Of a stretch of DNA of 64,000 nucleotides, positions 1 through 64,000 are shown one piece after another. The first letter of the stretch is position 1; each line of letters starts with the position of its first letter. Where the stretch lies: assembly GCA_021234155.1 (NCBI GenBank), contig JAJEKV010000205.1:1659501-1723500 (forward strand), written 5' to 3'. Origin of the DNA: Isoetes taiwanensis (Eukaryota > Streptophyta > Lycopodiopsida > Isoetales > Isoetaceae). The notes under the pieces are model-generated. The model worked only from the letters and a program-made list of their open reading frames with translations, did no database searches and was not told where the DNA came from. The translations under genes were made by a program, and so were the position numbers.

Positions 1-351
1 TCTTTACTTCTAGCAACACTTGATCAAGGTCAAGCGAAGGTACTAAGGTTTGATTTTCATGGAGAATTTCGACCTAGCATTGTTGGAGTAGCTGCATTTA
101 TGGTTGTTGAATCCATAAGTCTTAACGAAGTAATCATATCTGATGCTTCTATTGCCTATATCGAGGATATGCATGAAAACAATTTTCATCCTCCTCTTGG
201 CAAAACAATTATGGATATCAAAGACAATCCTTCTCGACTTACTGTTCCTGATACAATGGTTGATCAGCAGGTCTATTTACCTACCAGAGAGAATAGAGCT
301 GATCTCTTCATGCAAACTTGGTTTTTGAACTTTTCAGATGACCGTGATTAA
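1..351 (+). pseudogene. 3' end of a Ty1/copia-like polyprotein (uncertain)
   Basis: The frame is open from the left edge of the window to a stop at 351. Only the last part is suggestive: residues reading VYLPTRENRADLF resemble the C-terminal end of copia RNase H, where a yLPTxxxxADlfTK signature is usual, although the TK is MQ here. The residues before it are not recognised and may be a fusion or a decayed stretch. Support comes from position: a purine-rich tract and an LTR-like sequence follow about 85 bp later, as expected for the end of a retroelement. It could instead be the end of an unrelated host exon. Confidence 0.35.
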
Positions 352-435
352 GTGACCATCTTGACCAAGATTCAGATCTTATCTCCAGGAGGAGGAGGCT
401 GAGCATGGAGATGGCGATCTCTCATCAAGGAGGAG

Positions 436-752
436 TGTCGAGATATATGATATCGAGCACCATCTTGCCGCTCGATGTGATATATCAGCACTTACAGCAC
501 TTATAGCACTCAGCACATAAGTGCTGACTAAGCACCTTATCAGCACTAAGCACCGACCTAACTAAGTAACGGCTGTTATTAGTGGGCGGTGGGTGAACGG
601 CTAATACTATTCTTAGTATCACCGTTATGTTTATATCAGTGTACGTCATGTATTGATAACATTGAATACAATTCCATTTTGCCTTTGTTTTGGGAGCTTG
701 CGCTCTCGGATATCGGTGTGCATCCTCTTCTCTTCTTGGTGCAACCTTGACA
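436..752 (+). repeat. Putative copia-type LTR (3' or solo)
   Basis: A 317-bp segment begins TGTCGAGATA and ends ACCTTGACA, giving TG...CA ends with a near-matching short inverted terminus (TGTCGA/TTGACA). A purine tract (aaggaggag) lies just before it, as a polypurine tract would. The interior holds many short CAGCACTTA-like repeats (480-560), and an AT-rich stretch around 605-670 could hold the promoter and polyadenylation signals. No second LTR is in the window, so the ends are inferred. Confidence 0.45.
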
Positions 753-808
753 ATCTACATGAAGTGATGAATAGTACTTCCGATGGTGATATGCAAATAA
801 CTAATTGA

Positions 809-1454
809 TTATCTAGTTGCTGCAACTTCTGTTTTCTCAGTTGCTGAAGCAGCTCTTGAAACTGTTGGGCTATCTACTGCAAGACCCATTGTGTGCAACC
901 CATTGTCCACATAGAAAATAGTTCCTGTGATTGCCGATGCCAATGAGGATGATAGAAAAGCTGCTGCATTCCCTACGTCCCTCTGCACATTAAAAATAAT
1001 AAATTTCAACTTGCTTAAGTATGTTTGTGTCTTGTTTGTAATTCACAGACAGGATGAGAAGTTAAACCTGCTTGAAGCTCCTTTTGCAAAGGAGCACTGG
1101 CAGTTGAATAGTTTATCATGTCATCAATAAACCCTATAGCTTTAGCTGCTCTGCTCCTCAAGGGTCCTGGCAAATGCAAGTAAGCAAATTTCAGTTGCAC
1201 AATTTCTCCACCGAGGAAAATCACATGAAAACAATACCTGCTGAAATTGTATTACTCTGATGTTGTACTTCCTTCCAGCTTCAATGCAAGAACCTACATG
1301 GCCTAGAAAATCAGACCCAAGACTAAAGAACACTTCAAAAATGACAAGATAAGATAGGGTAGCCAACATAAGATGAGGGGATGGAAAATCATATATATAT
1401 ACCCTTGTGTCACTTTCTAATGCAGCTTTTGATGAACTCATACCACCTCCATAT
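809..1454 (-). pseudogene. Enoyl-ACP reductase (NADH), last four exons, with indels
   Basis: Four exon-like blocks on the minus strand, at about 1403-1454, 1238-1293, 1068-1166 and 809-982, match the C-terminal third of plant plastid enoyl-ACP reductase (FabI/MOD1 type), which catalyses the last reductive step of each fatty-acid elongation cycle. Diagnostic pieces are YGGGMSSSKAALESDTR (with the catalytic Tyr and Lys region), [22 protein letters not shown] and [15 protein letters not shown] followed by YVDNGL. Each block has AG/GT borders. Exon 1238-1293 carries two one-base losses and exon 809-982 starts with one extra G; all three lie in short homopolymers. The first 60 percent of the protein is not found upstream. 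Either this is a truncated pseudogene, or the remaining exons lie far away and the indels are sequencing errors. Confidence 0.8.
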
Positions 1455-2319
1455 CTGCTTACATGGGACATACATCAAAAACATATCTTATGCAGATCAA
1501 CTAATAGAAGTGCCTAATAGAAGTGCCTTAAGGTTTTGTATCCTAATGTTTTTAATGTTTCCAAAATGTAAGATGCTGGTTTTGATTCTACAGCTTGCAA
1601 CAGGCTTCAGAAAATAATATCATGTTCACAAGAATGTAACAGACTCCATCAAGGGACTGCAACAATTGGTCATATGTGTCCAGATTCATAAAAGCCCACA
1701 GATTAAGATATATACAAACAAATGTAACTAGCACTACATACAATATCCCATAGTTCAGACAACAGAAATGCTGTGGAATTTAACATGGAAAGTAACACCA
1801 ACAAGGAAAAACAGATGACCTTATCAGATAATAGTTTAACCACTAAAATGCACATCTAATCTAATGTAAGGTACAAGAAGATAGAGGTCTTTAATCTAAT
1901 TTTCGTTTCTACCCAACCAAATAGTTAGATAGCGAAGCAAAACAACAGGGAAATGTGGACATAAAGATATGAGAGACTGCTGCAAAGACAGTAACAAGGC
2001 CACTGCAGACCGAAAAATATCTATCAGGTATGTGATAAACAAGCATTGCATTATTTAGCTTAGCCCCCTCTTAGTTTTTCACGTGCTCATCCTCTAACGA
2101 GGGATCGCCCAAAGACTCGGGTTTCTCACCGTGATTATGACCTTTGAACCGCTTTCCTTTGCATCCGGAAGACCAAATGTTCAATGTAACCCTTTTGCTT
2201 GATGACTGGTTTGGTATTTGGAATAGTACATACCAAATTGTGGATAGCAGATAAACGTCATATAAGCTACTAGAAATGTTCTTTTTCATGCCCTTTTAAT
2301 AAGATCATAAGCCAAAAAT
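1455..2319. other. No gene recognised
   Basis: Non-coding, AT-rich sequence. I looked on the minus strand for earlier enoyl-ACP reductase exons (the ISLTYIASE-type segment) and found none. It may be a large intron or unrelated intergenic DNA. Confidence 0.4.
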
Positions 2320-2349
2320 GTGGTTTCTCTGGTTGATGTTCTAAAATTA

Positions 2350-2480
2350 CAGGTAAAGGAGTTTGGCATATACATTGCCAACTGTTCAGAATTAGCATCG
2401 CGTGCTGAAATTTATTTCCATAACCTATGGACCTTAACATCTTTAAATGCAAGCGTGTTCACTAAGACTGTGTTTGATAA
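2350..2480 (+). pseudogene. Phospholipase D-like family exon fragment (tentative)
   Basis: After an acceptor-like ttacag at about 2352 the plus strand reads VKEFGIYIANCSELASRA, then YFHNLWTLTSLNAS and TKTVFDKQ. This pattern (a G-x-Y/F-x-A-N-C segment, then a NLWTL/LNASS-like segment, then DKQ/DxQW) resembles the region after the first HKD motif in PLD3/PLD-Y-like proteins. The HKD motif itself is not seen, and a frameshift or exon border follows DKQ. The assignment rests on pattern memory only and could be wrong. Confidence 0.3.
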
Positions 2481-2866
2481 GCAAAGTGACAAGTCATTCG
2501 AAATTGCCATCTTTGGTCGGCGCATTCTCGGCCAAAAGCGGTGCAAGTATGTCCATGAAAATGTGCCTACACATTAGACACTGTAAGACAATTTGTTACA
2601 TTGTGAAGACACTTAGTTATTGGATTTTCATATTACAGGTCTCCACTTAGTTATTGGATTTCCACGAACAAGATTGCAGATCACCGAGGAGCTTGGTAGT
2701 GAGTGGGGATCTGTTGCATCGTCTTGCATTCAAGATTGGATAACGAGGTTGGTTTGAGTGTAAATGTAGTTACATCTATGCCCAAAGATGGTACTGTTAC
2801 AATTGAAGTACCTACTCCAAAATTATATTTGGCTAGAAGTAACTTGGATAAGCATCCCGGAGAGCA

Positions 2867-3517
2867 TTGGGTCCATGCCAGATTTTGATATGGAGAGCTC
2901 TGTTGCGAAGGTTGAGACCCGACTTGGAAGATGAGCTTGAATATCAACTTGAGGAGGAACTTCGAAAAGAGATTTTAGTCCTCGGTCAGAGGCTTGCAGG
3001 TTTGCAGGTACAGAAAGCAAGCAAACAAATGAAAGAACTAAAAGAAAACCACTCCTCTCTCTGTTCACAGGTGGCCCTTAGGTTAACGAACAATTTACCT
3101 GAGAATAAGCTGCAGGCACAAAAGAAAATGTCTAAAAGTAAAGCAGTTTCTGCCAAATTTCTGCAAACATCCTGTTCTCAGGTGGGGCCTCTAGAAAAGA
3201 CTCATAGAAAAGAAAGTTCCATGCAGAAATTGACAAGAAAATGTGAGAAGTCAAAGCCTATGGTGGCCAGAGATTTGGAGGAAACAGGACCAAATATGAA
3301 CAAGGGACCAAAATTTGGAAGCAACATAGTCTGTCCTTTACTGAACGGAAGAGGAATGTTAAGCCCTACCCAAGATTGCTTTGAAAGATACAATTGGGCA
3401 AAGAATCTTAGGTCGAGCACTTCTCTATCTGCAACATTATCTAGTAAAGTTTCTGCCCTACAGGTCCAATCAAGATATGCACCGATTTTCGAGAATGTGA
3501 GACCTACAGGAATTTGA
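2867..3517 (+). CDS. Hypothetical protein with coiled-coil N-terminus
   Basis: An open frame of 216 codons without a good ATG at its start (it opens at TTG), so it probably represents one or more exons. The N-terminal third is rich in Glu, Leu and Arg (DLEDELEYQLEEELRKEI) and would form a coiled coil. The rest is Ser/Lys-rich and low in recognisable domains. Upstream, a different frame reads on through 2760-2885, suggesting a frameshift near 2900. Donor-like sites (gcttgcag/gt) fall inside the frame near 3000. I do not recognise the family. Confidence 0.35.
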   Translation: MGPCQILIWRALLRRLRPDLEDELEYQLEEELRKEILVLGQRLAGLQVQKASKQMKELKENHSSLCSQVALRLTNNLPENKLQAQKKMSKSKAVSAKFLQTSCSQVGPLEKTHRKESSMQKLTRKCEKSKPMVARDLEETGPNMNKGPKFGSNIVCPLLNGRGMLSPTQDCFERYNWAKNLRSSTSLSATLSSKVSALQVQSRYAPIFENVRPTGI

Positions 3518-4180
3518 ACTGGACAAAAACGTGGCATCTCTTTCAAACCCGCACGTTTTCAATAGCTGGACGATCCAGGCAGCTCCAACCCCAGTGCAGA
3601 TTGTCAGGTTGAGGTCGAGTTTATGGTTGGTGTCTAGATAATTAAGAAGAAAGGAAAAGAAGAAAAAATAGAATCACCTGATGAGAGAATGAATAGGCAA
3701 GAGCAAGAGAATAAATCCATAGCTGTATTTCATAGCCGCTTCTTGCTTCCTCTAAAGCCGTCGCCAGCTCCGGAATAATAACCGAGGTTAAAGTGACCTC
3801 GGAAGGTCACTTTAATTTTTAGTTCATTTTTATTTTTGCGTTAATTTTCTGTTAAATTTGTTAACCTAAAGCAAACTGGTCTGAAGGTCGTTTGGGTTAG
3901 CGATTTTAGGTTAAAAAAATTAACGGAATACTAATTATTTAACTTAACGAAACACTAACCTAATCTGTGGTGTGAATCTAAAAACCGTTAAAAGCTTAAC
4001 GGAATCCTAACTTAACGGCGGGTGCGAAGGTACCCTTAATTTAGTAATATATGGTGGAACATGCTATAAAATGAAGTTGCTTCAAGTTGCAAAAAATTTA
4101 TACATAACAACAAATTCATAATGCTAAGAGTGTAGTCATTTTAGTGGTGCTTTGTATTATAAGCGATAGACTATATCATC
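3518..4180. other. Intergenic; hairpin and repeated TTAAC/GTTAA motifs
   Basis: No coding sequence is recognised. At 3789-3814 an 11-bp perfect inverted repeat (taaagtgacct ... aggtcacttta) with a four-base loop forms a strong hairpin. From 3850 to 4040 the motifs TTAACCTAAA, TTAGGTTAA and TTAACGGAAT recur in both orientations, which would fit a small inverted-repeat element. Confidence 0.4.
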
Positions 4181-5540
4181 AAGATTGTAAGGAACCAAAG
4201 GGACTTTAAGTTTTTAGCTAAGTATACTTCTTGAGCTTCTAAGAATGCACCTAAGCTATAGGGACGTGTCTTGTGGGTGCACAAGATCAGAATAGAAGAA
4301 TAGAATATGATTTTATCATCCACGGAGACCAACTGGCCTATGGGACCGAAGTACAAAGAGAGAGCAAGATATTACTACCGTGATTAAAAACCCCGCACCG
4401 AAGGGTTTGAGGAGGAAAAACCTTAGTAGCAATAAGGATCTTGATATCTTGCACCATTATATACATAATCACAAGTACGGTGAGGTTTATGTGGACGAGG
4501 GGGCATAAGCGAGTCCGCTGTATCCATTACCTCCTGGAGGTACGATCCCAACAAGCCTACAGAGGCCGCGGTGCTCAAGAGCTCATGCAAGGCCCGATGG
4601 GGCACAACTAACCGAGAGCATACCGAGCTCCCGGATATGCCGGGTAACGGCCGGACAAAGCCCGAGGGCGCGGACTTTCATCCTCAATGGCACCTCGTTG
4701 ACAAAGATCGACTCTGCCCTCCGCGGGGCTCGAATCCATCTCCCCGTCTCAATGCGGAGGTGGTGTGCACCGCGAATGGAAGCAATCACCCGCTTTTTCA
4801 TGGGTAGATGGGTGCTGCAGTAGTGGTGTGGGCCCCTTGTGAGCATGGGATTAACCGGCCGTCGATAATTTGCCACCTTGACATGTGACATGGCCTCGTG
4901 ATCCCAAAGCTTGGCCATGAAGCAAGCATCCAAATCTTGCTTCAAGGCAGCGTTCCTTCGGTGTATGCACTGGACCACATCCGTGTGCCTACACATTCCA
5001 TAGCGAGAACCATCGGCCTTGCTTGTCTTTCCAAAGAAGCTTTGAGTCGCATGCGGTCCCATCGCCATCGCCAAAGCAAGGTTGGGCAGCCGGGCTTCAT
5101 CCATAGCCACCACCTTCGGAAGTAAATAAGGTGACGTTCGGTAGCAGCCCTCGTAATGGAAGGAAGCCTCTCTGGAGCGGAGCAAGATCCGATATGGGAC
5201 CGTGGATTTCACTCCCGGTGCGGGCCAAGAAGGCCTTCGTACCTGCTCTAGATCGTTCCAAGTGGTGAGGGATATCACCGCCCCCCACTTACGCCCGAGA
5301 GAGGAGGACCGGTTCAACCAAGGCCCCGAACAAGTGTGCCTGGTGACCTCATGCATCTGACTCACTTTGTGATTTGTTGTTTTGCATTGCATCTGAGGGG
5401 CTTTCGAACTCAAGTAGTTGACCTCGTAACCTGATGGCTGCATCCCAGTGTGTGGTAGTAGAAAACTGAATGCCCAAATACTTATAAGACTGAGCCACCT
5501 CCGAAGAAACCGCCCTTATACAATTTTCCTTATGAAACAC
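4180..5540 (-). mobile_element. LINE, 5'-truncated, minus strand (copy A)
   Basis: On the minus strand, frames from 5540 to 4583 encode the region between the reverse transcriptase and the C-terminal zinc domain of an L1-like ORF2. SYKYLGIQF matches the usual post-RT YLGI segment, and HHLRIETGRW matches the HRLEIETGRW segment of the better-preserved L1 at 40211-44215. The RT itself is missing, so the copy is 5'-truncated. The 3' UTR (about 4180-4440) holds the family's conserved block TCCACGGAGACCAACTGGCC (given on the plus strand), and the element ends in an irregular GAATA-type tail near 4285-4308. It lies just 3' of DHNA-CoA synthase exon 3, in the position of intron 3. Confidence 0.75.
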
Positions 5541-5591
5541 CCCTCCTATAAGGTCTCATAATTTCATACATGTATTCAGCTATAAAAATAC

Positions 5592-6227
5592 CTGTAAATC
5601 AAGAACATTTAAACGGCCAATATTGTCGCTGCCAACATAGCCATGTTTTCCACGTACACTCTGATCACCACCACTACAGAATGCTTCTTGACCCTATGAT
5701 GCAATGAAAATGATGAGCTCATATTTCACAGTGTACTACTTTTAAAATATAACATACCACTCCAGTAAGGATTATGACTCCAATTTCTTGATCATCTCGA
5801 GCAGCTGAGAATGCTCGTTGTAATTCAAGAACTGTCTCTGGACGGAATGCATTTCGCTTATGTGGTCTATTAATGGATATCTGCAAAATGTTTCTAGAAT
5901 ATTTTTCAGCAAAATAATTTCAAACATTTCAAATAACATGAGGCCCGTCAACATCTACAATGGGAGTATGACCTTTGCAATGCCTTCGCCGACTGCCTTT
6001 TCATATAGAACATCTTGAAGTTGTGGAGATGGAAGCTGGCCTTTCCTCCACTGCACTGGTGCCCTAGAAATCTCTCCATGCAAAATTTCGTACTTACTTA
6101 ATCTCTGTTTGGGCGGATCTGAAGACATACAATGCTGGATCGAAAGAGGATCACAAGGAAGAGTACGCAAGTGAGAAGAGAGCCTAGCCAGGCGACGTTC
6201 CACGGCTGAAGGCGGTGCTTCGGCCAT
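5592..6227 (-). CDS. menB: 1,4-dihydroxy-2-naphthoyl-CoA synthase, exons 1-3 (partial gene)
   Basis: DHNA-CoA synthase closes the naphthoate ring from o-succinylbenzoyl-CoA in phylloquinone synthesis; in plants it acts in peroxisomes. Exon 1 (6227-5973) starts at ATG and carries a good PTS2 nonapeptide at residues 12-20 (RLARLSSHL), then KAVGEGIAK. Exon 2 (5880-5758) reads [17 protein letters not shown] and ends GVIILTGV. Exon 3 (5693-5592) holds [18 protein letters not shown] and [11 protein letters not shown], including the crotonase oxyanion-hole CSGGD. All three keep frame with clean GT/AG borders. The remaining two-thirds (VQIRRLPKP onward) is not seen; a LINE occupies the place where intron 3 should continue. 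It is either a truncated gene or one with an intron 3 longer than this window shows. The gene symbol is that of the family. Confidence 0.85.
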
Positions 6228-6246
6228 AGCTAAAGGCTAGAGTATA

Positions 6247-6477
6247 TTATCCGGCCACCCTGTGGCCCCCCCTGTCATAGGCATGGTATTATCCGGCCCC
6301 CCTTCTGCTGTATTGGAGGAGTGGAAGAGGTATTGGTGCAGGTTTAGGATTCGACAAGCTGCAGATGGTTTTTGCCGATGCAGGTTTCGGGTTGTCGTGG
6401 CTCATGCCACGCTGTCGGGGGAGGGGGGCTGAATAATACCATGCCTGTGACAGGGGGGCCACAGGGGGGCCGGATAA
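6247..6477. mobile_element. MITE with ~55-bp terminal inverted repeats
   Basis: The element starts TTATCCGGCC and ends GGCCGGATAA, with TA on each side that could be a TA target duplication. About 55 bp of the left end (CCCTGTGGCC...CATGGTATTATCCGG, in pieces) recurs in reverse complement at 6423-6477 with few mismatches. The centre has no coding potential. It lies 20 bp upstream of the DHNA-CoA synthase start codon, so it sits in the 5' UTR or promoter. A TA duplication would point to a Tc1/mariner-like parent; this is inferred. Confidence 0.7.
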
Positions 6478-6494
6478 TAAACTTGATCCCAAAC

Positions 6495-6630
6495 AAGCAC
6501 CCACCATTGGCGGTGACTTTATCTACGCCCGATTTGGGTTATCCCCAAAAACTAGAAACTTAATATAGTTTCAACTTAGAAACTATATTTAGTTTCTCAT
6601 GAAACTATATTCAGTTTCTCTTGAACTCTT
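6495..6630. repeat. Left inverted end: TACGCCCGATTTGGGTT + GAAAC/GTTTC array
   Basis: The sequence around 6515-6545 (TCTACGCCCGATTTGGGTT) is followed by three or four alternating GAAAC...GTTTC units. The same order, in reverse complement, is found at about 12780-13320 (TCTACTCCCGATTTGGGTT, then many GAAAC/GTTTC units). The two ends may be long terminal inverted repeats of one composite element. Confidence 0.45.
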
Positions 6631-7373
6631 TCTATCCTGACTTTTTCGTTGAATTTGCTGTCTTTTTTCGTTGAATTTGCAATGATTTCAGTGGCAATGA
6701 TTTCTGTTTGTGTATCTATGCTTCCATATCTGCAGCACAATCCAATCCATGTACAAACATTCTTTTCCATTTAATGTACCAATTTTTTTATCCGGCAAAG
6801 ATTTGAAGCTAAATTTTGAGGGCAAAGATTTGGAGCAAGATTTTGAGCGCATGCCGCTCTCGCCTTGATATTGGTTTGTTGATCTTGTTCTTGTTGATTG
6901 TAGATTTGATTTTTTTTTTTATATTCAAACATCTGTTCCAATGTCGGTTTTCATTCCCTGTTCTATTCTCATCTCACAAAATCTGTTGACTGTTGTTTTC
7001 ATCTGGCTGTTCTATTCTGCATCCTCCGACCAAACTGAGGCCGGATTTTGCAGAGAAAAAGGAAGGATATGGCCTGCCGGAGCTCCATCTGTTAAGTGAG
7101 TAGGATTTTAGGGCATTTTTTTCTCTCGATTTTGGCCTTGAATTGGGCCATCTGCATGGCATTGAAGCTTTGAAGTGGTGAGAAATCAAAGCCGCCCTCC
7201 AGCTAGTCCTACTTGTTTTTGCATATCAATCCGCGTTGTTCTGGTTGATCATTTGGACAGATCGATCCCGCCATTCAAACCTGATTTTTTGCAGCTCATT
7301 TCTGATCTCCGGATTCTCTGTTGCTGCAGAAGAGGGCCAATCTTATTTGATCTTGTGCTTGTTTGATTTGCAG

Positions 7374-7625
7374 AGCATTCCAGCGGAGTATGGCGTTCAT
7401 ATGCCACCAATCGGAAGAGAGATGATTATCAGAGGTCCGGATGGAATTCAAATGCCCATTAAAGGACGCAGAGCTCGGATTTACTTAAGCTATGGATGGA
7501 GGAAGCTTAGAAACCACTATGATTTACAGTTTGGCGACCGGGTGATGTTTGAAATTGTGGTTAAATTTGTTTGGAAGATGGAAATTTGTCGGGCTGCTAA
7601 GCCCGTTTCCTCCAGAAAAGCTTAA
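7374..7625 (+). pseudogene. B3 DNA-binding domain exon
   Basis: After an acceptor (tttgatttgcag) an 83-codon exon reads SIPAEYGVHMPPIG, GPDGIQMPIKG, LSYGWRKLRNHYDL and FGDRVMFEIV. This is the plant B3 pattern: IPxxf at strand 1, the r-dpdG turn, the lsxGWxxF helix and the L..GDxxxFel close. B3 domains bind DNA in plant transcription factors such as the ARF, RAV, LAV and REM groups. The domain start before IPAEY would lie in a preceding exon, which I could not place. The stop follows soon after the domain. It may be a captured or truncated gene fragment inside the 6.5-13.3 kb block. Confidence 0.6.
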
Positions 7626-9558
7626 GTAATAGTTTAGAACTTGATAGCCTACTTATTAGTTTTGGATATATCAGTAGCAACTTTGGATGTAATAGTAAGA
7701 ATCTTTCATGGTTTAAAATTTTGAACGAAGCTAGTTTGGCAGACAGATTCCTTTGACGTAATTTAACTAGTTGTAATCCTGTGTGTTGAGGAGGAGTTGT
7801 TCTTGCAAAGAACATGCCTGTAATATGTGTTGATCTCAGCCAAACTGTTTATCTTTACAGAGGATGCATGTATTTTTTTTCTGTATGTATATTTCCTATC
7901 CATTTTGCATCAATTGACATTTCTCGGGTCCAAAATTATGGGCATATTTTTAGATTGCCTAAGAAACAATACCTGGCTCTATGTCATTTGCTGTCACTAA
8001 AAGGAAGAACCTTGGTCAATTAGAATGGCCTTCATGCAGAACCACAGTTTTGCAGAACACACACACACAACAAAAACATTGTTCATAACAAAAAATGCCT
8101 GAACTATTTCAAATAAACATCTTTTCCCTTCTAGAAAAGTTTTAAAACTTGGAGAGTTATTTACATATGAAAACATGAAAGTGGTATGTTTCCTCAAGAC
8201 TTGCCTTTGCTGCAGGCTATTGAGTGGCCCTAAATGAATCTGAAGATGCAAATATGCAGGCTTCAGAATTACAAATTTGTTTGATCATCCACAAGATGGA
8301 AAGGGCAGCACTCTATCCCATAAGTAGAACTTGAACACAAAATTTGGATGCTGCAGAGATGGAATGTGAAGTAGAAAATCCTCGAAGTTTCAGATGAAAA
8401 TATTTACAAGATTGAGGATTAAAAGTTAGATTCAAGCAAAATGCAAGGTTTCCACAAGTGAAAATTAAAGCATGCAAAGTCTCCACAAGTGGAATTGGAA
8501 TTTTGTCTTAAGAATTACAAAACAAAAGCATAGAATGCCACCAATATATTCCTTCTGACTTCAATTAACCGATATGATATGCACATGTTATGTTAAAAAA
8601 ATGTATAATTTACAAAAGCACACTTCCATAACGCAATTAACAAATACATTCCTTAAATGTCAAAGGATAAGAAACGTCCAAAATACAACCACAAAATATA
8701 ACTATCAAGAATATCTAGCATTATCACAGGGGGGCTTTTTTGTGGTTTTATACTTTTTTTTGCATGGTTTTACTATGATTCTGGGCCTGTATTCGTTCAT
8801 GCATACTATTTGGTATTTCTAGAGTGTCCCTTATCTGCACCGTCCATCTAGTCCATCTCAAATGATTGTACGGTTGTGGTTTAAGCTTTTTGCATGGATT
8901 ATCTTGATATGCATTCAAATTAGGCAAACGTACTTTGCTTCTGTCTTCTTCAAAATCTAGCAAGCAGCCTATTGGTAGTGTGAGGGCGTGGTGCTGGAGT
9001 TTCAACTAAAATTTTAGAGGTAAGAAGTGTTGTTTTTCCGTCTCTTCATTTGATTGTCTTTACGTGGATTAAACCGAAGAGCATGCCATTTTCCCTTAAG
9101 TAATCTATTCTATTTGCGGAGAATGCTTGCAATCGCACATCCGATGCATGCATGGAAAGCTCTAAAAGTGATGTTTTCGAACGAGTTCGACGTATTTGGA
9201 GTATATGCTTGCCGGACCCATACCGGAACTGTGATGCATCGCGGCTCAAAAGCCATGTTTCCCGGACTGCCATGATCTCGATGCAGCAAAACTTTTACGC
9301 TCCTTGCTTCAAAACGTTTAGTTCCTCAAAATTCCTATGCTATTATTGTTCTCGATCAGCAAACACATTCCACACGGATCCCCTGTTGTCGGATCCCAAC
9401 CCATTCCACGACCCTAGTTTAGTTTCCCTGTTTGCCCTAGTTCGCAGCGGTGATGCTATTATTGTGCCCATTTCACACAAGGACAAATACCTATTGTTGT
9501 TAAATAAAATATCAAGTATAGCAAATATTAATGCTTGCATTCCTCTAACTGTGTGCAG
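7626..9558. other. No gene recognised between the B3 exon and Rep copy 1
   Basis: AT-rich sequence without a convincing coding region. A ~40-bp stretch at 8680-8722 (CAAAATACAACCACAAAATA and following) recurs in the same orientation at about 12477-12518, on the far side of Rep copy 1 and its inverted duplication. Confidence 0.35.
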
Positions 9559-9564
9559 GCGAAA

Positions 9565-10896
9565 ATGAGGAGAATGGCACGCAAAGCGACGCAACCCACC
9601 ACGCAAAAGACGCAGGCAGGAGTGATTCAAGGCGAAGGAATAACATATGAGATTAATCACCCCCCGCAAGAGGATCGCCGCTGCTGCTCAAGAAGCCGAA
9701 ATCAATGAGCATGTCGAGGTATTCCCAGAATGCATTACATGTAGATAGAACTCTAAGATAAAGCAAGACCCCCGGGACCGAATCTAGCCCCTGTTAGAGA
9801 TCCTAGCCCAATGAGAAGATTAAGAAAAGGGAAGTGAGACAATTGTTGAGAATTACGATGATGATGAACTGATTAGCATACATACGTCCAGTCCAAGTGA
9901 CACAGATAATTCTGAAACCAACAAGAAGAAATGGAAAAAAAGAAAAAAGAAAGGCCAAAGCAAGCGGGTTCGTAAAACAAAAGGGCCAGTTGGTGGTGAT
10001 ATTTCCATAACAATAGGCATTGGTGGCACAGATGTGGATCCTAAAATGATAGATAACATTTTAGAATTTTTCATGGACCATTGTTATGCAGGACTAGTTG
10101 CAACAGAGCGAGGATCAAACCTAGATCACTTGCACTTCCAAGGCACAGCTAAACTCAAAACAGTTGGAGTACGAGGTGCTGCAGCATTATTGAAAGCAGC
10201 CATGAGATGGGACACTTCAAAGCCAGGCGGAGCAAAAATAATGTGCAGGACACTTAAGGACACCAAGTTGCATTGCTTTGAAGGCATGTTGGGTTACTGT
10301 ATGAAAGATTTTGGTAAACCCCATTTCAGTGTTCGTATGCATAATGTGTCATCTGCTGAATTGATGAGAGGAAAAGAGAGATATGCACTTTACGGAAAGC
10401 GGGGAGAGATCAAAGATGAGATTTGTTTGGATCCCAAAACCTTCTTAAAAGGTCCAGCATTTTGCAAATTATAGCATGCACAATCGTCGCAAAGCCACCT
10501 CTAACATATGCAATTACAGAGATGATTAGAACAGGCAAATTTTATCTAAGTGCACAATGGGCTATACCTACAAATGGGCAGAATCTAGACCAAAGAAGAG
10601 TTGAAACAGCATATGACTTGATGATGAATCCAGCCCAGGCTACTCGTGAGAAAGTTTCTTTAGTTTTATGGGGACCGCCACCAACAAACACAGCACAGTC
10701 CTCAAGAGCTCGTAGCAGTAATCCATTTGCTAATCCACCAAGGTATTTTGACGAGCCTCAACCCGTAAACGAAGACCCAGATGAAATTATTGAGGCACAT
10801 GTTGCAGACCGAGTTCAAAATACAATTGTAGTTGGTGATGCAGGCGATGATGAAATCTACCTAACAAACTGGAACTCATCCTTTGTAGCAGTTTAA
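9565..10896 (+). pseudogene. Replitron-like HUH/Y1 Rep, copy 1 (frameshifted)
   Basis: This encodes a single-domain Rep-type HUH endonuclease, expected to nick and join single-stranded DNA during transposition. A basic N-terminal exon (ATG 9565, donor at 9719) is followed by a Lys/Arg-rich stretch (KKKWKKRKKKGQSKRVRK), then beta-strand ISITIGIGG. The HUH motif is H-L-H at 10127-10135 (DHLHFQG). LHCFEGMLGYCMKDFGK follows, with the candidate catalytic Tyr at 10295 and Lys at 10304. The body is shared with copies 2 and 3, including the MIRTGKFYLSAQWAIP region. Frame changes occur near 9672 (in a C run), near 9820 and near 10470. No helicase domain follows, unlike Helitron RepHel. Plant geminivirus Reps also have HLH and YxxK motifs, but the conserved flanks here are unlike them. 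Confidence 0.75.
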
Positions 10897-11067
10897 TGCT
10901 TTCTAGTATCACAATGCTAGATATTTTTGTTTAATGTCACATTTGCAATAAAGGAAACCATAGCAACTATTTCTATTCCATCTCTCATTCCTATGTTTGT
11001 TGTACAATTGTTATTGTAATACTTTCTTTCAACTGCAATTAACCTCTTTTACTGCACATTCATGCAG

Positions 11068-11477
11068 GATATTGATCACCCCAACATGACACCTATACAT
11101 AATGCACCACTTGCTCCTGAAGTCAACAATGACAATGAAGCAGAAATTATTATAGTCCCTGAGAGCCCATCGAGTGAAAACGAACCTCAATTAGTTCCTC
11201 CAAAGATCGGCCTGAGCCACCACCTCCATATGGTGAAGACCCCATTGACGTGATTTCATTATGGCTAGTCGGATATATCAATGACATGAGGTCATCCATG
11301 CAGCAAATCCGAAACGCATTAAACTCCATTGAAGCCTTTATACATGATGCACATGTTCAGTTGGACGTTGATCAGCAAAGGCAGTTGCGTACTCAAATCA
11401 ACAGGCTCCATGCTATTTGCAGACTATTCCTTAGACAAATCAACCAAGATGTCTCCCGCATTATAGGACACATTTGA
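11068..11477 (+). CDS. Second ORF downstream of Rep copy 1
   Basis: After a pyrimidine stretch and acceptor-like catgcag the frame reads DIDHPNMTPIHNAPLAPE, an acidic/proline-rich stretch, PPPPYGEDPID, then a helical C-terminus (MRSSMQQIRNALNSIEAF and INRLHAICRLFLRQINQD) ending at 11477. One single-base shift lies near 11205, just before the PPPPYG segment. It sits 170 bp after the Rep stop. Copies 2 and 3 have a similarly placed small ORF after a similar acceptor, so it may be a spliced downstream exon or an accessory protein. No known family is recognised. The C-terminal half is repeated in the inverted duplication at 11963-12476. Confidence 0.5.
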
Positions 11478-12476
11478 TTTTAAGGTATACAAACACCATA
11501 ATATATGTTTTCCATCACACATTGACATTCTATGTCATTTCTACACATTATTCAATAATATTGTAGTTCTAATGCTTTATAATTTTTCTTTTCATATTTT
11601 AGCTTTTTTTTAAAATTTACATTCTATTGCAATTATTTCCAACATTCAATTGTTACCCTAACATAAACCATTGCATTATTAAAAAACATATGAAAATCCC
11701 CTAAGACCCCTTTGGTTTGGGTGCATATTCACCGCAGGGGGTCCGCGTAGAAGCGAGAGCCCTTAAATTATATTATATATTATGAAATTGACACCATATA
11801 GTACATTAAGTGAAATCTTATAGTATTTCGCACACTTGCACATACCGTATACAAAAATTTGTACAAGGATACCCCACAAGCGAGGAACGCTATCTACGGT
11901 CCACATCAAGGAATATAAGGCATATATGCCCATCAGGAGCTCGTTGCCGGAGTGACCCCGATGTGAATATGCTCCCAAACCAAAGGGGGTCTTAGGGGGA
12001 TTTTCATATGTTTTTTAATAATGCAATGGTTTATGTTAGGGTAACAATTGAATGTTGGAAATAATTGCAATAGAATGTAAATTTTAAAAAAAAAGCTAAA
12101 ATATGAAAGAAAAAATTATAAAGCATTAGAACTACAATATTATTGAATAATGTGTAGAAATGACATAGAATGTCAATGTGTGATGGAAAACATATATTAT
12201 GGTGTTTGTATACCTTAAAATCAAATGTGTCCTATAATGCGGGAGACATCTTGGTTGATTTGTCTAAGGAATAGTCTGCAAATAGCATGGAGCCTGTTGA
12301 TTTGAGTACGCAACTGCCTTTGCTGATCAACGTCCAACTGAACATGTGCATCATGTATAAAGGCTTCAATGGAGTTTAATGCGTTTTGGATTTGCTGCAT
12401 GGATGACCTCATGTCATTGATATATCCGACTAGCCATAATGAAATCACGTCAATGGGGTCTTCACCATATGGAGGT
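11222..12476. repeat. 511-bp inverted duplication around a 230-bp spacer
   Basis: Arm 1 (11222-11732) and arm 2 (11963-12476) are near-identical reverse complements. Both encode the C-terminal half of the Rep copy 1 second ORF and its 3' flank. Outer edges are ACCTCCATATGG and its complement; inner edges are GCATATTCAC and GTGAATATGC. Differences include one base that changes Arg to Gln and several homopolymer lengths, so the arms are not simply one molecule read twice. Confidence 0.9.
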
Positions 12477-12779
12477 CTAAAATACAACTACAAATATCTC
12501 TCTCAAGAATATCTCTCTCAAGAATAAGCGATTGACAATAAGCTATAACTTGTATGAACAAATGATACTCAAGGAGCTCTGAATGAAGATGGAGAAAACA
12601 AACAAGTTCAAGTATCTATAAGACAAAGGTGAGTTCACGAAGGTTCCCCTTCAAATTCAAAATCTTAGCGTGCTCCTTACGCTAAGAGGACACCATTTAA
12701 TGCATGTTGTCATACAATCTTGCATATGTGCCACAAGATCTTACACACGTGCCTACACTCCTCCATTTTATTTTACAAA

Positions 12780-13320
12780 ATGGAAACCTTATAAAGTTTC
12801 CTATCCGAATTAGAAACTTTGAAAACCTAATGTAGTATCAAGGGAAACTTAATGTAGTTTCTTTGGAAACCTAATGTAGTATAAGTTTCTTTGGAAACCT
12901 CATGCAGTTTCAAATTCAAATTCAAAATATTGGGTACTCCTCACGCTAAAAAGACACCATTAATGCATTTGGGAACACAATCTTCCATAAGATCTTACAC
13001 ATGTGGGTAGATTACATTTTGTCATACAATCTTGAAAATGTGCCACAAGATCTTACGCATGTGCCTACACTCTTTCATTTCATTTTAAAAAGCGGAAACC
13101 TTATTAGAGTTTTCCCAAAAGTAAACTATGTATAGTTTCCATAAAGGAAACCTAACATAGTATCCATGGAAACTTAATACAGTTTCAATGGAAACTTGAT
13201 GTAGTTTCATGGAAACTACATTAAGTTTCCATTGAAACCACATTAAGTTTCAATGAGAAACCCTATGAGGTTTCCGGCGAACTCCAACCCAAATCGGGAG
13301 TAGAAAAAACCATCGCACCA
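12780..13320. repeat. Right inverted end: GAAAC/GTTTC array + CCCAAATCGGGAGTAGA
   Basis: Many imperfect palindromic units of the type GGAAACTTAATGTAGTTTC occur in both orientations, ending at about 13285-13320 with CCAACCCAAATCGGGAGTAGA. In reverse complement this matches the left end at 6515-6545. The stretch 12477-12780 before it has no recognised gene. Confidence 0.5.
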
Positions 13321-13746
13321 TTGGGTTATAATCTTCATCACTGTTGACTTTTTTTTTTCTTTTTTCTTATGCTCTAAGCATGTGCTCGTACCTTATGTGT
13401 TTGACAGATTGTACCACGCTATTCTGTCAATGCCAAGTGCGACTTTTCATCGACCATGTTACTCTTTTTAAGGCAGTCTCCGAGTTACCATTGTTTCTAT
13501 TAAATTTACGGTTCTTATGTTTCCCCTACATTTGCCAAACATTAGTAAGTTCTTTAGCTATTTTAGCTTCAATCCCCTTACATTTTTGTTGTAAATCTGC
13601 TGCACAATCCAGATCTGTGATAGTTGTTGAATGAAGTTATGAGAATTTCTCTGAAAGTAATGTTGAAACAAGTGAATCACAAAAGACTCAAATTTCTCTA
13701 TTCCAAGAAGACGATACAACAGTGGAAGGCGCATTCTGATCAGTCT

Positions 13747-13784
13747 GCATTGGTCCTACTTTATAGCATTGGTCCTACTTTATA
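13747..13784 (+). repeat. 19-bp direct repeat upstream of the TATA box
   Basis: GCATTGGTCCTACTTTATA occurs twice in perfect tandem, about 70 bp before a TATA box. It may be a duplicated promoter element. Confidence 0.8.
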
Positions 13785-13852
13785 GCCCCTTCGAACAAAA
13801 GTTTTTTCCCATCAAGAACCCCTGTGCACGGAACCCAAGGCAGACCTTAGCC

Positions 13853-13859
13853 TATAAAA
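13853..13859 (+). promoter_or_regulatory. TATA box upstream of the 262-aa ORF
   Basis: CCTATAAAAGGGGGCC is a strong TATA-box context, 112 bp before the ATG at 13971. A pyrimidine/AC-rich leader follows, as in plant core promoters. Confidence 0.55.
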
Positions 13860-13970
13860 GGGGGCCTCATTTGTCATTTTCCCTACATCAAAATTGCTCT
13901 TAGCATCCTAGGCGATTTTCCAGCTCCCTATTGATCTCTGTAAGCCATTTTCTACAGTCACCTCTGTTTA

Positions 13971-14759
13971 ATGGCGCCCTCAAGCTTTGTTAGATGGTAC
14001 GATGCTGCCAACCATATCCGTGATTTTCCTGCTGAGCAAGCCTTCCATGTCTTTGACCACCTCTTTGATCTCCATGCAACATTGAGTAGAACTCCCTCTT
14101 ACACTGATATCATCTGCCAATATGACCAGCAGGTCCTACCCTGGGAAGTTAGCTTGCCCCCTAGGGGAGGGAAATGGGTATCCCTAGATTCGCTTAGCCA
14201 AACCTTAGGGGGAGGATCCAAAAGCAAGCTCTGGGATAGGACTAGACCCATGCCTGACTACATGACCTGCAAGCATAATAGGCACAGATACCTTTCAGCC
14301 GCTGCAGCCCTAGCCTTGTTCATGCAGTATAAGTCAATCAATAAGGCAGGTGAGCCCTCAATGCAGCCTTTAGATTTATCACCTCTCGACACCCGAAGGG
14401 AGAAGATCAACATCCACGAGATCGAGTCTTCAGAGTACGAGTACTATGGCTCCACCTCAGGAACACCGACGCTGCAGATTGAGCAAGACTACGAGCAGCA
14501 AGGGGAGGAGAACCCAAGTTGGGAGATGAGAGAAGCAAGGAGGATGGAGAGGCGAATAGCTAGGCAAGAAGGCACATTAAGGCGAGATTTCGAACCGCCA
14601 ATTGGCATCACAGCCCTGTCACCAGTAATCATCGACGTCGAGGAGTACATCTTGGCCAACGACATCATCAACCTTCCCTATTGCCAAGAAGAAGGTCTCA
14701 GGATCGATGAGCTCTTAGGCTTAATTGCACAAAAGCAGGGCAGGGTGTTTGAATTATGA
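13971..14759 (+). CDS. Unrecognised 262-aa protein
   Basis: An intact 262-codon frame starts at ATG 13971 (GGCGCC context) behind a TATA box and a 19-bp duplicated upstream element. The N-terminal half has aromatic and His-rich segments (WYDAANHIRDF, CKHNRHRYLSAAAALALF). The centre is acidic and Tyr-rich (ESSEYEYYGS), then a charged helix (EMREARRMERRIARQE). The end is a module with PIGITALSPVIID, a hydrophobic helix and INLPYCQEEGLRIDELL. That module recurs in decayed form at about 15480-15663. I do not recognise the family. The compact TATA-leader-ORF layout next to a retroelement could suggest a viral or transposon gene, but no polymerase motif links it to one. Confidence 0.55.
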   Translation: MAPSSFVRWYDAANHIRDFPAEQAFHVFDHLFDLHATLSRTPSYTDIICQYDQQVLPWEVSLPPRGGKWVSLDSLSQTLGGGSKSKLWDRTRPMPDYMTCKHNRHRYLSAAAALALFMQYKSINKAGEPSMQPLDLSPLDTRREKINIHEIESSEYEYYGSTSGTPTLQIEQDYEQQGEENPSWEMREARRMERRIARQEGTLRRDFEPPIGITALSPVIIDVEEYILANDIINLPYCQEEGLRIDELLGLIAQKQGRVFEL

Positions 14760-15429
14760 TTCTTAATTAGATTTAAGCCTTAATAATGTTAGATAATATT
14801 AATGGCCAAGCCTTAGACTTAGAACCAAGACCCTCAAGCTAGATAGAGACAGCATCTGCACTCATCATAGCTTAGTTGTCGCTCTTATCTTGCTAAGTGT
14901 CTTCTTGTCTACATACAGGTAGCATAATCAAGCCTTTTTCTTACAAACCCAGCTAGTTGCCAAGGCCTTAGAAATTGTTGTCACACGTTGGTATGATACA
15001 CCAACACACGTTATAGGTGCACTATCATCAAATGTCTTCAGCCATGCCTTTGTATCATAGATAATTATCTAGGAATTCATTCTATCTAGGTAATTTGGTG
15101 TAACACACCAAGTACACCTAGTGAATAAGTCTCCTTCTACCACCCCCATGATAGTAAATAAGTACCTTTCTCAATGTCTAGTAAAGTGCCAAATGCCAAG
15201 TGGATCAATTGAAGTAGAGTGGATAAAGGTATAAAATTAGGGTTTGTAGAGTAAGTAAACGTAAATAATTGTTGTTGTTGTGGTAGTATTAGTTGCCTTG
15301 TCCACTTACGACAGTAAAATAGGTTAGGAGAACCTTCGTTGCAGATCCTCGAGCCTCGACAGTGGAGCCACTCGACAACATCAACGAATTGAAAGCAGAG
15401 GGCAACTTTACGGAGGAAACTTCAGCAAA

Positions 15430-15663
15430 TCAAAGGCCAAGATGGTGTACAGGGAATCCCGAACATAAATAATAAAGGGGAGCCTATAGGAAGGACAATT
15501 GCGCCATCAAGATTAGACACAAGAATTGCCAAGAGGGCTATGCAACATCCAATGGGCATCATGGCACTTATAAAATTGATCACATTAGGGGAGGGGCATC
15601 CCCTAATCAAGGATATTCTCCAAGTGCCATATTGTCTCGAGGAACGACCCCACATCGATGACT
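15430..15663 (+). pseudogene. Second copy of the 262-aa ORF's C-terminal module
   Basis: The plus strand reads RIAKRAMQHPMGIMALIKL, then LIKDILQVPYCLEERPHIDD and stop. It aligns with the end of the 13971-14759 ORF: RIA-R, P-x-GI-x-AL, then the D-I-hydrophobic-PYC-x-EE-x-x-ID ending. Upstream coding is broken. It may be a diverged duplicate of the ORF. Confidence 0.45.
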
Positions 15664-17459
15664 AATGTCATAGCTACGCCACCAACAAGTAGACTTCATC
15701 GACTTATGATATCAAGAGCCCTAAGGGATGAGACTGGACCTCCTCGGAAGGGCAATTATCATAGGTATCCAGGCCATAGTAGTATCAGATTTGGACTTCA
15801 AGCAAACATGCTTTGACTAAGGAGGTCTTACAAGCCAGCAAGGGTGAGCTACTCAGGAATAGGAATATGGCGAGACTGCAACAAACTTCTTCCTCATCAG
15901 CCCCGATACTTCAGACCAGCTACATCAACCTCGGCAAGCATCATCTCAAGATCATGATGATCTTCGATCTTCTACCTTAGAGTTTGGAGGTCAAACACCA
16001 TCAAGAAGAGGCATCATGGGGGACCAAATACCAGCATTATTAATTGATCAGTCAAGATTAGTCCTTGCAGATGGATGCACATAAACTTCTCTCAGCAAGA
16101 GAAGTTGCACAGTTAGAAGTGGTAAAGCACTCAACATTGTCATCAGCCTTATAACAACAGCATGCAACCAGCAGGACGAAGAATAGAATCGACAAGGTTA
16201 ACACAACAATATCAATCCAGGAGTTAGAAGAATCATCCTCGAATCTCATAACCTTCAAGGCAGATGAGTCAAACACGAAAGATTCTACGCAGTGGTGAAC
16301 ATTACCTTCAAGCCTTTGGGATGCAACATCGAGCCTTATGTTGCCACTACATCAGCAAGTCTACTAAGAGGGATAATGTTAAGGAAGGTAGTCCGCATCA
16401 ACATTAAGGACGAGCAGAGTAAGAATATGTTCAATAAAAGAAAGCAGGGCACTTGAATGATCATACAGCAACTCCAAGGAGACCAGATTCTTTTCAACAA
16501 ATTATGGATCATCGCCTTGCTACTCCAACGACTAATGACTACACCAGCTTTGAGCAAGCTAGAGGACCTATCAGATAGTTGAGTTTCTTAGAATTATGGG
16601 TGATAACATCCATGATGGGATTGGGACAAAATTTCGAGTAGATTTTTTTATTATTTCTTCTAGAAGGAATGCACCCAAGAATTGAGCAAAGCTTCAAGGA
16701 TTGGGAAGAAAATGTATGGAGTACAATAATGGTATACATTGCTGGCAGATATCCAACGTATTGGAACCTCTTCGTGAGCTTGATCACCTCGCTAAGAAGG
16801 ATTCAATAATAGGATAACCGTCGACCATGCATATGACGAGTACTTCCGCAGCATAAGGAATAATCCGACCAAATGAAGGGAAGCAATCTAATAAGTTCGG
16901 CCAACTTCTTAGATAGCATCAACTCAAAGGTGGGACTATTTCAAGAGGGCAATAATTAAGAAAGGGCAGATCCTAGAGTATAGATTAGATCTAAAACGAG
17001 AATAATTATCTAATCATATAGTTTTCTATGTGTGCCCAAAAGTAATGTCATGCTTACTAAACTTGTGGCCATAGGATTTATGTAAGTAGTTCTTTAACTT
17101 GTAAATTTTGCTCTTTCTAGATGGCGGACATCTTTAAGAGCAAGACTCTTAAGTCTAAATCTAGGCCAGTAATTAAGCCAAGGCCGAGTAATTAGCAGCA
17201 CCAACGGAACAAGACTCAAGTTCGACATCAACCTTAAGCGAAGCAAAGTAGAGCATCGACACCAACTTATGTACATTGGCAATTATGACCTCATAATAAG
17301 CATGCAATATTAAAGCTGGCTAAGGCAATAATTGATTATCATAAACAAGAGATACTTATCCCAGCACCAAAGGGCAAGTACCTTATAATTTAAGTTAAGG
17401 AAGTAATTCCAATCGTGCAACGCATGTCAGTAAAGCAATTACTTAAGTACATCATGAGG
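15664..17459. other. Decayed sequence, probably retroelement gag/protease remains
   Basis: No intact frame. Short plus-strand stretches look coding, such as MADIFKSKTLKSKSRP at about 17119, but stops are frequent. Its position just upstream of gypsy pol suggests gag and protease relics. The 5' LTR and primer binding site of this element were not found. Confidence 0.3.
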
Positions 17460-19642
17460 AATGAGGTCGTACATAAGCTACAAGTTGTCGACCCCGACTA
17501 CAAGAGTAAGAAGGAAGATGCTACTTCGAAACAGTTGCCTATTCCTAAGTTAATTAAGAAGTCCCATGATATATCCCTTGATGAAATTTGAGAGTTTTTG
17601 CTCTATAGAGGCGTAGAGTCTGAAATCACTCTTGCACCGGATGCAGAGCCGATTAGCAAGGCTCTTTATAGAATCAGCACTTCTGAGCTAGCAGAGCTCA
17701 AGAAACAGTGTAAGAGTTGATCGACTTGGGATCCTTCTAGTCTAAAGATGTATATCAACCATGGGAAGCTCAACAAGTAAACGACATAATGGATCAGCCC
17801 CAAGAAGCAAGATTCTTCTACAAAATCGACTTAAGCTCGGGCAATCAGCAAATAAGGATGAAGGGGGAAGATAATTATAAGACTCCTTCAGAGCACGATA
17901 TGGGCACTACGATCTCACAGTAATGCCCTTGAGTCTATGGAATGCTCCACCAACTTGTATGCATTTGAGGACGACATCTTCGAAGATTGTTTTGGACGAG
18001 TTCGTCATCAATCTCTCTTCAACGACATCGTGATCTACAACAAATTAATGGAAGAGCATGTAGCCCAATAGAGAGAAGCCATGGAGATGCTAAGACGCCG
18101 CCACTCATTGGCAAGCTTTTGAAGCATCAATCTGCAATGCCATCTCCACTTCGGCAAGCGAATTCGGCAAGAAGATAGAAGAAGCCATCTCCTATAGAGT
18201 TCAAGCATATATGGGCTAGTCTTTGCAAGAGTGCAAGGACGGATTAAGAAAGAGAAACCTTCAAATATTTTAAAAAGGAAGGCAACCTTTAATATCAAAG
18301 AACAACTATGCGTACCTAAAGCATCAGGAGTAAGGAAAATCCTTCATGATACGCATAGTAGCCCTACTTTTGGCCATGCAGAATCTACAAAGGCCTACTT
18401 CAAGATTAGAAGTAGCTATGTCTGGCTGGGCATGAAGAAGCAGATAGTCAGATATATCCAAGAATGTCAGTGGCGTCAGCAGGCAAAGGCAGAACAACTT
18501 CAACCTCGGGAGTCTTGGAACCTTGGGCGGTGTCAAACGCCAAGTGGAAAGTTATCAGCATGCATTTCATAGCGGGTCTTCCAAGGGCAACAAGAAGCTT
18601 TGTCGCCTTGAGGGTCGTGGTATATAACTTATCAAAAGGGCACATATACTTGCCATGCCACACCATAGACACCGCTTTGGATCTAGCCGTGTGGTCTATG
18701 TAAGAGTTCTTTTAGGCTGCATGGAATGCACAAGTCGATCATCACCAATAGAGATCCGAAGTCCTTTAGCGACATTTAGCAAGACTTCTTCAACACGAGC
18801 TGCATCAACTTGTTGATGAGTTTTGCTTATCATTTGCAGTCAAATCGACAAAGGGACCGCACCAACACAATTTTGGAGACCACATTGAGAAACTATGATT
18901 GGAACAAGTAATCCAAATGGGCCGAGTACATCCACCTGGTCAATTACGTACAATAATATGAAGCAAGAGTCATCGAAGATGTCCCCCCCATGATCGGTTA
19001 CAGTTATCAATGCTTGACCCTAGTTATGTGGCATAATCTAGTGCCCAAGGTGGAAGTTTCTCAACAACGACAGCATATATGTGGTAGCTTTTGGTAGAAG
19101 TGTGAGAGTATCTTCAAACAGCATGGGCATATCTGAAGAGTCTAGCAGATAGACATAAAACTCCTCGAGAGTTGTTTTGTTGTGAGAGATAAAGTTTGGC
19201 TCAAGTAAAGGTTAAGCAAGGGAAGCTTCGCATCGGCAATTGTAAGAAGCTTGCCCCTAGGTGGGCCGGTCCGTTCAAGATCTTGGAGAAGAGTGGGCTC
19301 TCAGGCCTACAAGTTGGATCTCTCGGCCACCTTAAGGTCTTCCATGTGAGTTTATTGAAAAGGCACGATCCTAACCTTGATGAGGTTTTGGATACTCCAA
19401 CTTTGTTGGAAATGACGGAGGATCAAGTTGAAATTGTGCCTGAATTGCTTCTTGATAAGTCATTCAAGAGGACTAGGTGGTCTCAATTCCTCCAGTATTT
19501 GGTCAAGTGGAAGCACTTGCCCGTGGAAGACGCGACATGGGTATTGAAGCAGGATTTGGAGAAGCAATACCCAGAGTTTATGAAGGAGTTTGATGGGCGA
19601 GTCGTCTCCGAATTGATCGACGCCGAATTGCCAAGAGGTTAG
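17460..19642 (+). pseudogene. Decayed Ty3/gypsy chromovirus pol (gypsy-1)
   Basis: Fragments occur in the usual pol order. At 17600-17720: APDAEPISKALYRIS and SELAELKKQ, the protease-RT linker. At 17780-17960: RT pieces (FYKIDLSSGNQQIRMK). At 18270-18500: the integrase zinc-binding region (LCVPKASGVRKILHD, FGHAESTKAYFKIRSSYVW). At 19196-19642: the integrase C-terminus and chromodomain-like end (GNCKKLAPRWAGPFKI, VFHVSLLKRH, LQYLVKWKHLPVEDATW). Many stops and frameshifts separate them. It is closely related in sequence order to gypsy-2 at 32703-50871. The chromodomain-like tail, which targets integration in chromoviruses, is the best-kept part. Confidence 0.85.
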
Positions 19643-20483
19643 CTTAGTATGTTTCTTCGTTAGCCTTAAGTTCTGGCTCATGTATTCTAGTTAGTAGAGT
19701 GCATGTGCCAGAATCTTGGAATGTGTGGGCGATGATGGGATACGCCTTTAAGGCATTCTCTAGGCCAACACGCACCAAGAGGTGCGCATGACCATTAGGG
19801 TCATGTGAGTGAGGAATGAGGCATGGTGGGCGATGATGCGTCATCGATCGGATGCTCTCTATGCCGCGATGCGGGGTACGCACACCTGGCCATAGGGGGG
19901 TCATGGTGAAGGTTAAAGTGATCATGCGCGATGATGGGATCGTGAGACGTTCCCTAGCTTAAAACCCTTGGGGCATGATGCACTAGGGAGTACTCGGCAC
20001 CGGGTAACCGAGTACAAGGTAGCACTTGATCATGGGCGATGATAGGAGCATCTTAAATGATCCTTAAGCTCAAATCCGAAAGGGCCATGATCGAGTGCAA
20101 GGTAGTAGGGTAACCTCGAGCTAGTAGTTCGGCTCGAGGAGGTAGGTAAGGGGGGTGGTCCCCTAAAACCACAAACTTATTAACTAAACTAACGTAATGT
20201 GCTACTCGTGCAGGCAAGTGAGAAGCGAGCATCGAGGAGGGGCGCATTATGAGAAGATAGGGGAACCATGATTTAGATTTAAATTATGAACCCTAATAAC
20301 TCTTACAGTAATATTTTGATTTATTATAGGGAGTAACCTTGTCAAGGCTATATAATTTTGTATAGGTACAAATATAGCCTAAATTTTGACAATTAACTGT
20401 TTAATAGGAAGTTAATCATTTTAAGTAAAGTTGTATACTTATGTTGTTTTTGCAGGGATAGTGTAGGTTCGTCACCTTAGCGC

Positions 20484-20519
20484 AATGCTGAGGACAGCAT
20501 TGTCCTAAGGGGGGGAGAA
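20484..20519 (+). promoter_or_regulatory. Hairpin and polypurine tract before the gypsy-1 3' LTR
   Basis: AATGCT-GAGGAC-AGCATT forms a perfect 6-bp hairpin, followed by the polypurine tract AAGGGGGGGAGAA directly before the LTR start. The polypurine tract primes plus-strand synthesis. The same hairpin lies before the gypsy-2 LTR. Confidence 0.7.
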
Positions 20520-22116
20520 TGTGACGTTCCAGGGGAATATACGCCATAAATACGTATATTCCTGGACCCGTCACTATACAAGTCTACACATGTAGCCTTG
20601 TATACCTTAGAAGTGGCAAGGGGCACGTATCTAAGTTAATTGTTAACTTAGATAACCTTAGGATAAGGCCCATTTCCACATGGCCTTATCCTATTGGGCA
20701 ACTGCCACACGGCCCATCCTATTGGTGCCACGTGGCATCCTATGCGGACCTAACCTATATTAGCAGGAACCCTAACCCTAGGCCTCTTTTCCAGCCCTAG
20801 CACCCAGAGACTCATCTACGCACTCGAAACCTCGTTTCGAGTATCGTTTGTTGTGGCATAGATTGGTGTAGCAGCCCCCTGAGGGTAGATTCGTCCTTGG
20901 AGGGAGAGTAGCTTCATTCGATTCGAGGGCCATGGAGACGCCCGGGTTCGGAGGGAGTGCTTCAGGAGCAGGTATGTGGAGTAGTAGTCATAGTAGCTAG
21001 AGTAGAGCCATCCTAGAACCCTCATGGATCATCTTGAACCCTAATCAAGGAACCCTAACTGTAAGTTAGATTTGTATGATTAGGTTAAGATGTTCTTATG
21101 ATTATTCTCATGATATGATGATTATGTGATGATGGTTGATCATGTTGCTCCTCTTGTATTGGGAAGGGGGGTAGAGACCTAGAGCCATATGTAGTATGCT
21201 CTTAGATTAATCCCTTAGTTCCTATTTAGATGCGGCCTGTGCATAGGAGCCCACCCGGCTATGGAGGCTATGATTTGACTCAGCACTACATAACGGGGCT
21301 AGAGGCAATGTGGAGGGAGGATCCCCGCCGAGTGGGAACTACGGGGGATCCCATAGTGGGCTAGACTTATGGTCGGTCACTTCGTGTGGGCCGAGCATGG
21401 GTCCGACACCTCCTGGGGCAATGGTGCCGCCCTGCCTCTCGAGAGTTGCAAGTGTTGGCTTGGCTCTCGTTTTGGGGGGTTAAGTCGGGTATGAATCGTG
21501 TGTCGCCACGATTCTCTAGCCGCCCGCGGAACCTCTAGACCCCGGGAAGGGGAGATGCAACCCTTCCTGCCTCAACGGACCAGGGAGATGCAACCTGGAG
21601 TAGCCCTGATGGGTGATGCCATGGGGTTGCGTATCCGGAAGGCTAGAGTCACGCCAGAGCTTGATTTAGCCCATCTGCAAAGTATGCACAGGAGGGGCGG
21701 ATGGAGTGGTCAACCCTAGCCATTGTCTTATGCCAGCCCTCGCCATTGTCATGACTCCGTCTGCTCTATCTTGAGGCCTAGCAAGTCAGTCATCCTCCTT
21801 ACGAGTCGGAATCATGGGCAGGAGCTCTCATGTTTTATGGTTTATGATTATCATCTTTGCTCTTATGGATATGTGATGGACTACCCTTCGAGGTAGCGTG
21901 TAGTATTGTTGATGCTAGTTCTGACATGTTTATTGCTTCCGCTGTGATAGGAGCCCATAGGGGAAGGGCGCGCAAGACACCTTCGTGTCCCCTCCCCACA
22001 CTACGATCATCTCAGAGTGCGGGATAGACGAAGGGCTTGTGCAGTTGTCGAACTGGACGGGGGATTTCCTGCCGAGTGTACGGCTGGGCGCCGTATATTT
22101 AGCACGGAGCATCACA
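20520..22116 (+). repeat. gypsy-1 3' LTR
   Basis: This 1.6-kb sequence begins TGTGACGTTCC and ends GGAGCATCACA, like the gypsy-2 LTRs (TGTGACGTTCC ... GGAGCGTCACA). Internal stretches such as GTGATGCC, TCCGGAAGGCTA and CACAGGAGGGGCGGATGGAG are shared with gypsy-2, so the two are related families. The first 60 bp contain an inverted repeat (GGAATATACG/CGTATATTCC). The LTR ends abruptly against mitochondrial rRNA sequence. Confidence 0.85.
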
Positions 22117-23008
22117 TCTTTGGTGCCATTAAGCTAGACCAGTGAGCTATTACGCTGTCTTCGAAGGATGGCTGCTTCCAAGCCCACCTCCTGGTTGTCA
22201 TCCCTTAATCACTTCCTTTTCCACTAAGTAATAGCTTGGGGACCTTAGCGTACAATCTGGGCTGTTTCCCTCTTGACTTCGGATCTTAGCACCAAGTCCG
22301 CATGCGTACTCATGGTTGGCCTCAGTATTGAAGTTTCCTTTGGGGTTGGTCAAGCTTGGGGCCACCCTAGCCCATGGAGTGCTCTACCTCGGGCCATCAT
22401 TGTATATACGCTCTACCTCAATAGATTTTAGGAAGAGGCTATGGCCTTTCACCCCTAGCCACGCGAGTCGCCCCCGTGATTCGCTACATACGTGGGTTCG
22501 GGTCCGAAGGCTGTTATAGCTCTCTTCAACCTGCTCATGGCTAGGTCGATCGGTTTCGGGTCAAACAGAAACAACTAGCCATTCTCATTGCGCCTACACC
22601 TAATGGCTTAAGCTGCTGTTTCCGTTTACTCGCTGACCCATTATGCGAAAGGTACGCCGTTAGAGTTCACTCTCTTCTCCTTCGACTGATGGTCGGCATC
22701 GGATTTCAGTTCTCTATTTCACTCCCTGTTCTAGGGTTCTTTTCACCTTTCCCTCCTGCATGCTGGCGCGCCATCTGGTCATTGAGGAAGACTTAGGCTT
22801 AGAGGGCGGTCCCCCTTGCTTGTTGCGATATTCAAACACGGTATCCGCGTTTTACTGTTTGGGAAAGACCATGGGAACAATATACAGGGCTATCACCTCC
22901 TTTGGCAAGATTTTCCAACCTCTTCGCGATTCCTTGGTCTTTCCGGATGAGTGAGGCCCACCGCCTTCTCACCAAGCCCAATCCGCTTTCGCTCGCCGTT
23001 ACTAATGG
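22117..23008 (-). rRNA. Mitochondrial-type LSU rRNA fragment (nuclear insertion)
   Basis: Read on the minus strand, this matches the 5' third of bacterial-type 23S rRNA, including the conserved stretch ending AGCGTAATAGCTCACTGGTC and the block corresponding to GTCCCCAAGCTATTACTTAG-like sequence. The segment TCTAGCTTAATGGCACC after CTCACTGG is closer to plant mitochondrial rrn26 than to the plastid gene, so a mitochondrial origin is inferred. It is a fragment within transposon DNA and has no promoter or processing context, so it is not a working rRNA gene. It abuts the gypsy-1 LTR at one end and a DHNA-CoA synthase exon at the other. Confidence 0.8.
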
Positions 23009-23122
23009 ATTGCATCATAGGGTCAGAAAGCATTCTGTAGTGGTAATGATCAAAGTGTACGTGGAAAACATGGCTATGTTGGCAGCGACAATATTGGTCG
23101 TTTAAATGTTCTTGATTTATAG
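23009..23122 (+). pseudogene. Second copy of DHNA-CoA synthase exon 3
   Basis: A 102-bp exon (23021-23122), with 12 bp of the upstream intron, matches exon 3 at 5592-5693 with few substitutions and no gaps. It reads [19 protein letters not shown] ... NVLDL and then TAG, where the intact copy has CAG. The oxyanion-hole GG is changed to GN. No other exons of the gene are nearby. It is fused on its 5' side to mitochondrial rRNA sequence. Confidence 0.9.
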
Positions 23123-24570
23123 GTACTGGACTAACCTGGTGCAAGGGGGGGTTTATAGTTAGTAATCACGCAACTCATTTGGATGACCTTTAGGTTTTTT
23201 TTTTAAGCAAAAACATACATATACGCATATCAAATATATGGTTTTTTCCATTTCACACCATACCAAGTCATGAGGGGGTAAGTCGATGGGGGAGGGAAAA
23301 AAAAACATAGGTATAGGAGGGGGCTCGTTGATGCGGGAAATGCGGATAGTGATTCTCGCATTGTTGCAGAAGGTTATGTTGGACTTCAAGATAGCCTATT
23401 GCGTCACATCGATGATGGTAAGATGCAGAAAATTCAATGTTTGATTAGACTGGCCCAAAGATTAAGAAAATTGGTCACGTGTTTCAAAAATAAACCAATC
23501 AAGTTTCTTCTTATTGAAGTTTTCATTCACATTGAAATTGTCAATGCCATTATATCAGCTCCCTATTGTCCTTCTACATGAAAGAGCTCCAAAGAATTAC
23601 ACAACTAAATTGAATTGTCCACGAAGGCTATTTGTCCAAACTTTTATCGTGAGTAGTATCATTTTAGATCTTAAGGAAATGCGTTATAAAAACAATATTC
23701 GCTCTACTATAAACAATGACTTGAAGGCTAATTTTATTGCATTTGATTGGACAATTTTTTACAATTTTGTTCATAATATTAAAATGATTTTGGAAACTTT
23801 GAATACAATACCTTTTGCCGCTCTAGTGCACTTATTGTTTGTTTCTATGTTAATTTTCTTAGCCTTTGTTTTGTTAGAATTTCTCTTATCAAACTAGGGG
23901 CCCAAAATGGGATATCAAACAATTTTGCATGTAAGCTAGGTTAAGGACCATCTAAGATGTTGAAAATGTGACAATGTCATAAATAGACCACGAAAATGCA
24001 TCTTTTTTTTGGAATTTTTAGAGAATCTTTCAAGGATACTTTTTCAAAGTGCATTTAAAGCAAAATAATGTGTTTCAGTTTAAACTTTGTTTACTAATGC
24101 AAAGAGCTTTTTCCTTAAAAACAATTCACACGTCTTTTCTGTGCCTACAAATGATTTCGCCAGTGCCTCCCCAGTAGAATGGGTTAGTGCATTCAGATGT
24201 AGAGGGTGAACGTATTCCTCTCCTATTGGTGCTGGCCTTTCTATTTCTCTGCTCCATTCTGTTAATTTTGCAGCATCTAATGGTTTGGCCTCTGTGCCAT
24301 TTACTACTTTTCAGGATGATCCTCTCATTAAGATCAATTGGAGCTTAACCTCTCCATACCCTGTGTAGAAATTTGCCATCTCTCTCAAAGACGAAATTGC
24401 ACAATTCACAAATTTGTACCTCTGCTAGTAGCTCTCCTACTTGAAGAATCGTGAGGCATGCTGCGAGTGGGAAAGAAGATTGAGACAATGGTTTCGAAAA
24501 CATTCGAACAAGAAAGTTTGAGATTCGAATGCGTAACAATAGTACTGAAGGAGGAGACTAGTTGAAAGAC
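23123..24570. other. No gene recognised
   Basis: One exon-like stretch (about 23372-23417) has an acceptor (cattgttgcag) and a donor (gatg/gtaag) and reads GYVGLQDSLLRHIDD; I do not recognise it. The rest is AT-rich without conserved domains. Confidence 0.3.
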
Positions 24571-24632
24571 ACTTCTCCTTGGAGATGTTGCTTTATGTGA
24601 CTGCCTATTATGTAGCTTTGAATCACCCTTTG

Positions 24633-24850
24633 GTTCACTCTCAACAATGCAAGATGAACCCTAATCTCCTGCCTTCATTGTTTCTTTCTTCAATTCACTC
24701 TAAAAAATGCAAGACGAACCCTAATCTCCTGCCTTTGCTTTTGCTTTCTACTACTCATTTGGTTCTCTCAACAATGGGAGATGAACCTAATTTCTTGCTT
24801 TTGCTGTTGCTTTCTTTTATTGCGCATTTCTTGCTTTTGCTATTGCTTTC
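24633..24850 (+). repeat. Three imperfect ~60-bp repeats
   Basis: The unit built on CAATGCAAGATGAACCCTAA, TCTCCTGCC and TTTCTTTC occurs three times between 24640 and 24830 with drift. No gene function is apparent. Confidence 0.7.
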
Positions 24851-25756
24851 TGTTTGCTTTTGCTATTGTTTTCTGTTATTACACATTCGCCTGCTCTAAT
24901 TCTACCATCTAAACAACATAGAACATAATAACAACAATGTCTGGAGTAAGCATGTAGTATTGATAAGTGAAGAATGATAACAAAAGGTACATGCATCCAC
25001 AAGATGGAACGTTGAAATTAGGACATGACCCTTAGTGACATGTCATGCCTCTATCTAGGCGAGTGTGGGCAAAGTTTTTAAACCCAATCAAAATTTTCTT
25101 TCTTTCATTAAATAGCCAAATATTTTCTAATCCCAATCAAAAATTTGTATTATTCTAAACAAATATGCATAAAAGTCTACCAAAATTTTTCAATTTTTCT
25201 TGCAATGCGCTAACTCAACCAAAAATTCTTAGTTTCAACCATAACAAACCTTCTCTACCCCAAAATTTGCCCAACAGTGATCTAGGCTATAATGTGTCCG
25301 AAATTGCAAAGCGTATAGTTATACTATAAGATTTGGCAATGGTTAAGGGTTGTATTGGTATGGGAAATCGTATGTTGCTGACGCTGGCAACACAGATTCC
25401 CAACCCTAGAATCATGGGCGGGCATTTTGGAGCTCGCGAGCGCTGGTTGGGCACAGGTGTTGGTGTCGCCTTGGGCTTCTGCAGGGATGGCGGAGCTCCT
25501 GGTGATGTGGCCGCTCATCTGGTTTGTTTCTTTTCTGGTTTGGGTGGATAAGCTGGGGTCGCGGGCAATTGCGGGGAGCGGAGGTGCATTGAAGAAGACA
25601 GAGGTAAGCTTCTAGCTTCTTGCTTTTGCTGCATTGATTTTACACATTACCTGCTATGTCGATGAAGCAGCCAGAAAGGCTCAGAGTGGGCGCTCCTCTG
25701 GCCCTGCTTCTGTGAGCCATGTCTTGAATTCCAATTCCGGAGTGAGAGGCTAGGAT

Positions 25757-26670
25757 TTGTTTGCTGATCAGAATTTGAACCTGATAGATGTGAGTGTGAC
25801 CCTAGGTTTGTCTGGGCAGGATGTCCCTGTGAGTTTCTACGATGGTCTTGTCGGTTTTTGTAATAGGAGGTGTGTTGCCGGAGCTGTAGCTATGGAAAGG
25901 GGTGCTACTGTAGACCACTTGCACTGTCAGGCTGTCTTTAGAGGGCGTTTCAAAACCCCCAGGGCCATGAATGATGCCATTAAGAAGGAATTTAACTGGG
26001 CTAGTAAGCCTCCTGGTGTTATCCTGGTCTGTAAAGCCTTGAAGAATACCCGCCTTCACTGTTTTGAAGGTATGGTTGGTTATTGTATGAAAGATTTTGG
26101 AAAGGTCCACTATGTCTGTCACCTTCATAATATCAGTGAGGATTGCATCGAGAAAGGTAAGGATTTATACCTGAGATGGGGAGCTGGTGACACTAAGAAC
26201 TTAGTTGTGCTTGATAATAAGAATTTGCTTAATCGTGCTGCCCATTATGTTAACTATCATGGCAACCGTAAGATGACTGCTAGCCTCCTATTTACATTGG
26301 CCAGACTGATCCGTTCTGGTAAGTTTACACTATCCAGTTCTTGGATTATACCTTCCAATACTGCCCACATTAATGAGCACCGTGGTAGGGCAAAGCATGG
26401 AGGGTGCTCCTAAATCCTTCTCAATGCATGCCCTCCGACATGAGAACTATTTTGTTTGGGCTACCTTTGGGTTCGTGCTCAGAGAGCCGAAATGGCCCCG
26501 GGAGGAGAAGGTATTGGGATGATAGCATCCCTGAGGATGAGCAAGACTTTAATTTCCAGGATGTTTGTGATGAATCTTATAGTCATGACAGTGATGATGT
26601 GGTTGTTTTGGAGCCTGGTGTGGATTTCATCCCCGTGCACAGGGGTGATTGCACCATGGCTGTTGGGTGA
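25757..26670 (+). pseudogene. Replitron-like HUH/Y1 Rep, copy 2 (one frameshift)
   Basis: This is the best-kept Rep copy. LIDVSVTLGLSGQDVP opens the domain, GAVAMERGATVDHLHCQA holds the HUH motif (H-L-H at 25916-25924), and LHCFEGMVGYCMKDFGK holds the candidate catalytic Tyr (26081) and Lys (26090). Next come NLVVLDNKNLLNRAAHYVNY and LIRSGKFTLSSSWIIP. A frameshift near 26385-26410 leads into the C-terminal part, MPSDMRTILFGLP, an acidic stretch and CTMAVG-stop. Exon-like upstream sequence ends at a donor (gacagag/gtaagc) at about 25601. There is no helicase. Motif order and the single Tyr fit Replitron transposases; CRESS-virus Reps are the nearest alternative, but their superfamily-3 helicase is absent here. 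Confidence 0.8.
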
Positions 26671-26743
26671 TCATATTTGTTGGCTTTCGGATGTACAGTT
26701 TTGTCTTTTTTTTCATGGCTTTGTTTGGTTCTTAGTTGCAGGT

Positions 26744-26930
26744 AGTGATGGAGACTGATGGAGAGCACAATTTGGGGGGTGGAACAGCCTCCTGCTGTAT
26801 CTTTGCCTGATTCCTATATTTCCTCTAGAGTTGAAGCTTCACATCCCGATCCGGTCATATTTCTACTGAGCCCGGAGGCAGTTTTTTCGCTCAAGAATTT
26901 GTTAGTAGCATCGGTGTGGGGAACCGGCGC
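26744..26930 (+). pseudogene. Second ORF downstream of Rep copy 2 (truncated)
   Basis: An acceptor-like tagttgcag is followed by METDGEHNLGG, a one-base shift in a G run, then PPAVSLPDSYISSRVEA and PVIFLLSPEAVFSLKN before coding is lost. Its place, 75 bp after the Rep stop, matches the second ORF of copies 1 and 3. No helical C-terminus is seen. Confidence 0.35.
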
Positions 26931-27137
26931 ATAGGATTGCGGGCGCCCTTGCGCTTGCTTAGGAGGTACTCAATGGGTTCTATGCTTGATCCGTAATGCT
27001 ATCTCTGGCGTAGAATGGGATCAATTGGGTGTACCAGACCGAAGTTACATGTGTTGGCGCCTCATATGAGCCGCTTCGCGGCAAGAGATTCGGCGGTTGG
27101 ATGAACTGATTAGGCATGCTCAGAGTGGCGCGCCCAT

Positions 27138-27235
27138 GAACTGATCTGTTTTCATCTCCTTCTTTATGTTTTTGTGTGGCCTGGAAGAACTGATCTGTTT
27201 TCATCTCCTTCTTTATGTTTTTGTGTGGCCTGGAA
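27138..27235 (+). repeat. 49-bp tandem duplication
   Basis: The unit starting GAACTGATCTGTTTTCATCT occurs twice, head to tail, with perfect identity (27138-27186 and 27187-27235). Confidence 0.9.
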
Positions 27236-27435
27236 GAACTGCTTATGCTTTTATAAATGAGAAACTTGTTTATTTTCTGAATGTGTTGCAGCTTGGTCTG
27301 GCAGGTATGATCTTGACACGTGTTCATTCTTTTGCATGAAGCTGCTGTATAAACGGAGTTTCATAGTGGCTCTTTACATATTGAAATAATATGTTGATAC
27401 TAACTCCTTTTGTTTGTTAGTGGGCTTCGGCCCCT

Positions 27436-27524
27436 AGGTATACTAGGCATCTCTCCTTTGAGATGCCTAGTATGCCTGGATGAGCGTGGGATCTGCTACT
27501 GGGGTTCGACTCCCCAGGCTCATC
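27436..27524 (+). other. Two adjacent strong hairpins, the second tRNA-minihelix-like
   Basis: Hairpin 1 (27436-27477) has an 18-bp stem (AGGTATACTAGGCATCTC with its near-perfect complement) and a 6-base loop. Hairpin 2 (27479-27524) has a 7-bp outer stem GATGAGC/GCTCATC around a T-arm-like stem-loop CTGGGGTTCGACTCCCCAG. The latter contains the Pol III B-box GGTTCGACTCC. D-arm and anticodon arm are missing, so it is not a normal tRNA. It may be a tRNA relic or a structural end of a mobile element. Confidence 0.55.
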
Positions 27525-27839
27525 ATTGTCTGTTTTCAATGTTTAATATTCTTGTTTGACTGCTAGGTGCAAAGCATGATATTTTTCCAATGGTTTTATC
27601 AAATGTTAGGGGTCAAGTCAAGCAAGATAGATGGGCCCCATCGTTGACCCCATCTTGACTTGTGTTTGAGGGCTCGAAATTCACCCCATGACATATGCTG
27701 TGGCATATGCCAACATCCAATGACCCAAATTAATTTTAATACACCCAGAACAATAATACACCCAGAAACATAATATGCTGACTTAAATAACATATCATGC
27801 CTGCCTCCATCTAGGTTGTATACTGACTTAAAAATACTT

Positions 27840-27953
27840 GGGAACATCCATGCCCCAAATCCATTCAAACTTCAACCAGAACCAATCAATTTGTAAAAAC
27901 ATCCATGCCCCAAATCCATTCGAACTTCAACCAGAACCAATCAATTCGTTTTA
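27840..27953 (+). repeat. ~58-bp tandem duplication
   Basis: ACATCCATGCCCCAAATCCA and the following ~35 bp occur twice in a row with two or three differences. The ORF running through it on the plus strand is low complexity and lies in the 3' flank of the minus-strand membrane-protein gene. Confidence 0.8.
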
Positions 27954-28324
27954 CATAAAGGACCTCCTTTACTTAAAAGGAGTTCATTCAAACAAAAAGA
28001 GGACCTCCTTTATCCAACTAAAAACAAAAAGTCAGAAATCATTTATAAGTTTCAGACCACATTATTTATTTAAACTCAAACAGATTACACAGAACCTTTA
28101 TATTTATACGACTAGTTCCAACTCGGAACTCCTTTATTTATATAAGATACATTCTTACAAGGAAGCAAGCAGCCTAACTCCTCATCCAGGGATTACAGAA
28201 AGAGGACATCTTTTATTTATAAAGAATTTACATTCTTACAAGGAAGCAAGCAGCCACACTCCTCATCCATAAAGAATTATAGCTCTAAAGGCTTGGAATA
28301 TGGTAAAATGTAAAGGCAAAAGCG

Positions 28325-30182
28325 CTAATAAAGGCGTTCTGCAGAATGCAAAACAGGCTCTTTAACGCCACCTTCGATGTAGGAAGTATCAGCTCGATGC
28401 TTGGCCACACCTTCAATGAAAGGCTCTCTTCCTTCACGTTCTCTCCACAGCTTTTCTTCAGCACCTCCTCTCAAGGGCTCAAGGGCATACCCCTGTCTCT
28501 CTAACCCTTGCAGCTGCATTACTTTTATGGCATTCATGATAGCTCCCAACAAAATAACTCCAGCTCCCCATATTGCAAACCATGTTGCCGTCCTCTGATC
28601 ACATAACCCAATATTTTATTAAGATCACCTGATACAAGCATCATACAAAGAAGGAACCAACAAAGCCACCACTCTTTTACAATATTATTAAGATTACTCG
28701 ATACAAACATCATACAGAGAAGGAACCTAAAGCATCACACAAAGGAACCAACAAGACCGCCACTCTTATCTCAACATCATACAAAGGAAACAACAACCCA
28801 ATATTATTAAGATCACCTGATACAAGCATCATACAAAGAAGGAACCAACAAGACCGCCACTCTTTTTACTTATCTCAACATCCTTACAAGCATCATACAA
28901 AGGAAACAACAAAGACCACTCTTTACTACCAGGACTTGCCTCTAAATTACTCATAAACTCGAACATCAAGCTTGCTAAAACTTGTAGTATTTGTATCACA
29001 AACAAAGTAGCATTACTCGGAGAAAGGAAGGGAAAAAAAAAAAAAAAAGCTTCAAGCTATCCATCAACTCAGACATCCAGCCTTGCCAGACATCCAGATT
29101 GCTCTGATCTAATTCATCAACAGTGCAAAGCAACTCACTACCAACATCAAACGAGCAACTGTTATCAACATCAAATATCATCTCAGACATCCACCTTTTC
29201 TCTAAATCTACTCATTCATCGACGGAGCAAAGCAACTCCAAAAACATCACACAAAGCAGCTCATTATCAACATCTTACATCATCCTAATCCTACAATATC
29301 AAACCTCTTTGACAAACACTTTTAAGAACCATATTGAACCCCAAAGTTGGAAAAACGCCTGTGAACGACTTACCTGTGCCCTATGAGCTGCAATAGTTGG
29401 CCAAGTATTAAGACCTAGAACTCCTCCCACGAGCAAAAGTGCGCTTCCAATCAAAAACGGAACTGCCACCGATCTCTGCATCGCTTGCGCCTGTAAGCCA
29501 GCTCGCTCAAATACCTGGAAGGAGTTATGAATTGATCCTAACAGCCACAATGCTGGCCCTGCTATTAAGAGTCTTGATGCATGAATCACCAACGCTTCTT
29601 TGCTCTGCCTGGAGTACCTTCCTCTTGATGTCTGGCAAAAAGAGCAAATCAAATGTATTCTTAAAATTAAACTCAGACTTGACCTAAGGTACATGCACAA
29701 CAAAGGCATCAAGGACACTTACCAACTAAAATCTAAAAGACAAAAGAATTTTGATCTCTATAACAAAATCTATGATAGTCTGAAATCTATGAAAGCTTTA
29801 AAAAAGCCAGCCAAGTAGTTCTTACCAGCATCAAGAACACAACTCCCACCAAAATTAGCAAAGACCCAATGCTCTGCACTATAGGGGCCAAGATCTCAAC
29901 CATAATAAGCTGAACATCCAGCTTCATCAAATCTGACCGATAATTCACTGCAGCTACATGCGCATAAAGATCATGCAAGTTCACAAAAAAGATGACAATC
30001 ATAGACACAAGCAAGAAGATGAGTCCCAATTTTCCATTGTATGCAGGGAGCTGAAGGACAAGGCCAGCCAGGAGCAAAACTGCAGCTGCTAGGTAAAGAA
30101 AAGCATTAACTGATTCAAGCCAGTCTCTATGAGCTCCAGGGCCATAGAGCCTGCCCTTTCTGACTGTTGCCAACTTAACCAT
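28325..30182 (-). CDS. Six-helix plant membrane protein, three exons, apparently intact
   Basis: Exon 1 (30182-29826) starts MVKLATVRKGRLYGPGAHRD. Exon 2 (29631-29374) and exon 3 (28594-28325) follow with GT/AG borders and no stops, giving about 294 residues. Six hydrophobic segments are visible: three in exon 1 (AFLYLAAAVLLLAGLVLQL; LGLIFLLVSMIVIFFVNL; a third around SIGSLLILVGVVFLML), two in exon 2 (LLIAGPALWLLGSI; FLIGSALLLVGGVLGL) and one in exon 3 (WFAIWGAGVILLGAIMNAI). The soluble tail (REREGREPFIEGVAKHRAD) is charged. I believe it belongs to a conserved but unnamed plant family; no function can be given. Intron 2 (28595-29373) holds repeated sequence. This intact gene shows that the indels elsewhere are not simply a window-wide base-calling problem. 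Confidence 0.75.
28608..28980 (+). repeat. ~190-bp direct repeat within intron 2 of the membrane-protein gene
   Basis: The order CCCAATATT, TATTAAGATCACCTGATACA, AGCATCATACAAAGAAGGAA, CCGCCACTC recurs at about 28608-28790 and 28797-28980, with internal partial copies. Similar repeats (TACATTCTTACAAGGAAGCA, twice) lie at 28148-28265 in the 3' flank. Confidence 0.75.
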
Positions 30183-31137
30183 AATTCAAAGCCGGAATTG
30201 TTAGATGCTTGCTCTGAATTGGGCTCCAAAATGCAATGCGTATAGCAAACGAAGACATAGAATATTTTGTAGTAGATGGAACGGATTTAGATGAAGGACA
30301 CCGGGACAAGTGGCATGGTGCATGTCTTAGTGCCACGTTTGCACCAGACAGATAAACTTTAGGTGGCATAAAATCTGCTTTCTCTTTCAATGAATTCATC
30401 TACCTACTGCAATAAAAAAATTAAATAAGTTACCCTCCATTTCAACAGTGTGATCTGCTTGGTAACATGTTGGTGCATTGGTTATCTTATCATGTCCATA
30501 TCTCATATTATAGGAATGCGTGTTGCAGAGTAGTGCAAGTGCGTGTCTCATAGTTAAGCATTGGGAAACCTTGTCGTTTCTATGTTGAACCATTTATTTT
30601 TCTCATCATTAATCTTGATCCTGAAGTGCAAATGAGTATAATTTATAGATAAGTTCTTCGAATTGAATTGAAGTTTGTCATCCATGTACGCCAAAATGGC
30701 CTATCGGATTCAATATAATAAACAAATGCATTGGCCTCTTACAAATAGCTTGCGTGATTAATCAACCCTTGTAGTATAGAAATCTGACCCTCTTTGTGCT
30801 TATGCTTTAGTATTTTAGGTAATGCATTCCTCTCCCAGTGAGGGCCTATTGGTCTCTGTAGATGATAAAAATCCATTTAGAAGGTATTGTGTAGAAAGGC
30901 GTATTTTGTGATGGTGGAGGCCAGGGTTTGGTTTTTGGGTCGAAAATTCCTTTGTGGCATGGGACGAACAGGAGGCAAGTGAGCCGAATCATGGAGACGA
31001 AGGCGGAACTAGAGTTCCACATGTCGGATTTGATGGTGCACGTTGGCGGCTATGCGACGTCGGCATGTCTTCGATTCATAGGAGGTAAGTCAGAGCGCAG
31101 GTCTGTATGTTATGTGTTGTTGAAGTTTTCATAGGAG
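30183..31137. other. Upstream region of the membrane-protein gene and possible 5' exon of Rep copy 3
   Basis: 30183-30900 would hold the membrane-protein promoter (minus strand); no clear element is seen. A plus-strand exon-like stretch ends at about 31083 with a donor (cataggag/gtaagt) and reads METKAELEFHMSDLMVH before it. It could be a 5' exon of Rep copy 3. Confidence 0.3.
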
Positions 31138-31266
31138 TTTTGTGGAAGGAATTTAGACACTTTATCTTAAGCTCGTTTTTGTCCTCTTTGTTGGAGCTGC
31201 CATAGAATTTGTGGAGGGAATTTAGATACTGTATCTCAAGCTCATTTCTATCCTCTTTGTTGCAGG
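31138..31266 (+). repeat. 70-bp tandem duplication spanning a splice acceptor
   Basis: The unit starting TTTGTGGA(A/G)GGAATTTAGA is repeated at 31138 and 31208. The second copy ends TCCTCTTTGTTGCAG, a good acceptor; the first copy has GTTGGAG at the same place. Confidence 0.75.
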
Positions 31267-31297
31267 TGCACACAGTTTCCACAATTGAAAGGTAAGA

Positions 31298-32329
31298 TGT
31301 TAAAGAGGCAAGCTAGGAAAGGGAAGGGAAATATTGGAGTTAATTTGTATGCTGGCAACATAAATGAGCTGATGGAAGTCTGTAGTAAGGGTAGGGGTAC
31401 TAGGGGAGCGTGAAAGCCAGGGATGATGGGAAGATTGCAGAGGAAGGAACTAGCCTACTTGATGTAAGTGTAACTCTGGGATATGCAGGAATGGATATCC
31501 TAGAGTGGATGTATGATCCGTTGGTTGGGTTCTGTAAGTCTGAGACAGTGGCGGGGGTGATGGCATTAGAAAGGGGCTCAGAGTTGGACCACTTGCTCTG
31601 CCGGGCAGTCTTCATGACAGCCATCAAAACTCCAAGACAAGTGAACACTACAATAAAGAAATTCTTTGGTTGGGGTGTTCACAAGCCAAGGGGCGTCCTT
31701 CTGATTCGAAAGGACCTAAAAAACACGAAGCTTCATTGCTTCGAGGGTATTGTCAGGTACTGTCTCAAGGATTATGAGAAGGTACATCAAAGTTCGGCCT
31801 TCATAATGTCACCGAGAAACAAATAGAAATAGGAAAAGATCTGTACTTGCGCTACAGTGCAGGGGATCTGAAGAATCTTGTTGTGTTGGACAACAAGAAT
31901 GTGTTGCATAGGGCTGCCCATTATATGAATTACCATAGTAGGAAACAGATGTCTGCTAGCCTTGTGTACACCGTGTGTCATATGCTATACACAAAGAAGT
32001 TTGTGCTATCTAGCCAATGGATCCTACCGATAAACACCGCGTTTATTTCTGAGCATAAGGTCAAAGCAGGTTGGAGTATGACTCTGAATCCTGAGCATCC
32101 AATGCCTAGTGATGTTAGATGCGTCCTCTTCGGTGTGCCCGCTAGAATGCAGCCTATGGAGAGAATTGGGAAGGGGAGGAAGTAGTACTGGGATGATGCA
32201 GGTAGCAAAGGCGATGAGGACGCACACTTTATTGATGTGCAGGAGGAAGAGTATAGGCCGGAAGGAGATTGCAGCGGAGTTGATTACATACCTGTGGATT
32301 TAATTGATTACACTATGGCAGTGGAATAA
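31298..32329 (+). pseudogene. Replitron-like HUH/Y1 Rep, copy 3 (HUH degraded)
   Basis: The N-terminus is basic (MLKRQARKGKGNIG, ATG 31298). After a one-base shift near 31408 it reads SLLDVSVTLGYAGMDI and MALERGSELDHLLCRA: the HUH motif is H-L-L (31590-31598), so the second His is lost. LHCFEGIVRYCLKDYEK keeps the Tyr (31758) and Lys (31767). A frame change near 31785 precedes NVTEKQIEIGKDLYLRY and NLVVLDNKNVLHRAAHYMNY. A stop near 32185 precedes the acidic tail, which ends DYIPVDLIDYTMAVE. It shares all blocks with copies 1 and 2. The loss of one metal-binding His plus frameshifts predict an inactive protein. Confidence 0.75.
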
Positions 32330-32506
32330 TCTATGTTTGTTGCTCTGTTATGTTGTTGTCATTTTGTTGTAATTTCACTCTTTGATGAATATGGACTTGG
32401 ACTTCTATTTCTACGTGAATTATGTGTTGCATCTTGTCTTCGTTTACCGTAATTTAGAGCAATAGTTTAGTATAGTTCATAGGAGACCTTCCACTTTCAT
32501 TATGCA

Positions 32507-32702
32507 GGTATGCCAGGAATGGAGGCTAATGGCCAAAAGCTGTGGCACCTGAGATCATTGAAATAAGAGATAGCAGCAGGCTATGTCTGCTCCTCCCTGT
32601 CGCCCAAGTGTTCCACCTCCTGTGCCCTTGACATGTTCTCCTTCTGTTGGTGACTTTGCTATACCACGCCTTCCTGCTATGCCAGCGGTCCATCCTGGGC
32701 AG
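32507..32702 (+). pseudogene. Second ORF of Rep copy 3, N-terminal part (split by gypsy-2)
   Basis: After an acceptor (cattatgcag) about 175 bp beyond the Rep stop, the sequence reads GMPGMEANGQ and later a proline-rich stretch (SAPPCRPSVPPPVPLT). It breaks at the gypsy-2 LTR. The remainder lies at 50872-51349. The layout matches the second ORF of copy 1 (acidic/proline-rich, then helical). Confidence 0.45.
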
Positions 32703-34250
32703 CCCCGACGTTCCACATATTTATACGGTGTATGTATAACTATACTGGCACGTCACGGGCCGAGGATACGCCATCATGGGGGTATGTAGACTAACCACAA
32801 AGGATTAATTTAGCTATGCTAAATTAATTAGGGTTTAATTAAAGGTTAATTACCTATAATTAAGGGACAATTATCTAATTAACTTAATTAAGCTAATTAA
32901 GTTAAGCTAAATAATTAATTAAAAGGAGGACACCTGGCCAAACTCGATTGGCCAGTGGGAGACTGCTAATTTGGGGCAGCAAATTGGATCCCTATCCCAA
33001 TTTGCCCCAAATCGAATCCAGGGAGGAGCTGCTGGGCGCCCAGGCTGATTGGAGATGGAGATCCCACATGACAATGGTTCCAGCCGGAATTCGGGTTAGT
33101 AGATAGATTAGTTTGGTATTTCTAGGGCGGCGCCTCATGCGGGCTTCTTTGCTTGTCTCTCGATGATGATTAACCCTTGTTTGGTAGTTAGAACTGTTTT
33201 TTGACTATTGATTATGCTCTGTGATGGATGGATGGATGTATCTTTGGTATATCTCTGTTAGTTCTTCCGAGCGAGGGATTAAGGGGGTAGAGACCTCTGT
33301 AACCTATGTTTATTAGTATGCTCCTAGTAGCTCCCGTAGTACCCGATAATTGCTCGCGTGCACAAGATCCCACCGAGCTGTGGAATCTATGGCATGATTG
33401 AAGCACCGGATAAGGGGCCGTAGTGATGAAGTGTGGGGTGGGGTCCCGCCGAGCATAAAAAGGCTACGGGGACTCCTTGGTGAGCTAGGTTTACCAGCCT
33501 AGGCCGGTGAACTAGGCGGGCATGGGTCCGACACTCGGGTACAAAGTGGTGTGATCATCCTGCACTTTGAAGATAAAGTTAGGGAAGTAAGCTCTGCACG
33601 GATGCAGGGGGTCGCTGATGCGCACGTATTCTCTAGCTCACCCATGGAATCATCAAGCGACTGGGAGGGACACTTCCCCACCGCCTCATCGGACCGGGGA
33701 GATGTAACCCGGAGTAGTTTCGAAGGGTGATGCCTTGGGAGCGTCTCCGGAAGGCTACAATGACGCCATAGCTTGGTTCAGCTCATCTGCAAAGTGTGCA
33801 CAGGAGGGGCGGATGGAGTGGACAACCCTAGCCGATGTTCTATGCCAGCCAACGCCATGTCAAGATTCTGTCTGCTGATCTCCTGAGACCTAGCCGTCAG
33901 TCGATCCTCATTGGAGTCTGAGCCGGGTAGAACCATGGGTTTTGGGATGTTTTCCTTAGTATTAGAATGTATCTTCTCTGTTATCATCAGTTGGATGGAT
34001 GTGCCACCCTTCTTGGTGGTTATTTATGATATGATTATGCTGTATGCTAACCTTGTATTCACGCTTCCGCGACATAGGAGTCCCCGAAGGCGTGGGCCGA
34101 ATGACACCTCCGTGTCCTTCACCCGGGCATCTTCTATAGATGGTCCGAGTTAGACGGAGGGCCCTGCTCATGGTGAGTTGATTGCCATGGGAGGGGGAAG
34201 TCCCCGTATATATACGTCCGGAGCGCCGTATATGTTCAGGGAGCGTCACA
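32703..34250 (+). repeat. gypsy-2 5' LTR
   Basis: This matches the split 3' LTR (44566-44678 plus 49452-50871). It ends GGAGCGTCACA directly before the primer binding site. Its first four bases (CCCC instead of TGTG) are altered or lost. An AT-rich TTAATTA block lies at 32805-32925. Numerous small differences from the 3' LTR indicate an insertion that is not recent. Confidence 0.85.
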
Positions 34251-34251
34251 G

Positions 34252-34263
34252 TGGTATCAGAGC
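34252..34263 (+). promoter_or_regulatory. Primer binding site for initiator tRNA-Met
   Basis: TGGTATCAGAGC, one base after the 5' LTR, is the standard complement of the 3' end of plant tRNA-iMet and primes minus-strand DNA synthesis. The leader from 34264 to 35082 is non-coding and holds a 24-base T run near 34699-34722. Confidence 0.9.
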
Positions 34264-35082
34264 CGTGATTTTGGCTGACCGAAATTATAGCACTGACCAA
34301 ATCTCTAACCCGTTAGATCGGTAGTGGAGTGGGAGTTTAAGCTAGTTGGACTGCCTAACTTCTCGGTGATTTAGTCTTGTGCTAGGTTGATGTGATAAAT
34401 TGTGAGATTTAGGAAGTTTAGGGCGATTTTGGAGGGGAAAAGGTGTGACCGAAGGACCCAGGTTTAGATGGGCCATAACTTTTTGTAGGTAGCTCGGATG
34501 AAGGCGAAACTGGTTCCAACAGCTCGGGCACATCCCAAATACCCTAGGGGGCACGTTTCCCAAGGTTCAAATGGCGACTCCAAGGCTAGAATCCAAGATG
34601 GGCGCTGCTTGCGGATTAGGTGTTTAGAATTAAAAGTTATGAGCATATAACGCAGCCAGCCTACCAGATATCTGATCCGGCCAGATAAAAATAGGGGTTT
34701 TTTTTTTTTTTTTTTTTTTTTAAGTTTAGTTTCAAATTTGTGTTTCTTTTTTTGAAAGTGTGTTCCTTTGGTCGCCTCCCTTCTGCCATAGCCGCCGGAT
34801 TTGAGCTCCAACGCCGCCATAGCCGACCTCGACTTGTACCTTGTTTCTACCCTAAAACCCTAACCATACTTCTGGTAATAGCGCCTACCGCTGCTTTAAT
34901 GCGCTATCGACCGCCCCCACAGCTGGATATGCCTATGGAGGATGATGCGGGACCTAGTTCTTAGATATGATTTTAATAACTATAAATCTTTACACCTTGT
35001 ATATTACTAAAGGCGCTTATACCTTGTATATATAGACGGTGTACGTAATGCCTTTTGGCATACCCCTCCGGATGCTGGCAGA

Positions 35083-36540
35083 TTGACACCTGAGCAAGAG
35101 CTCCTTTTGATGAAGAGACAGTTGGTAGAACTTCAAGCCTATGTGTTGAATACAAATCCTCCGCAGCCCACACCTGAGAATGGACCAGAGCTACCGCCAT
35201 TACCGCCGAGCCCACCACCGCAACAGCCACCCGCACCGGCACCAGCACCTGTGCCTGCACAAAAGAAACACCATGCCAAGCGACATAGAAGTTCTTCTAG
35301 CGAGAGTGCCACGTCTTCACAGACCGACACCTCTGAATCTTCGGAATCATCCCTGTCGTCAGGTCACCATGCTAAGAAGGATAAGGAGTACCGCAAGACC
35401 GTGGACACAGCCATTACAAGCATATGGAAGAACAGGAAGTTAGCCCAGTTTGATGGGAAATCCAGGGGAGGTCTTAATACGGAATCTTGGTTAGACGAGA
35501 TGAAGGAATTTGGGAAATCATATGGTATGACCGAGAAGGATACATGTAAGGTCGCCACCACCAACCTCACCGGTGCAGCCAGGATTTGGTGGAAGGGTTA
35601 TGCTAGGGCAAAGCATTTGGACAGCAGCAGGTGCAAGTTTAAGAAGTTTGCAAAGGCTTTTAAGTCACACTATGTGCCCCGTGCATACGAGTGCCAACAG
35701 ATACAGATTTTTTATAGGTTGGAGCAGAAGAGCATGTCAGTGCAAGCCTATACTGACGAGTTCATGCGCTTGAGGCTTTATGTGCCGGGTATGAATGAGA
35801 AGAGGGCAGTCGAAGGGTATATTGAAGGGTTGGCACCATCAATTAAAAGAATGGTAAAGGCCATAGACCCAAAATCTGTTGCAGAGGCCGAGGCTAAGGC
35901 ATTGAGCCTCGAGGAGGACATACCAAAGAACAAGTATCAGCGTCTTGCCTCTTATCCTCAGCAAAATTCATATGGGCGGCAAGATAAGAAAGTTACCTTT
36001 AACGCGCCGGATAAGCCGAATAACATGGGCAGCTCAATTCGAGACCTCTTACACAAGGAGGCGTCACCATGTGAAACCTGTCAAAACCACGTGCATCAAT
36101 GGGAGGGGGCGATTTTTTACCCTTTCCCGTATGTATACTAGGGGTCATAGGGGTTTTGAGATGTTCTTCTAGTTGTAAAACCATACGGAAAGGGGTCAAA
36201 TTTGCCTATCAGAAACACGTATACTAGGGGTTTTTCGGCTACCCTATGCACGCAGGTGGCATATCCCTTATAAAGAAGGTGGATCCCCCAGGCTCTTACA
36301 GTCTATTCCCAAAGAGGCTCGTGAACAACTTCGCAAAGACAAGGCATGTTTCAGGTGTATGCGACCCGGGCACATGATACAGAACTGCCCTTATGTCACA
36401 CAAACTGCTCAGCTGGCCATGGCCGACCTCGATTGGGACGATCTCGAGTCTCCACCACCTGCTGACGAGGAGGCCCACGAGTACATTCACGGTGCGTCTC
36501 ATATTTTTGCAGCTATTGAAACCGGCAATGCTGAAAGTTA
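35083..36540 (+). pseudogene. gypsy-2 gag
   Basis: The 352-codon frame begins MTPEQELLLMKRQLVELQAY, followed by a proline-rich and a serine-rich low-complexity stretch. The retrotransposon gag core follows: WLDEMKEFGKSYGM, ARIWWKGYARAKHLD, FKSHYVPRAYECQQIQIFYR, YTDEFMRLRLYVPGMNE and YIEGLAPSIK. After ASPCETC the frame is broken by about 100 bp of unrelated sequence (36110-36235). The zinc knuckle CFRCMRPGHMIQNCP follows in another frame at about 36350-36395, then an acidic stretch to a TAG at 36539. Gag forms the particle that packages the element RNA. Confidence 0.85.
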
Positions 36541-36541
36541 G

Positions 36542-38400
36542 CCTGCCGTTATTTCTGCTATAGGCCAGGTAGACAGTAAGCCATTTGTTATTCTTATGGA
36601 TACGGGTAGTACCCATAATTTTGCTTCTCCCAGAATGGCCCAGGTATTGAAACTTGAGACATTAAGATCCAGACCGCGACCGGTAACCTTAGCCAGTGGT
36701 AAGATCAGACATACAAATGGCCATCGCATTAACCTTCAATATGCAGTTGCCAGGTGCACCAGTTGCCTTGGGTGCCGATCTAATGGATATCAGCAAATAT
36801 GACCTTATTGTCGGCATGGAATTCTTGGCATCTGCTAAAGCCAATATAGACTGCGAGAAACGGGAAGTGACCTTCAACGCAGCTAATGGAGCCCGAGTAA
36901 CGATTAAAGGTGACCCATTAAACCCAATTATACAGTCTATGTCTATCAGGAAGTTAGATAAGGCTATACGCAAGGATAAGATACTTTGCGTTATCAGACT
37001 TGCCTCCATTGAGTCGGATGCTAAACAGAAGGAAGTAGTGGATGCCTTGCCAGAGAACATTGCCAATCTTCTCAAAGAATTTAAGGATCTTTTCCCAGAT
37101 GAGATCCAAAAACTTCCTCCTTTCAGAGGGGTGGAATGTGAGATAGCTTTGGAACCGGGTACTTAAGCCTACCAGTAAGGTGACGTACCGTATGAGTCCT
37201 CCTGAGTTGGCGGAGCTTAAGAAGCAACTGCAGGAGCTACTGAACCTAGGCTTCATTCGGCCTAGTGTTTCACCTTTTGGTGCCCCTATTCTCTTTGTTA
37301 AGAAGAAGGATGGCTCTATGAGGATGTGCATTGACTACAGGTAGCTCAACAAGCATACGATCAAGAATCGTTATGCTTTACCTAGAGCAGATGATCTTAT
37401 GGACCAATTGCAAGGGGCCAAATACTTCTCAAAGATTGACTTACGCTCCGGGTATCATCAGATAAGAATTAAAGAGGAAGACATCCATAAATCTGCCTTT
37501 CGTACTAGATACGGGCATTATGAATTCACAGTTATGCCTTTTGGTTTAACTAATGCCCCCGCAACTTTTATGCAGTTGATGAATGATGTTTTCCGAGAAT
37601 ACTTGGATGATTTTGTTGTTATTTTTATTGACGACATTCTCATCTATAGTAAAACCCTTGAGGAGCATGAGAAGCATCTTCGGTTGGCCTTACAGAAACT
37701 GAGGCGTCACCAGCTCTTTGCAAAGTTCTCTAAGTGCAAATTTGCCACAGCAAAGGTGGATTATTTGGGACATGTGATCTCAGCCGAAGGAATTGCTACA
37801 GATCCAGCAAAAATAGAGGCAGTTAAGGATTGGCCTATTCCAGGTAATGTTTCAGAGGTAAGGAGTTTTTTCGACTTGGCAGGATATTACAGGAAATTTG
37901 TCAAGGATTTTGCCAAGATTGCATTACCTCTGACAGACCTTACAAAACATGAGAAAGTGAAGGATTGGGTAGAACACTGGAAGACGAAAGTCCAGGCAAG
38001 CTTTCAGAAGCTCAAGGATGCTTTGACTTCAGCGCCAGTCCTCAGATTGCCAGACCCGGAGAAGGATAAGTTAGTAGCAACAGATGCCAGTAAAATTGCT
38101 ACCGGGGGAGTCCTAATGCAGGAAGGTAGGGTTATTGCGTATGATTCTAAGAAGATGAATGAAACCGAACAGCGATACCCTACCCATGATCAGGAATTGT
38201 TAGCAGTTGTACGCGCTTTGCGTATATGGAGACACTACCTTTATCTTTCTATCCAGCCAAATCTCAATCTCCGTCAGAGAAGATAGATGGAGTTTCTTGA
38301 GGAGTATGATTTTGAGATTATGTATAAGCCGGGTAAGCACAATATGGTTGCGGATGCTTTGTCACGCCATCCCTTGGTAACCTGAACCCATTGTAATGTG
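36542..38400 (+). pseudogene. gypsy-2 protease, reverse transcriptase and RNase H
   Basis: The protease active site ILMDTGSTHNF lies near 36590-36625. RT runs from about 37190: [67 protein letters not shown] and [12 protein letters not shown] (the YxDD-type box, F-I-D-D here). RNase H follows from about 38060 ([40 protein letters not shown]) and ends KPGKHNMVADALSRHPL. Breaks include a one-base gain after EPGT (37160), TAG at 37342 (after CIDYR) and TAG at 38284, both at places where related elements have Gln or Trp. The catalytic Asp residues of protease, RT and the first part of RNase H are kept. Confidence 0.9.
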
Positions 38401-39870
38401 ATTTCCACGCTCACCAGTGAGTTCGGAAAACAAATAGAGCAGACCTTAGCCACGGATCCAGAATTCCATGAAGTATGGAACAGTTTGGCCAAGGAGGCAC
38501 GGGCAGATAAGGAGCGTGAGGTTTTCCGCTCGTATAAGAAGGAGGGCAATTTGCTATATTACAAAGATAAGTTGTGTGTACCCGAGACTTCAGGAGTACG
38601 TAAGCTTATTCTCCATGATACACACAATAGCCCTATAGCTGGACATGCAGGTTTCATGAAGACCTACTTTAAGATTCGCTCCAGCTATTATTGGCCGCGT
38701 ATGAAGAAGGACATTGCCAGATACATTAAGCAATGCCAAGTGTGTCAGCAAACTAAGGCCGAGCAATTAAGGATTCCAGGAGAATTGCAACGTCTGGATG
38801 TGCCCAATGGCAAATGGGAAGTCATAACCATGGATTTCATTGTAGGCCTTCCACGTACCCTCCTGGATATGATGCCTTAATGGTAGTGGTCGACAAGTTG
38901 TCGAAAATGGCTCATTTCTTGCCATGTCGCACCACAGATACAGCCTTGGACACAGCTTTGTTGTTTGCAAAGGAAATCTTCAGCATCCCAAGTTTGTAAG
39001 TGCATTCTGGAAAGATTTTTTTGCCACTATCCAAACCAAGCTTGCTATGAGTACAGCATATCATCCTCAGACGGATGGACAGACAGAGCGCACCAACCGC
39101 ATTATAGAGGATATGTTGCGAAGCTATGTGTGGAGTAAACAAATTCAGTGGGCTGGCTATATTTATTTAGTGGAGTTTGCCTATAACAGCATGAAATAGG
39201 AGTCTTCTAGAATGTCTCCCTTCATGATAAATTATGGTTATCAATGCCTTAGTCCAGACACATGGCATAATCCTGTTTCTAAGGTGGAGGTTTCTCAGCA
39301 ATTCCTCTTGGAAATGCAAGCTTTGGTGGAGGAAGTTCGTGGTTATTTATTGGCTGCACGTAGTCGTCAGAAAAGTGTAGCTAATAAGCACAGGACCCCA
39401 CGAGTGTTCCAAGTGGGCGATTTAGTTTGGCTCAAGATTAAGGTCAAGCAAGCCAAGCTTAAGATTGGTAACTGCAAGAAACTGGCACCCAGATGGGCTG
39501 GGCCATTCAAGATCATTGAACGCGTTGGAGAACAGGCATATCGGTTGGATTTGCCACCCCGCTTGAAGATCCACAAGGTCTTTCACGTGAGTCTTCTAAA
39601 GCAACACACTCCTGACCCAGAGGAGATATTGGATACACCCACCCTCCTTGAAATGACAGAGGAGCATCTAGAGATAGTGCCTGAAGCTCTTCTCGATCGA
39701 GCCTATAAGCAGACCAGAAGGACTCAAATGCTCCAATATTTGGTCAAATGGAAGCACTTGCCAACTGAGGATGCTACGTGGATGATGAAGATAGACCTTG
39801 AAAAGCACTATCCGGACTTCATGCGGGAATCTCAAGGCCGCACCATCAACGATGTCATCAACCCCGCACC
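38401..39870 (+). pseudogene. gypsy-2 integrase and chromodomain-like C-terminus
   Basis: The zinc-binding region (HDTHNSPIAGHAGF, IKQCQVCQQTKAEQ) and the core Asp (VITMDFIVGLP) are present. A one-base loss follows GLPRT (near 38865). At about 38985 the sequence jumps from AKEIFS to HPKFVSAFW, dropping roughly 12 residues that normally contain the second catalytic Asp (VSDRD). The catalytic Glu is kept in TAYHPQTDGQTERTNR. A TAG at 39197 splits the frame again. The C-terminus has KLAPRWAGPFKI, KVFHVSLLKQH and a chromodomain-like LQYLVKWKHLPTEDATW. The missing core Asp means the protein could not integrate DNA. Confidence 0.9.
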
Positions 39871-40161
39871 CGGCGGTACGGATCATGTAGTAGGCTCTGC
39901 GGGTAGATGCATCGTAAATAAAAGTAGCACCGATGATGAGATCACCTTGGTGTTTTCTAGGACGTGGTGTATTGTCAATGTCGGCATGACCGCGGATTGC
40001 TTGGAAAGCATATAGTTGATAGGCCGCGTTCATCTCGGCTATAATGGGAACTTGGCCATTCCTTATGCCGCAATGAATTGCGAACCATAGGCATGATAGG
40101 TTCCCCTGTAGATAGGTTTTTCTTTTACTTTCTTATAGGGGGTGGTCCCTTCAACCACAAC

Positions 40162-40162
<1 letters not shown>

Positions 40163-40209
<47 letters not shown>

Positions 40210-40210
40210 T
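40163..40210 (+). repeat. (ATT)n tract, the 3' tail of the L1
   Basis: About 16 ATT repeats mark the 3' end of the minus-strand L1, whose tail is therefore (AAT)n. The gypsy-2 sequence stops at CAACCACAACTTT, which matches the CCACAAACTT seen near 20170 in gypsy-1. Confidence 0.85.
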
Positions 40211-40262
40211 GTATGATGCTCTCTTGGGCCTCGAGAGACCATGGAGCACATGAACAGACTAT

Positions 40263-43200
40263 TTACAACTTTAGTAAAAAAGAGCGGTGAATATCAACAG
40301 CTCTAATATAAGGACCTAAAGTCAATGGTGGCATTTGCAATAAAGATAAAAAATCAGTAGCTTGAATACCAAAGTTACCCCTGATGTGAGCATATTCCGG
40401 GCAACATGTAAAAACATGGTCTTCGTCCTCGATTTGTTTTGTATCATAAACTTTGCATAAACGTTCTTCCACTTGTATGTTAGACCATCTCCCGGTCTCA
40501 ATTTCAAGCCTATGAGATCCTGTTCTGTATCTAGCAAGAAGACATCTTTGACCTTTGGGAATGTTGGCCATCAAATAAATTTGACTCTCAATTGTAATCA
40601 CTGGATTGACGTTTTTCTGGTATAGCAGCATTCTCTTTCCCGGGTTCGCCCATAAGTGGCTTATTGCTTGTTTCTCCAGCATGGATCGAGTTTCCTCTTT
40701 CTCGGAAGGAAAAGTGGTTACCCCCCATCGATTAGCCCAAGCTGTTAACTTGCCTTTCCATTCAGAGTGTTCTAGCGCCTGGCGGGATAACCGGGATGCT
40801 GCTTGTGCATTCACTCTATTAAAGAAGTTTATAGACTGATACAAACTCTCTAATTCCAATGGTAATAACCCGACCTCTGCAAGCATAATAGAGTATGGAA
40901 TTTGAGATCTGAGGCCTAGTTCCGCTTTTATGAAAGCTTTCTGGACTGCTTCGATCTGTTTCCAAAGCCGAGCTGGGATCTCTGGTCCCCAGATTGGGGC
41001 ACCGTATAGTACCACCGTCTGGACAAGCGTTTTGAAAAGCATATTTTTCAAATTCCAGTCCGTGAGTGAGGCCTTATTACATTTAGCCAGCATGTTGTAT
41101 AGGGCAGCTTTCCCGCCTGAAACTCGCCTATTAATGCAGATTTTCCAACTGTAATTAGACGCCAGGTCAATCCCCAAATATTTATGATTCTACTGTTTCC
41201 AGCAAGCCCTCTTTATATGTGAAATCTGGCCTCTCTCGGGAACCAAAGACCATAATTTTGGACTTAGATAAATTAACTGTCATCTTCTTTGCTGTGCAGA
41301 AGTTTTCCAAGTGGTCGAGATGGTCTTGTAGTGTTTTTATCTTGCTAGCAATTAACACTACATCGTCAGCATAGAGGAGGAGCTGAAGAATATAACTGCC
41401 AAGCTTTGTCCCTGTAAGTGATCTCTGTCTTAACCAGTCATCTAATTCGTCAATAAAAATGCCGAACAGAGTAGGGGATAGAGGACATCCCTGCCTTACC
41501 CCTATTGTGCTCTTCAAAACCGTGCTGAGATCTCGGGAGGTTGTGATGAGGACTTCAGCATATAATTGGGATACAGCTTCTCTAAGTTCCTTGGGGGCTC
41601 CCAGCTGAATCAGCCTGTCACCAAGATCTTTACGGGGGACTGTATCAAAAGCCTTGCTAAAGTCAATGAATGCCAGGTATAAGGCTGAATTTGGCGCTTT
41701 AGCTCTCTCGATCAATGCCCGTATGGTAAGGACATGATCTAGAGTGTTATGATCACCTCTAAACCCTGCCTGATATTGCGAGCGGACATTTTCTTGCTCT
41801 GCCCAGCTGCTAAGTTTGCCTTCAAGAAGACTACCAAGAACTTTCGAGAAGATGCTGCCTATAAGAATTGTTCTAAAATTTGTTGCCACTTTCTGATCTC
41901 CACCTTTATGTATTGGGTGAACTCGGTTGAGCTTCCAGCTGTGAGGCAGCCCCTGAGTGAGGCACAAATTCAGCATATCAGTTAAAACTGCGTGAGTTTT
42001 CTCCCCGCCCCACTTTAATAGCTCCATACACAAGCCGTCAGTATCTGGTGCCTTATTATTTGCTAATTTTGTTAGACACGATTTCACTTCAGGGATGGTA
42101 AAAAGGTCCACTGTTGGAGCTATAACAGGCATGCTGGCTGCGCCACCCTTTTCATAGATATCCCTGACTAATTTAAACAATGCTTCATTATCAGGGATAT
42201 TATGTGTATGGCTATCTTTGAGAATGTGCCAAAACTTTTTTGGTTGCTTTGTAAGCTGGTCAGATAATGCTTTTTGTCTTGTAGCAAAATAGGCGCGCTT
42301 CTTCTGCCTTATAAAGCGTTTATACCAGGAAGGCTTGCATATACAATTCTGAGGCAACTTTCTTCGGGCATCTTGGCATTCTTGATCCCACCAGAAATTG
42401 CAAGGAATACCTTTTCTGTGCATTTTAGTGAGTCCAAAGATCTTGGTTGCTGCATCCAAGATATGTACCTGAAAGAGCTTAGCATCTTTTTCTATTTCCC
42501 CTGTCCACGAGACATTTGTGAGCAGCATCTCTAAATGTTCTCTATATGCTAGATGATTTTCATAATCTATCTTAATCCTCGGGCGGAATTGCTGGACCTG
42601 TTTATGAGGATTAGCATGTGCCTTAAATATCATGTGTAAAGGAGCGTGACCAGATTCTGGCATGAGATCGCCTACCCAGAAGTCCATAATTTGATCTTTG
42701 TTTTGAGCTAGAAGATAGTCAATAGAGCTAGTGCCTGCAAGATTTTGGTAAGTAAACTTGCCCGACATGGTAAAAGGCTGAATACCGTTTATTATCTTTA
42801 GCTGGCAGGTCGTGCATAACTCTAAGAGTTTTTGACCCATATCATTTGATATATGATCAGCTGAGACTCTGTTATACAATAACTCTTCAAGCACATCCAA
42901 ATGTAAATTTGTGAGATCATCAAAGACATATGCTTGTTGGTTGCTTGTGCGACCATTAAAGTCTCCTGCTACAAAAATTTTGCCTTGAGATGAGAATTCA
43001 AGGATATCCGAGCATAAACCCTCGAAAGGATTGTCCTTGTCATAATCAGCCTTTTTATAAATCTGTGAAGATTCGGGAGCAAAATAGCACGCAGCAAAGA
43101 AGGTAAGCTGCCCGTTTGCATTAAGTTTGACCCAAATGTATTGCTTTTTTGGATCCTTTTTCAGAATTTCAGCAGCAAATGCAGAATTACATCTTTGATA

Positions 43201-43413
43201 TATAGCAATACCACCTTGGCCACGACCTGTACTTGATTTTTTTTCATTCTCAACATGCTCTAAGAGATCAAAGCCCGCTATATCTGGGAGACATCGGGTT
43301 TTGTGATGCCAAGTCTCTGTAAAGCATAACAGATCTTGGTGTTTCCATACATCAAAAGTAGCATTTACCTTGGCTTGAGAAAGTCCATGAGTGTTCCACG
43401 TACTGATCCTCAA
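40263..43413 (-). CDS. L1 ORF2: endonuclease and reverse transcriptase (one frameshift)
   Basis: The AP-type endonuclease (residues ~1-230) shows ISTWNTHGLS, CFTETWHHK, VAGDFNGR, SIDYLLAQN and SGHAPLH. RT follows: NNKAPDTDGLCMELLKW, QAGFRGDHNTLDHV, FIDFSKAFDTVPRKDL, GVRQGCPLSPTLFGIFIDEL and LLYADDVVLIAS (YADD). A two-base loss near 41186 separates LLETVES from the continuing frame (YLGIDLASNYSWK). The C-terminus contains HRLEIETGRW and a zinc-like EDEDHVFTCC segment. The protein nicks target DNA and copies L1 RNA onto it. Apart from the one frameshift it is full length at about 1,045 residues. Confidence 0.9.
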
Positions 43414-43425
43414 GGCCCATGTTTC

Positions 43426-44100
43426 CTATTTGTGCTTCTTGCTTGTGATAATGGCCTTGCCCCCTTGATCAAGGTATGCCACCAATCCTTCTTCCCTTGC
43501 TGTCTTTACTTTTGCCCATTCCAATTTTCTTATGTCCTGCTGTCCTGGTGTGAGGTCCCGATCCAGCCATACCTTCTCGCCTTTCAGAACACTTCTATTG
43601 AGCATAACTCTATCTCTGGCTTCTTTGGACTGAAATTTAACCAAGATTGGCCGGGTATACTGCCCAGGTTTCCCTAGCCTGCGTGCTGAAGTGTAAAGGG
43701 GATCGTGCAACCGCATGGTGGTTGCAAAAAACCTCCTTACCGTTTCAGTGATGTCCTCACCATCGATCTCATGGAGGCCTGAGATCTTCAGGTTTTTTGC
43801 TCTGGCTTCTTGATCCGATTGCTCAGATGAAACCTCAGCATGGTGAATTTTCATCTGCTCCTTAACCTCAGCGTGATGGATTTTCATCTGTTCTTTGGTA
43901 GATTCAGCTACCAAAGATGCAAGTTTGCTTTCTAATGCCATGATCTGTGCTTCGAAATCTGTAGATGATTTGCCAGATGATAAATCTGTGTTAAGCTTTT
44001 TGATCTCAGAATTCTGGGCCATTAGGTCATGGAGTGTCAATTTGATATCCTTGACTTCTGATTTCAGACTCAAAATCTCCTGCTTGATCTCATTCATCAC
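43426..44100 (-). CDS. L1 ORF1 protein (coiled coil plus RRM-like domain)
   Basis: This 224-residue ORF starts MMNEIKQEILSLKSEVKDIK. The first half is a heptad-rich coiled coil containing an exact 8-residue tandem repeat (EQMKIHHAEV-K-type, twice). The second half fits the L1 ORF1 RNA-binding fold: ARAKNLKISGLHEID, then ARRLGKPGQYTRPILVKF and ARDRVMLNRSVLKGEKVWL, ending in a basic tail. ORF1 trimers bind L1 RNA and act as nucleic-acid chaperones. ORF2 starts 12 bp after its stop, a spacing typical of L1. Confidence 0.85.
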   Translation of the reverse strand: MMNEIKQEILSLKSEVKDIKLTLHDLMAQNSEIKKLNTDLSSGKSSTDFEAQIMALESKLASLVAESTKEQMKIHHAEVKEQMKIHHAEVSSEQSDQEARAKNLKISGLHEIDGEDITETVRRFFATTMRLHDPLYTSARRLGKPGQYTRPILVKFQSKEARDRVMLNRSVLKGEKVWLDRDLTPGQQDIRKLEWAKVKTAREEGLVAYLDQGGKAIITSKKHK

Positions 44101-44528
44101 GGCCAGAAGATTGGCCGTGTCTCCAGCATACTCAAGGGGATCGGCCCCTTTTTTTGCACGGGTTATGCCTGATACGAAAAGGCACGGGCGCCGGCGATCG
44201 TTATGAAACCTCTAGCAGGCCAGTGAGCGGTACGTGACCTGCCCATGTATAGAGGGTTGCTGATGGCCCAAGTTTTTATGTTTTCACGTCGTTTTCATGA
44301 GTTTCATGTTACGTTTGTGATGTTGCTATTGGACTCCGGTCCTTGAAACTTTTATTGTCATAATCATGTGAAATGCACGATGGTGCTTAAGCAGTTCTAT
44401 GTTTTAAACTTAATTCCTGTTACCTACAGGAATAAGAAATTATTTTCGTATTTTTCTGTGTAACTATTATAATTTATGCTACTAAGTTACTACTAAGATG
44501 TTAATCATTTGTTTTTTTAACTAACCCC

Positions 44529-44565
44529 AATGCTGAGGGCAGCATTACTTCTAAGGGGGGGAGAA
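44529..44565 (+). promoter_or_regulatory. Hairpin and polypurine tract before the gypsy-2 3' LTR
   Basis: AATGCT-GAGGGC-AGCATT (44529-44546) is followed by TAAGGGGGGGAGAA and the LTR start TGTGACG. It is the same arrangement as at 20484-20519. Confidence 0.75.
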
Positions 44566-45512
44566 TGTGACGTTCCACATATTTATACGGTGTACGTATA
44601 ACTATACTGACACGTCACGGGCCGAGGATACGCCATCATGGGGGTATGTAGACTAACCACAAAGGATTAATTTAGCTAACCTATTGTTTAAATTTGGTTT
44701 TTCCGGAGTTCCGAAAATTTTTTGGATTTTTTTATGGGTTGATTTTTCTAAGGTTTTTAATATTTTGGCTGCCAGAAAATATTTTCGGATTTCCAAAAAT
44801 CGGGAAAAAAAAACTTTGGTATGATTTCTAGGTTTGAGATAGATATCGAATATAGATAGTTTATCGCAGGGATCCGAAATCCAAAAGTTGGAGGCCCTCG
44901 GCGATCGGTCCCCCATCTTCTCTAGCATTAAACACGGCATGAGAGCCACGGTTCTGCTTTAATTTTGCACTGAAGCAAGCTTGCTTCTGATGATGCCGAT
45001 CCGGTGTGAGAAAATATACGGTGTTTCAGCTGCAGGTTGTTCGAGACAGAAACTACATGCTCCTTGGTTGCATCCAGAGGTTGGGGTCTTTTTGTCCTGG
45101 CTGGGTTACATGCTCTCCAGTTCTTATTCTTTAGTGGATGCCCAATAATTTAAAGTCCGTGAATCTAACTGTTTGATAGTGTTCCTTTGTTTACTGAGAT
45201 GTTTTGGTTGCTTGAATCGTGATTTTTCCATCATCAAATTGGTTGCGTCATGACTTTCAATAAGGCTGTAGCAGAAGGGAATAGGTACAATTCAATATCC
45301 AGTCATAGAGTCCTCCAGCAATCTAAAGTTGAAAGTCTTCCTGCAATCTAAAGTTTTGTTTGTAAGGTCTTCAATTTATTCTTTTTCAAACCCATTCTTT
45401 AATAATCTCTACTTTATTTTTTGTTTACTGTCATGTGTTTGTCAGTTAAATATGTTTGTAGCCAGAAAATATCGTTGCCTTAGATTCAACTTGAAACCGA
45501 CATTTACTTTTT

Positions 45513-47680
45513 CTTTTCTGTCTGCTGCATCTACACCTTTACTTATGGCTATCTTTTGCTCTTAGATGGAGTTCTGACAGAGATGAGGCACATACAACTT
45601 ATGATGGAGATGAGGCACATACAAGTTAATGAAAAGAAGCAGGTGAAATCTTCAAATATTGTGTATGCATGCATATTTGATGTCTGGTTGATTTTGAGGT
45701 ATTGCAATCTATTATATGAAATGTTCATTTGATCTATGTTAATGAAGGATAAGCTACAAAGGCAAGCAATTTAGCATGTATGAATGCCCTTTCACCTGTC
45801 ATGCATTTGAATAGTTATTGATTCTGTGTATAGCACTTTCCTATCAATTTGCAGATGTTTTGAATAGGTGGTCTCATGACTCATTTGTGCTATGCTTTGT
45901 GAAGAACTGACATGGCAACCAGGTGAATTGCTTATACCTCTTAAGTATACCATGTAACACTGGATGTTTGTCTTGAAAAAATTGGATGTTCAGCTTTGCA
46001 ATCATAACGCTATAAAGAACCTGATGCCAAAGAGAATATTTTTGTTTTCCTATTGAAAGGTCTCATAGACATTTGATAGATGTAGGACAGATCAAGGTTT
46101 GATTTGTTTAAGTCCTTGATATATCTAATTGCATCTCCTAATGTTTGAATCTCTTCAATTTAAGTTACCCATTTGGATGTGGCGCAGGTGGATTCATGCA
46201 GATCCAGTTGAAGGAACAAGTTAAGTTCATATGGATTCATTAAGTAATTTATTAGATAATCGTAAACGGACTAACCACTCTAATTTGCTTCGCTTATAAA
46301 CATTGTCGTCACTTGAGGCAGTGTTGTCAGAGACGTAAAAAATGGTATATCCAATTTGTTGTAAGATAGATAGATAGATTTCTTCCAACTTATAGAGCTT
46401 TTTCCATTCTAAAGGAACTGGTCCCTCAAGCTCACTCCCTCTTAGAGTGTATACTTCTCATTACCTTTGGAAAATTGCCTCGCATGTGGGGCCGCCAAAT
46501 CCCGTCTGCAAAACCTCTGTCCTCACCTGGATCTTTCTGGCCTATAATGTGAATTTCTTCCAGATGCTTGAGATTGAGATTTGAGTCCGAATTATAACTT
46601 AATGTCCAGAGAATTTGCTGAATAGTTGATAGATTCAGTACCATCAAATCGGTCAAGTTTTCCAGTGCGACCAATGTTGAGTTTAGATAATCATTGCTGA
46701 ATAGATCCAGAAAAAAAAAAAAAAAAAGGCAGAGTTGTTGAGAGCTGGGTCTTCTAAGCACTAAAAACTGCATTACTCAAACTTGCTCAAACTCAAACTT
46801 ACTTGCTCTTCCTGCTGGTTTCCTTCCAAGGCTCTGAAGCTTTTGCCTCCACCTACCAAAACCTGAATTGGCTGCTCTTGTCCAATGCCTGATCGGCTGC
46901 CCTGCTGCAACCTTACTATTAATATTCAAAGCAGTTTGACAACGATTTGGGATACTTTTTAAAAGTTGGTTTTCTGTCTGCTGCATCTACACCTTTACTT
47001 ACAACTATCTTTTGCTCTTAGATGGACTTCTGACAGAGATGAGGCGCATACAACTTATGACGGAGATGAGGCACATACGAGTTAATGAAAAGAGGCAGGT
47101 GAAATCTTCAAACATTGTGTATGCATTGCATATTTGTTGCCTGGTTGATTTTGGCGTATTGCAATCTATTATATGGAATGTTCATTTGATCCATGTTAAC
47201 TAAGGATAAGCTACAAAGGCAAGCAATTTAGCATGTACGAATGCCCTTTCACATGTCATGGATCTGTGTATAACACTCTCCTATCAATTTCCAGATGTTT
47301 TAAATAGGTAGTCTCATTGTTTGTGCCATGCTTTGTGAAGAACTGACATGGCAACCAGGTGAATTGCTTAGACCTCTTAAGTATACCATGTAGCACTGGA
47401 AGTTTGTCTTGAAAATATTGGATGTTTAGCTTTGCAATCATAATGCTATATAGAAACTGATGCCAACGAGAATATTTTTGTTTTCCTATTGAAAGGTCTC
47501 ATAGACATTTGATAGATGTAGGACAGATCAAGGTTTGATTTGGTTAAGGGAAGTCCTTGATATATATAAATGCATCTCCTAATATTTGAATCTCTTCAAT
47601 TTAAAGTTACCCATTTGAATGTTGCGCAGGTGGATTCATGTAAATCCAATTGGAGGAACAAGTTAAGTTCATATGGATTT
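45513..47680 (+). repeat. ~0.7-kb direct duplication inside the Helitron
   Basis: 45513-46240 and 46970-47680 share the same order of sequence with about 90 percent identity by eye. Each contains an exon-like stretch with acceptor (tgctcttag) and donor (cag/gtgaaa) reading LTEMR(H/R)IQLM and VNEK(K/R)Q. The gene it came from is not recognised. Confidence 0.85.
46432..46720 (-). pseudogene. LRR-like gene fragment in the Helitron
   Basis: On the minus strand the frame includes STLVALENLTDLMVLNLS and LNLKHLEEIHIIG, which fit leucine-rich-repeat spacing as in plant NB-LRR or receptor proteins. A run of A/T (46710-46728) lies at one edge. It is a short fragment with no start; the assignment is tentative. 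Confidence 0.35.
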
Positions 47681-47861
47681 CAACCCTACTATTGTGGCCA
47701 TGCCTCCATATTCAAAGCAGTTTGACAACAATTTGAAATACTTTTTAAAAGGTATATCCATACTCTAATGGACCTCATGGATTGAACACAAATTCTAGAA
47801 ATGCTTACAGTTTAGTTCTGTGATTGAAATGTGAACGTATTATCTATCATCCCTCTTACAA

Positions 47862-48121
47862 CCTTTTCTGCAATGATTGCATTCTTGGTGATGGGAGATA
47901 ACATGGAAGGAATGTAAAACGTGCTGCATCAATTGCTGGACATTGGGGAAGTTCACAGCATTGTATGGTGATAACCGTATCTTTATTGAAGGCAATACGA
48001 AGATTGCATTTACTGAGGATGTTCAAGCTCGATTTGAATCTCTTCACTGGCACAATGTTTAGGTGCTAAATGGAAATACTGATTGCGATGTCCGTGCTGC
48101 TATCGAGGGAAATTGTAGTTG
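47862..48121 (+). pseudogene. Transketolase fragment captured in the Helitron
   Basis: Plus-strand pieces read [33 protein letters not shown] (in a shifted frame), [17 protein letters not shown], then VLNGNTD and DVRAAIEG. These correspond in order to the thiamine-diphosphate-binding region of plant transketolase (GDGxxxEG, HxGLxKLIxxYDxNxIxIDG, FxExVxxRFEAxGWH, WVxxGN). At least two frameshifts and a Trp-to-TAG change make it non-functional. Introns appear absent across the fragment. Confidence 0.85.
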
Positions 48122-49421
48122 AGACCTCTGCTAAAAACACAAGGCTGCTGAGCTCAAACAGATGACTAGAAAAAGGTCTCGGCAGTATATAAAGTATCGA
48201 TGTTTGATTGTTGTAGCTATCATGCTATCATATCTCATCTTAGGTATTTAAATATTCTTGATAATTTTGAACACTCATAACAATTGGATGCATATACTTT
48301 AGGTACAACGGATCAATTTTTCCTCTTGCTGACATGCTGTTTTCCCATATTCGATAGGGTCTTCACCAATAGCTTTGGCCTTCATCAGCTCCAATGGATG
48401 TTCGTGATACTACAAATCTAACGAAAGTCAACCTTCTCGCTTTAGAAGAACCATTGCTGAACAAAAAATCTTACTAGCGAAAGGACCTGAGGGTCCAGAT
48501 TCTTCCATTCGATGAGCCCAAAGTCAACGAGAGTGCAAGTCCAGCCAGTAACTTTTGAGACAAGCTCGCAAAATACTTAGATGGCCAAAATGTTTGGAGG
48601 GGCAGAAAAAAACTTACTATTTTCCCCTAGGATTTGATGGAGAATCAAATAATGTTAGCATGCTTTAATTGTGCATTTCTCCTCCATTTAGTTTTATTCA
48701 GAGCATTCTTGCCTTAGCTAAATATAAAACATGCTTCAGAACATTACTAACGTCCTAGCCTATTTGTACAACTAGGAATATGCATCACAACTATTTGTTG
48801 TATTGTTCAATTAATCCGCCTCATTGCAACATGATTGTAAGTAGAAAAAATGTGTAGAAGCTGAGAAATTAGATGGGTTAATATTGAAGACATTTGCTCC
48901 TCTCTATCCTTTGGGACCTTCTCTGTGTAAGCTATAATAGTTCAAACGTAGAGCTTATTGAAAAAGCATTTTCCAATCAATGAAATGCACTCCATGTCTA
49001 AGCCTTGGATGCTCCTTATGTTGGGACAAAATAAATCTTCTTATTATATAGAACATATAAAATACTTCACAAAAATATAAATGATCCTGAAATGTTGCTC
49101 CGAGGAAGGTCATCTTGGAATAAATAGGCTTTGGAGGCAAAGGTTTTAGTTGTTGTTGCTAAGGTTTTGTTGGTTGTCCGTGTGTGTCTAGAGAATAAAC
49201 ATGTTTAGACAAATGATAGTTTTCTCAATATCGTTCAAGTATTTTTCATTATGGTCCAAGTAGCCAAGATCCTCTAACTATAGCTAACGTAATCTATTCA
49301 TAAGCTCATTTATTATAAACAAAATCTTATCTCAATTGATATTCAGAAAATCGAACTGAACGAACACTTACATTGCCATGTACCAATGTAGCACATCGTA
49401 GTTCATGGATGAACGTACTTA
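48122..49421. other. 3' part of the Helitron, no gene recognised
   Basis: AT-rich, with no conserved coding signal. It runs up to the terminal hairpin. Confidence 0.4.
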
Positions 49422-50871
49422 TGCCCGGCAACGCCGGGCACCCATTACTAGTGCTAAATTAATAAGGGTTTAATTAAAGGTTAATTACCTATAATTAAGG
49501 GACAATTATCTAATTAACTTAATTAAGCTAATTAAGTTAAGCTAAATAATTAATTAAAAGGAGGACACCTGGCCAAACTCGATTGGCCAGTGGGAGACTG
49601 CTAATTTGGGGCAGCAAATTGGATCCCTATCCCAATTTGCCCCAAATCGAATCCAGGGAGAGGAGCTGCTGGGCGCCCAGGCTGATTGGAGATGGAGATC
49701 CCACATGACAATGGTTCCAGCCGGAATTCGGGTTAGTAGATAGATCAGTTTGGTATTTCTAGGGCCAGCGCCTCTGTCAGGCTTCTTTGCTTGTCTCTGA
49801 TGATGATTAACCCTTGTTTGGTAGTTAGAACTGTTTTCGACTATTGATTATGCTCTGTGATGGATGGATGGATGTATCTTTGGTAGTATCTCTGTTAGTT
49901 CTTCCAGAAAGCAGGGATTAAGGGGACCTCTGTAACCTATGTTTATTAGTATGCTCCTAGTAGCTCCCGTAGTACCCAGTAATTGCGGCCTGTGCACAAG
50001 ATCCCACCGAGCTGTGGAATCTATGGCATGATTGAAGCACCAAATAAGGGGCCGTAGTGATGAAGTGTGGGGTGGAGTCTCGCCTGAGCATAAAAGGCTA
50101 CGGGGACTCCTTCAATGAGCTAGGCCTAATAGTCGGCCAGTGAACTAGGCCGGGTATGGGTCTGACACTCCCTGGGTACAGTGGTGTGATCATTCTGTAC
50201 TTTGAAGATAAAGTTAGGGGAGTAAGTCGGATACGGATGCGGGGGTCGCTGATGCGGCACGTATTCTCTAGCTCACCCATGGAATCACTGCGACTCTGAG
50301 AGGGGACACTTCCCTGACCTGCCTCATCGGACCGGGGAGATGTAACCCGGAGTAGTCCCGAAGGGTGATGCCTTAGGATTGCGTCTCCGGAAGGCTACAA
50401 TGATGCCATAGCTTGATCCAGCTCATCTGCAAAGTGTGCACAGGAGGGGCGGATGGAGTGGACAACCGTAGCCGATGTTCTATGCCAGCCAACGCCATGT
50501 CAAGATTCTATCTGCTGATCTCCTGAGACCTAGTCGTCAGTCGATCCTCATTGGAGTCTGGGCCGGGTAGAACCATGGGTTTTGGGATGTTTTCCTTAGT
50601 ATTAGAATGTACTGTTATCATCAGTTGGATGGATGTGCCACCCTTCGTGGTGGTTATTTATGATATGAACCTTGTATTCACGCTTCCGCGACATAGGAGT
50701 CCCATCGAAGGCGTGGGCGGAATGACACCTCCGTGTCCTTCACCCGGGCATCTTCTATAGATGGTCCGAGTTAGACGGAGGGCCCTACTCATGGTGAGTT
50801 GATTGCCATGGGAGGGGGAAGTCCCCGTATATATACGTCTGGAGCGATGTATATCTTCAGGGAGCGTCACA

Positions 50872-51349
50872 CCAATCTCTTGCAAGCAGTCTACCATATG
50901 GAGCTGTTGCACATGCTCATGCTGCCCACTTGCCCTCCGTTGCGAATCTTGTGGCAAATGGGCTGCCACACCCTGTTATTGCCTCTGCAGAACATGAGCA
51001 TGTCCACATAGCAGCTGAGCTCCTTGAGAATGTTGTTGGCATCAACACAATAGCTGAAACAGTGGCCGCAGTAGTTAGGGTGCTCAGGATTCAGTTGAAT
51101 AGGTTGTTCCATGCATTAGAACAATGCATTTGAGTGATGGAATGGGAGCAAGTGAATGTTTCCTTGGAGCTGAAGCAGGTCCTAAGAGCCCATATGAATT
51201 TGGCGAGGGGAATCTTGATTCAAGATCTACGGAGGACTGACAAATTGCAACGAAGACATGTTGCTGCCCTGAACTTGAGGTACAACTGTTTGATTTGTTG
51301 TTTGCATTATCTGCATGATATCATAAGGGAGGGTGCCCGTCGGTTGTGA
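50872..51349 (+). pseudogene. Second ORF of Rep copy 3, C-terminal part
   Basis: Immediately after the gypsy-2 LTR the frame reads LPSVANLVANGLPHPVI and HIAAELLENVVGIN, then VRVLRIQLNRLFHALEQ, a TGA at 51131, and, in the same frame, LKQVLRAHMNLARGIL and CCLHYLHDIIREGARRL to a stop at 51349. It is predominantly helical. With the proline-rich piece at 32507-32702 it forms one interrupted second ORF, like the second ORF of Rep copy 1. No known domain is recognised. Confidence 0.45.
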
Positions 51350-51873
51350 TTCATCTATTTAAAATCCCTAAAATTCCCGCCTTTTTTGCCTATTCTTTGA
51401 ACCCACCTAACTTTTTTTATAGAAGGCGAAATTCCCACGCACATGCCTCATTTGACTAGGTTGACCAAGAGCTTTAAAACAAGTACTCACACGTGTCATT
51501 TGGAGCACGTTTGCTATATGCACCATTGTGGGCACGTTGGTGCACCATCAGGGGCAGAAAGGTCCCTCCATTTGGGGCCTCGTTACTCACTTATTAGGGC
51601 ACCGGAGTGGGCGTTTTTAGGGTCATATGAAAGCCCCATTCTCAGGGCACCCAATGAACCATCGTTCACTCTCATCCGAGCCCTGGAGGGCCATCAACGA
51701 TCCATTTTGCCCACTGGTGAACCGTAGGTGGGCACCCTCCCTTAGTATGTTTGAGCATCTTAGTTGTGCATTGCAATGATAAGAGAAGAAATAAATAACT
51801 ATGACCAAAAAAAAGAAAGTGAAAACAAATCGTGACTTCTATATATAGGCGTGATTGCTTGAACTTCATGCAT

Positions 51874-51950
51874 GGGTGTAGCCCCCTGGCTTTAGCGTGG
51901 TGGAGCATTGAAGACCATCTTCCCGAAGGGGTTCAAGTCCCCATGCTCCA
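51874..51950 (+). other. tRNA-like A-box/B-box segment and minihelix
   Basis: CCTGGCTTTAGCGTGGTGG resembles a tRNA A-box/D-arm, and GGGGTTCAAGTCCCC is a T-arm with B-box. GGAGCAT (51902) pairs with ATGCTCC (51943), directly flanking the T-arm. The anticodon arm is not normal. It may be a tRNA-derived SINE head or tRNA relic. A third B-box-like hairpin (GGGGGTTCAACTCCCC) lies near 52998-53013. Confidence 0.4.
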
Positions 51951-54830
51951 GCCTAGCTTGTTCGTGGCATTATGCAGGTTGTCCATGGCGGTGAATGCGT
52001 CATCATAGAACACGTACTGAACTAGAAGGCGGCATAATGGGCTATGGATAGGTATGTAGTAAGATGTGTTCATTGCAATGCCCGTGGCATGTTTTGTTTC
52101 TTCATGCAAGAGGAAGCTGTCATTCTTTGCATGTGCTCTCATTGTTTGCAGACATGTTATGGTGGTCTGAAGCTGTTGAGGTAAGATTTTGGAGCCCATT
52201 GCAATGCCATGAACATCATGCATTGAACGTGACAATACAGTAAGGGCTTGTTTGCATGTGTTGCAATCAAGCATGGTGAAAGTCCTGACAACCCCATAAT
52301 GTGACAAGAGGAGGCACGCTGCTATAGGAAACAATTCATATTTTGGGATCATGGCTTCATAATAGGAATGCCAGAAACATATTTAGGTAAATTGAATTGC
52401 GGTTCAATTTGTGTCGAGAGAAGCTACGAGCATGCAATGGTTGTCACATTACAGTAAGGGCTTGTTTGCATGTGCTGCAATGAAGTGTGGTAAAAATCCT
52501 CATAGGCCCATTGTGCATAGTTAAGAATGGATGGTATTTCATATGCACACAGAGTTATTTCATAATGTAGTAAATGTGTTGTACAGAAAATGTGCAGGTT
52601 TCATGTTCTCCTATTATGGGATGGGGTGGAGACCTCTCCTTTGAATTTCAATCTTTCGTATACTACTCATATGTCTTTGTAAACCAGTTCTGCAGTTTGT
52701 GGTTGTGCCAGCATTCGCAATAAGAAGTCCCGCAGCAGATTAAGTCGTGGCAACTGCATTTGAGGCATGTGACAGCAATGATGTTTGAAGTGTGTGGAGA
52801 TGTGAAGCAACATAGGACATCCTCTGTGTTCTGTACATCTGTGTTCATATTCTAAGTGTTTATTTCTAGTGTGCATGATGAAGGCGTGCATGATGTAGTA
52901 AATGTAGTGTAGTTGAGATGCATAGAGCCTGGTAGCCACTTATGAATTTAGTTCATCTCATCTATGTCAACAAGCCGGATCTATCTACTATGGCAGGGGG
53001 TTCAACTCCCCTTCGTAAGTTCGTTCTATCATTATTTGTGGTTGACTTGTATATGGACTTGGGCCGGTGAGATGGAAATGGTAGTTTGACACCATCACAA
53101 ACTCATTGGATGGCATGCAATGCATTATGCACTACAAGGAATAAGCAGTGAAATATTACATTAATCAATGGTTAAAAATGAGCAATAAGGAATGGTTTAG
53201 CATGCTTTTCCTTTTTTTCCATTCCTATTATCTCGAATGTGAAGATGGCCCACACCCTTTACAATGTTATTTTATCTATGTGTGTGTGTATACAAAAAGA
53301 TTATAAAAATACATAACAAGAATTTTTATAGGAATACCATAGAACAGTGAGATTCTTGATCTTTCACAAGTACCACCAGAAGAAATTACGGTGTAATTCG
53401 TGAGAAATAATTCCTAGAAGTTTGGGTTATAGAAATCCAATAAGGACTTGACTGGATCCTACTAGGGCTAAAATTTTGAATATCTATAGCTGTTTTAATT
53501 CATCTATTTGGATTGTTGACTTCCTTTTTTGTTTTTTTAGGTTTTGCAGTTTTAGATTTTGGAATGCTTCCTTCATTCGAGTTACTCACGGTGTTGTAGA
53601 ATGTAATACACTTTCAGCTAAGTGCCAGGATTGAACATTTTGTGCACTAATGTGCTTAGAGGGTTCAAAACAACTATTCGGATTGTTGACTCCCCTGGTT
53701 GTTTTGCATCTTCATTTCTATTTATAGTCAAATGTGCTAGACTCAATCCATTGTATCTCTTTCTAGATAGTAACAATAAGTAGCTTTTGGATTTTATATG
53801 TCATTGCTTACATACGAATTAAATTCCCTTTGATGTCTATGGTAGATTTTGCCTGCTAGGTAGTTCTGGTATCTCTTACATTTTGTTTGACCTTTTTATC
53901 TAGCTCTTCTGAACTAGGCTCTCCTCCTTAGCCATCTTATTACAGCATCTACTTTACTTTGCAGGCATGTACACCTTGTACATTATACTGGTGAACATCA
54001 AAGCCTTGATTTTTTGCACAACAAGAACATTGTTGCTAAATGTTTAAAGCCCTTGATGGTTGTTTTAGAGTTCTGCTAGCAGTTTTGGAGTTTTGGAACA
54101 TAGGGTAGTTTTCTGAATAATTGTTGGGAAGCTGCAAAGCTGAAAATGTTTTTTGAAGTGGCTTCTTTAAGGTAATGTGTGATTAGCATGTAGTGGTTTC
54201 CTTAGGATAATGGGGATAATGGTTTAACCAAGGTTTGAATTCTTGAAACTCCTTTCATGTTTTAACATTTTAACTAGAAAGAGTTACACTAAGAAACTAC
54301 TACATGCTAAGAGCTTGCATGAAGAAACCATTGCATGCTATAAGTATGCCAAAATCGTACTTTGTTGAGGTCGGAAAATAGAGGTTGGATTTTGCATGGT
54401 TATTGGCTTTTATTTTCCTCTTATGCTATTATAGAAGGTTTTATGTGGACTTATTTTTGGAAGGGACTGCCTTGTGGAGGTGATGGCAGCTACGTTTGCG
54501 AAGGCGGGTTGTGGAGGCGATGGCGGCTACGTTGGCTCCTAAGAGCCGGTTCACATGCACGATGGCAACCCTCACCATCACGTAAAAAGGCAAGCCCTTT
54601 TACACGCACCATCATCAAAAAGCACAGGGCAAAACAGGGCCCCTCTTTGGTGATGGTTGCATATGAACCCAGCCTCAGCTTGTGAAGGCAATGGCTATGG
54701 CTAGGCTTGTTTGCTTCTATGCTTGCCGGTTCACGTGTTTGCTGTAGGTATACTTGTTTGTGGGATTGATTCATGTGCCAGTCCTCTACTGCCGTAGCCA
54801 GGCCTCCAAATTTTTGAACTTGTACATTTG
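51951..54830. other. No gene recognised
   Basis: AT-rich sequence with scattered short ORFs and no conserved domain. Two similar stretches (ACAGTAAGGGCTTGTTTGCA at about 52238 and 52453) show a small local duplication. The stretch 54480-54700 is GC-richer with GCGATGGCGGCTACG-like repeats. Confidence 0.35.
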
Positions 54831-54963
54831 ATGCTTTTGAGGATAAGGATTGTGTTGAGGTTGCTCTTCCAGATTTGTTGGAGGGCACTCAATTCGAATC
54901 CCCTATTGCATTCAAGGAATATACTGAGAGCCATTTTGCTCCTTTTTATGTTGATCGATTCTG
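54830..54963 (+). pseudogene. Unrecognised coding-like fragment
   Basis: One frame reads DAFEDKDCVEVALPDLLEG, TQFESPIAFKEYTESHF and APFYVDRF before a stop. The composition looks like a real C-terminal exon, but the family is not recognised and no splice partner was found. Confidence 0.25.
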
Positions 54964-55199
54964 ACAGGCCTGTTCACATGAGAATATGCATGCATGCTGC
55001 AAAGTTATTGCAGTGGGCATGATTCATGGATCTTCTTCTGTTTGAATTTCATTTTCCCTTCTTCACTTCCATTGAAGGTAGTCCCAGCAATCTTCTTACA
55101 AGCACATATGCCTGTTTGCAGACAGGACAAATGAAGGAGCTGAAGTATTTTACTGGACCTTCTTTGGCAAGCTTCTTGCAAGCACATAGCCTGTTTATA

Positions 55200-57290
55200 G
55201 ACAAGGTATATAGAATAGAATAGAATAGAATAAATTTTTTAACGTCCACGGAGACCAATAGGTCATGGACCCATACAATGGGCTAGTACAATCATTACTA
55301 CTAGGATTAAAAAACCCCTGCCTCGAAAGGTTTTCAAGGGAAAAACCTTTGCAGTAATGATGATACTAGACAAGCAGAGATAATGATGTGGAAGCGTGGA
55401 ATGGAATGCTAAGGTCAAAAAATGATTCCGGACTATCTCAAAAGTAGGGCAACTCAGAAGAGTATGGCTTTCATCTTCAATAACTCAGTGGCGGCAACAT
55501 GCACGTCTCGCTTCAGGGCGGCAATTGCGGCCGCCCCCATCTACCCGTCTCAATCCGTAGCCTGTGGGACCCCGTGAGAATTGATGCAATAGCTACAAGC
55601 TTGTTCCTGGACAATGAAGCAAGCAAATAAGCCTGGGGCCCTGGTGCCAAGGTGGGATTTATGTGTGCATGATAATGACGGATTTTTCACTTGGGCCACG
55701 CGAAGCTGCGCCCCATATCTTTTGAGAAAAACGACCATTGAGATATTGTTGCAAAAGCTCGGGATCGAATCGGCAAGCATCGGCAAAGTGCTCGCTGTAA
55801 TTTGCCGCACCGCAGCGGGCAAACCATGTAGTGCAATGCTCTTTCCAACATCGTTTCAAACGCCGAGGAGATTCAGCCATGGCAAGTGCAAGAACAGGAT
55901 ACCTAACATCATCCATGTGGTGCACCTTGCGGATATAGTGGAGATGGCTTCATGGCAGAATGTTGAAGAGGCCAAAACCATCTCTTGTAAAAGAATAGCA
56001 TAGGGCACCGTTGTTTTAACTCCAAGGGCGTAAGTGAGAAAGGACTTTTGCACCCGCTCCAAGCTCTCCCAAGCACTAGCACTAATGGCGTGCCCCCACT
56101 TGAGTAACCATACAAGAAAAACAGGCTCTACCAAAGCACGAAAACAAGTGAGCTTTACGTGGCCAATCATGAATTTCTGCGAAAACAATTGTTTGGGATT
56201 GCATAGAGTGCTCTCCATCCAGCAGACCCACCGCTTGGTAATACACTTGTTCCCAAAGTGTGTTCTTACAATTCTACACCAAGATATTTTGTAGCTATCT
56301 ACAACTTCAACTTCACGGCTATCATAGTGCATAGTAGGAACATTGTGACGAGAAGATTGAACTACCAAAAGCTTGGTCTTTTGGAGATTAACACGCTGAG
56401 ACTGTGTTCTCACAAAACCGTAAGTGAGAGCATGTAAATGTTCTTTGCATACTAGCGGTATATGTGCGAAGTGAAACATCATCGGCATACATAAGTTGCC
56501 TAATGATATAGTGTGCCAAATGTGGACCTCGCCGCCATGATTATCAAGCCATTCTTCCAATTGATCAATATACAAGCCAAAGAGTGTAGGAGATAAAGGG
56601 CAACCCCCGATTTAACTCCAATATTGCTAGTGATTTGAGTGACGATCTTTGGAAATTTAGCAAAAACCCTTTCATAGAGCCGATAAACTGCATTTTGAAG
56701 ATCTTGTGGAACTCAAGTGCACCGCAGCCGCCAAAGAAGCTCGCGTGTAATCTTGTATCAAAAGCGTAAGTAAAATCCACAAAGCATATATAGAGGTCTT
56801 GTTTCAAACTTCGACTATGTTCAATAAGCATGCGCAATGTGAAAATATGGTCTATTGTAGAATGGCATGGACGAAAGCCTGCCTATCCTACAGCACGTAC
56901 ACCAGTATGTTCTGCCCATGATGTCAACTGCTTCTCAGTAAGACTGGCTAAGAGCTTTGAGAATATGGAACTTACCATGATCATGCGATAATTAGAAGGG
57001 TCATGCTTATCACCTGCTTTGTAAATTGGTACGACCTTACTGATAGCCCAAGTTTCTAGCAAGCCTTCTTGCAAAGCTTGATTTAAAAGAGTAGTGATGA
57101 TTGAAAGCAATAGCGGACCCCCCCATTTAAGCAATTCTGCTTGCAAACCTTGAAGATCAGGAGACTTGCCATTAGATAGATGCCGCAGTCCTTCTTTGAC
57201 TTCCTCCTCTGTGAATTGAAGAATATCACCTACCAAAGGAGGCACCGAGGTGCTGCGTTGTTTCGCTGTTGGAAATTGTGGCATGCTCTC
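55200..57290 (-). mobile_element. LINE, 5'-truncated, minus strand (copy C)
   Basis: The RT begins inside the domain: LSNGKSPDLQGLQAELLKWG, SNYRMIMVSSIFSKLL, then FVDFTYAFDTRLH, and later the RT-to-C-terminal region (ALVEPVFLVWLLKWGHAIS, AWESLERVQKSFLTYALG). Frames change several times and the YADD box is lost. The C-terminal IETGRW segment is near 55540. The 3' UTR block (TCCACGGAGACCAA on the plus strand) is at about 55246, and the tail is (GAATA)n at 55209-55236. The endonuclease and ORF1 are absent. Confidence 0.8.
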
Positions 57291-58825
57291 TGCTCATGTT
57301 CAGTGAATATTCATTCAATGAAATAACATAATACATGCATCGTATTGCATTCGATGTGTTCTGTCATAGAGATATCCTTATAATATCCATTTCGATTCCG
57401 TGTTTAATCCTTGTTGTTGTGGTGTTGGATGGCATGGAATGACATGTCTGCTCATGTTCATTGCTATTTGTTCATGCAAAGTTCTTCAGTTTGTGCACTG
57501 TAGGATTTCGATTCCATATTTTCAGATTGACTTTCATCCATGGTTAAGAAATTATAGAGTGAGGTGGAAATGGTAGTTTGACCCATCTTGATTTTTGGGG
57601 AATGGCCATGCTTGCCTCATATGGAATATGTTGTAGTAGATTCCTTGGACCAACGGTCCAGATTAAGCAATTATATAGATTAAGCAATTAAGAAAGCACT
57701 ATAAAAACATTACATGCTAATAGATAAAATTAAGAAACCACTATAACATGTTAACAGATAAAATTAAAATCCACATGATGTTAACTGATAAAGTTATGTT
57801 GTCTTAATGAAGATTTAGAATATTTTGGTCAATAAAAGCACTAGTGATGTATAACTTTAACCACATTATAGGACCATTGCATTCCACTACCCTATATAGT
57901 TTGTTGCAAAAAAATGTGCGGCTTGTGTCATTTTAGCAAAATGCGAACCATGTAAATCTATCATAATACTTAGCCATCCTAATTTGGCACGCAAGAACCA
58001 AATTACATTACACCATATCAAACCGAGTCTCATAACTATAATGATATACCACATTGACAAACCACATATCTAAATCAAGATTTTACGCGACGCCGATTAA
58101 ACATATGAAAAAAACCATATTATTGGACATCACAAATGAAGCATTGATACTTACTCTCTCAAAATACCACTTTAATAAAGCATCTAAGGAGACCAAATAC
58201 TTTAGTCATGTAATGTTTTTAATGATGTCAACCTACAAAAAAGCATTGGTTTCTTTGAACGGTTTTTTATGAACAACCAACCAGAAAATTCATAACGGTT
58301 TTATTTTTGGGTGCCTTGTGTAAGATATTTCTACCATGCAGAGAGAACCAGATTAATTCATCCCAATTACATATGATAAATCAAAGAACTTTAAGTACAT
58401 AAATGTGCCAAAAAGTTCAAAGTACATGTAACTGTACCAAAGGTACATGTTAGTACTCAAAATGTATGTGAGAATATGTCTGCAATACGCAATTTTCTAA
58501 AAGTCCAGAGTGAACTTCAAAATTAGATATTCTCTAAGTGCATAACAATACTTCTATATATGTAAGAATACATTCTATGCTTATACTAAGGAATGTAGTT
58601 TATATGCATTATATGCTTGAGTATGGAACTAACACTTCTACCCATGTACATCACATAGGAGTTGTTTCAGAATGTATGATTAATGTATGATTAAGTAGTA
58701 TAATATATTACCTAAGCATTTTACTAAAAAGACTAAATGTTATATCAGTGTACATAGAAGATAGGAATTTCAATAGATAATTTGAATACAAATGTACATT
58801 CTTACCTCCCACAAATTTGCCAAAG
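57291..58825. other. No gene recognised
   Basis: AT-rich sequence (about 70 percent AT by eye) with short ORFs only. Confidence 0.4.
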
Positions 58826-59028
58826 AATTGATGATTCTAACTTGAGGTATATTAAGAATTGGATTGGAAGAGTCCTCTTCTTTCTCATATCCCTATACTT
58901 TGGAGAGACCTTTGTGCTGGAAAGCAAGAGTCATGAATTGATGATTCTAACTTGAGATATATTAAGAATTGGATTGGAAGAGTCCTCTTCTTTCTCATAT
59001 CCCTATACTTTGGAGAGACTTTTGTGCT
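58826..59028 (+). repeat. 110-bp tandem duplication
   Basis: The unit starting AATTGATGATTCTAACTTGA recurs after exactly 110 bp with two substitutions or so, including TCCTCTTCTTTCTCATATCC. Confidence 0.9.
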
Positions 59029-59426
59029 TGTCTGATATAGATTGTTCTAGCCAATACCCAAATATACAGGGTATAAATAGATTGGAGTTTTGACATTTGA
59101 TTTCAGTTTCTTGCTTTACCAGTTTCTTGCTTTCTTACAAATGGCCAATGAAGGAAGATGTGTAACATTAGATTTATTGAGAGAAAGAGTAGGCCAAATG
59201 TGTTTGCATAGCCTTGATCATATTATTGGCTCGTATGTGAAGTATCTAGAAGGCAATTCCTTTGCACTGAAGGTTACCATTCTCTCCAACTATCATTGAC
59301 AATAAGGAATGCTTAGTTACCAGTTTGTCATGACTGTTTTCATACTTTACATCCTGGAGTCCATCTTGAAGGTTTTCCACCATTGAATGCTTAACAATTG
59401 CTTCATGAAGATTTCCAATAATAGAT

Positions 59427-59519
59427 ACAAAGAAAAGAAAAGAAAAGAAAAGAAAAGAAAAGAAAAGAAAAGAAAAGAAAAGAAAAGAAAAGAAAAGAAA
59501 AGAAAAGAAAAGAAAAGAA
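59427..59519 (+). repeat. (AAAAG)n microsatellite, ~18 units
   Basis: A nearly pure AAAAG array leads into AATAG-type units (59519-59560) and then the LINE 3' UTR block. It is best read as the expanded 3' tail of a severely truncated minus-strand LINE. Confidence 0.95.
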
Positions 59520-59660
59520 TAGAATAGATCAGAATAGAATAGAATATAATAGAATATAATGGTTTCTTATTGTCCACGGAGACCAATCAGCCTATGGAAC
59601 CTAATGAAAGAGCACAACAGACTTAGTACTCTTCGGATAAAAAAAAAACCTCATTGGATT
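59520..59660 (-). mobile_element. LINE 3' terminal fragment (copy D)
   Basis: Only the family's 3' UTR is left: GTCCACGGAGACCAATCAGC and GGATAAAAAAAAAACC (plus strand), with AATAG/AAAAG units as tail. No coding sequence remains. Confidence 0.7.
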
Positions 59661-60269
59661 TCCAATAATAGGTTCAAATAAATGCAATCTCTCATCTTGT
59701 GGCATCCTTATAGCTATGACCTTCCTTTGATCTTGCCTCAATTTATTGACCTGCTCCTCTATACAATTACAACAATGTCAACTCTGCATTTGATTTTTTT
59801 GGTTACATATCCAAACTTGCTGCTATAAGTTGAGTCAAGATGCTTGCATTTCCCTCTGTAGGACTTCCCTGAAAGGAGGCAATCAGAATCTTCCACGTTA
59901 TAATTGCAATCAAAACTCGAATTATGATGATTTGTCCTCCTTGTAGCCAAATCTTCTTATATACGAGAATTGGAATGCTTCATCCGCCAATCCCGAGGCT
60001 ATGTGCTTCTTTACAATTGATAAAACTTTGTTGATGCCAAGAATGTTGTGCTTGATCAAATTGAAATTCCAGTGGTACAGAAAGAGAGGGAAAGTTTAGT
60101 TGGTTTTGATTGATTTGGTTTGATGTCGACCGTTTTGGAATACATCGGCGAGAATTAAGCGCCTCAACAACTAATGAATAATCTTTGCAACATATTGAAA
60201 AAACTGTAGTACACCATATCGTGCTTCTACCATGTGCTAAAGTGTCACATAATATACTTTAGAAGGCCG

Positions 60270-60960
60270 TCAATATGGGATACACTCGCCTTTCAAACCT
60301 GGCCTACACAATGGCCATGTATCCAGAACGCCCTAAAGCATGGTGTAAGGAGAGACAAGCCATTTCATTCTCCAGATGGAATGTGCATGAACAATGGTGC
60401 ATACATGTAAACAACAATGGGGACTACAATTACCTGAAGCAGTATCTAGATTCTTGCTTCTTAAGTAAACTTTGAGATGCTAGAGCTTCAGAACTGGTGA
60501 TAGCACACTACAAAACCACATTAATCCTACGCTTGCCAGGGGTTCACAGTAGTTGCTGTTAGCGTATTTGCCCATGGACATTAAAAGTCTCTTCCTTCCT
60601 TCCATGAAAATACAGAATGATTGTATCCATTTGCACAAGAGCGCACCGCCGCAGAATTAAGGTAGACATATGGACCCAAAAAGAATGAGGAGATAAAATT
60701 TGCTAATGTTGCCCATTGGGACATAATGAAGATGAGTGCCACACTCTGCAGAACTGTCTAGTATTTGGGCCTATTAGGATATTATGTCGGATTGGTTATG
60801 CCTAACCAACTGCTACATGTGATATTGGAGAAAGCTCCAGTGGAGGTACGAGGAACTGTCTAGTATTTGGGCCTGTTAGGATATGTTATATCGGGTTGGT
60901 TATGCCTAACCAATTGCTACATGTGATGTTGGAGAAAGCTCTAGTGGAGGTACTAGCGTC
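60270..60960 (+). mobile_element. LINE ORF2 C-terminal fragment, plus strand (copy E)
   Basis: The plus strand reads LSNLAYTMAMYPERPKAWC and LKQYLDSCFLSKL, matching LPNLALAMAMGP and LKQDLDACFMAKLWD in LINE copy A. Near 60700 another frame has the zinc-type segment CCPLGHNEDECHTLQNC. The segment starting GAACTGTCTAGTATTTGGGC is then duplicated in tandem (60751 and 60853, 102-bp unit). Unlike the other pentanucleotide-tailed copies it is on the plus strand. The intervening 59661-60269 has no recognised gene. Confidence 0.65.
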
Positions 60961-61184
60961 AAATCAACAAGATATATAATGAATATGCAAACTCAGTTGT
61001 TTCCTTTGTCACTGTATTAAAATATACAGATCTACCATGTATCAGACTATTATTGCTAAGTTTTTTTTCCTTAAAAAACCTTTTGGAAGGGGCTTTTAAA
61101 TCCTAGACATTAATTGGTCTGTTGTATTCTTTGTTTGGATCCCATAGGACCCTTTCTATCTCCACGGACGAAAAAATCCAATTC

Positions 61185-61810
61185 AATTCAAATCCTTAAA
61201 ATTGAATTGAATTGAATTGATTGATTTTTATCATCCTCGGAGATCAATTGGCCTATGGGATCCAAACAAGAAATACAGCAAAGCATATTACTGCGAGGAT
61301 TAAAAAAAAAAATGTCTCGGAGGGTTTTCGAGGGAAAAACCTGGGCAGTAACAAGTATGCTGAGAAACTGTACAATGAGTACATCATGATGTGTCTCCGT
61401 GCCTCGTTCGAGGACATAACTGAGTGCGGGCATCCATGATGTCCCGGAGATAAGATCCTAGCGAGCCCACCAATGTTGTATTCTGCAGTGCATGCAGCTG
61501 CTGGTTAGGTAGGATCAACTGAGCATAGTTGGCACGAATGTGACTAAATGCCAGACAATGCTGTAGAGTGTAGCTTTCATCTTCAATAGCACCCTGTTGG
61601 CAACACAGTCACAGTCTATCCTCTGGTGCAATCGAATGGAAGTGTCTCAGTATGTGGTAGTGGGAAACTCTGTTCCAGGTACTTGTAAGTGTGCGCCAGT
61701 GCTGCTCCAACTCGGTGTGCGGAGAGGATGCCCGCTGCCTGTATGTGCATTACCTGAGTGAAAAACTGGTCCACCTCAACTATAACAGGAGTGTCACTTG
61801 CCTCTTTCAA
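61185..61810 (-). mobile_element. LINE 3' end, minus strand (copy F)
   Basis: On the minus strand, YKYLEQSFPLPHTETLPF is followed by the zinc-type segment CCQQGAIEDESYTLQHC (about 61600-61560). The family 3' UTR block is at 61230-61340 (CCTCGGAGATCAATTGGCC on the plus strand), and the tail is (AATTG)n at 61198-61225. It is short and 5'-truncated. Confidence 0.75.
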
Positions 61811-62399
61811 GACCTACAATGCGTAGGTTCAGAGCGGACGTGTGCTCTGTGGCTCTACCAGGCTCCAAAAGCGGGGCCTTCGCCTGCTCAGTGGGCAAAT
61901 AATCCTCCACCGGCGGCTGTGTGGGCCTAGGTACTGTAGCATCTTCCTGGGGCATAGCATGTACATGCTCAGGTGCTGATGTTGTGATAGGCACTGATGA
62001 TACATTATTGTGCCATGCCGACTGTAGCAGTATCTCTAGAAGCTGTACCCAGCATTCTAAGGGTAACTGGGCAGATGTCTCTGTGAGAGTGACGGTAGAT
62101 TGGACCGTGCGGAGCTTGATCAACAGTTCTAGGGGCATACAACGGACCCGAGCCGCAATTCTGTCCAAGGCTGCGGCTGAGGATGCATTGGGAGCGGATT
62201 GTGTCAGGATTGGATGCTGGGGCCCAAAGGAGGGGGGTGCCTGGAGATAGGGCTCTATCATGGAGTCATAGGGCTTATCAGAAACTGGCATGGGCATCCT
62301 AATGAGATTCTTTGCCTTGTGGGTCTCCCTGGCCATGCGTTTGATCTCACGGGTCATTTTGATGCTATATGAGACAGGAATTGGGCAAGGCCAAAACAA
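61794..62399 (-). CDS. Unrecognised 201-aa ORF
   Basis: The frame starts MFWPCPIPVSYSIKMTREIK, is proline-rich in the middle (PYLQAPPSFGPQHPIL), has a helical segment (LDRIAARVRCMPLELLIKLR and LECWVQLLEILLQSAW) and a second proline-rich part. Composition resembles the second ORFs of the Rep elements only in general style. It has no recognised domain and may be a chance frame. Confidence 0.25.
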   Translation of the reverse strand: MFWPCPIPVSYSIKMTREIKRMARETHKAKNLIRMPMPVSDKPYDSMIEPYLQAPPSFGPQHPILTQSAPNASSAAALDRIAARVRCMPLELLIKLRTVQSTVTLTETSAQLPLECWVQLLEILLQSAWHNNVSSVPITTSAPEHVHAMPQEDATVPRPTQPPVEDYLPTEQAKAPLLEPGRATEHTSALNLRIVGLERGK

Positions 62400-63309
62400 C
62401 GAGTTTCAGATAGCTAGACAGAGGTAGGAGCAGACCAAGGCAAGGAGAATTTAAGAGGGAACTAGAAATCAGTAGTTGGCCAGAATGAAGCCTAAGATAT
62501 ATGGAATTCCAACCGACCTGGTGTAAGGGTTGTACTGCTGCTGCGCCAATACCGGCAAAGAGGTAGGATCTTTCCTGACTCTAGGGCCGTGCTGGGAAAG
62601 GAATTGGGTTGATGCAGAAGCTAATATTGCCAGGCCGAATTAGGTCTAGGGATGTGCTACTCGATATGCCATACAAGAAGAACCTGCAAGAACCGACCCA
62701 CTAAAAATCGAAGCTGCAAGAGGGCTAGAATCGACCTACTGAAGAAAAGGCGTAATCGGCCTGCCTGAAGCACAATCGACCTGGTACAGACCTTGTGGAT
62801 TGAACCAAAGGCAGAAAACAGGCTGGCGGAAGGATCTGGACCTGCGTTGATGGAGCGGTACTGCTATGGGCGGGCTACTTTGGCGCTCAGATGAGGTTAA
62901 CTAGCTGGACCTAGGCTGGCCGAACTGGGACCCAAACTTGCCAAAGACTGGAAGGGGAAATCATAGACCTTAATTTTTGGAAGGAAAGTGCAAGGAAGGT
63001 CCTTAAAGGTGAATTTGGTGTAGTCAACTTTAACCGTTAGATAAAAAAGGGGAGAAATCCTAGCCATTAAGTTTTTTTTTTATTAAATTGCAATTACTTT
63101 ATATTAAAGGAGGTGAGATGGCACTCTATTTAATAGAAAGGTAGCGAGGTGGCAAAGCATTTATGGAATAGACTTTTTAAGAAAGCTTCCTTGGGTTGAT
63201 CGCCCTCAAAGGCCTGCTACTTATTGTAGAGAGGTCGAATGAAGGTGGAGCCCACGCCATTGGATTCCTCTTCTCCAGAGCTTTCTTAGAATGGTGCCTT
63301 GGCATTGTT
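62400..63309. other. No gene recognised
   Basis: Sequence with ACC(G/T)AC-rich short repeats (CGACCTACTGAAG, CGGCCTGCCTGAAG, CGACCTGG at 62690-62790) but no coding region. Confidence 0.35.
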
Positions 63310-64000
63310 GCATTGTAGTTGGACAATGAATTGAATTCTAAGAATCTCCTTAGAATCTTAGAATCTTACGAGAATTTTCATAAGATCTTTGGGAATCTAG
63401 TGAAATCTCAAGAGAATCCTAGTGAATCTAATGGAATGACAAGAAAATCTTTGAGAATCTAGGAGAATTCAATGGAATCTTCATAAATCTTCGAGAATCT
63501 TGGTGGAATCTTGGAGAACCTAGAGGAATCTTCATAGGATATTAAAGACTCTAGGAGAATCTACATAGATTCTCAAGGAATCTATGGGAATCTTGAAATA
63601 ATCTTTATGAATCTAAAAGAATCTTCATAGAATCTTGGGGAATGTTGCTGGAATCTTGAAAAATCTAGCAAAATCTTTATAGAATCTAAAGGAATCGAGG
63701 AGAATCTACTAAGAATCTTGGAAAATCTAGAGGAATTTTGGGATAATGATTAGAAATCCAAGGGAATCTTAAGAGAAGATTTGGAAATCTAATGGATTTC
63801 GCCATCAAATCTTTGACAGTCTAGGGAAATCTTGATGGAATCTTGAAAAATTTAGAGGTATCTTCATAGAACCTTAGAGAATCTAGGAGAATTTACGTAG
63901 AAGCTTGGGGAATCTATGGGAATCTTGGTAGGATCCTTGAGAATCCTTGAGAATCTAAAGGAATCTAAGGGGATCTGCATAAAATCTTGGAGAGCCTGGG
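63310..64000. repeat. Degenerate GAATCT minisatellite
   Basis: GAATCT/AATCTT/GGAATC recurs at roughly 10-20-bp intervals to the right edge, in phrases such as GGAATCTTCATAGAATCTT and GAGAATCTAGGAGAAT. Units vary in length and sequence. The array continues beyond the window. Confidence 0.9.

Follow-up and report, generated by a model that had tools for sequence, protein, structure and literature searches.

The stretch of Isoetes taiwanensis DNA analysed here, 64,000 nucleotides long and called the window, very probably carries three Replitron transposons belonging to three families of this lycophyte genome. Replitrons are a recently named and little-studied group, and their occurrence in a lycophyte is already known in kind, according to the available part of PMC10741241. 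Under the word 'Replitron', no description of those of Isoetes was found in the literature searched, which was available in part and has the primary Craig 2023 paper outside its scope. The present analysis adds the presence of three families together in the window, with their termini and the polarity of their ends, a second coding part and a caveat on the assembly. Because many related copies exist, some of them apparently recent, the three families allow a comparison of fixed with ragged ends. Two questions become testable by sequence alone, namely at which end transposition begins and how termination is achieved by an HUH transposase that has no helicase.

Three related genes with a Replitron endonuclease domain

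A sequence-only reading of this DNA had reported three Rep reading frames, and these were found where it had placed them, together with their quoted motifs, the ATG of copy 1 lying at exactly 9565. The pattern [LIVMF]HC[FY].G...YC.KD occurs three times in the six frames of the window, once in each copy. In protein comparisons, copies 2 and 3 share 56% and 61% identity over two stretches, and the HUH parts of copy 1 are 39–42% identical to those of copies 2 and 3 (E values of 2e-21 and 1e-36). With the shared motif block, these values place the relatedness of the three copies far above chance. The two copies for which an LVVLDNKN-like block was described are copies 2 and 3; at that place LDPK is found in copy 1 and in L005, a relative of copy 1. 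All three elements exceed their genes in extent, the third being a remnant (Table 1). Retrotransposons adjoin the Replitrons in the window.

Table 1. Positions of the three elements and their parts in the window.
Feature	Positions	Strand	Evidence or remark
Copy 1, Replitron element of family 1	8710–12476	+	5′ end AATATCTAGCATTATC at 8710; 3′ end 12476, where the arms cease to be similar
Copy 1, first coding part	9565–10893	+	ATG at 9565; broken in frame
Copy 1, HUH endonuclease domain (ISITIG, DHLH, GYCMKD)	9998–10384	+	PF21859, E 1.1e-20, 74.7 bits, match 10007–10384
Copy 1, C-terminal part, next frame	10420–10893	+	PF21860 Replitron_C, E 0.033, 15.0 bits (cut-off 27)
Copy 1, second coding part	11178–11474	+	Open frame; contains PPPYGEDPIDVISLWLVGYINDMRSS
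Copy 1, 3′ stem-loop	11690–12007	+	DNA fold; long inverted repeat around palindrome GGCATATATGCC at 11919
Copy 1, inverted (tail-to-tail) copy of 11222–11732	11963–12476	-	98.6% identical
Copy 2, Replitron element of family 2	25290–27766 (3′ end approximate)	+	5′ end TAATGTGTCC; alignment to 29 relatives
Copy 2, HUH endonuclease domain (VSVTLG, DHLH, GYCMKD)	25787–26170	+	PF21859, E 8.9e-21, 75.0 bits, match 25793–26170; fold
Copy 2, end of first coding part, next frame	26389–26667	+	43.8% identity to copy 3, E 3e-18
Copy 2, 3′ hairpin CATATGC-TGTG-GCATATG	27692–27709	+	Fold; part of GGCATATGC-TGTG-GCATATGCC in relatives
Copy 2, terminal 17-bp tandem units, scatter zone of 3′ ends	27737–27775	+	
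Copy 3, remnant of family 3	30876–32706	+	First part of element missing; another repeat cuts the 3′ side
Copy 3, piece of HUH domain, private HLL	31461–31787	+	PF21859, E 1.2e-5, 26.1 bits, just under cut-off
Copy 3, C-terminal part, another frame	31847–32182	+	61.1% identity to copy 2 over 90 aa

The proposed comparison with Replitron, Helitron and CRESS profiles was made through Pfam. Copies 1 and 2 score above the cut-off of PF21859 Replitron_HUH (28.5 bits), which bears out the suggested Replitron identity, as do all four intact relatives from the same genome (74.4–79.3 bits). No Helitron, geminivirus, CRESS Rep or helicase model was matched at E values up to 5 by the six window pieces or up to 10 by the four intact relatives, in line with the reported lack of a helicase. 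The other matches of the window pieces are weak (E 0.023–0.26) and to unrelated families, apart from the sub-threshold match to PF21860 Replitron_C. A match to this domain lies in the expected place in each of the four intact relatives at 14.2–17.6 bits, under its cut-off of 27 bits. In open copies the first coding part is about 340 residues long and comprises a basic N-terminus, the HUH domain, Replitron_C (4/4, below cut-off) and an acidic tail.

The residues H-L-H and Y..K are conserved in the HUH alignment, in which copy 3 and L052 lack the HUH motif. Each HUH enzyme has one conserved Tyr motif (YCxKD), which holds the putative catalytic Tyr. The 'HLH or HLL' of the sequence-only reading is right as to HLH; HLL does not mark a type, being private to copy 3. 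An HxH motif is present in 22 of the 29 family-3 loci (the duplicated neighbour L040 and 21 others), and the remaining seven comprise L052, with DYLI, and six for which the match was absent or false. A model spanning 219 residues of copy 2 was of poor quality (pLDDT 49.6), and with it Foldseek returned none of 1419 entries at E 0.001 or better. It was superseded by a domain model of moderate quality, in which the predicted HUH sheet is present along with a helix bearing the Tyr motif, the fold that the proposed check on copy 2 had looked for. This predicted fold is closest to the Reps of a circovirus (7kij), a smacovirus (8fr5) and a nanovirus (6h8o).

Copy number and homologues

A genome-wide search gave 2165 first-look candidates. 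The best 150 of them were scored, and all passed the Replitron_HUH cut-off, the weakest with 70.5 bits; copies 1 and 2 of the window are two of these at least 150 matches, and the true number is probably above 150. None of 14 control genomes gave a match. DNA searches support the earlier claim of several coexisting subfamilies, with three families that each have tens of matches. Copy 1 has 15 close relatives at 88–96% identity and 24 further ones at 75–80% (best 40 of 248), copy 2 has relatives at 83–96% (best 40 of 719 candidates, itself included), and copy 3 has long matches, mostly at 70–94% (best 40 of 296).

The collections searched for homologues hold microbes and viruses and have no bearing on other plants. 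At E 0.01 no homologue was found in the protein database with one sequence (229 candidates) or with the alignment (7993 scored), and the PDB gave no sequence match up to E 10. PHROGs returned unnamed families only (E 0.1–0.27), and none of 67 matches in bacterial and archaeal genomes was confirmed. The three genes could be read as endogenous Rep genes of CRESS-DNA viruses, that is, as fossil viral insertions rather than transposons, given the circovirus-, smacovirus- and nanovirus-like predicted fold and the YCMKD motif, which we take to resemble a CRESS motif III. This is very unlikely, in that neither a CRESS Rep model nor a helicase was matched in Pfam and none of 53 pattern matches in viral contigs was confirmed. 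Moreover, each family has tens of DNA matches sharing a common 5′ end with differing flanks, which argues for the mobility of a defined unit.

Structure and ends of family 2

Copy 2 is about 2.5 kb long, and 20 family-2 copies measure 2.2–2.5 kb. Among its 29 relatives, 25 start at the equivalent of window positions 25281–25290, at TAATGTGTCC or a close variant, and the other four (L017, L019, L022 and L032) are diverged or rearranged at the 5′ end. The 3′ side is looser. Alignments stop at 27734–27775, in the tail of 17-bp units, in 21 of the 29 relatives and earlier in eight, of which three have a left flank in common and probably represent a single insertion; the approximate 3′ end of copy 2 itself lies within a tail of ATAATACACCCAGAAC-type units. 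Upstream of the tail stands a hairpin, GGCATATGC-TGTG-GCATATGCC with small variants, in 20 of the 29 relatives, or 20 of the 21 that reach it. The whole 151-nt stretch around the hairpin of copy 2 is no more stable than its shuffles (z -0.83). The termini may form a degenerate repeat, TAATGTGTCC at the 5′ end and TAATACACCC units at the 3′ end being identical at 6 of 10 positions.

Of 30 copies (the 29 relatives and the window copy), 20 allowed a call at both ends, although the 5′ end of L022, one of the 20, is doubtful; the other 10 rows were dropped. The 3′ ends of these 20 are spread over about 35 nt of the tail, and the base preceding the 5′ end is A in 17. No target-site duplication was detected among them: the mean best match was 2.25 nt compared with 2.55 nt in shuffles, 454 of 500 of which scored at least as high, in a test that the ragged 3′ ends weaken.

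Family 2 has a second open coding part, some 137 residues long, which follows a spacer of about 80 bp. Pooled pN/pS was 0.33 for the first part and 0.26 for the second (9 open copies each from 29 loci); a few open copies end in a shifted frame, with the expected effect of a higher, not a lower, pN/pS. Both coding parts are under purifying selection. The same selection would be expected of host genes domesticated from a Replitron, a reading that we regard as barely credible for dispersed, multicopy elements with termini and differing flanks that lie beside retrotransposons in the window. The boundaries of the spacer are ATGGCT/GTTGGG on the left and TTGCAG/GTAGTG on the right in 21 of the 29 loci, and since it leaves the frame in phase, the simplest reading is that the second part is the second exon of one transposase; it could instead encode a separate small protein. 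The downstream coding part of family 1 follows a similar boundary, GCA/GTTTAA to ATGCAG/GATATT.

Ends of families 1 and 3

The 5′ end of family 1, AATATCTAGC, is common to all four copies examined (the window copy, L075, L081 and L082). The 5′ stretches of three family-1 copies match copy 1 perfectly over 314, 114 and 157 bases, and on account of this identity the copies look young. On the 3′ side eight copies were examined and seven placed, with seven different stops at the window equivalents of 11912, 11922, ~11935, ~11991, 12230, 12358 and 12476. The eighth, L079, has only an inverted piece at its 3′ side, and the sequence beyond the 3′ end of L076 resembles the element again. No terminal direct repeat stood out in an informal inspection of family 1.

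The 3′ stem-loop of copy 1 is exceptionally stable as DNA, with a z of -9.24 for 11690–12010 and none of 100 shuffles as stable, and the inverted arm is cut at differing points from copy to copy. The likeness of the two arms within one copy in their aligning blocks (98.6% in the window, 99.3% in L074) had suggested a snap-back origin of the inverted 3′ arm by fresh self-priming. This origin was rejected. Between L074 and L076, the second arms disagree at 3 of 317 positions, whereas each set against its own first arm gives 22 of 314 and 31 of 449 differences, respectively. The second arms are thus closer to each other than to their own first arms, and the inverted arm is inherited.

Family 3 is older. 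Its starts cluster around one point, from which 17 of 28 loci deviate by no more than 25 bp; four others begin within the next 40 bp, and seven do not reach it. The 3′ ends range from 2382 to 4367, the latter being the end of L045, a range in which divergence and the ends of loci may have shortened alignments.

Frame breaks and assembly quality

As assembled, none of the three copies keeps its coding part in a single frame. The stop-to-stop frames are 9824–10471 and 10420–10893 in copy 1, 25754–26410 and 26389–26667 in copy 2, and 31404–31823, 31778–32182 and 32186–32326 in copy 3. Copy 1 and L069 differ by 65 events, 37 of them indels, which fall into 18 clusters separated by runs of over 100 bp without any difference. 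The relatives differ among themselves in the same clustered, indel-rich pattern. By eye, the clusters coincide with spots rich in CG, CAG or CTG, and one such spot (26374–26393) contains the frame break of copy 2. Such clustering suggests faulty base calls at methylated positions within repeats, and not decay. Since the background of differences resembles assembly error, the frame breaks are no proof of decay, and family ages based on identity may therefore be too old. Caution is advised with frame breaks in transposons of this assembly generally, as they may be base-calling artefacts.

These same clustered differences would also allow the ragged 3′ ends to be a product of later deletions, nested insertions or assembly faults and not a trace of transposition, and indeed the 3′ side of copy 3 meets another repeat, and L079 and L076 look rearranged. 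We consider this explanation unlikely, though it keeps some weight: for these families the same method found a 5′ end that does not vary, and the copies of family 1, too young for much decay, differ in their 3′ ends nonetheless.

Proposed mechanism

The pattern of ends, constant at 5′ and ragged at 3′, suggests a Helitron-like course, in which copying begins at the 5′ end and has a loose stopping point at the 3′ end. We propose that the transposase would nick at the 5′ end (TAATGTGTCC in family 2), that host enzymes (polymerase and helicase) would displace or copy a single strand toward the 3′ end, and that the process would end loosely, by cleavage close to the 3′ hairpin and to the degenerate repeats (in family 2, TAATACACCC), so that each new copy would acquire its own 3′ end. 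The polarity, fixed at 5′ and loose at 3′, is supported; each enzymatic step we infer, and the chances of the mechanism as a whole seem to us evenly balanced. One-ended, rolling-circle-like movement, with a precise 5′ start, a loose stop at the 3′ hairpin and degenerate copies of the nick site, and no fixed target-site duplication, is put forward tentatively, at slightly below even chances. If it is true, helicase-free transposons with one Tyr have the same polarity and the same logic of termination as Helitrons, although the two arose separately.

The shared polarity and 3′ hairpin, as in Helraiser in the available part of PMC4778049, would also fit non-autonomous or diverged Helitrons. That the elements are such is extremely improbable, with neither a Helitron Rep nor a helicase match in Pfam, a single conserved Tyr motif (YCxKD) in the HUH alignment and 5′ ends of TAATG or AATATC, not TC. 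The word 'helitron' occurs nowhere in the main text of the Isoetes taiwanensis genome paper (PMC8566536).

Comparison with known systems

The predicted fold of the Isoetes enzymes resembles the HUH domains of CRESS-DNA virus Reps (7kij, 8fr5, 6h8o). The enzymes have no PDB or Pfam sequence match to these Reps and, unlike them, no helicase, and they belong to a multicopy element with ends. One-ended transposition of the bacterial element IS91 relies on an HUH enzyme and gives one constant and one variable end. The elements described here also have one constant and one variable end, a likeness to IS91 drawn by description only, and IS91 is bacterial.

IS91 is named in PMC4778049, the available part of which reports that the left end of the Helitron Helraiser is essential and the right end not strictly required, and that premature stops and read-through give new 3′ ends. 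According to that account, the Isoetes elements are like Helitrons in their fixed left end, 3′ hairpin and variable 3′ ends; they are unlike them in having no helicase or Helitron Rep match and in their termini.

For Replitrons, the available part of PMC10741241 reports direct terminal repeats of 5–11 bp, lengths of 0.9–4 kb, a target-site duplication of 2–8 bp that is possible but not universal, and hosts among green algae, liverworts, mosses, lycophytes and ferns. Unlike the Replitrons of that account, the Isoetes elements have a ragged 3′ end, no detected target-site duplication and, in family 2, at most a degenerate terminal repeat. They share with Replitrons the Replitron_HUH domain, a single Tyr motif in an HUH enzyme for which no helicase was matched, a size of 2.2–3.8 kb (3.8 kb in copy 1), a high copy number and the kind of host, a lycophyte and thus a non-seed vascular plant.

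Flanks, duplications and neighbouring repeats of the Replitron copies

The third Replitron copy, an incomplete remnant, is duplicated together with the region on its left (29744-32704) at L040, a family-3 locus elsewhere in the genome on sequence piece C1052, with 94-95% identity. Since both parts are present there, insertion of copy 3 seems to be older than the segmental duplication. Its cut 3' side adjoins repeats that are found elsewhere in the window.

The Ty3/gypsy element encodes gag, reverse transcriptase/RNase H, and integrase C-terminal and SH3-like parts with a chromodomain, its coding region being split over several open frames. The open frame on the opposite strand is a LINE-type retrotransposon, with a weak endonuclease match, under the cut-off, in addition to reverse transcriptase. 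The ∼0.72-kb direct repeats are perhaps the LTRs of a small element, and a 44-bp pair lies close to them.

Other repeat features of the window
Feature	Position	Strand	Evidence
Repeats abutting truncated copy 3 (3' side) and present elsewhere in the window	32707-34250, 44569-44678, 49445-50871		92% and 98% identity
Ty3/gypsy LTR retrotransposon	35083-40015	+	Domain matches
LINE-type retrotransposon, 743-residue open frame	41182-43413	-	Reverse transcriptase match
Direct repeat, ∼0.72 kb	45514-46237, 46970-47679		90% identical, spacing 0.7 kb

Copy 1 lies between the two members of an imperfect ∼40-bp direct repeat (8676-8716 and 12475-12514; GTCYAAAATACAACYACAAA...CAAGAATATCT), which may be a target repeat or an unusual duplication. 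When 8923-9718 and 11098-11934 are compared with its relatives at loci L069-L074, the differences between copies are clustered, with many indels, at CG/CAG/CTG-rich spots separated by long identical stretches, as if base-calling had failed at methylated sites within repeats.
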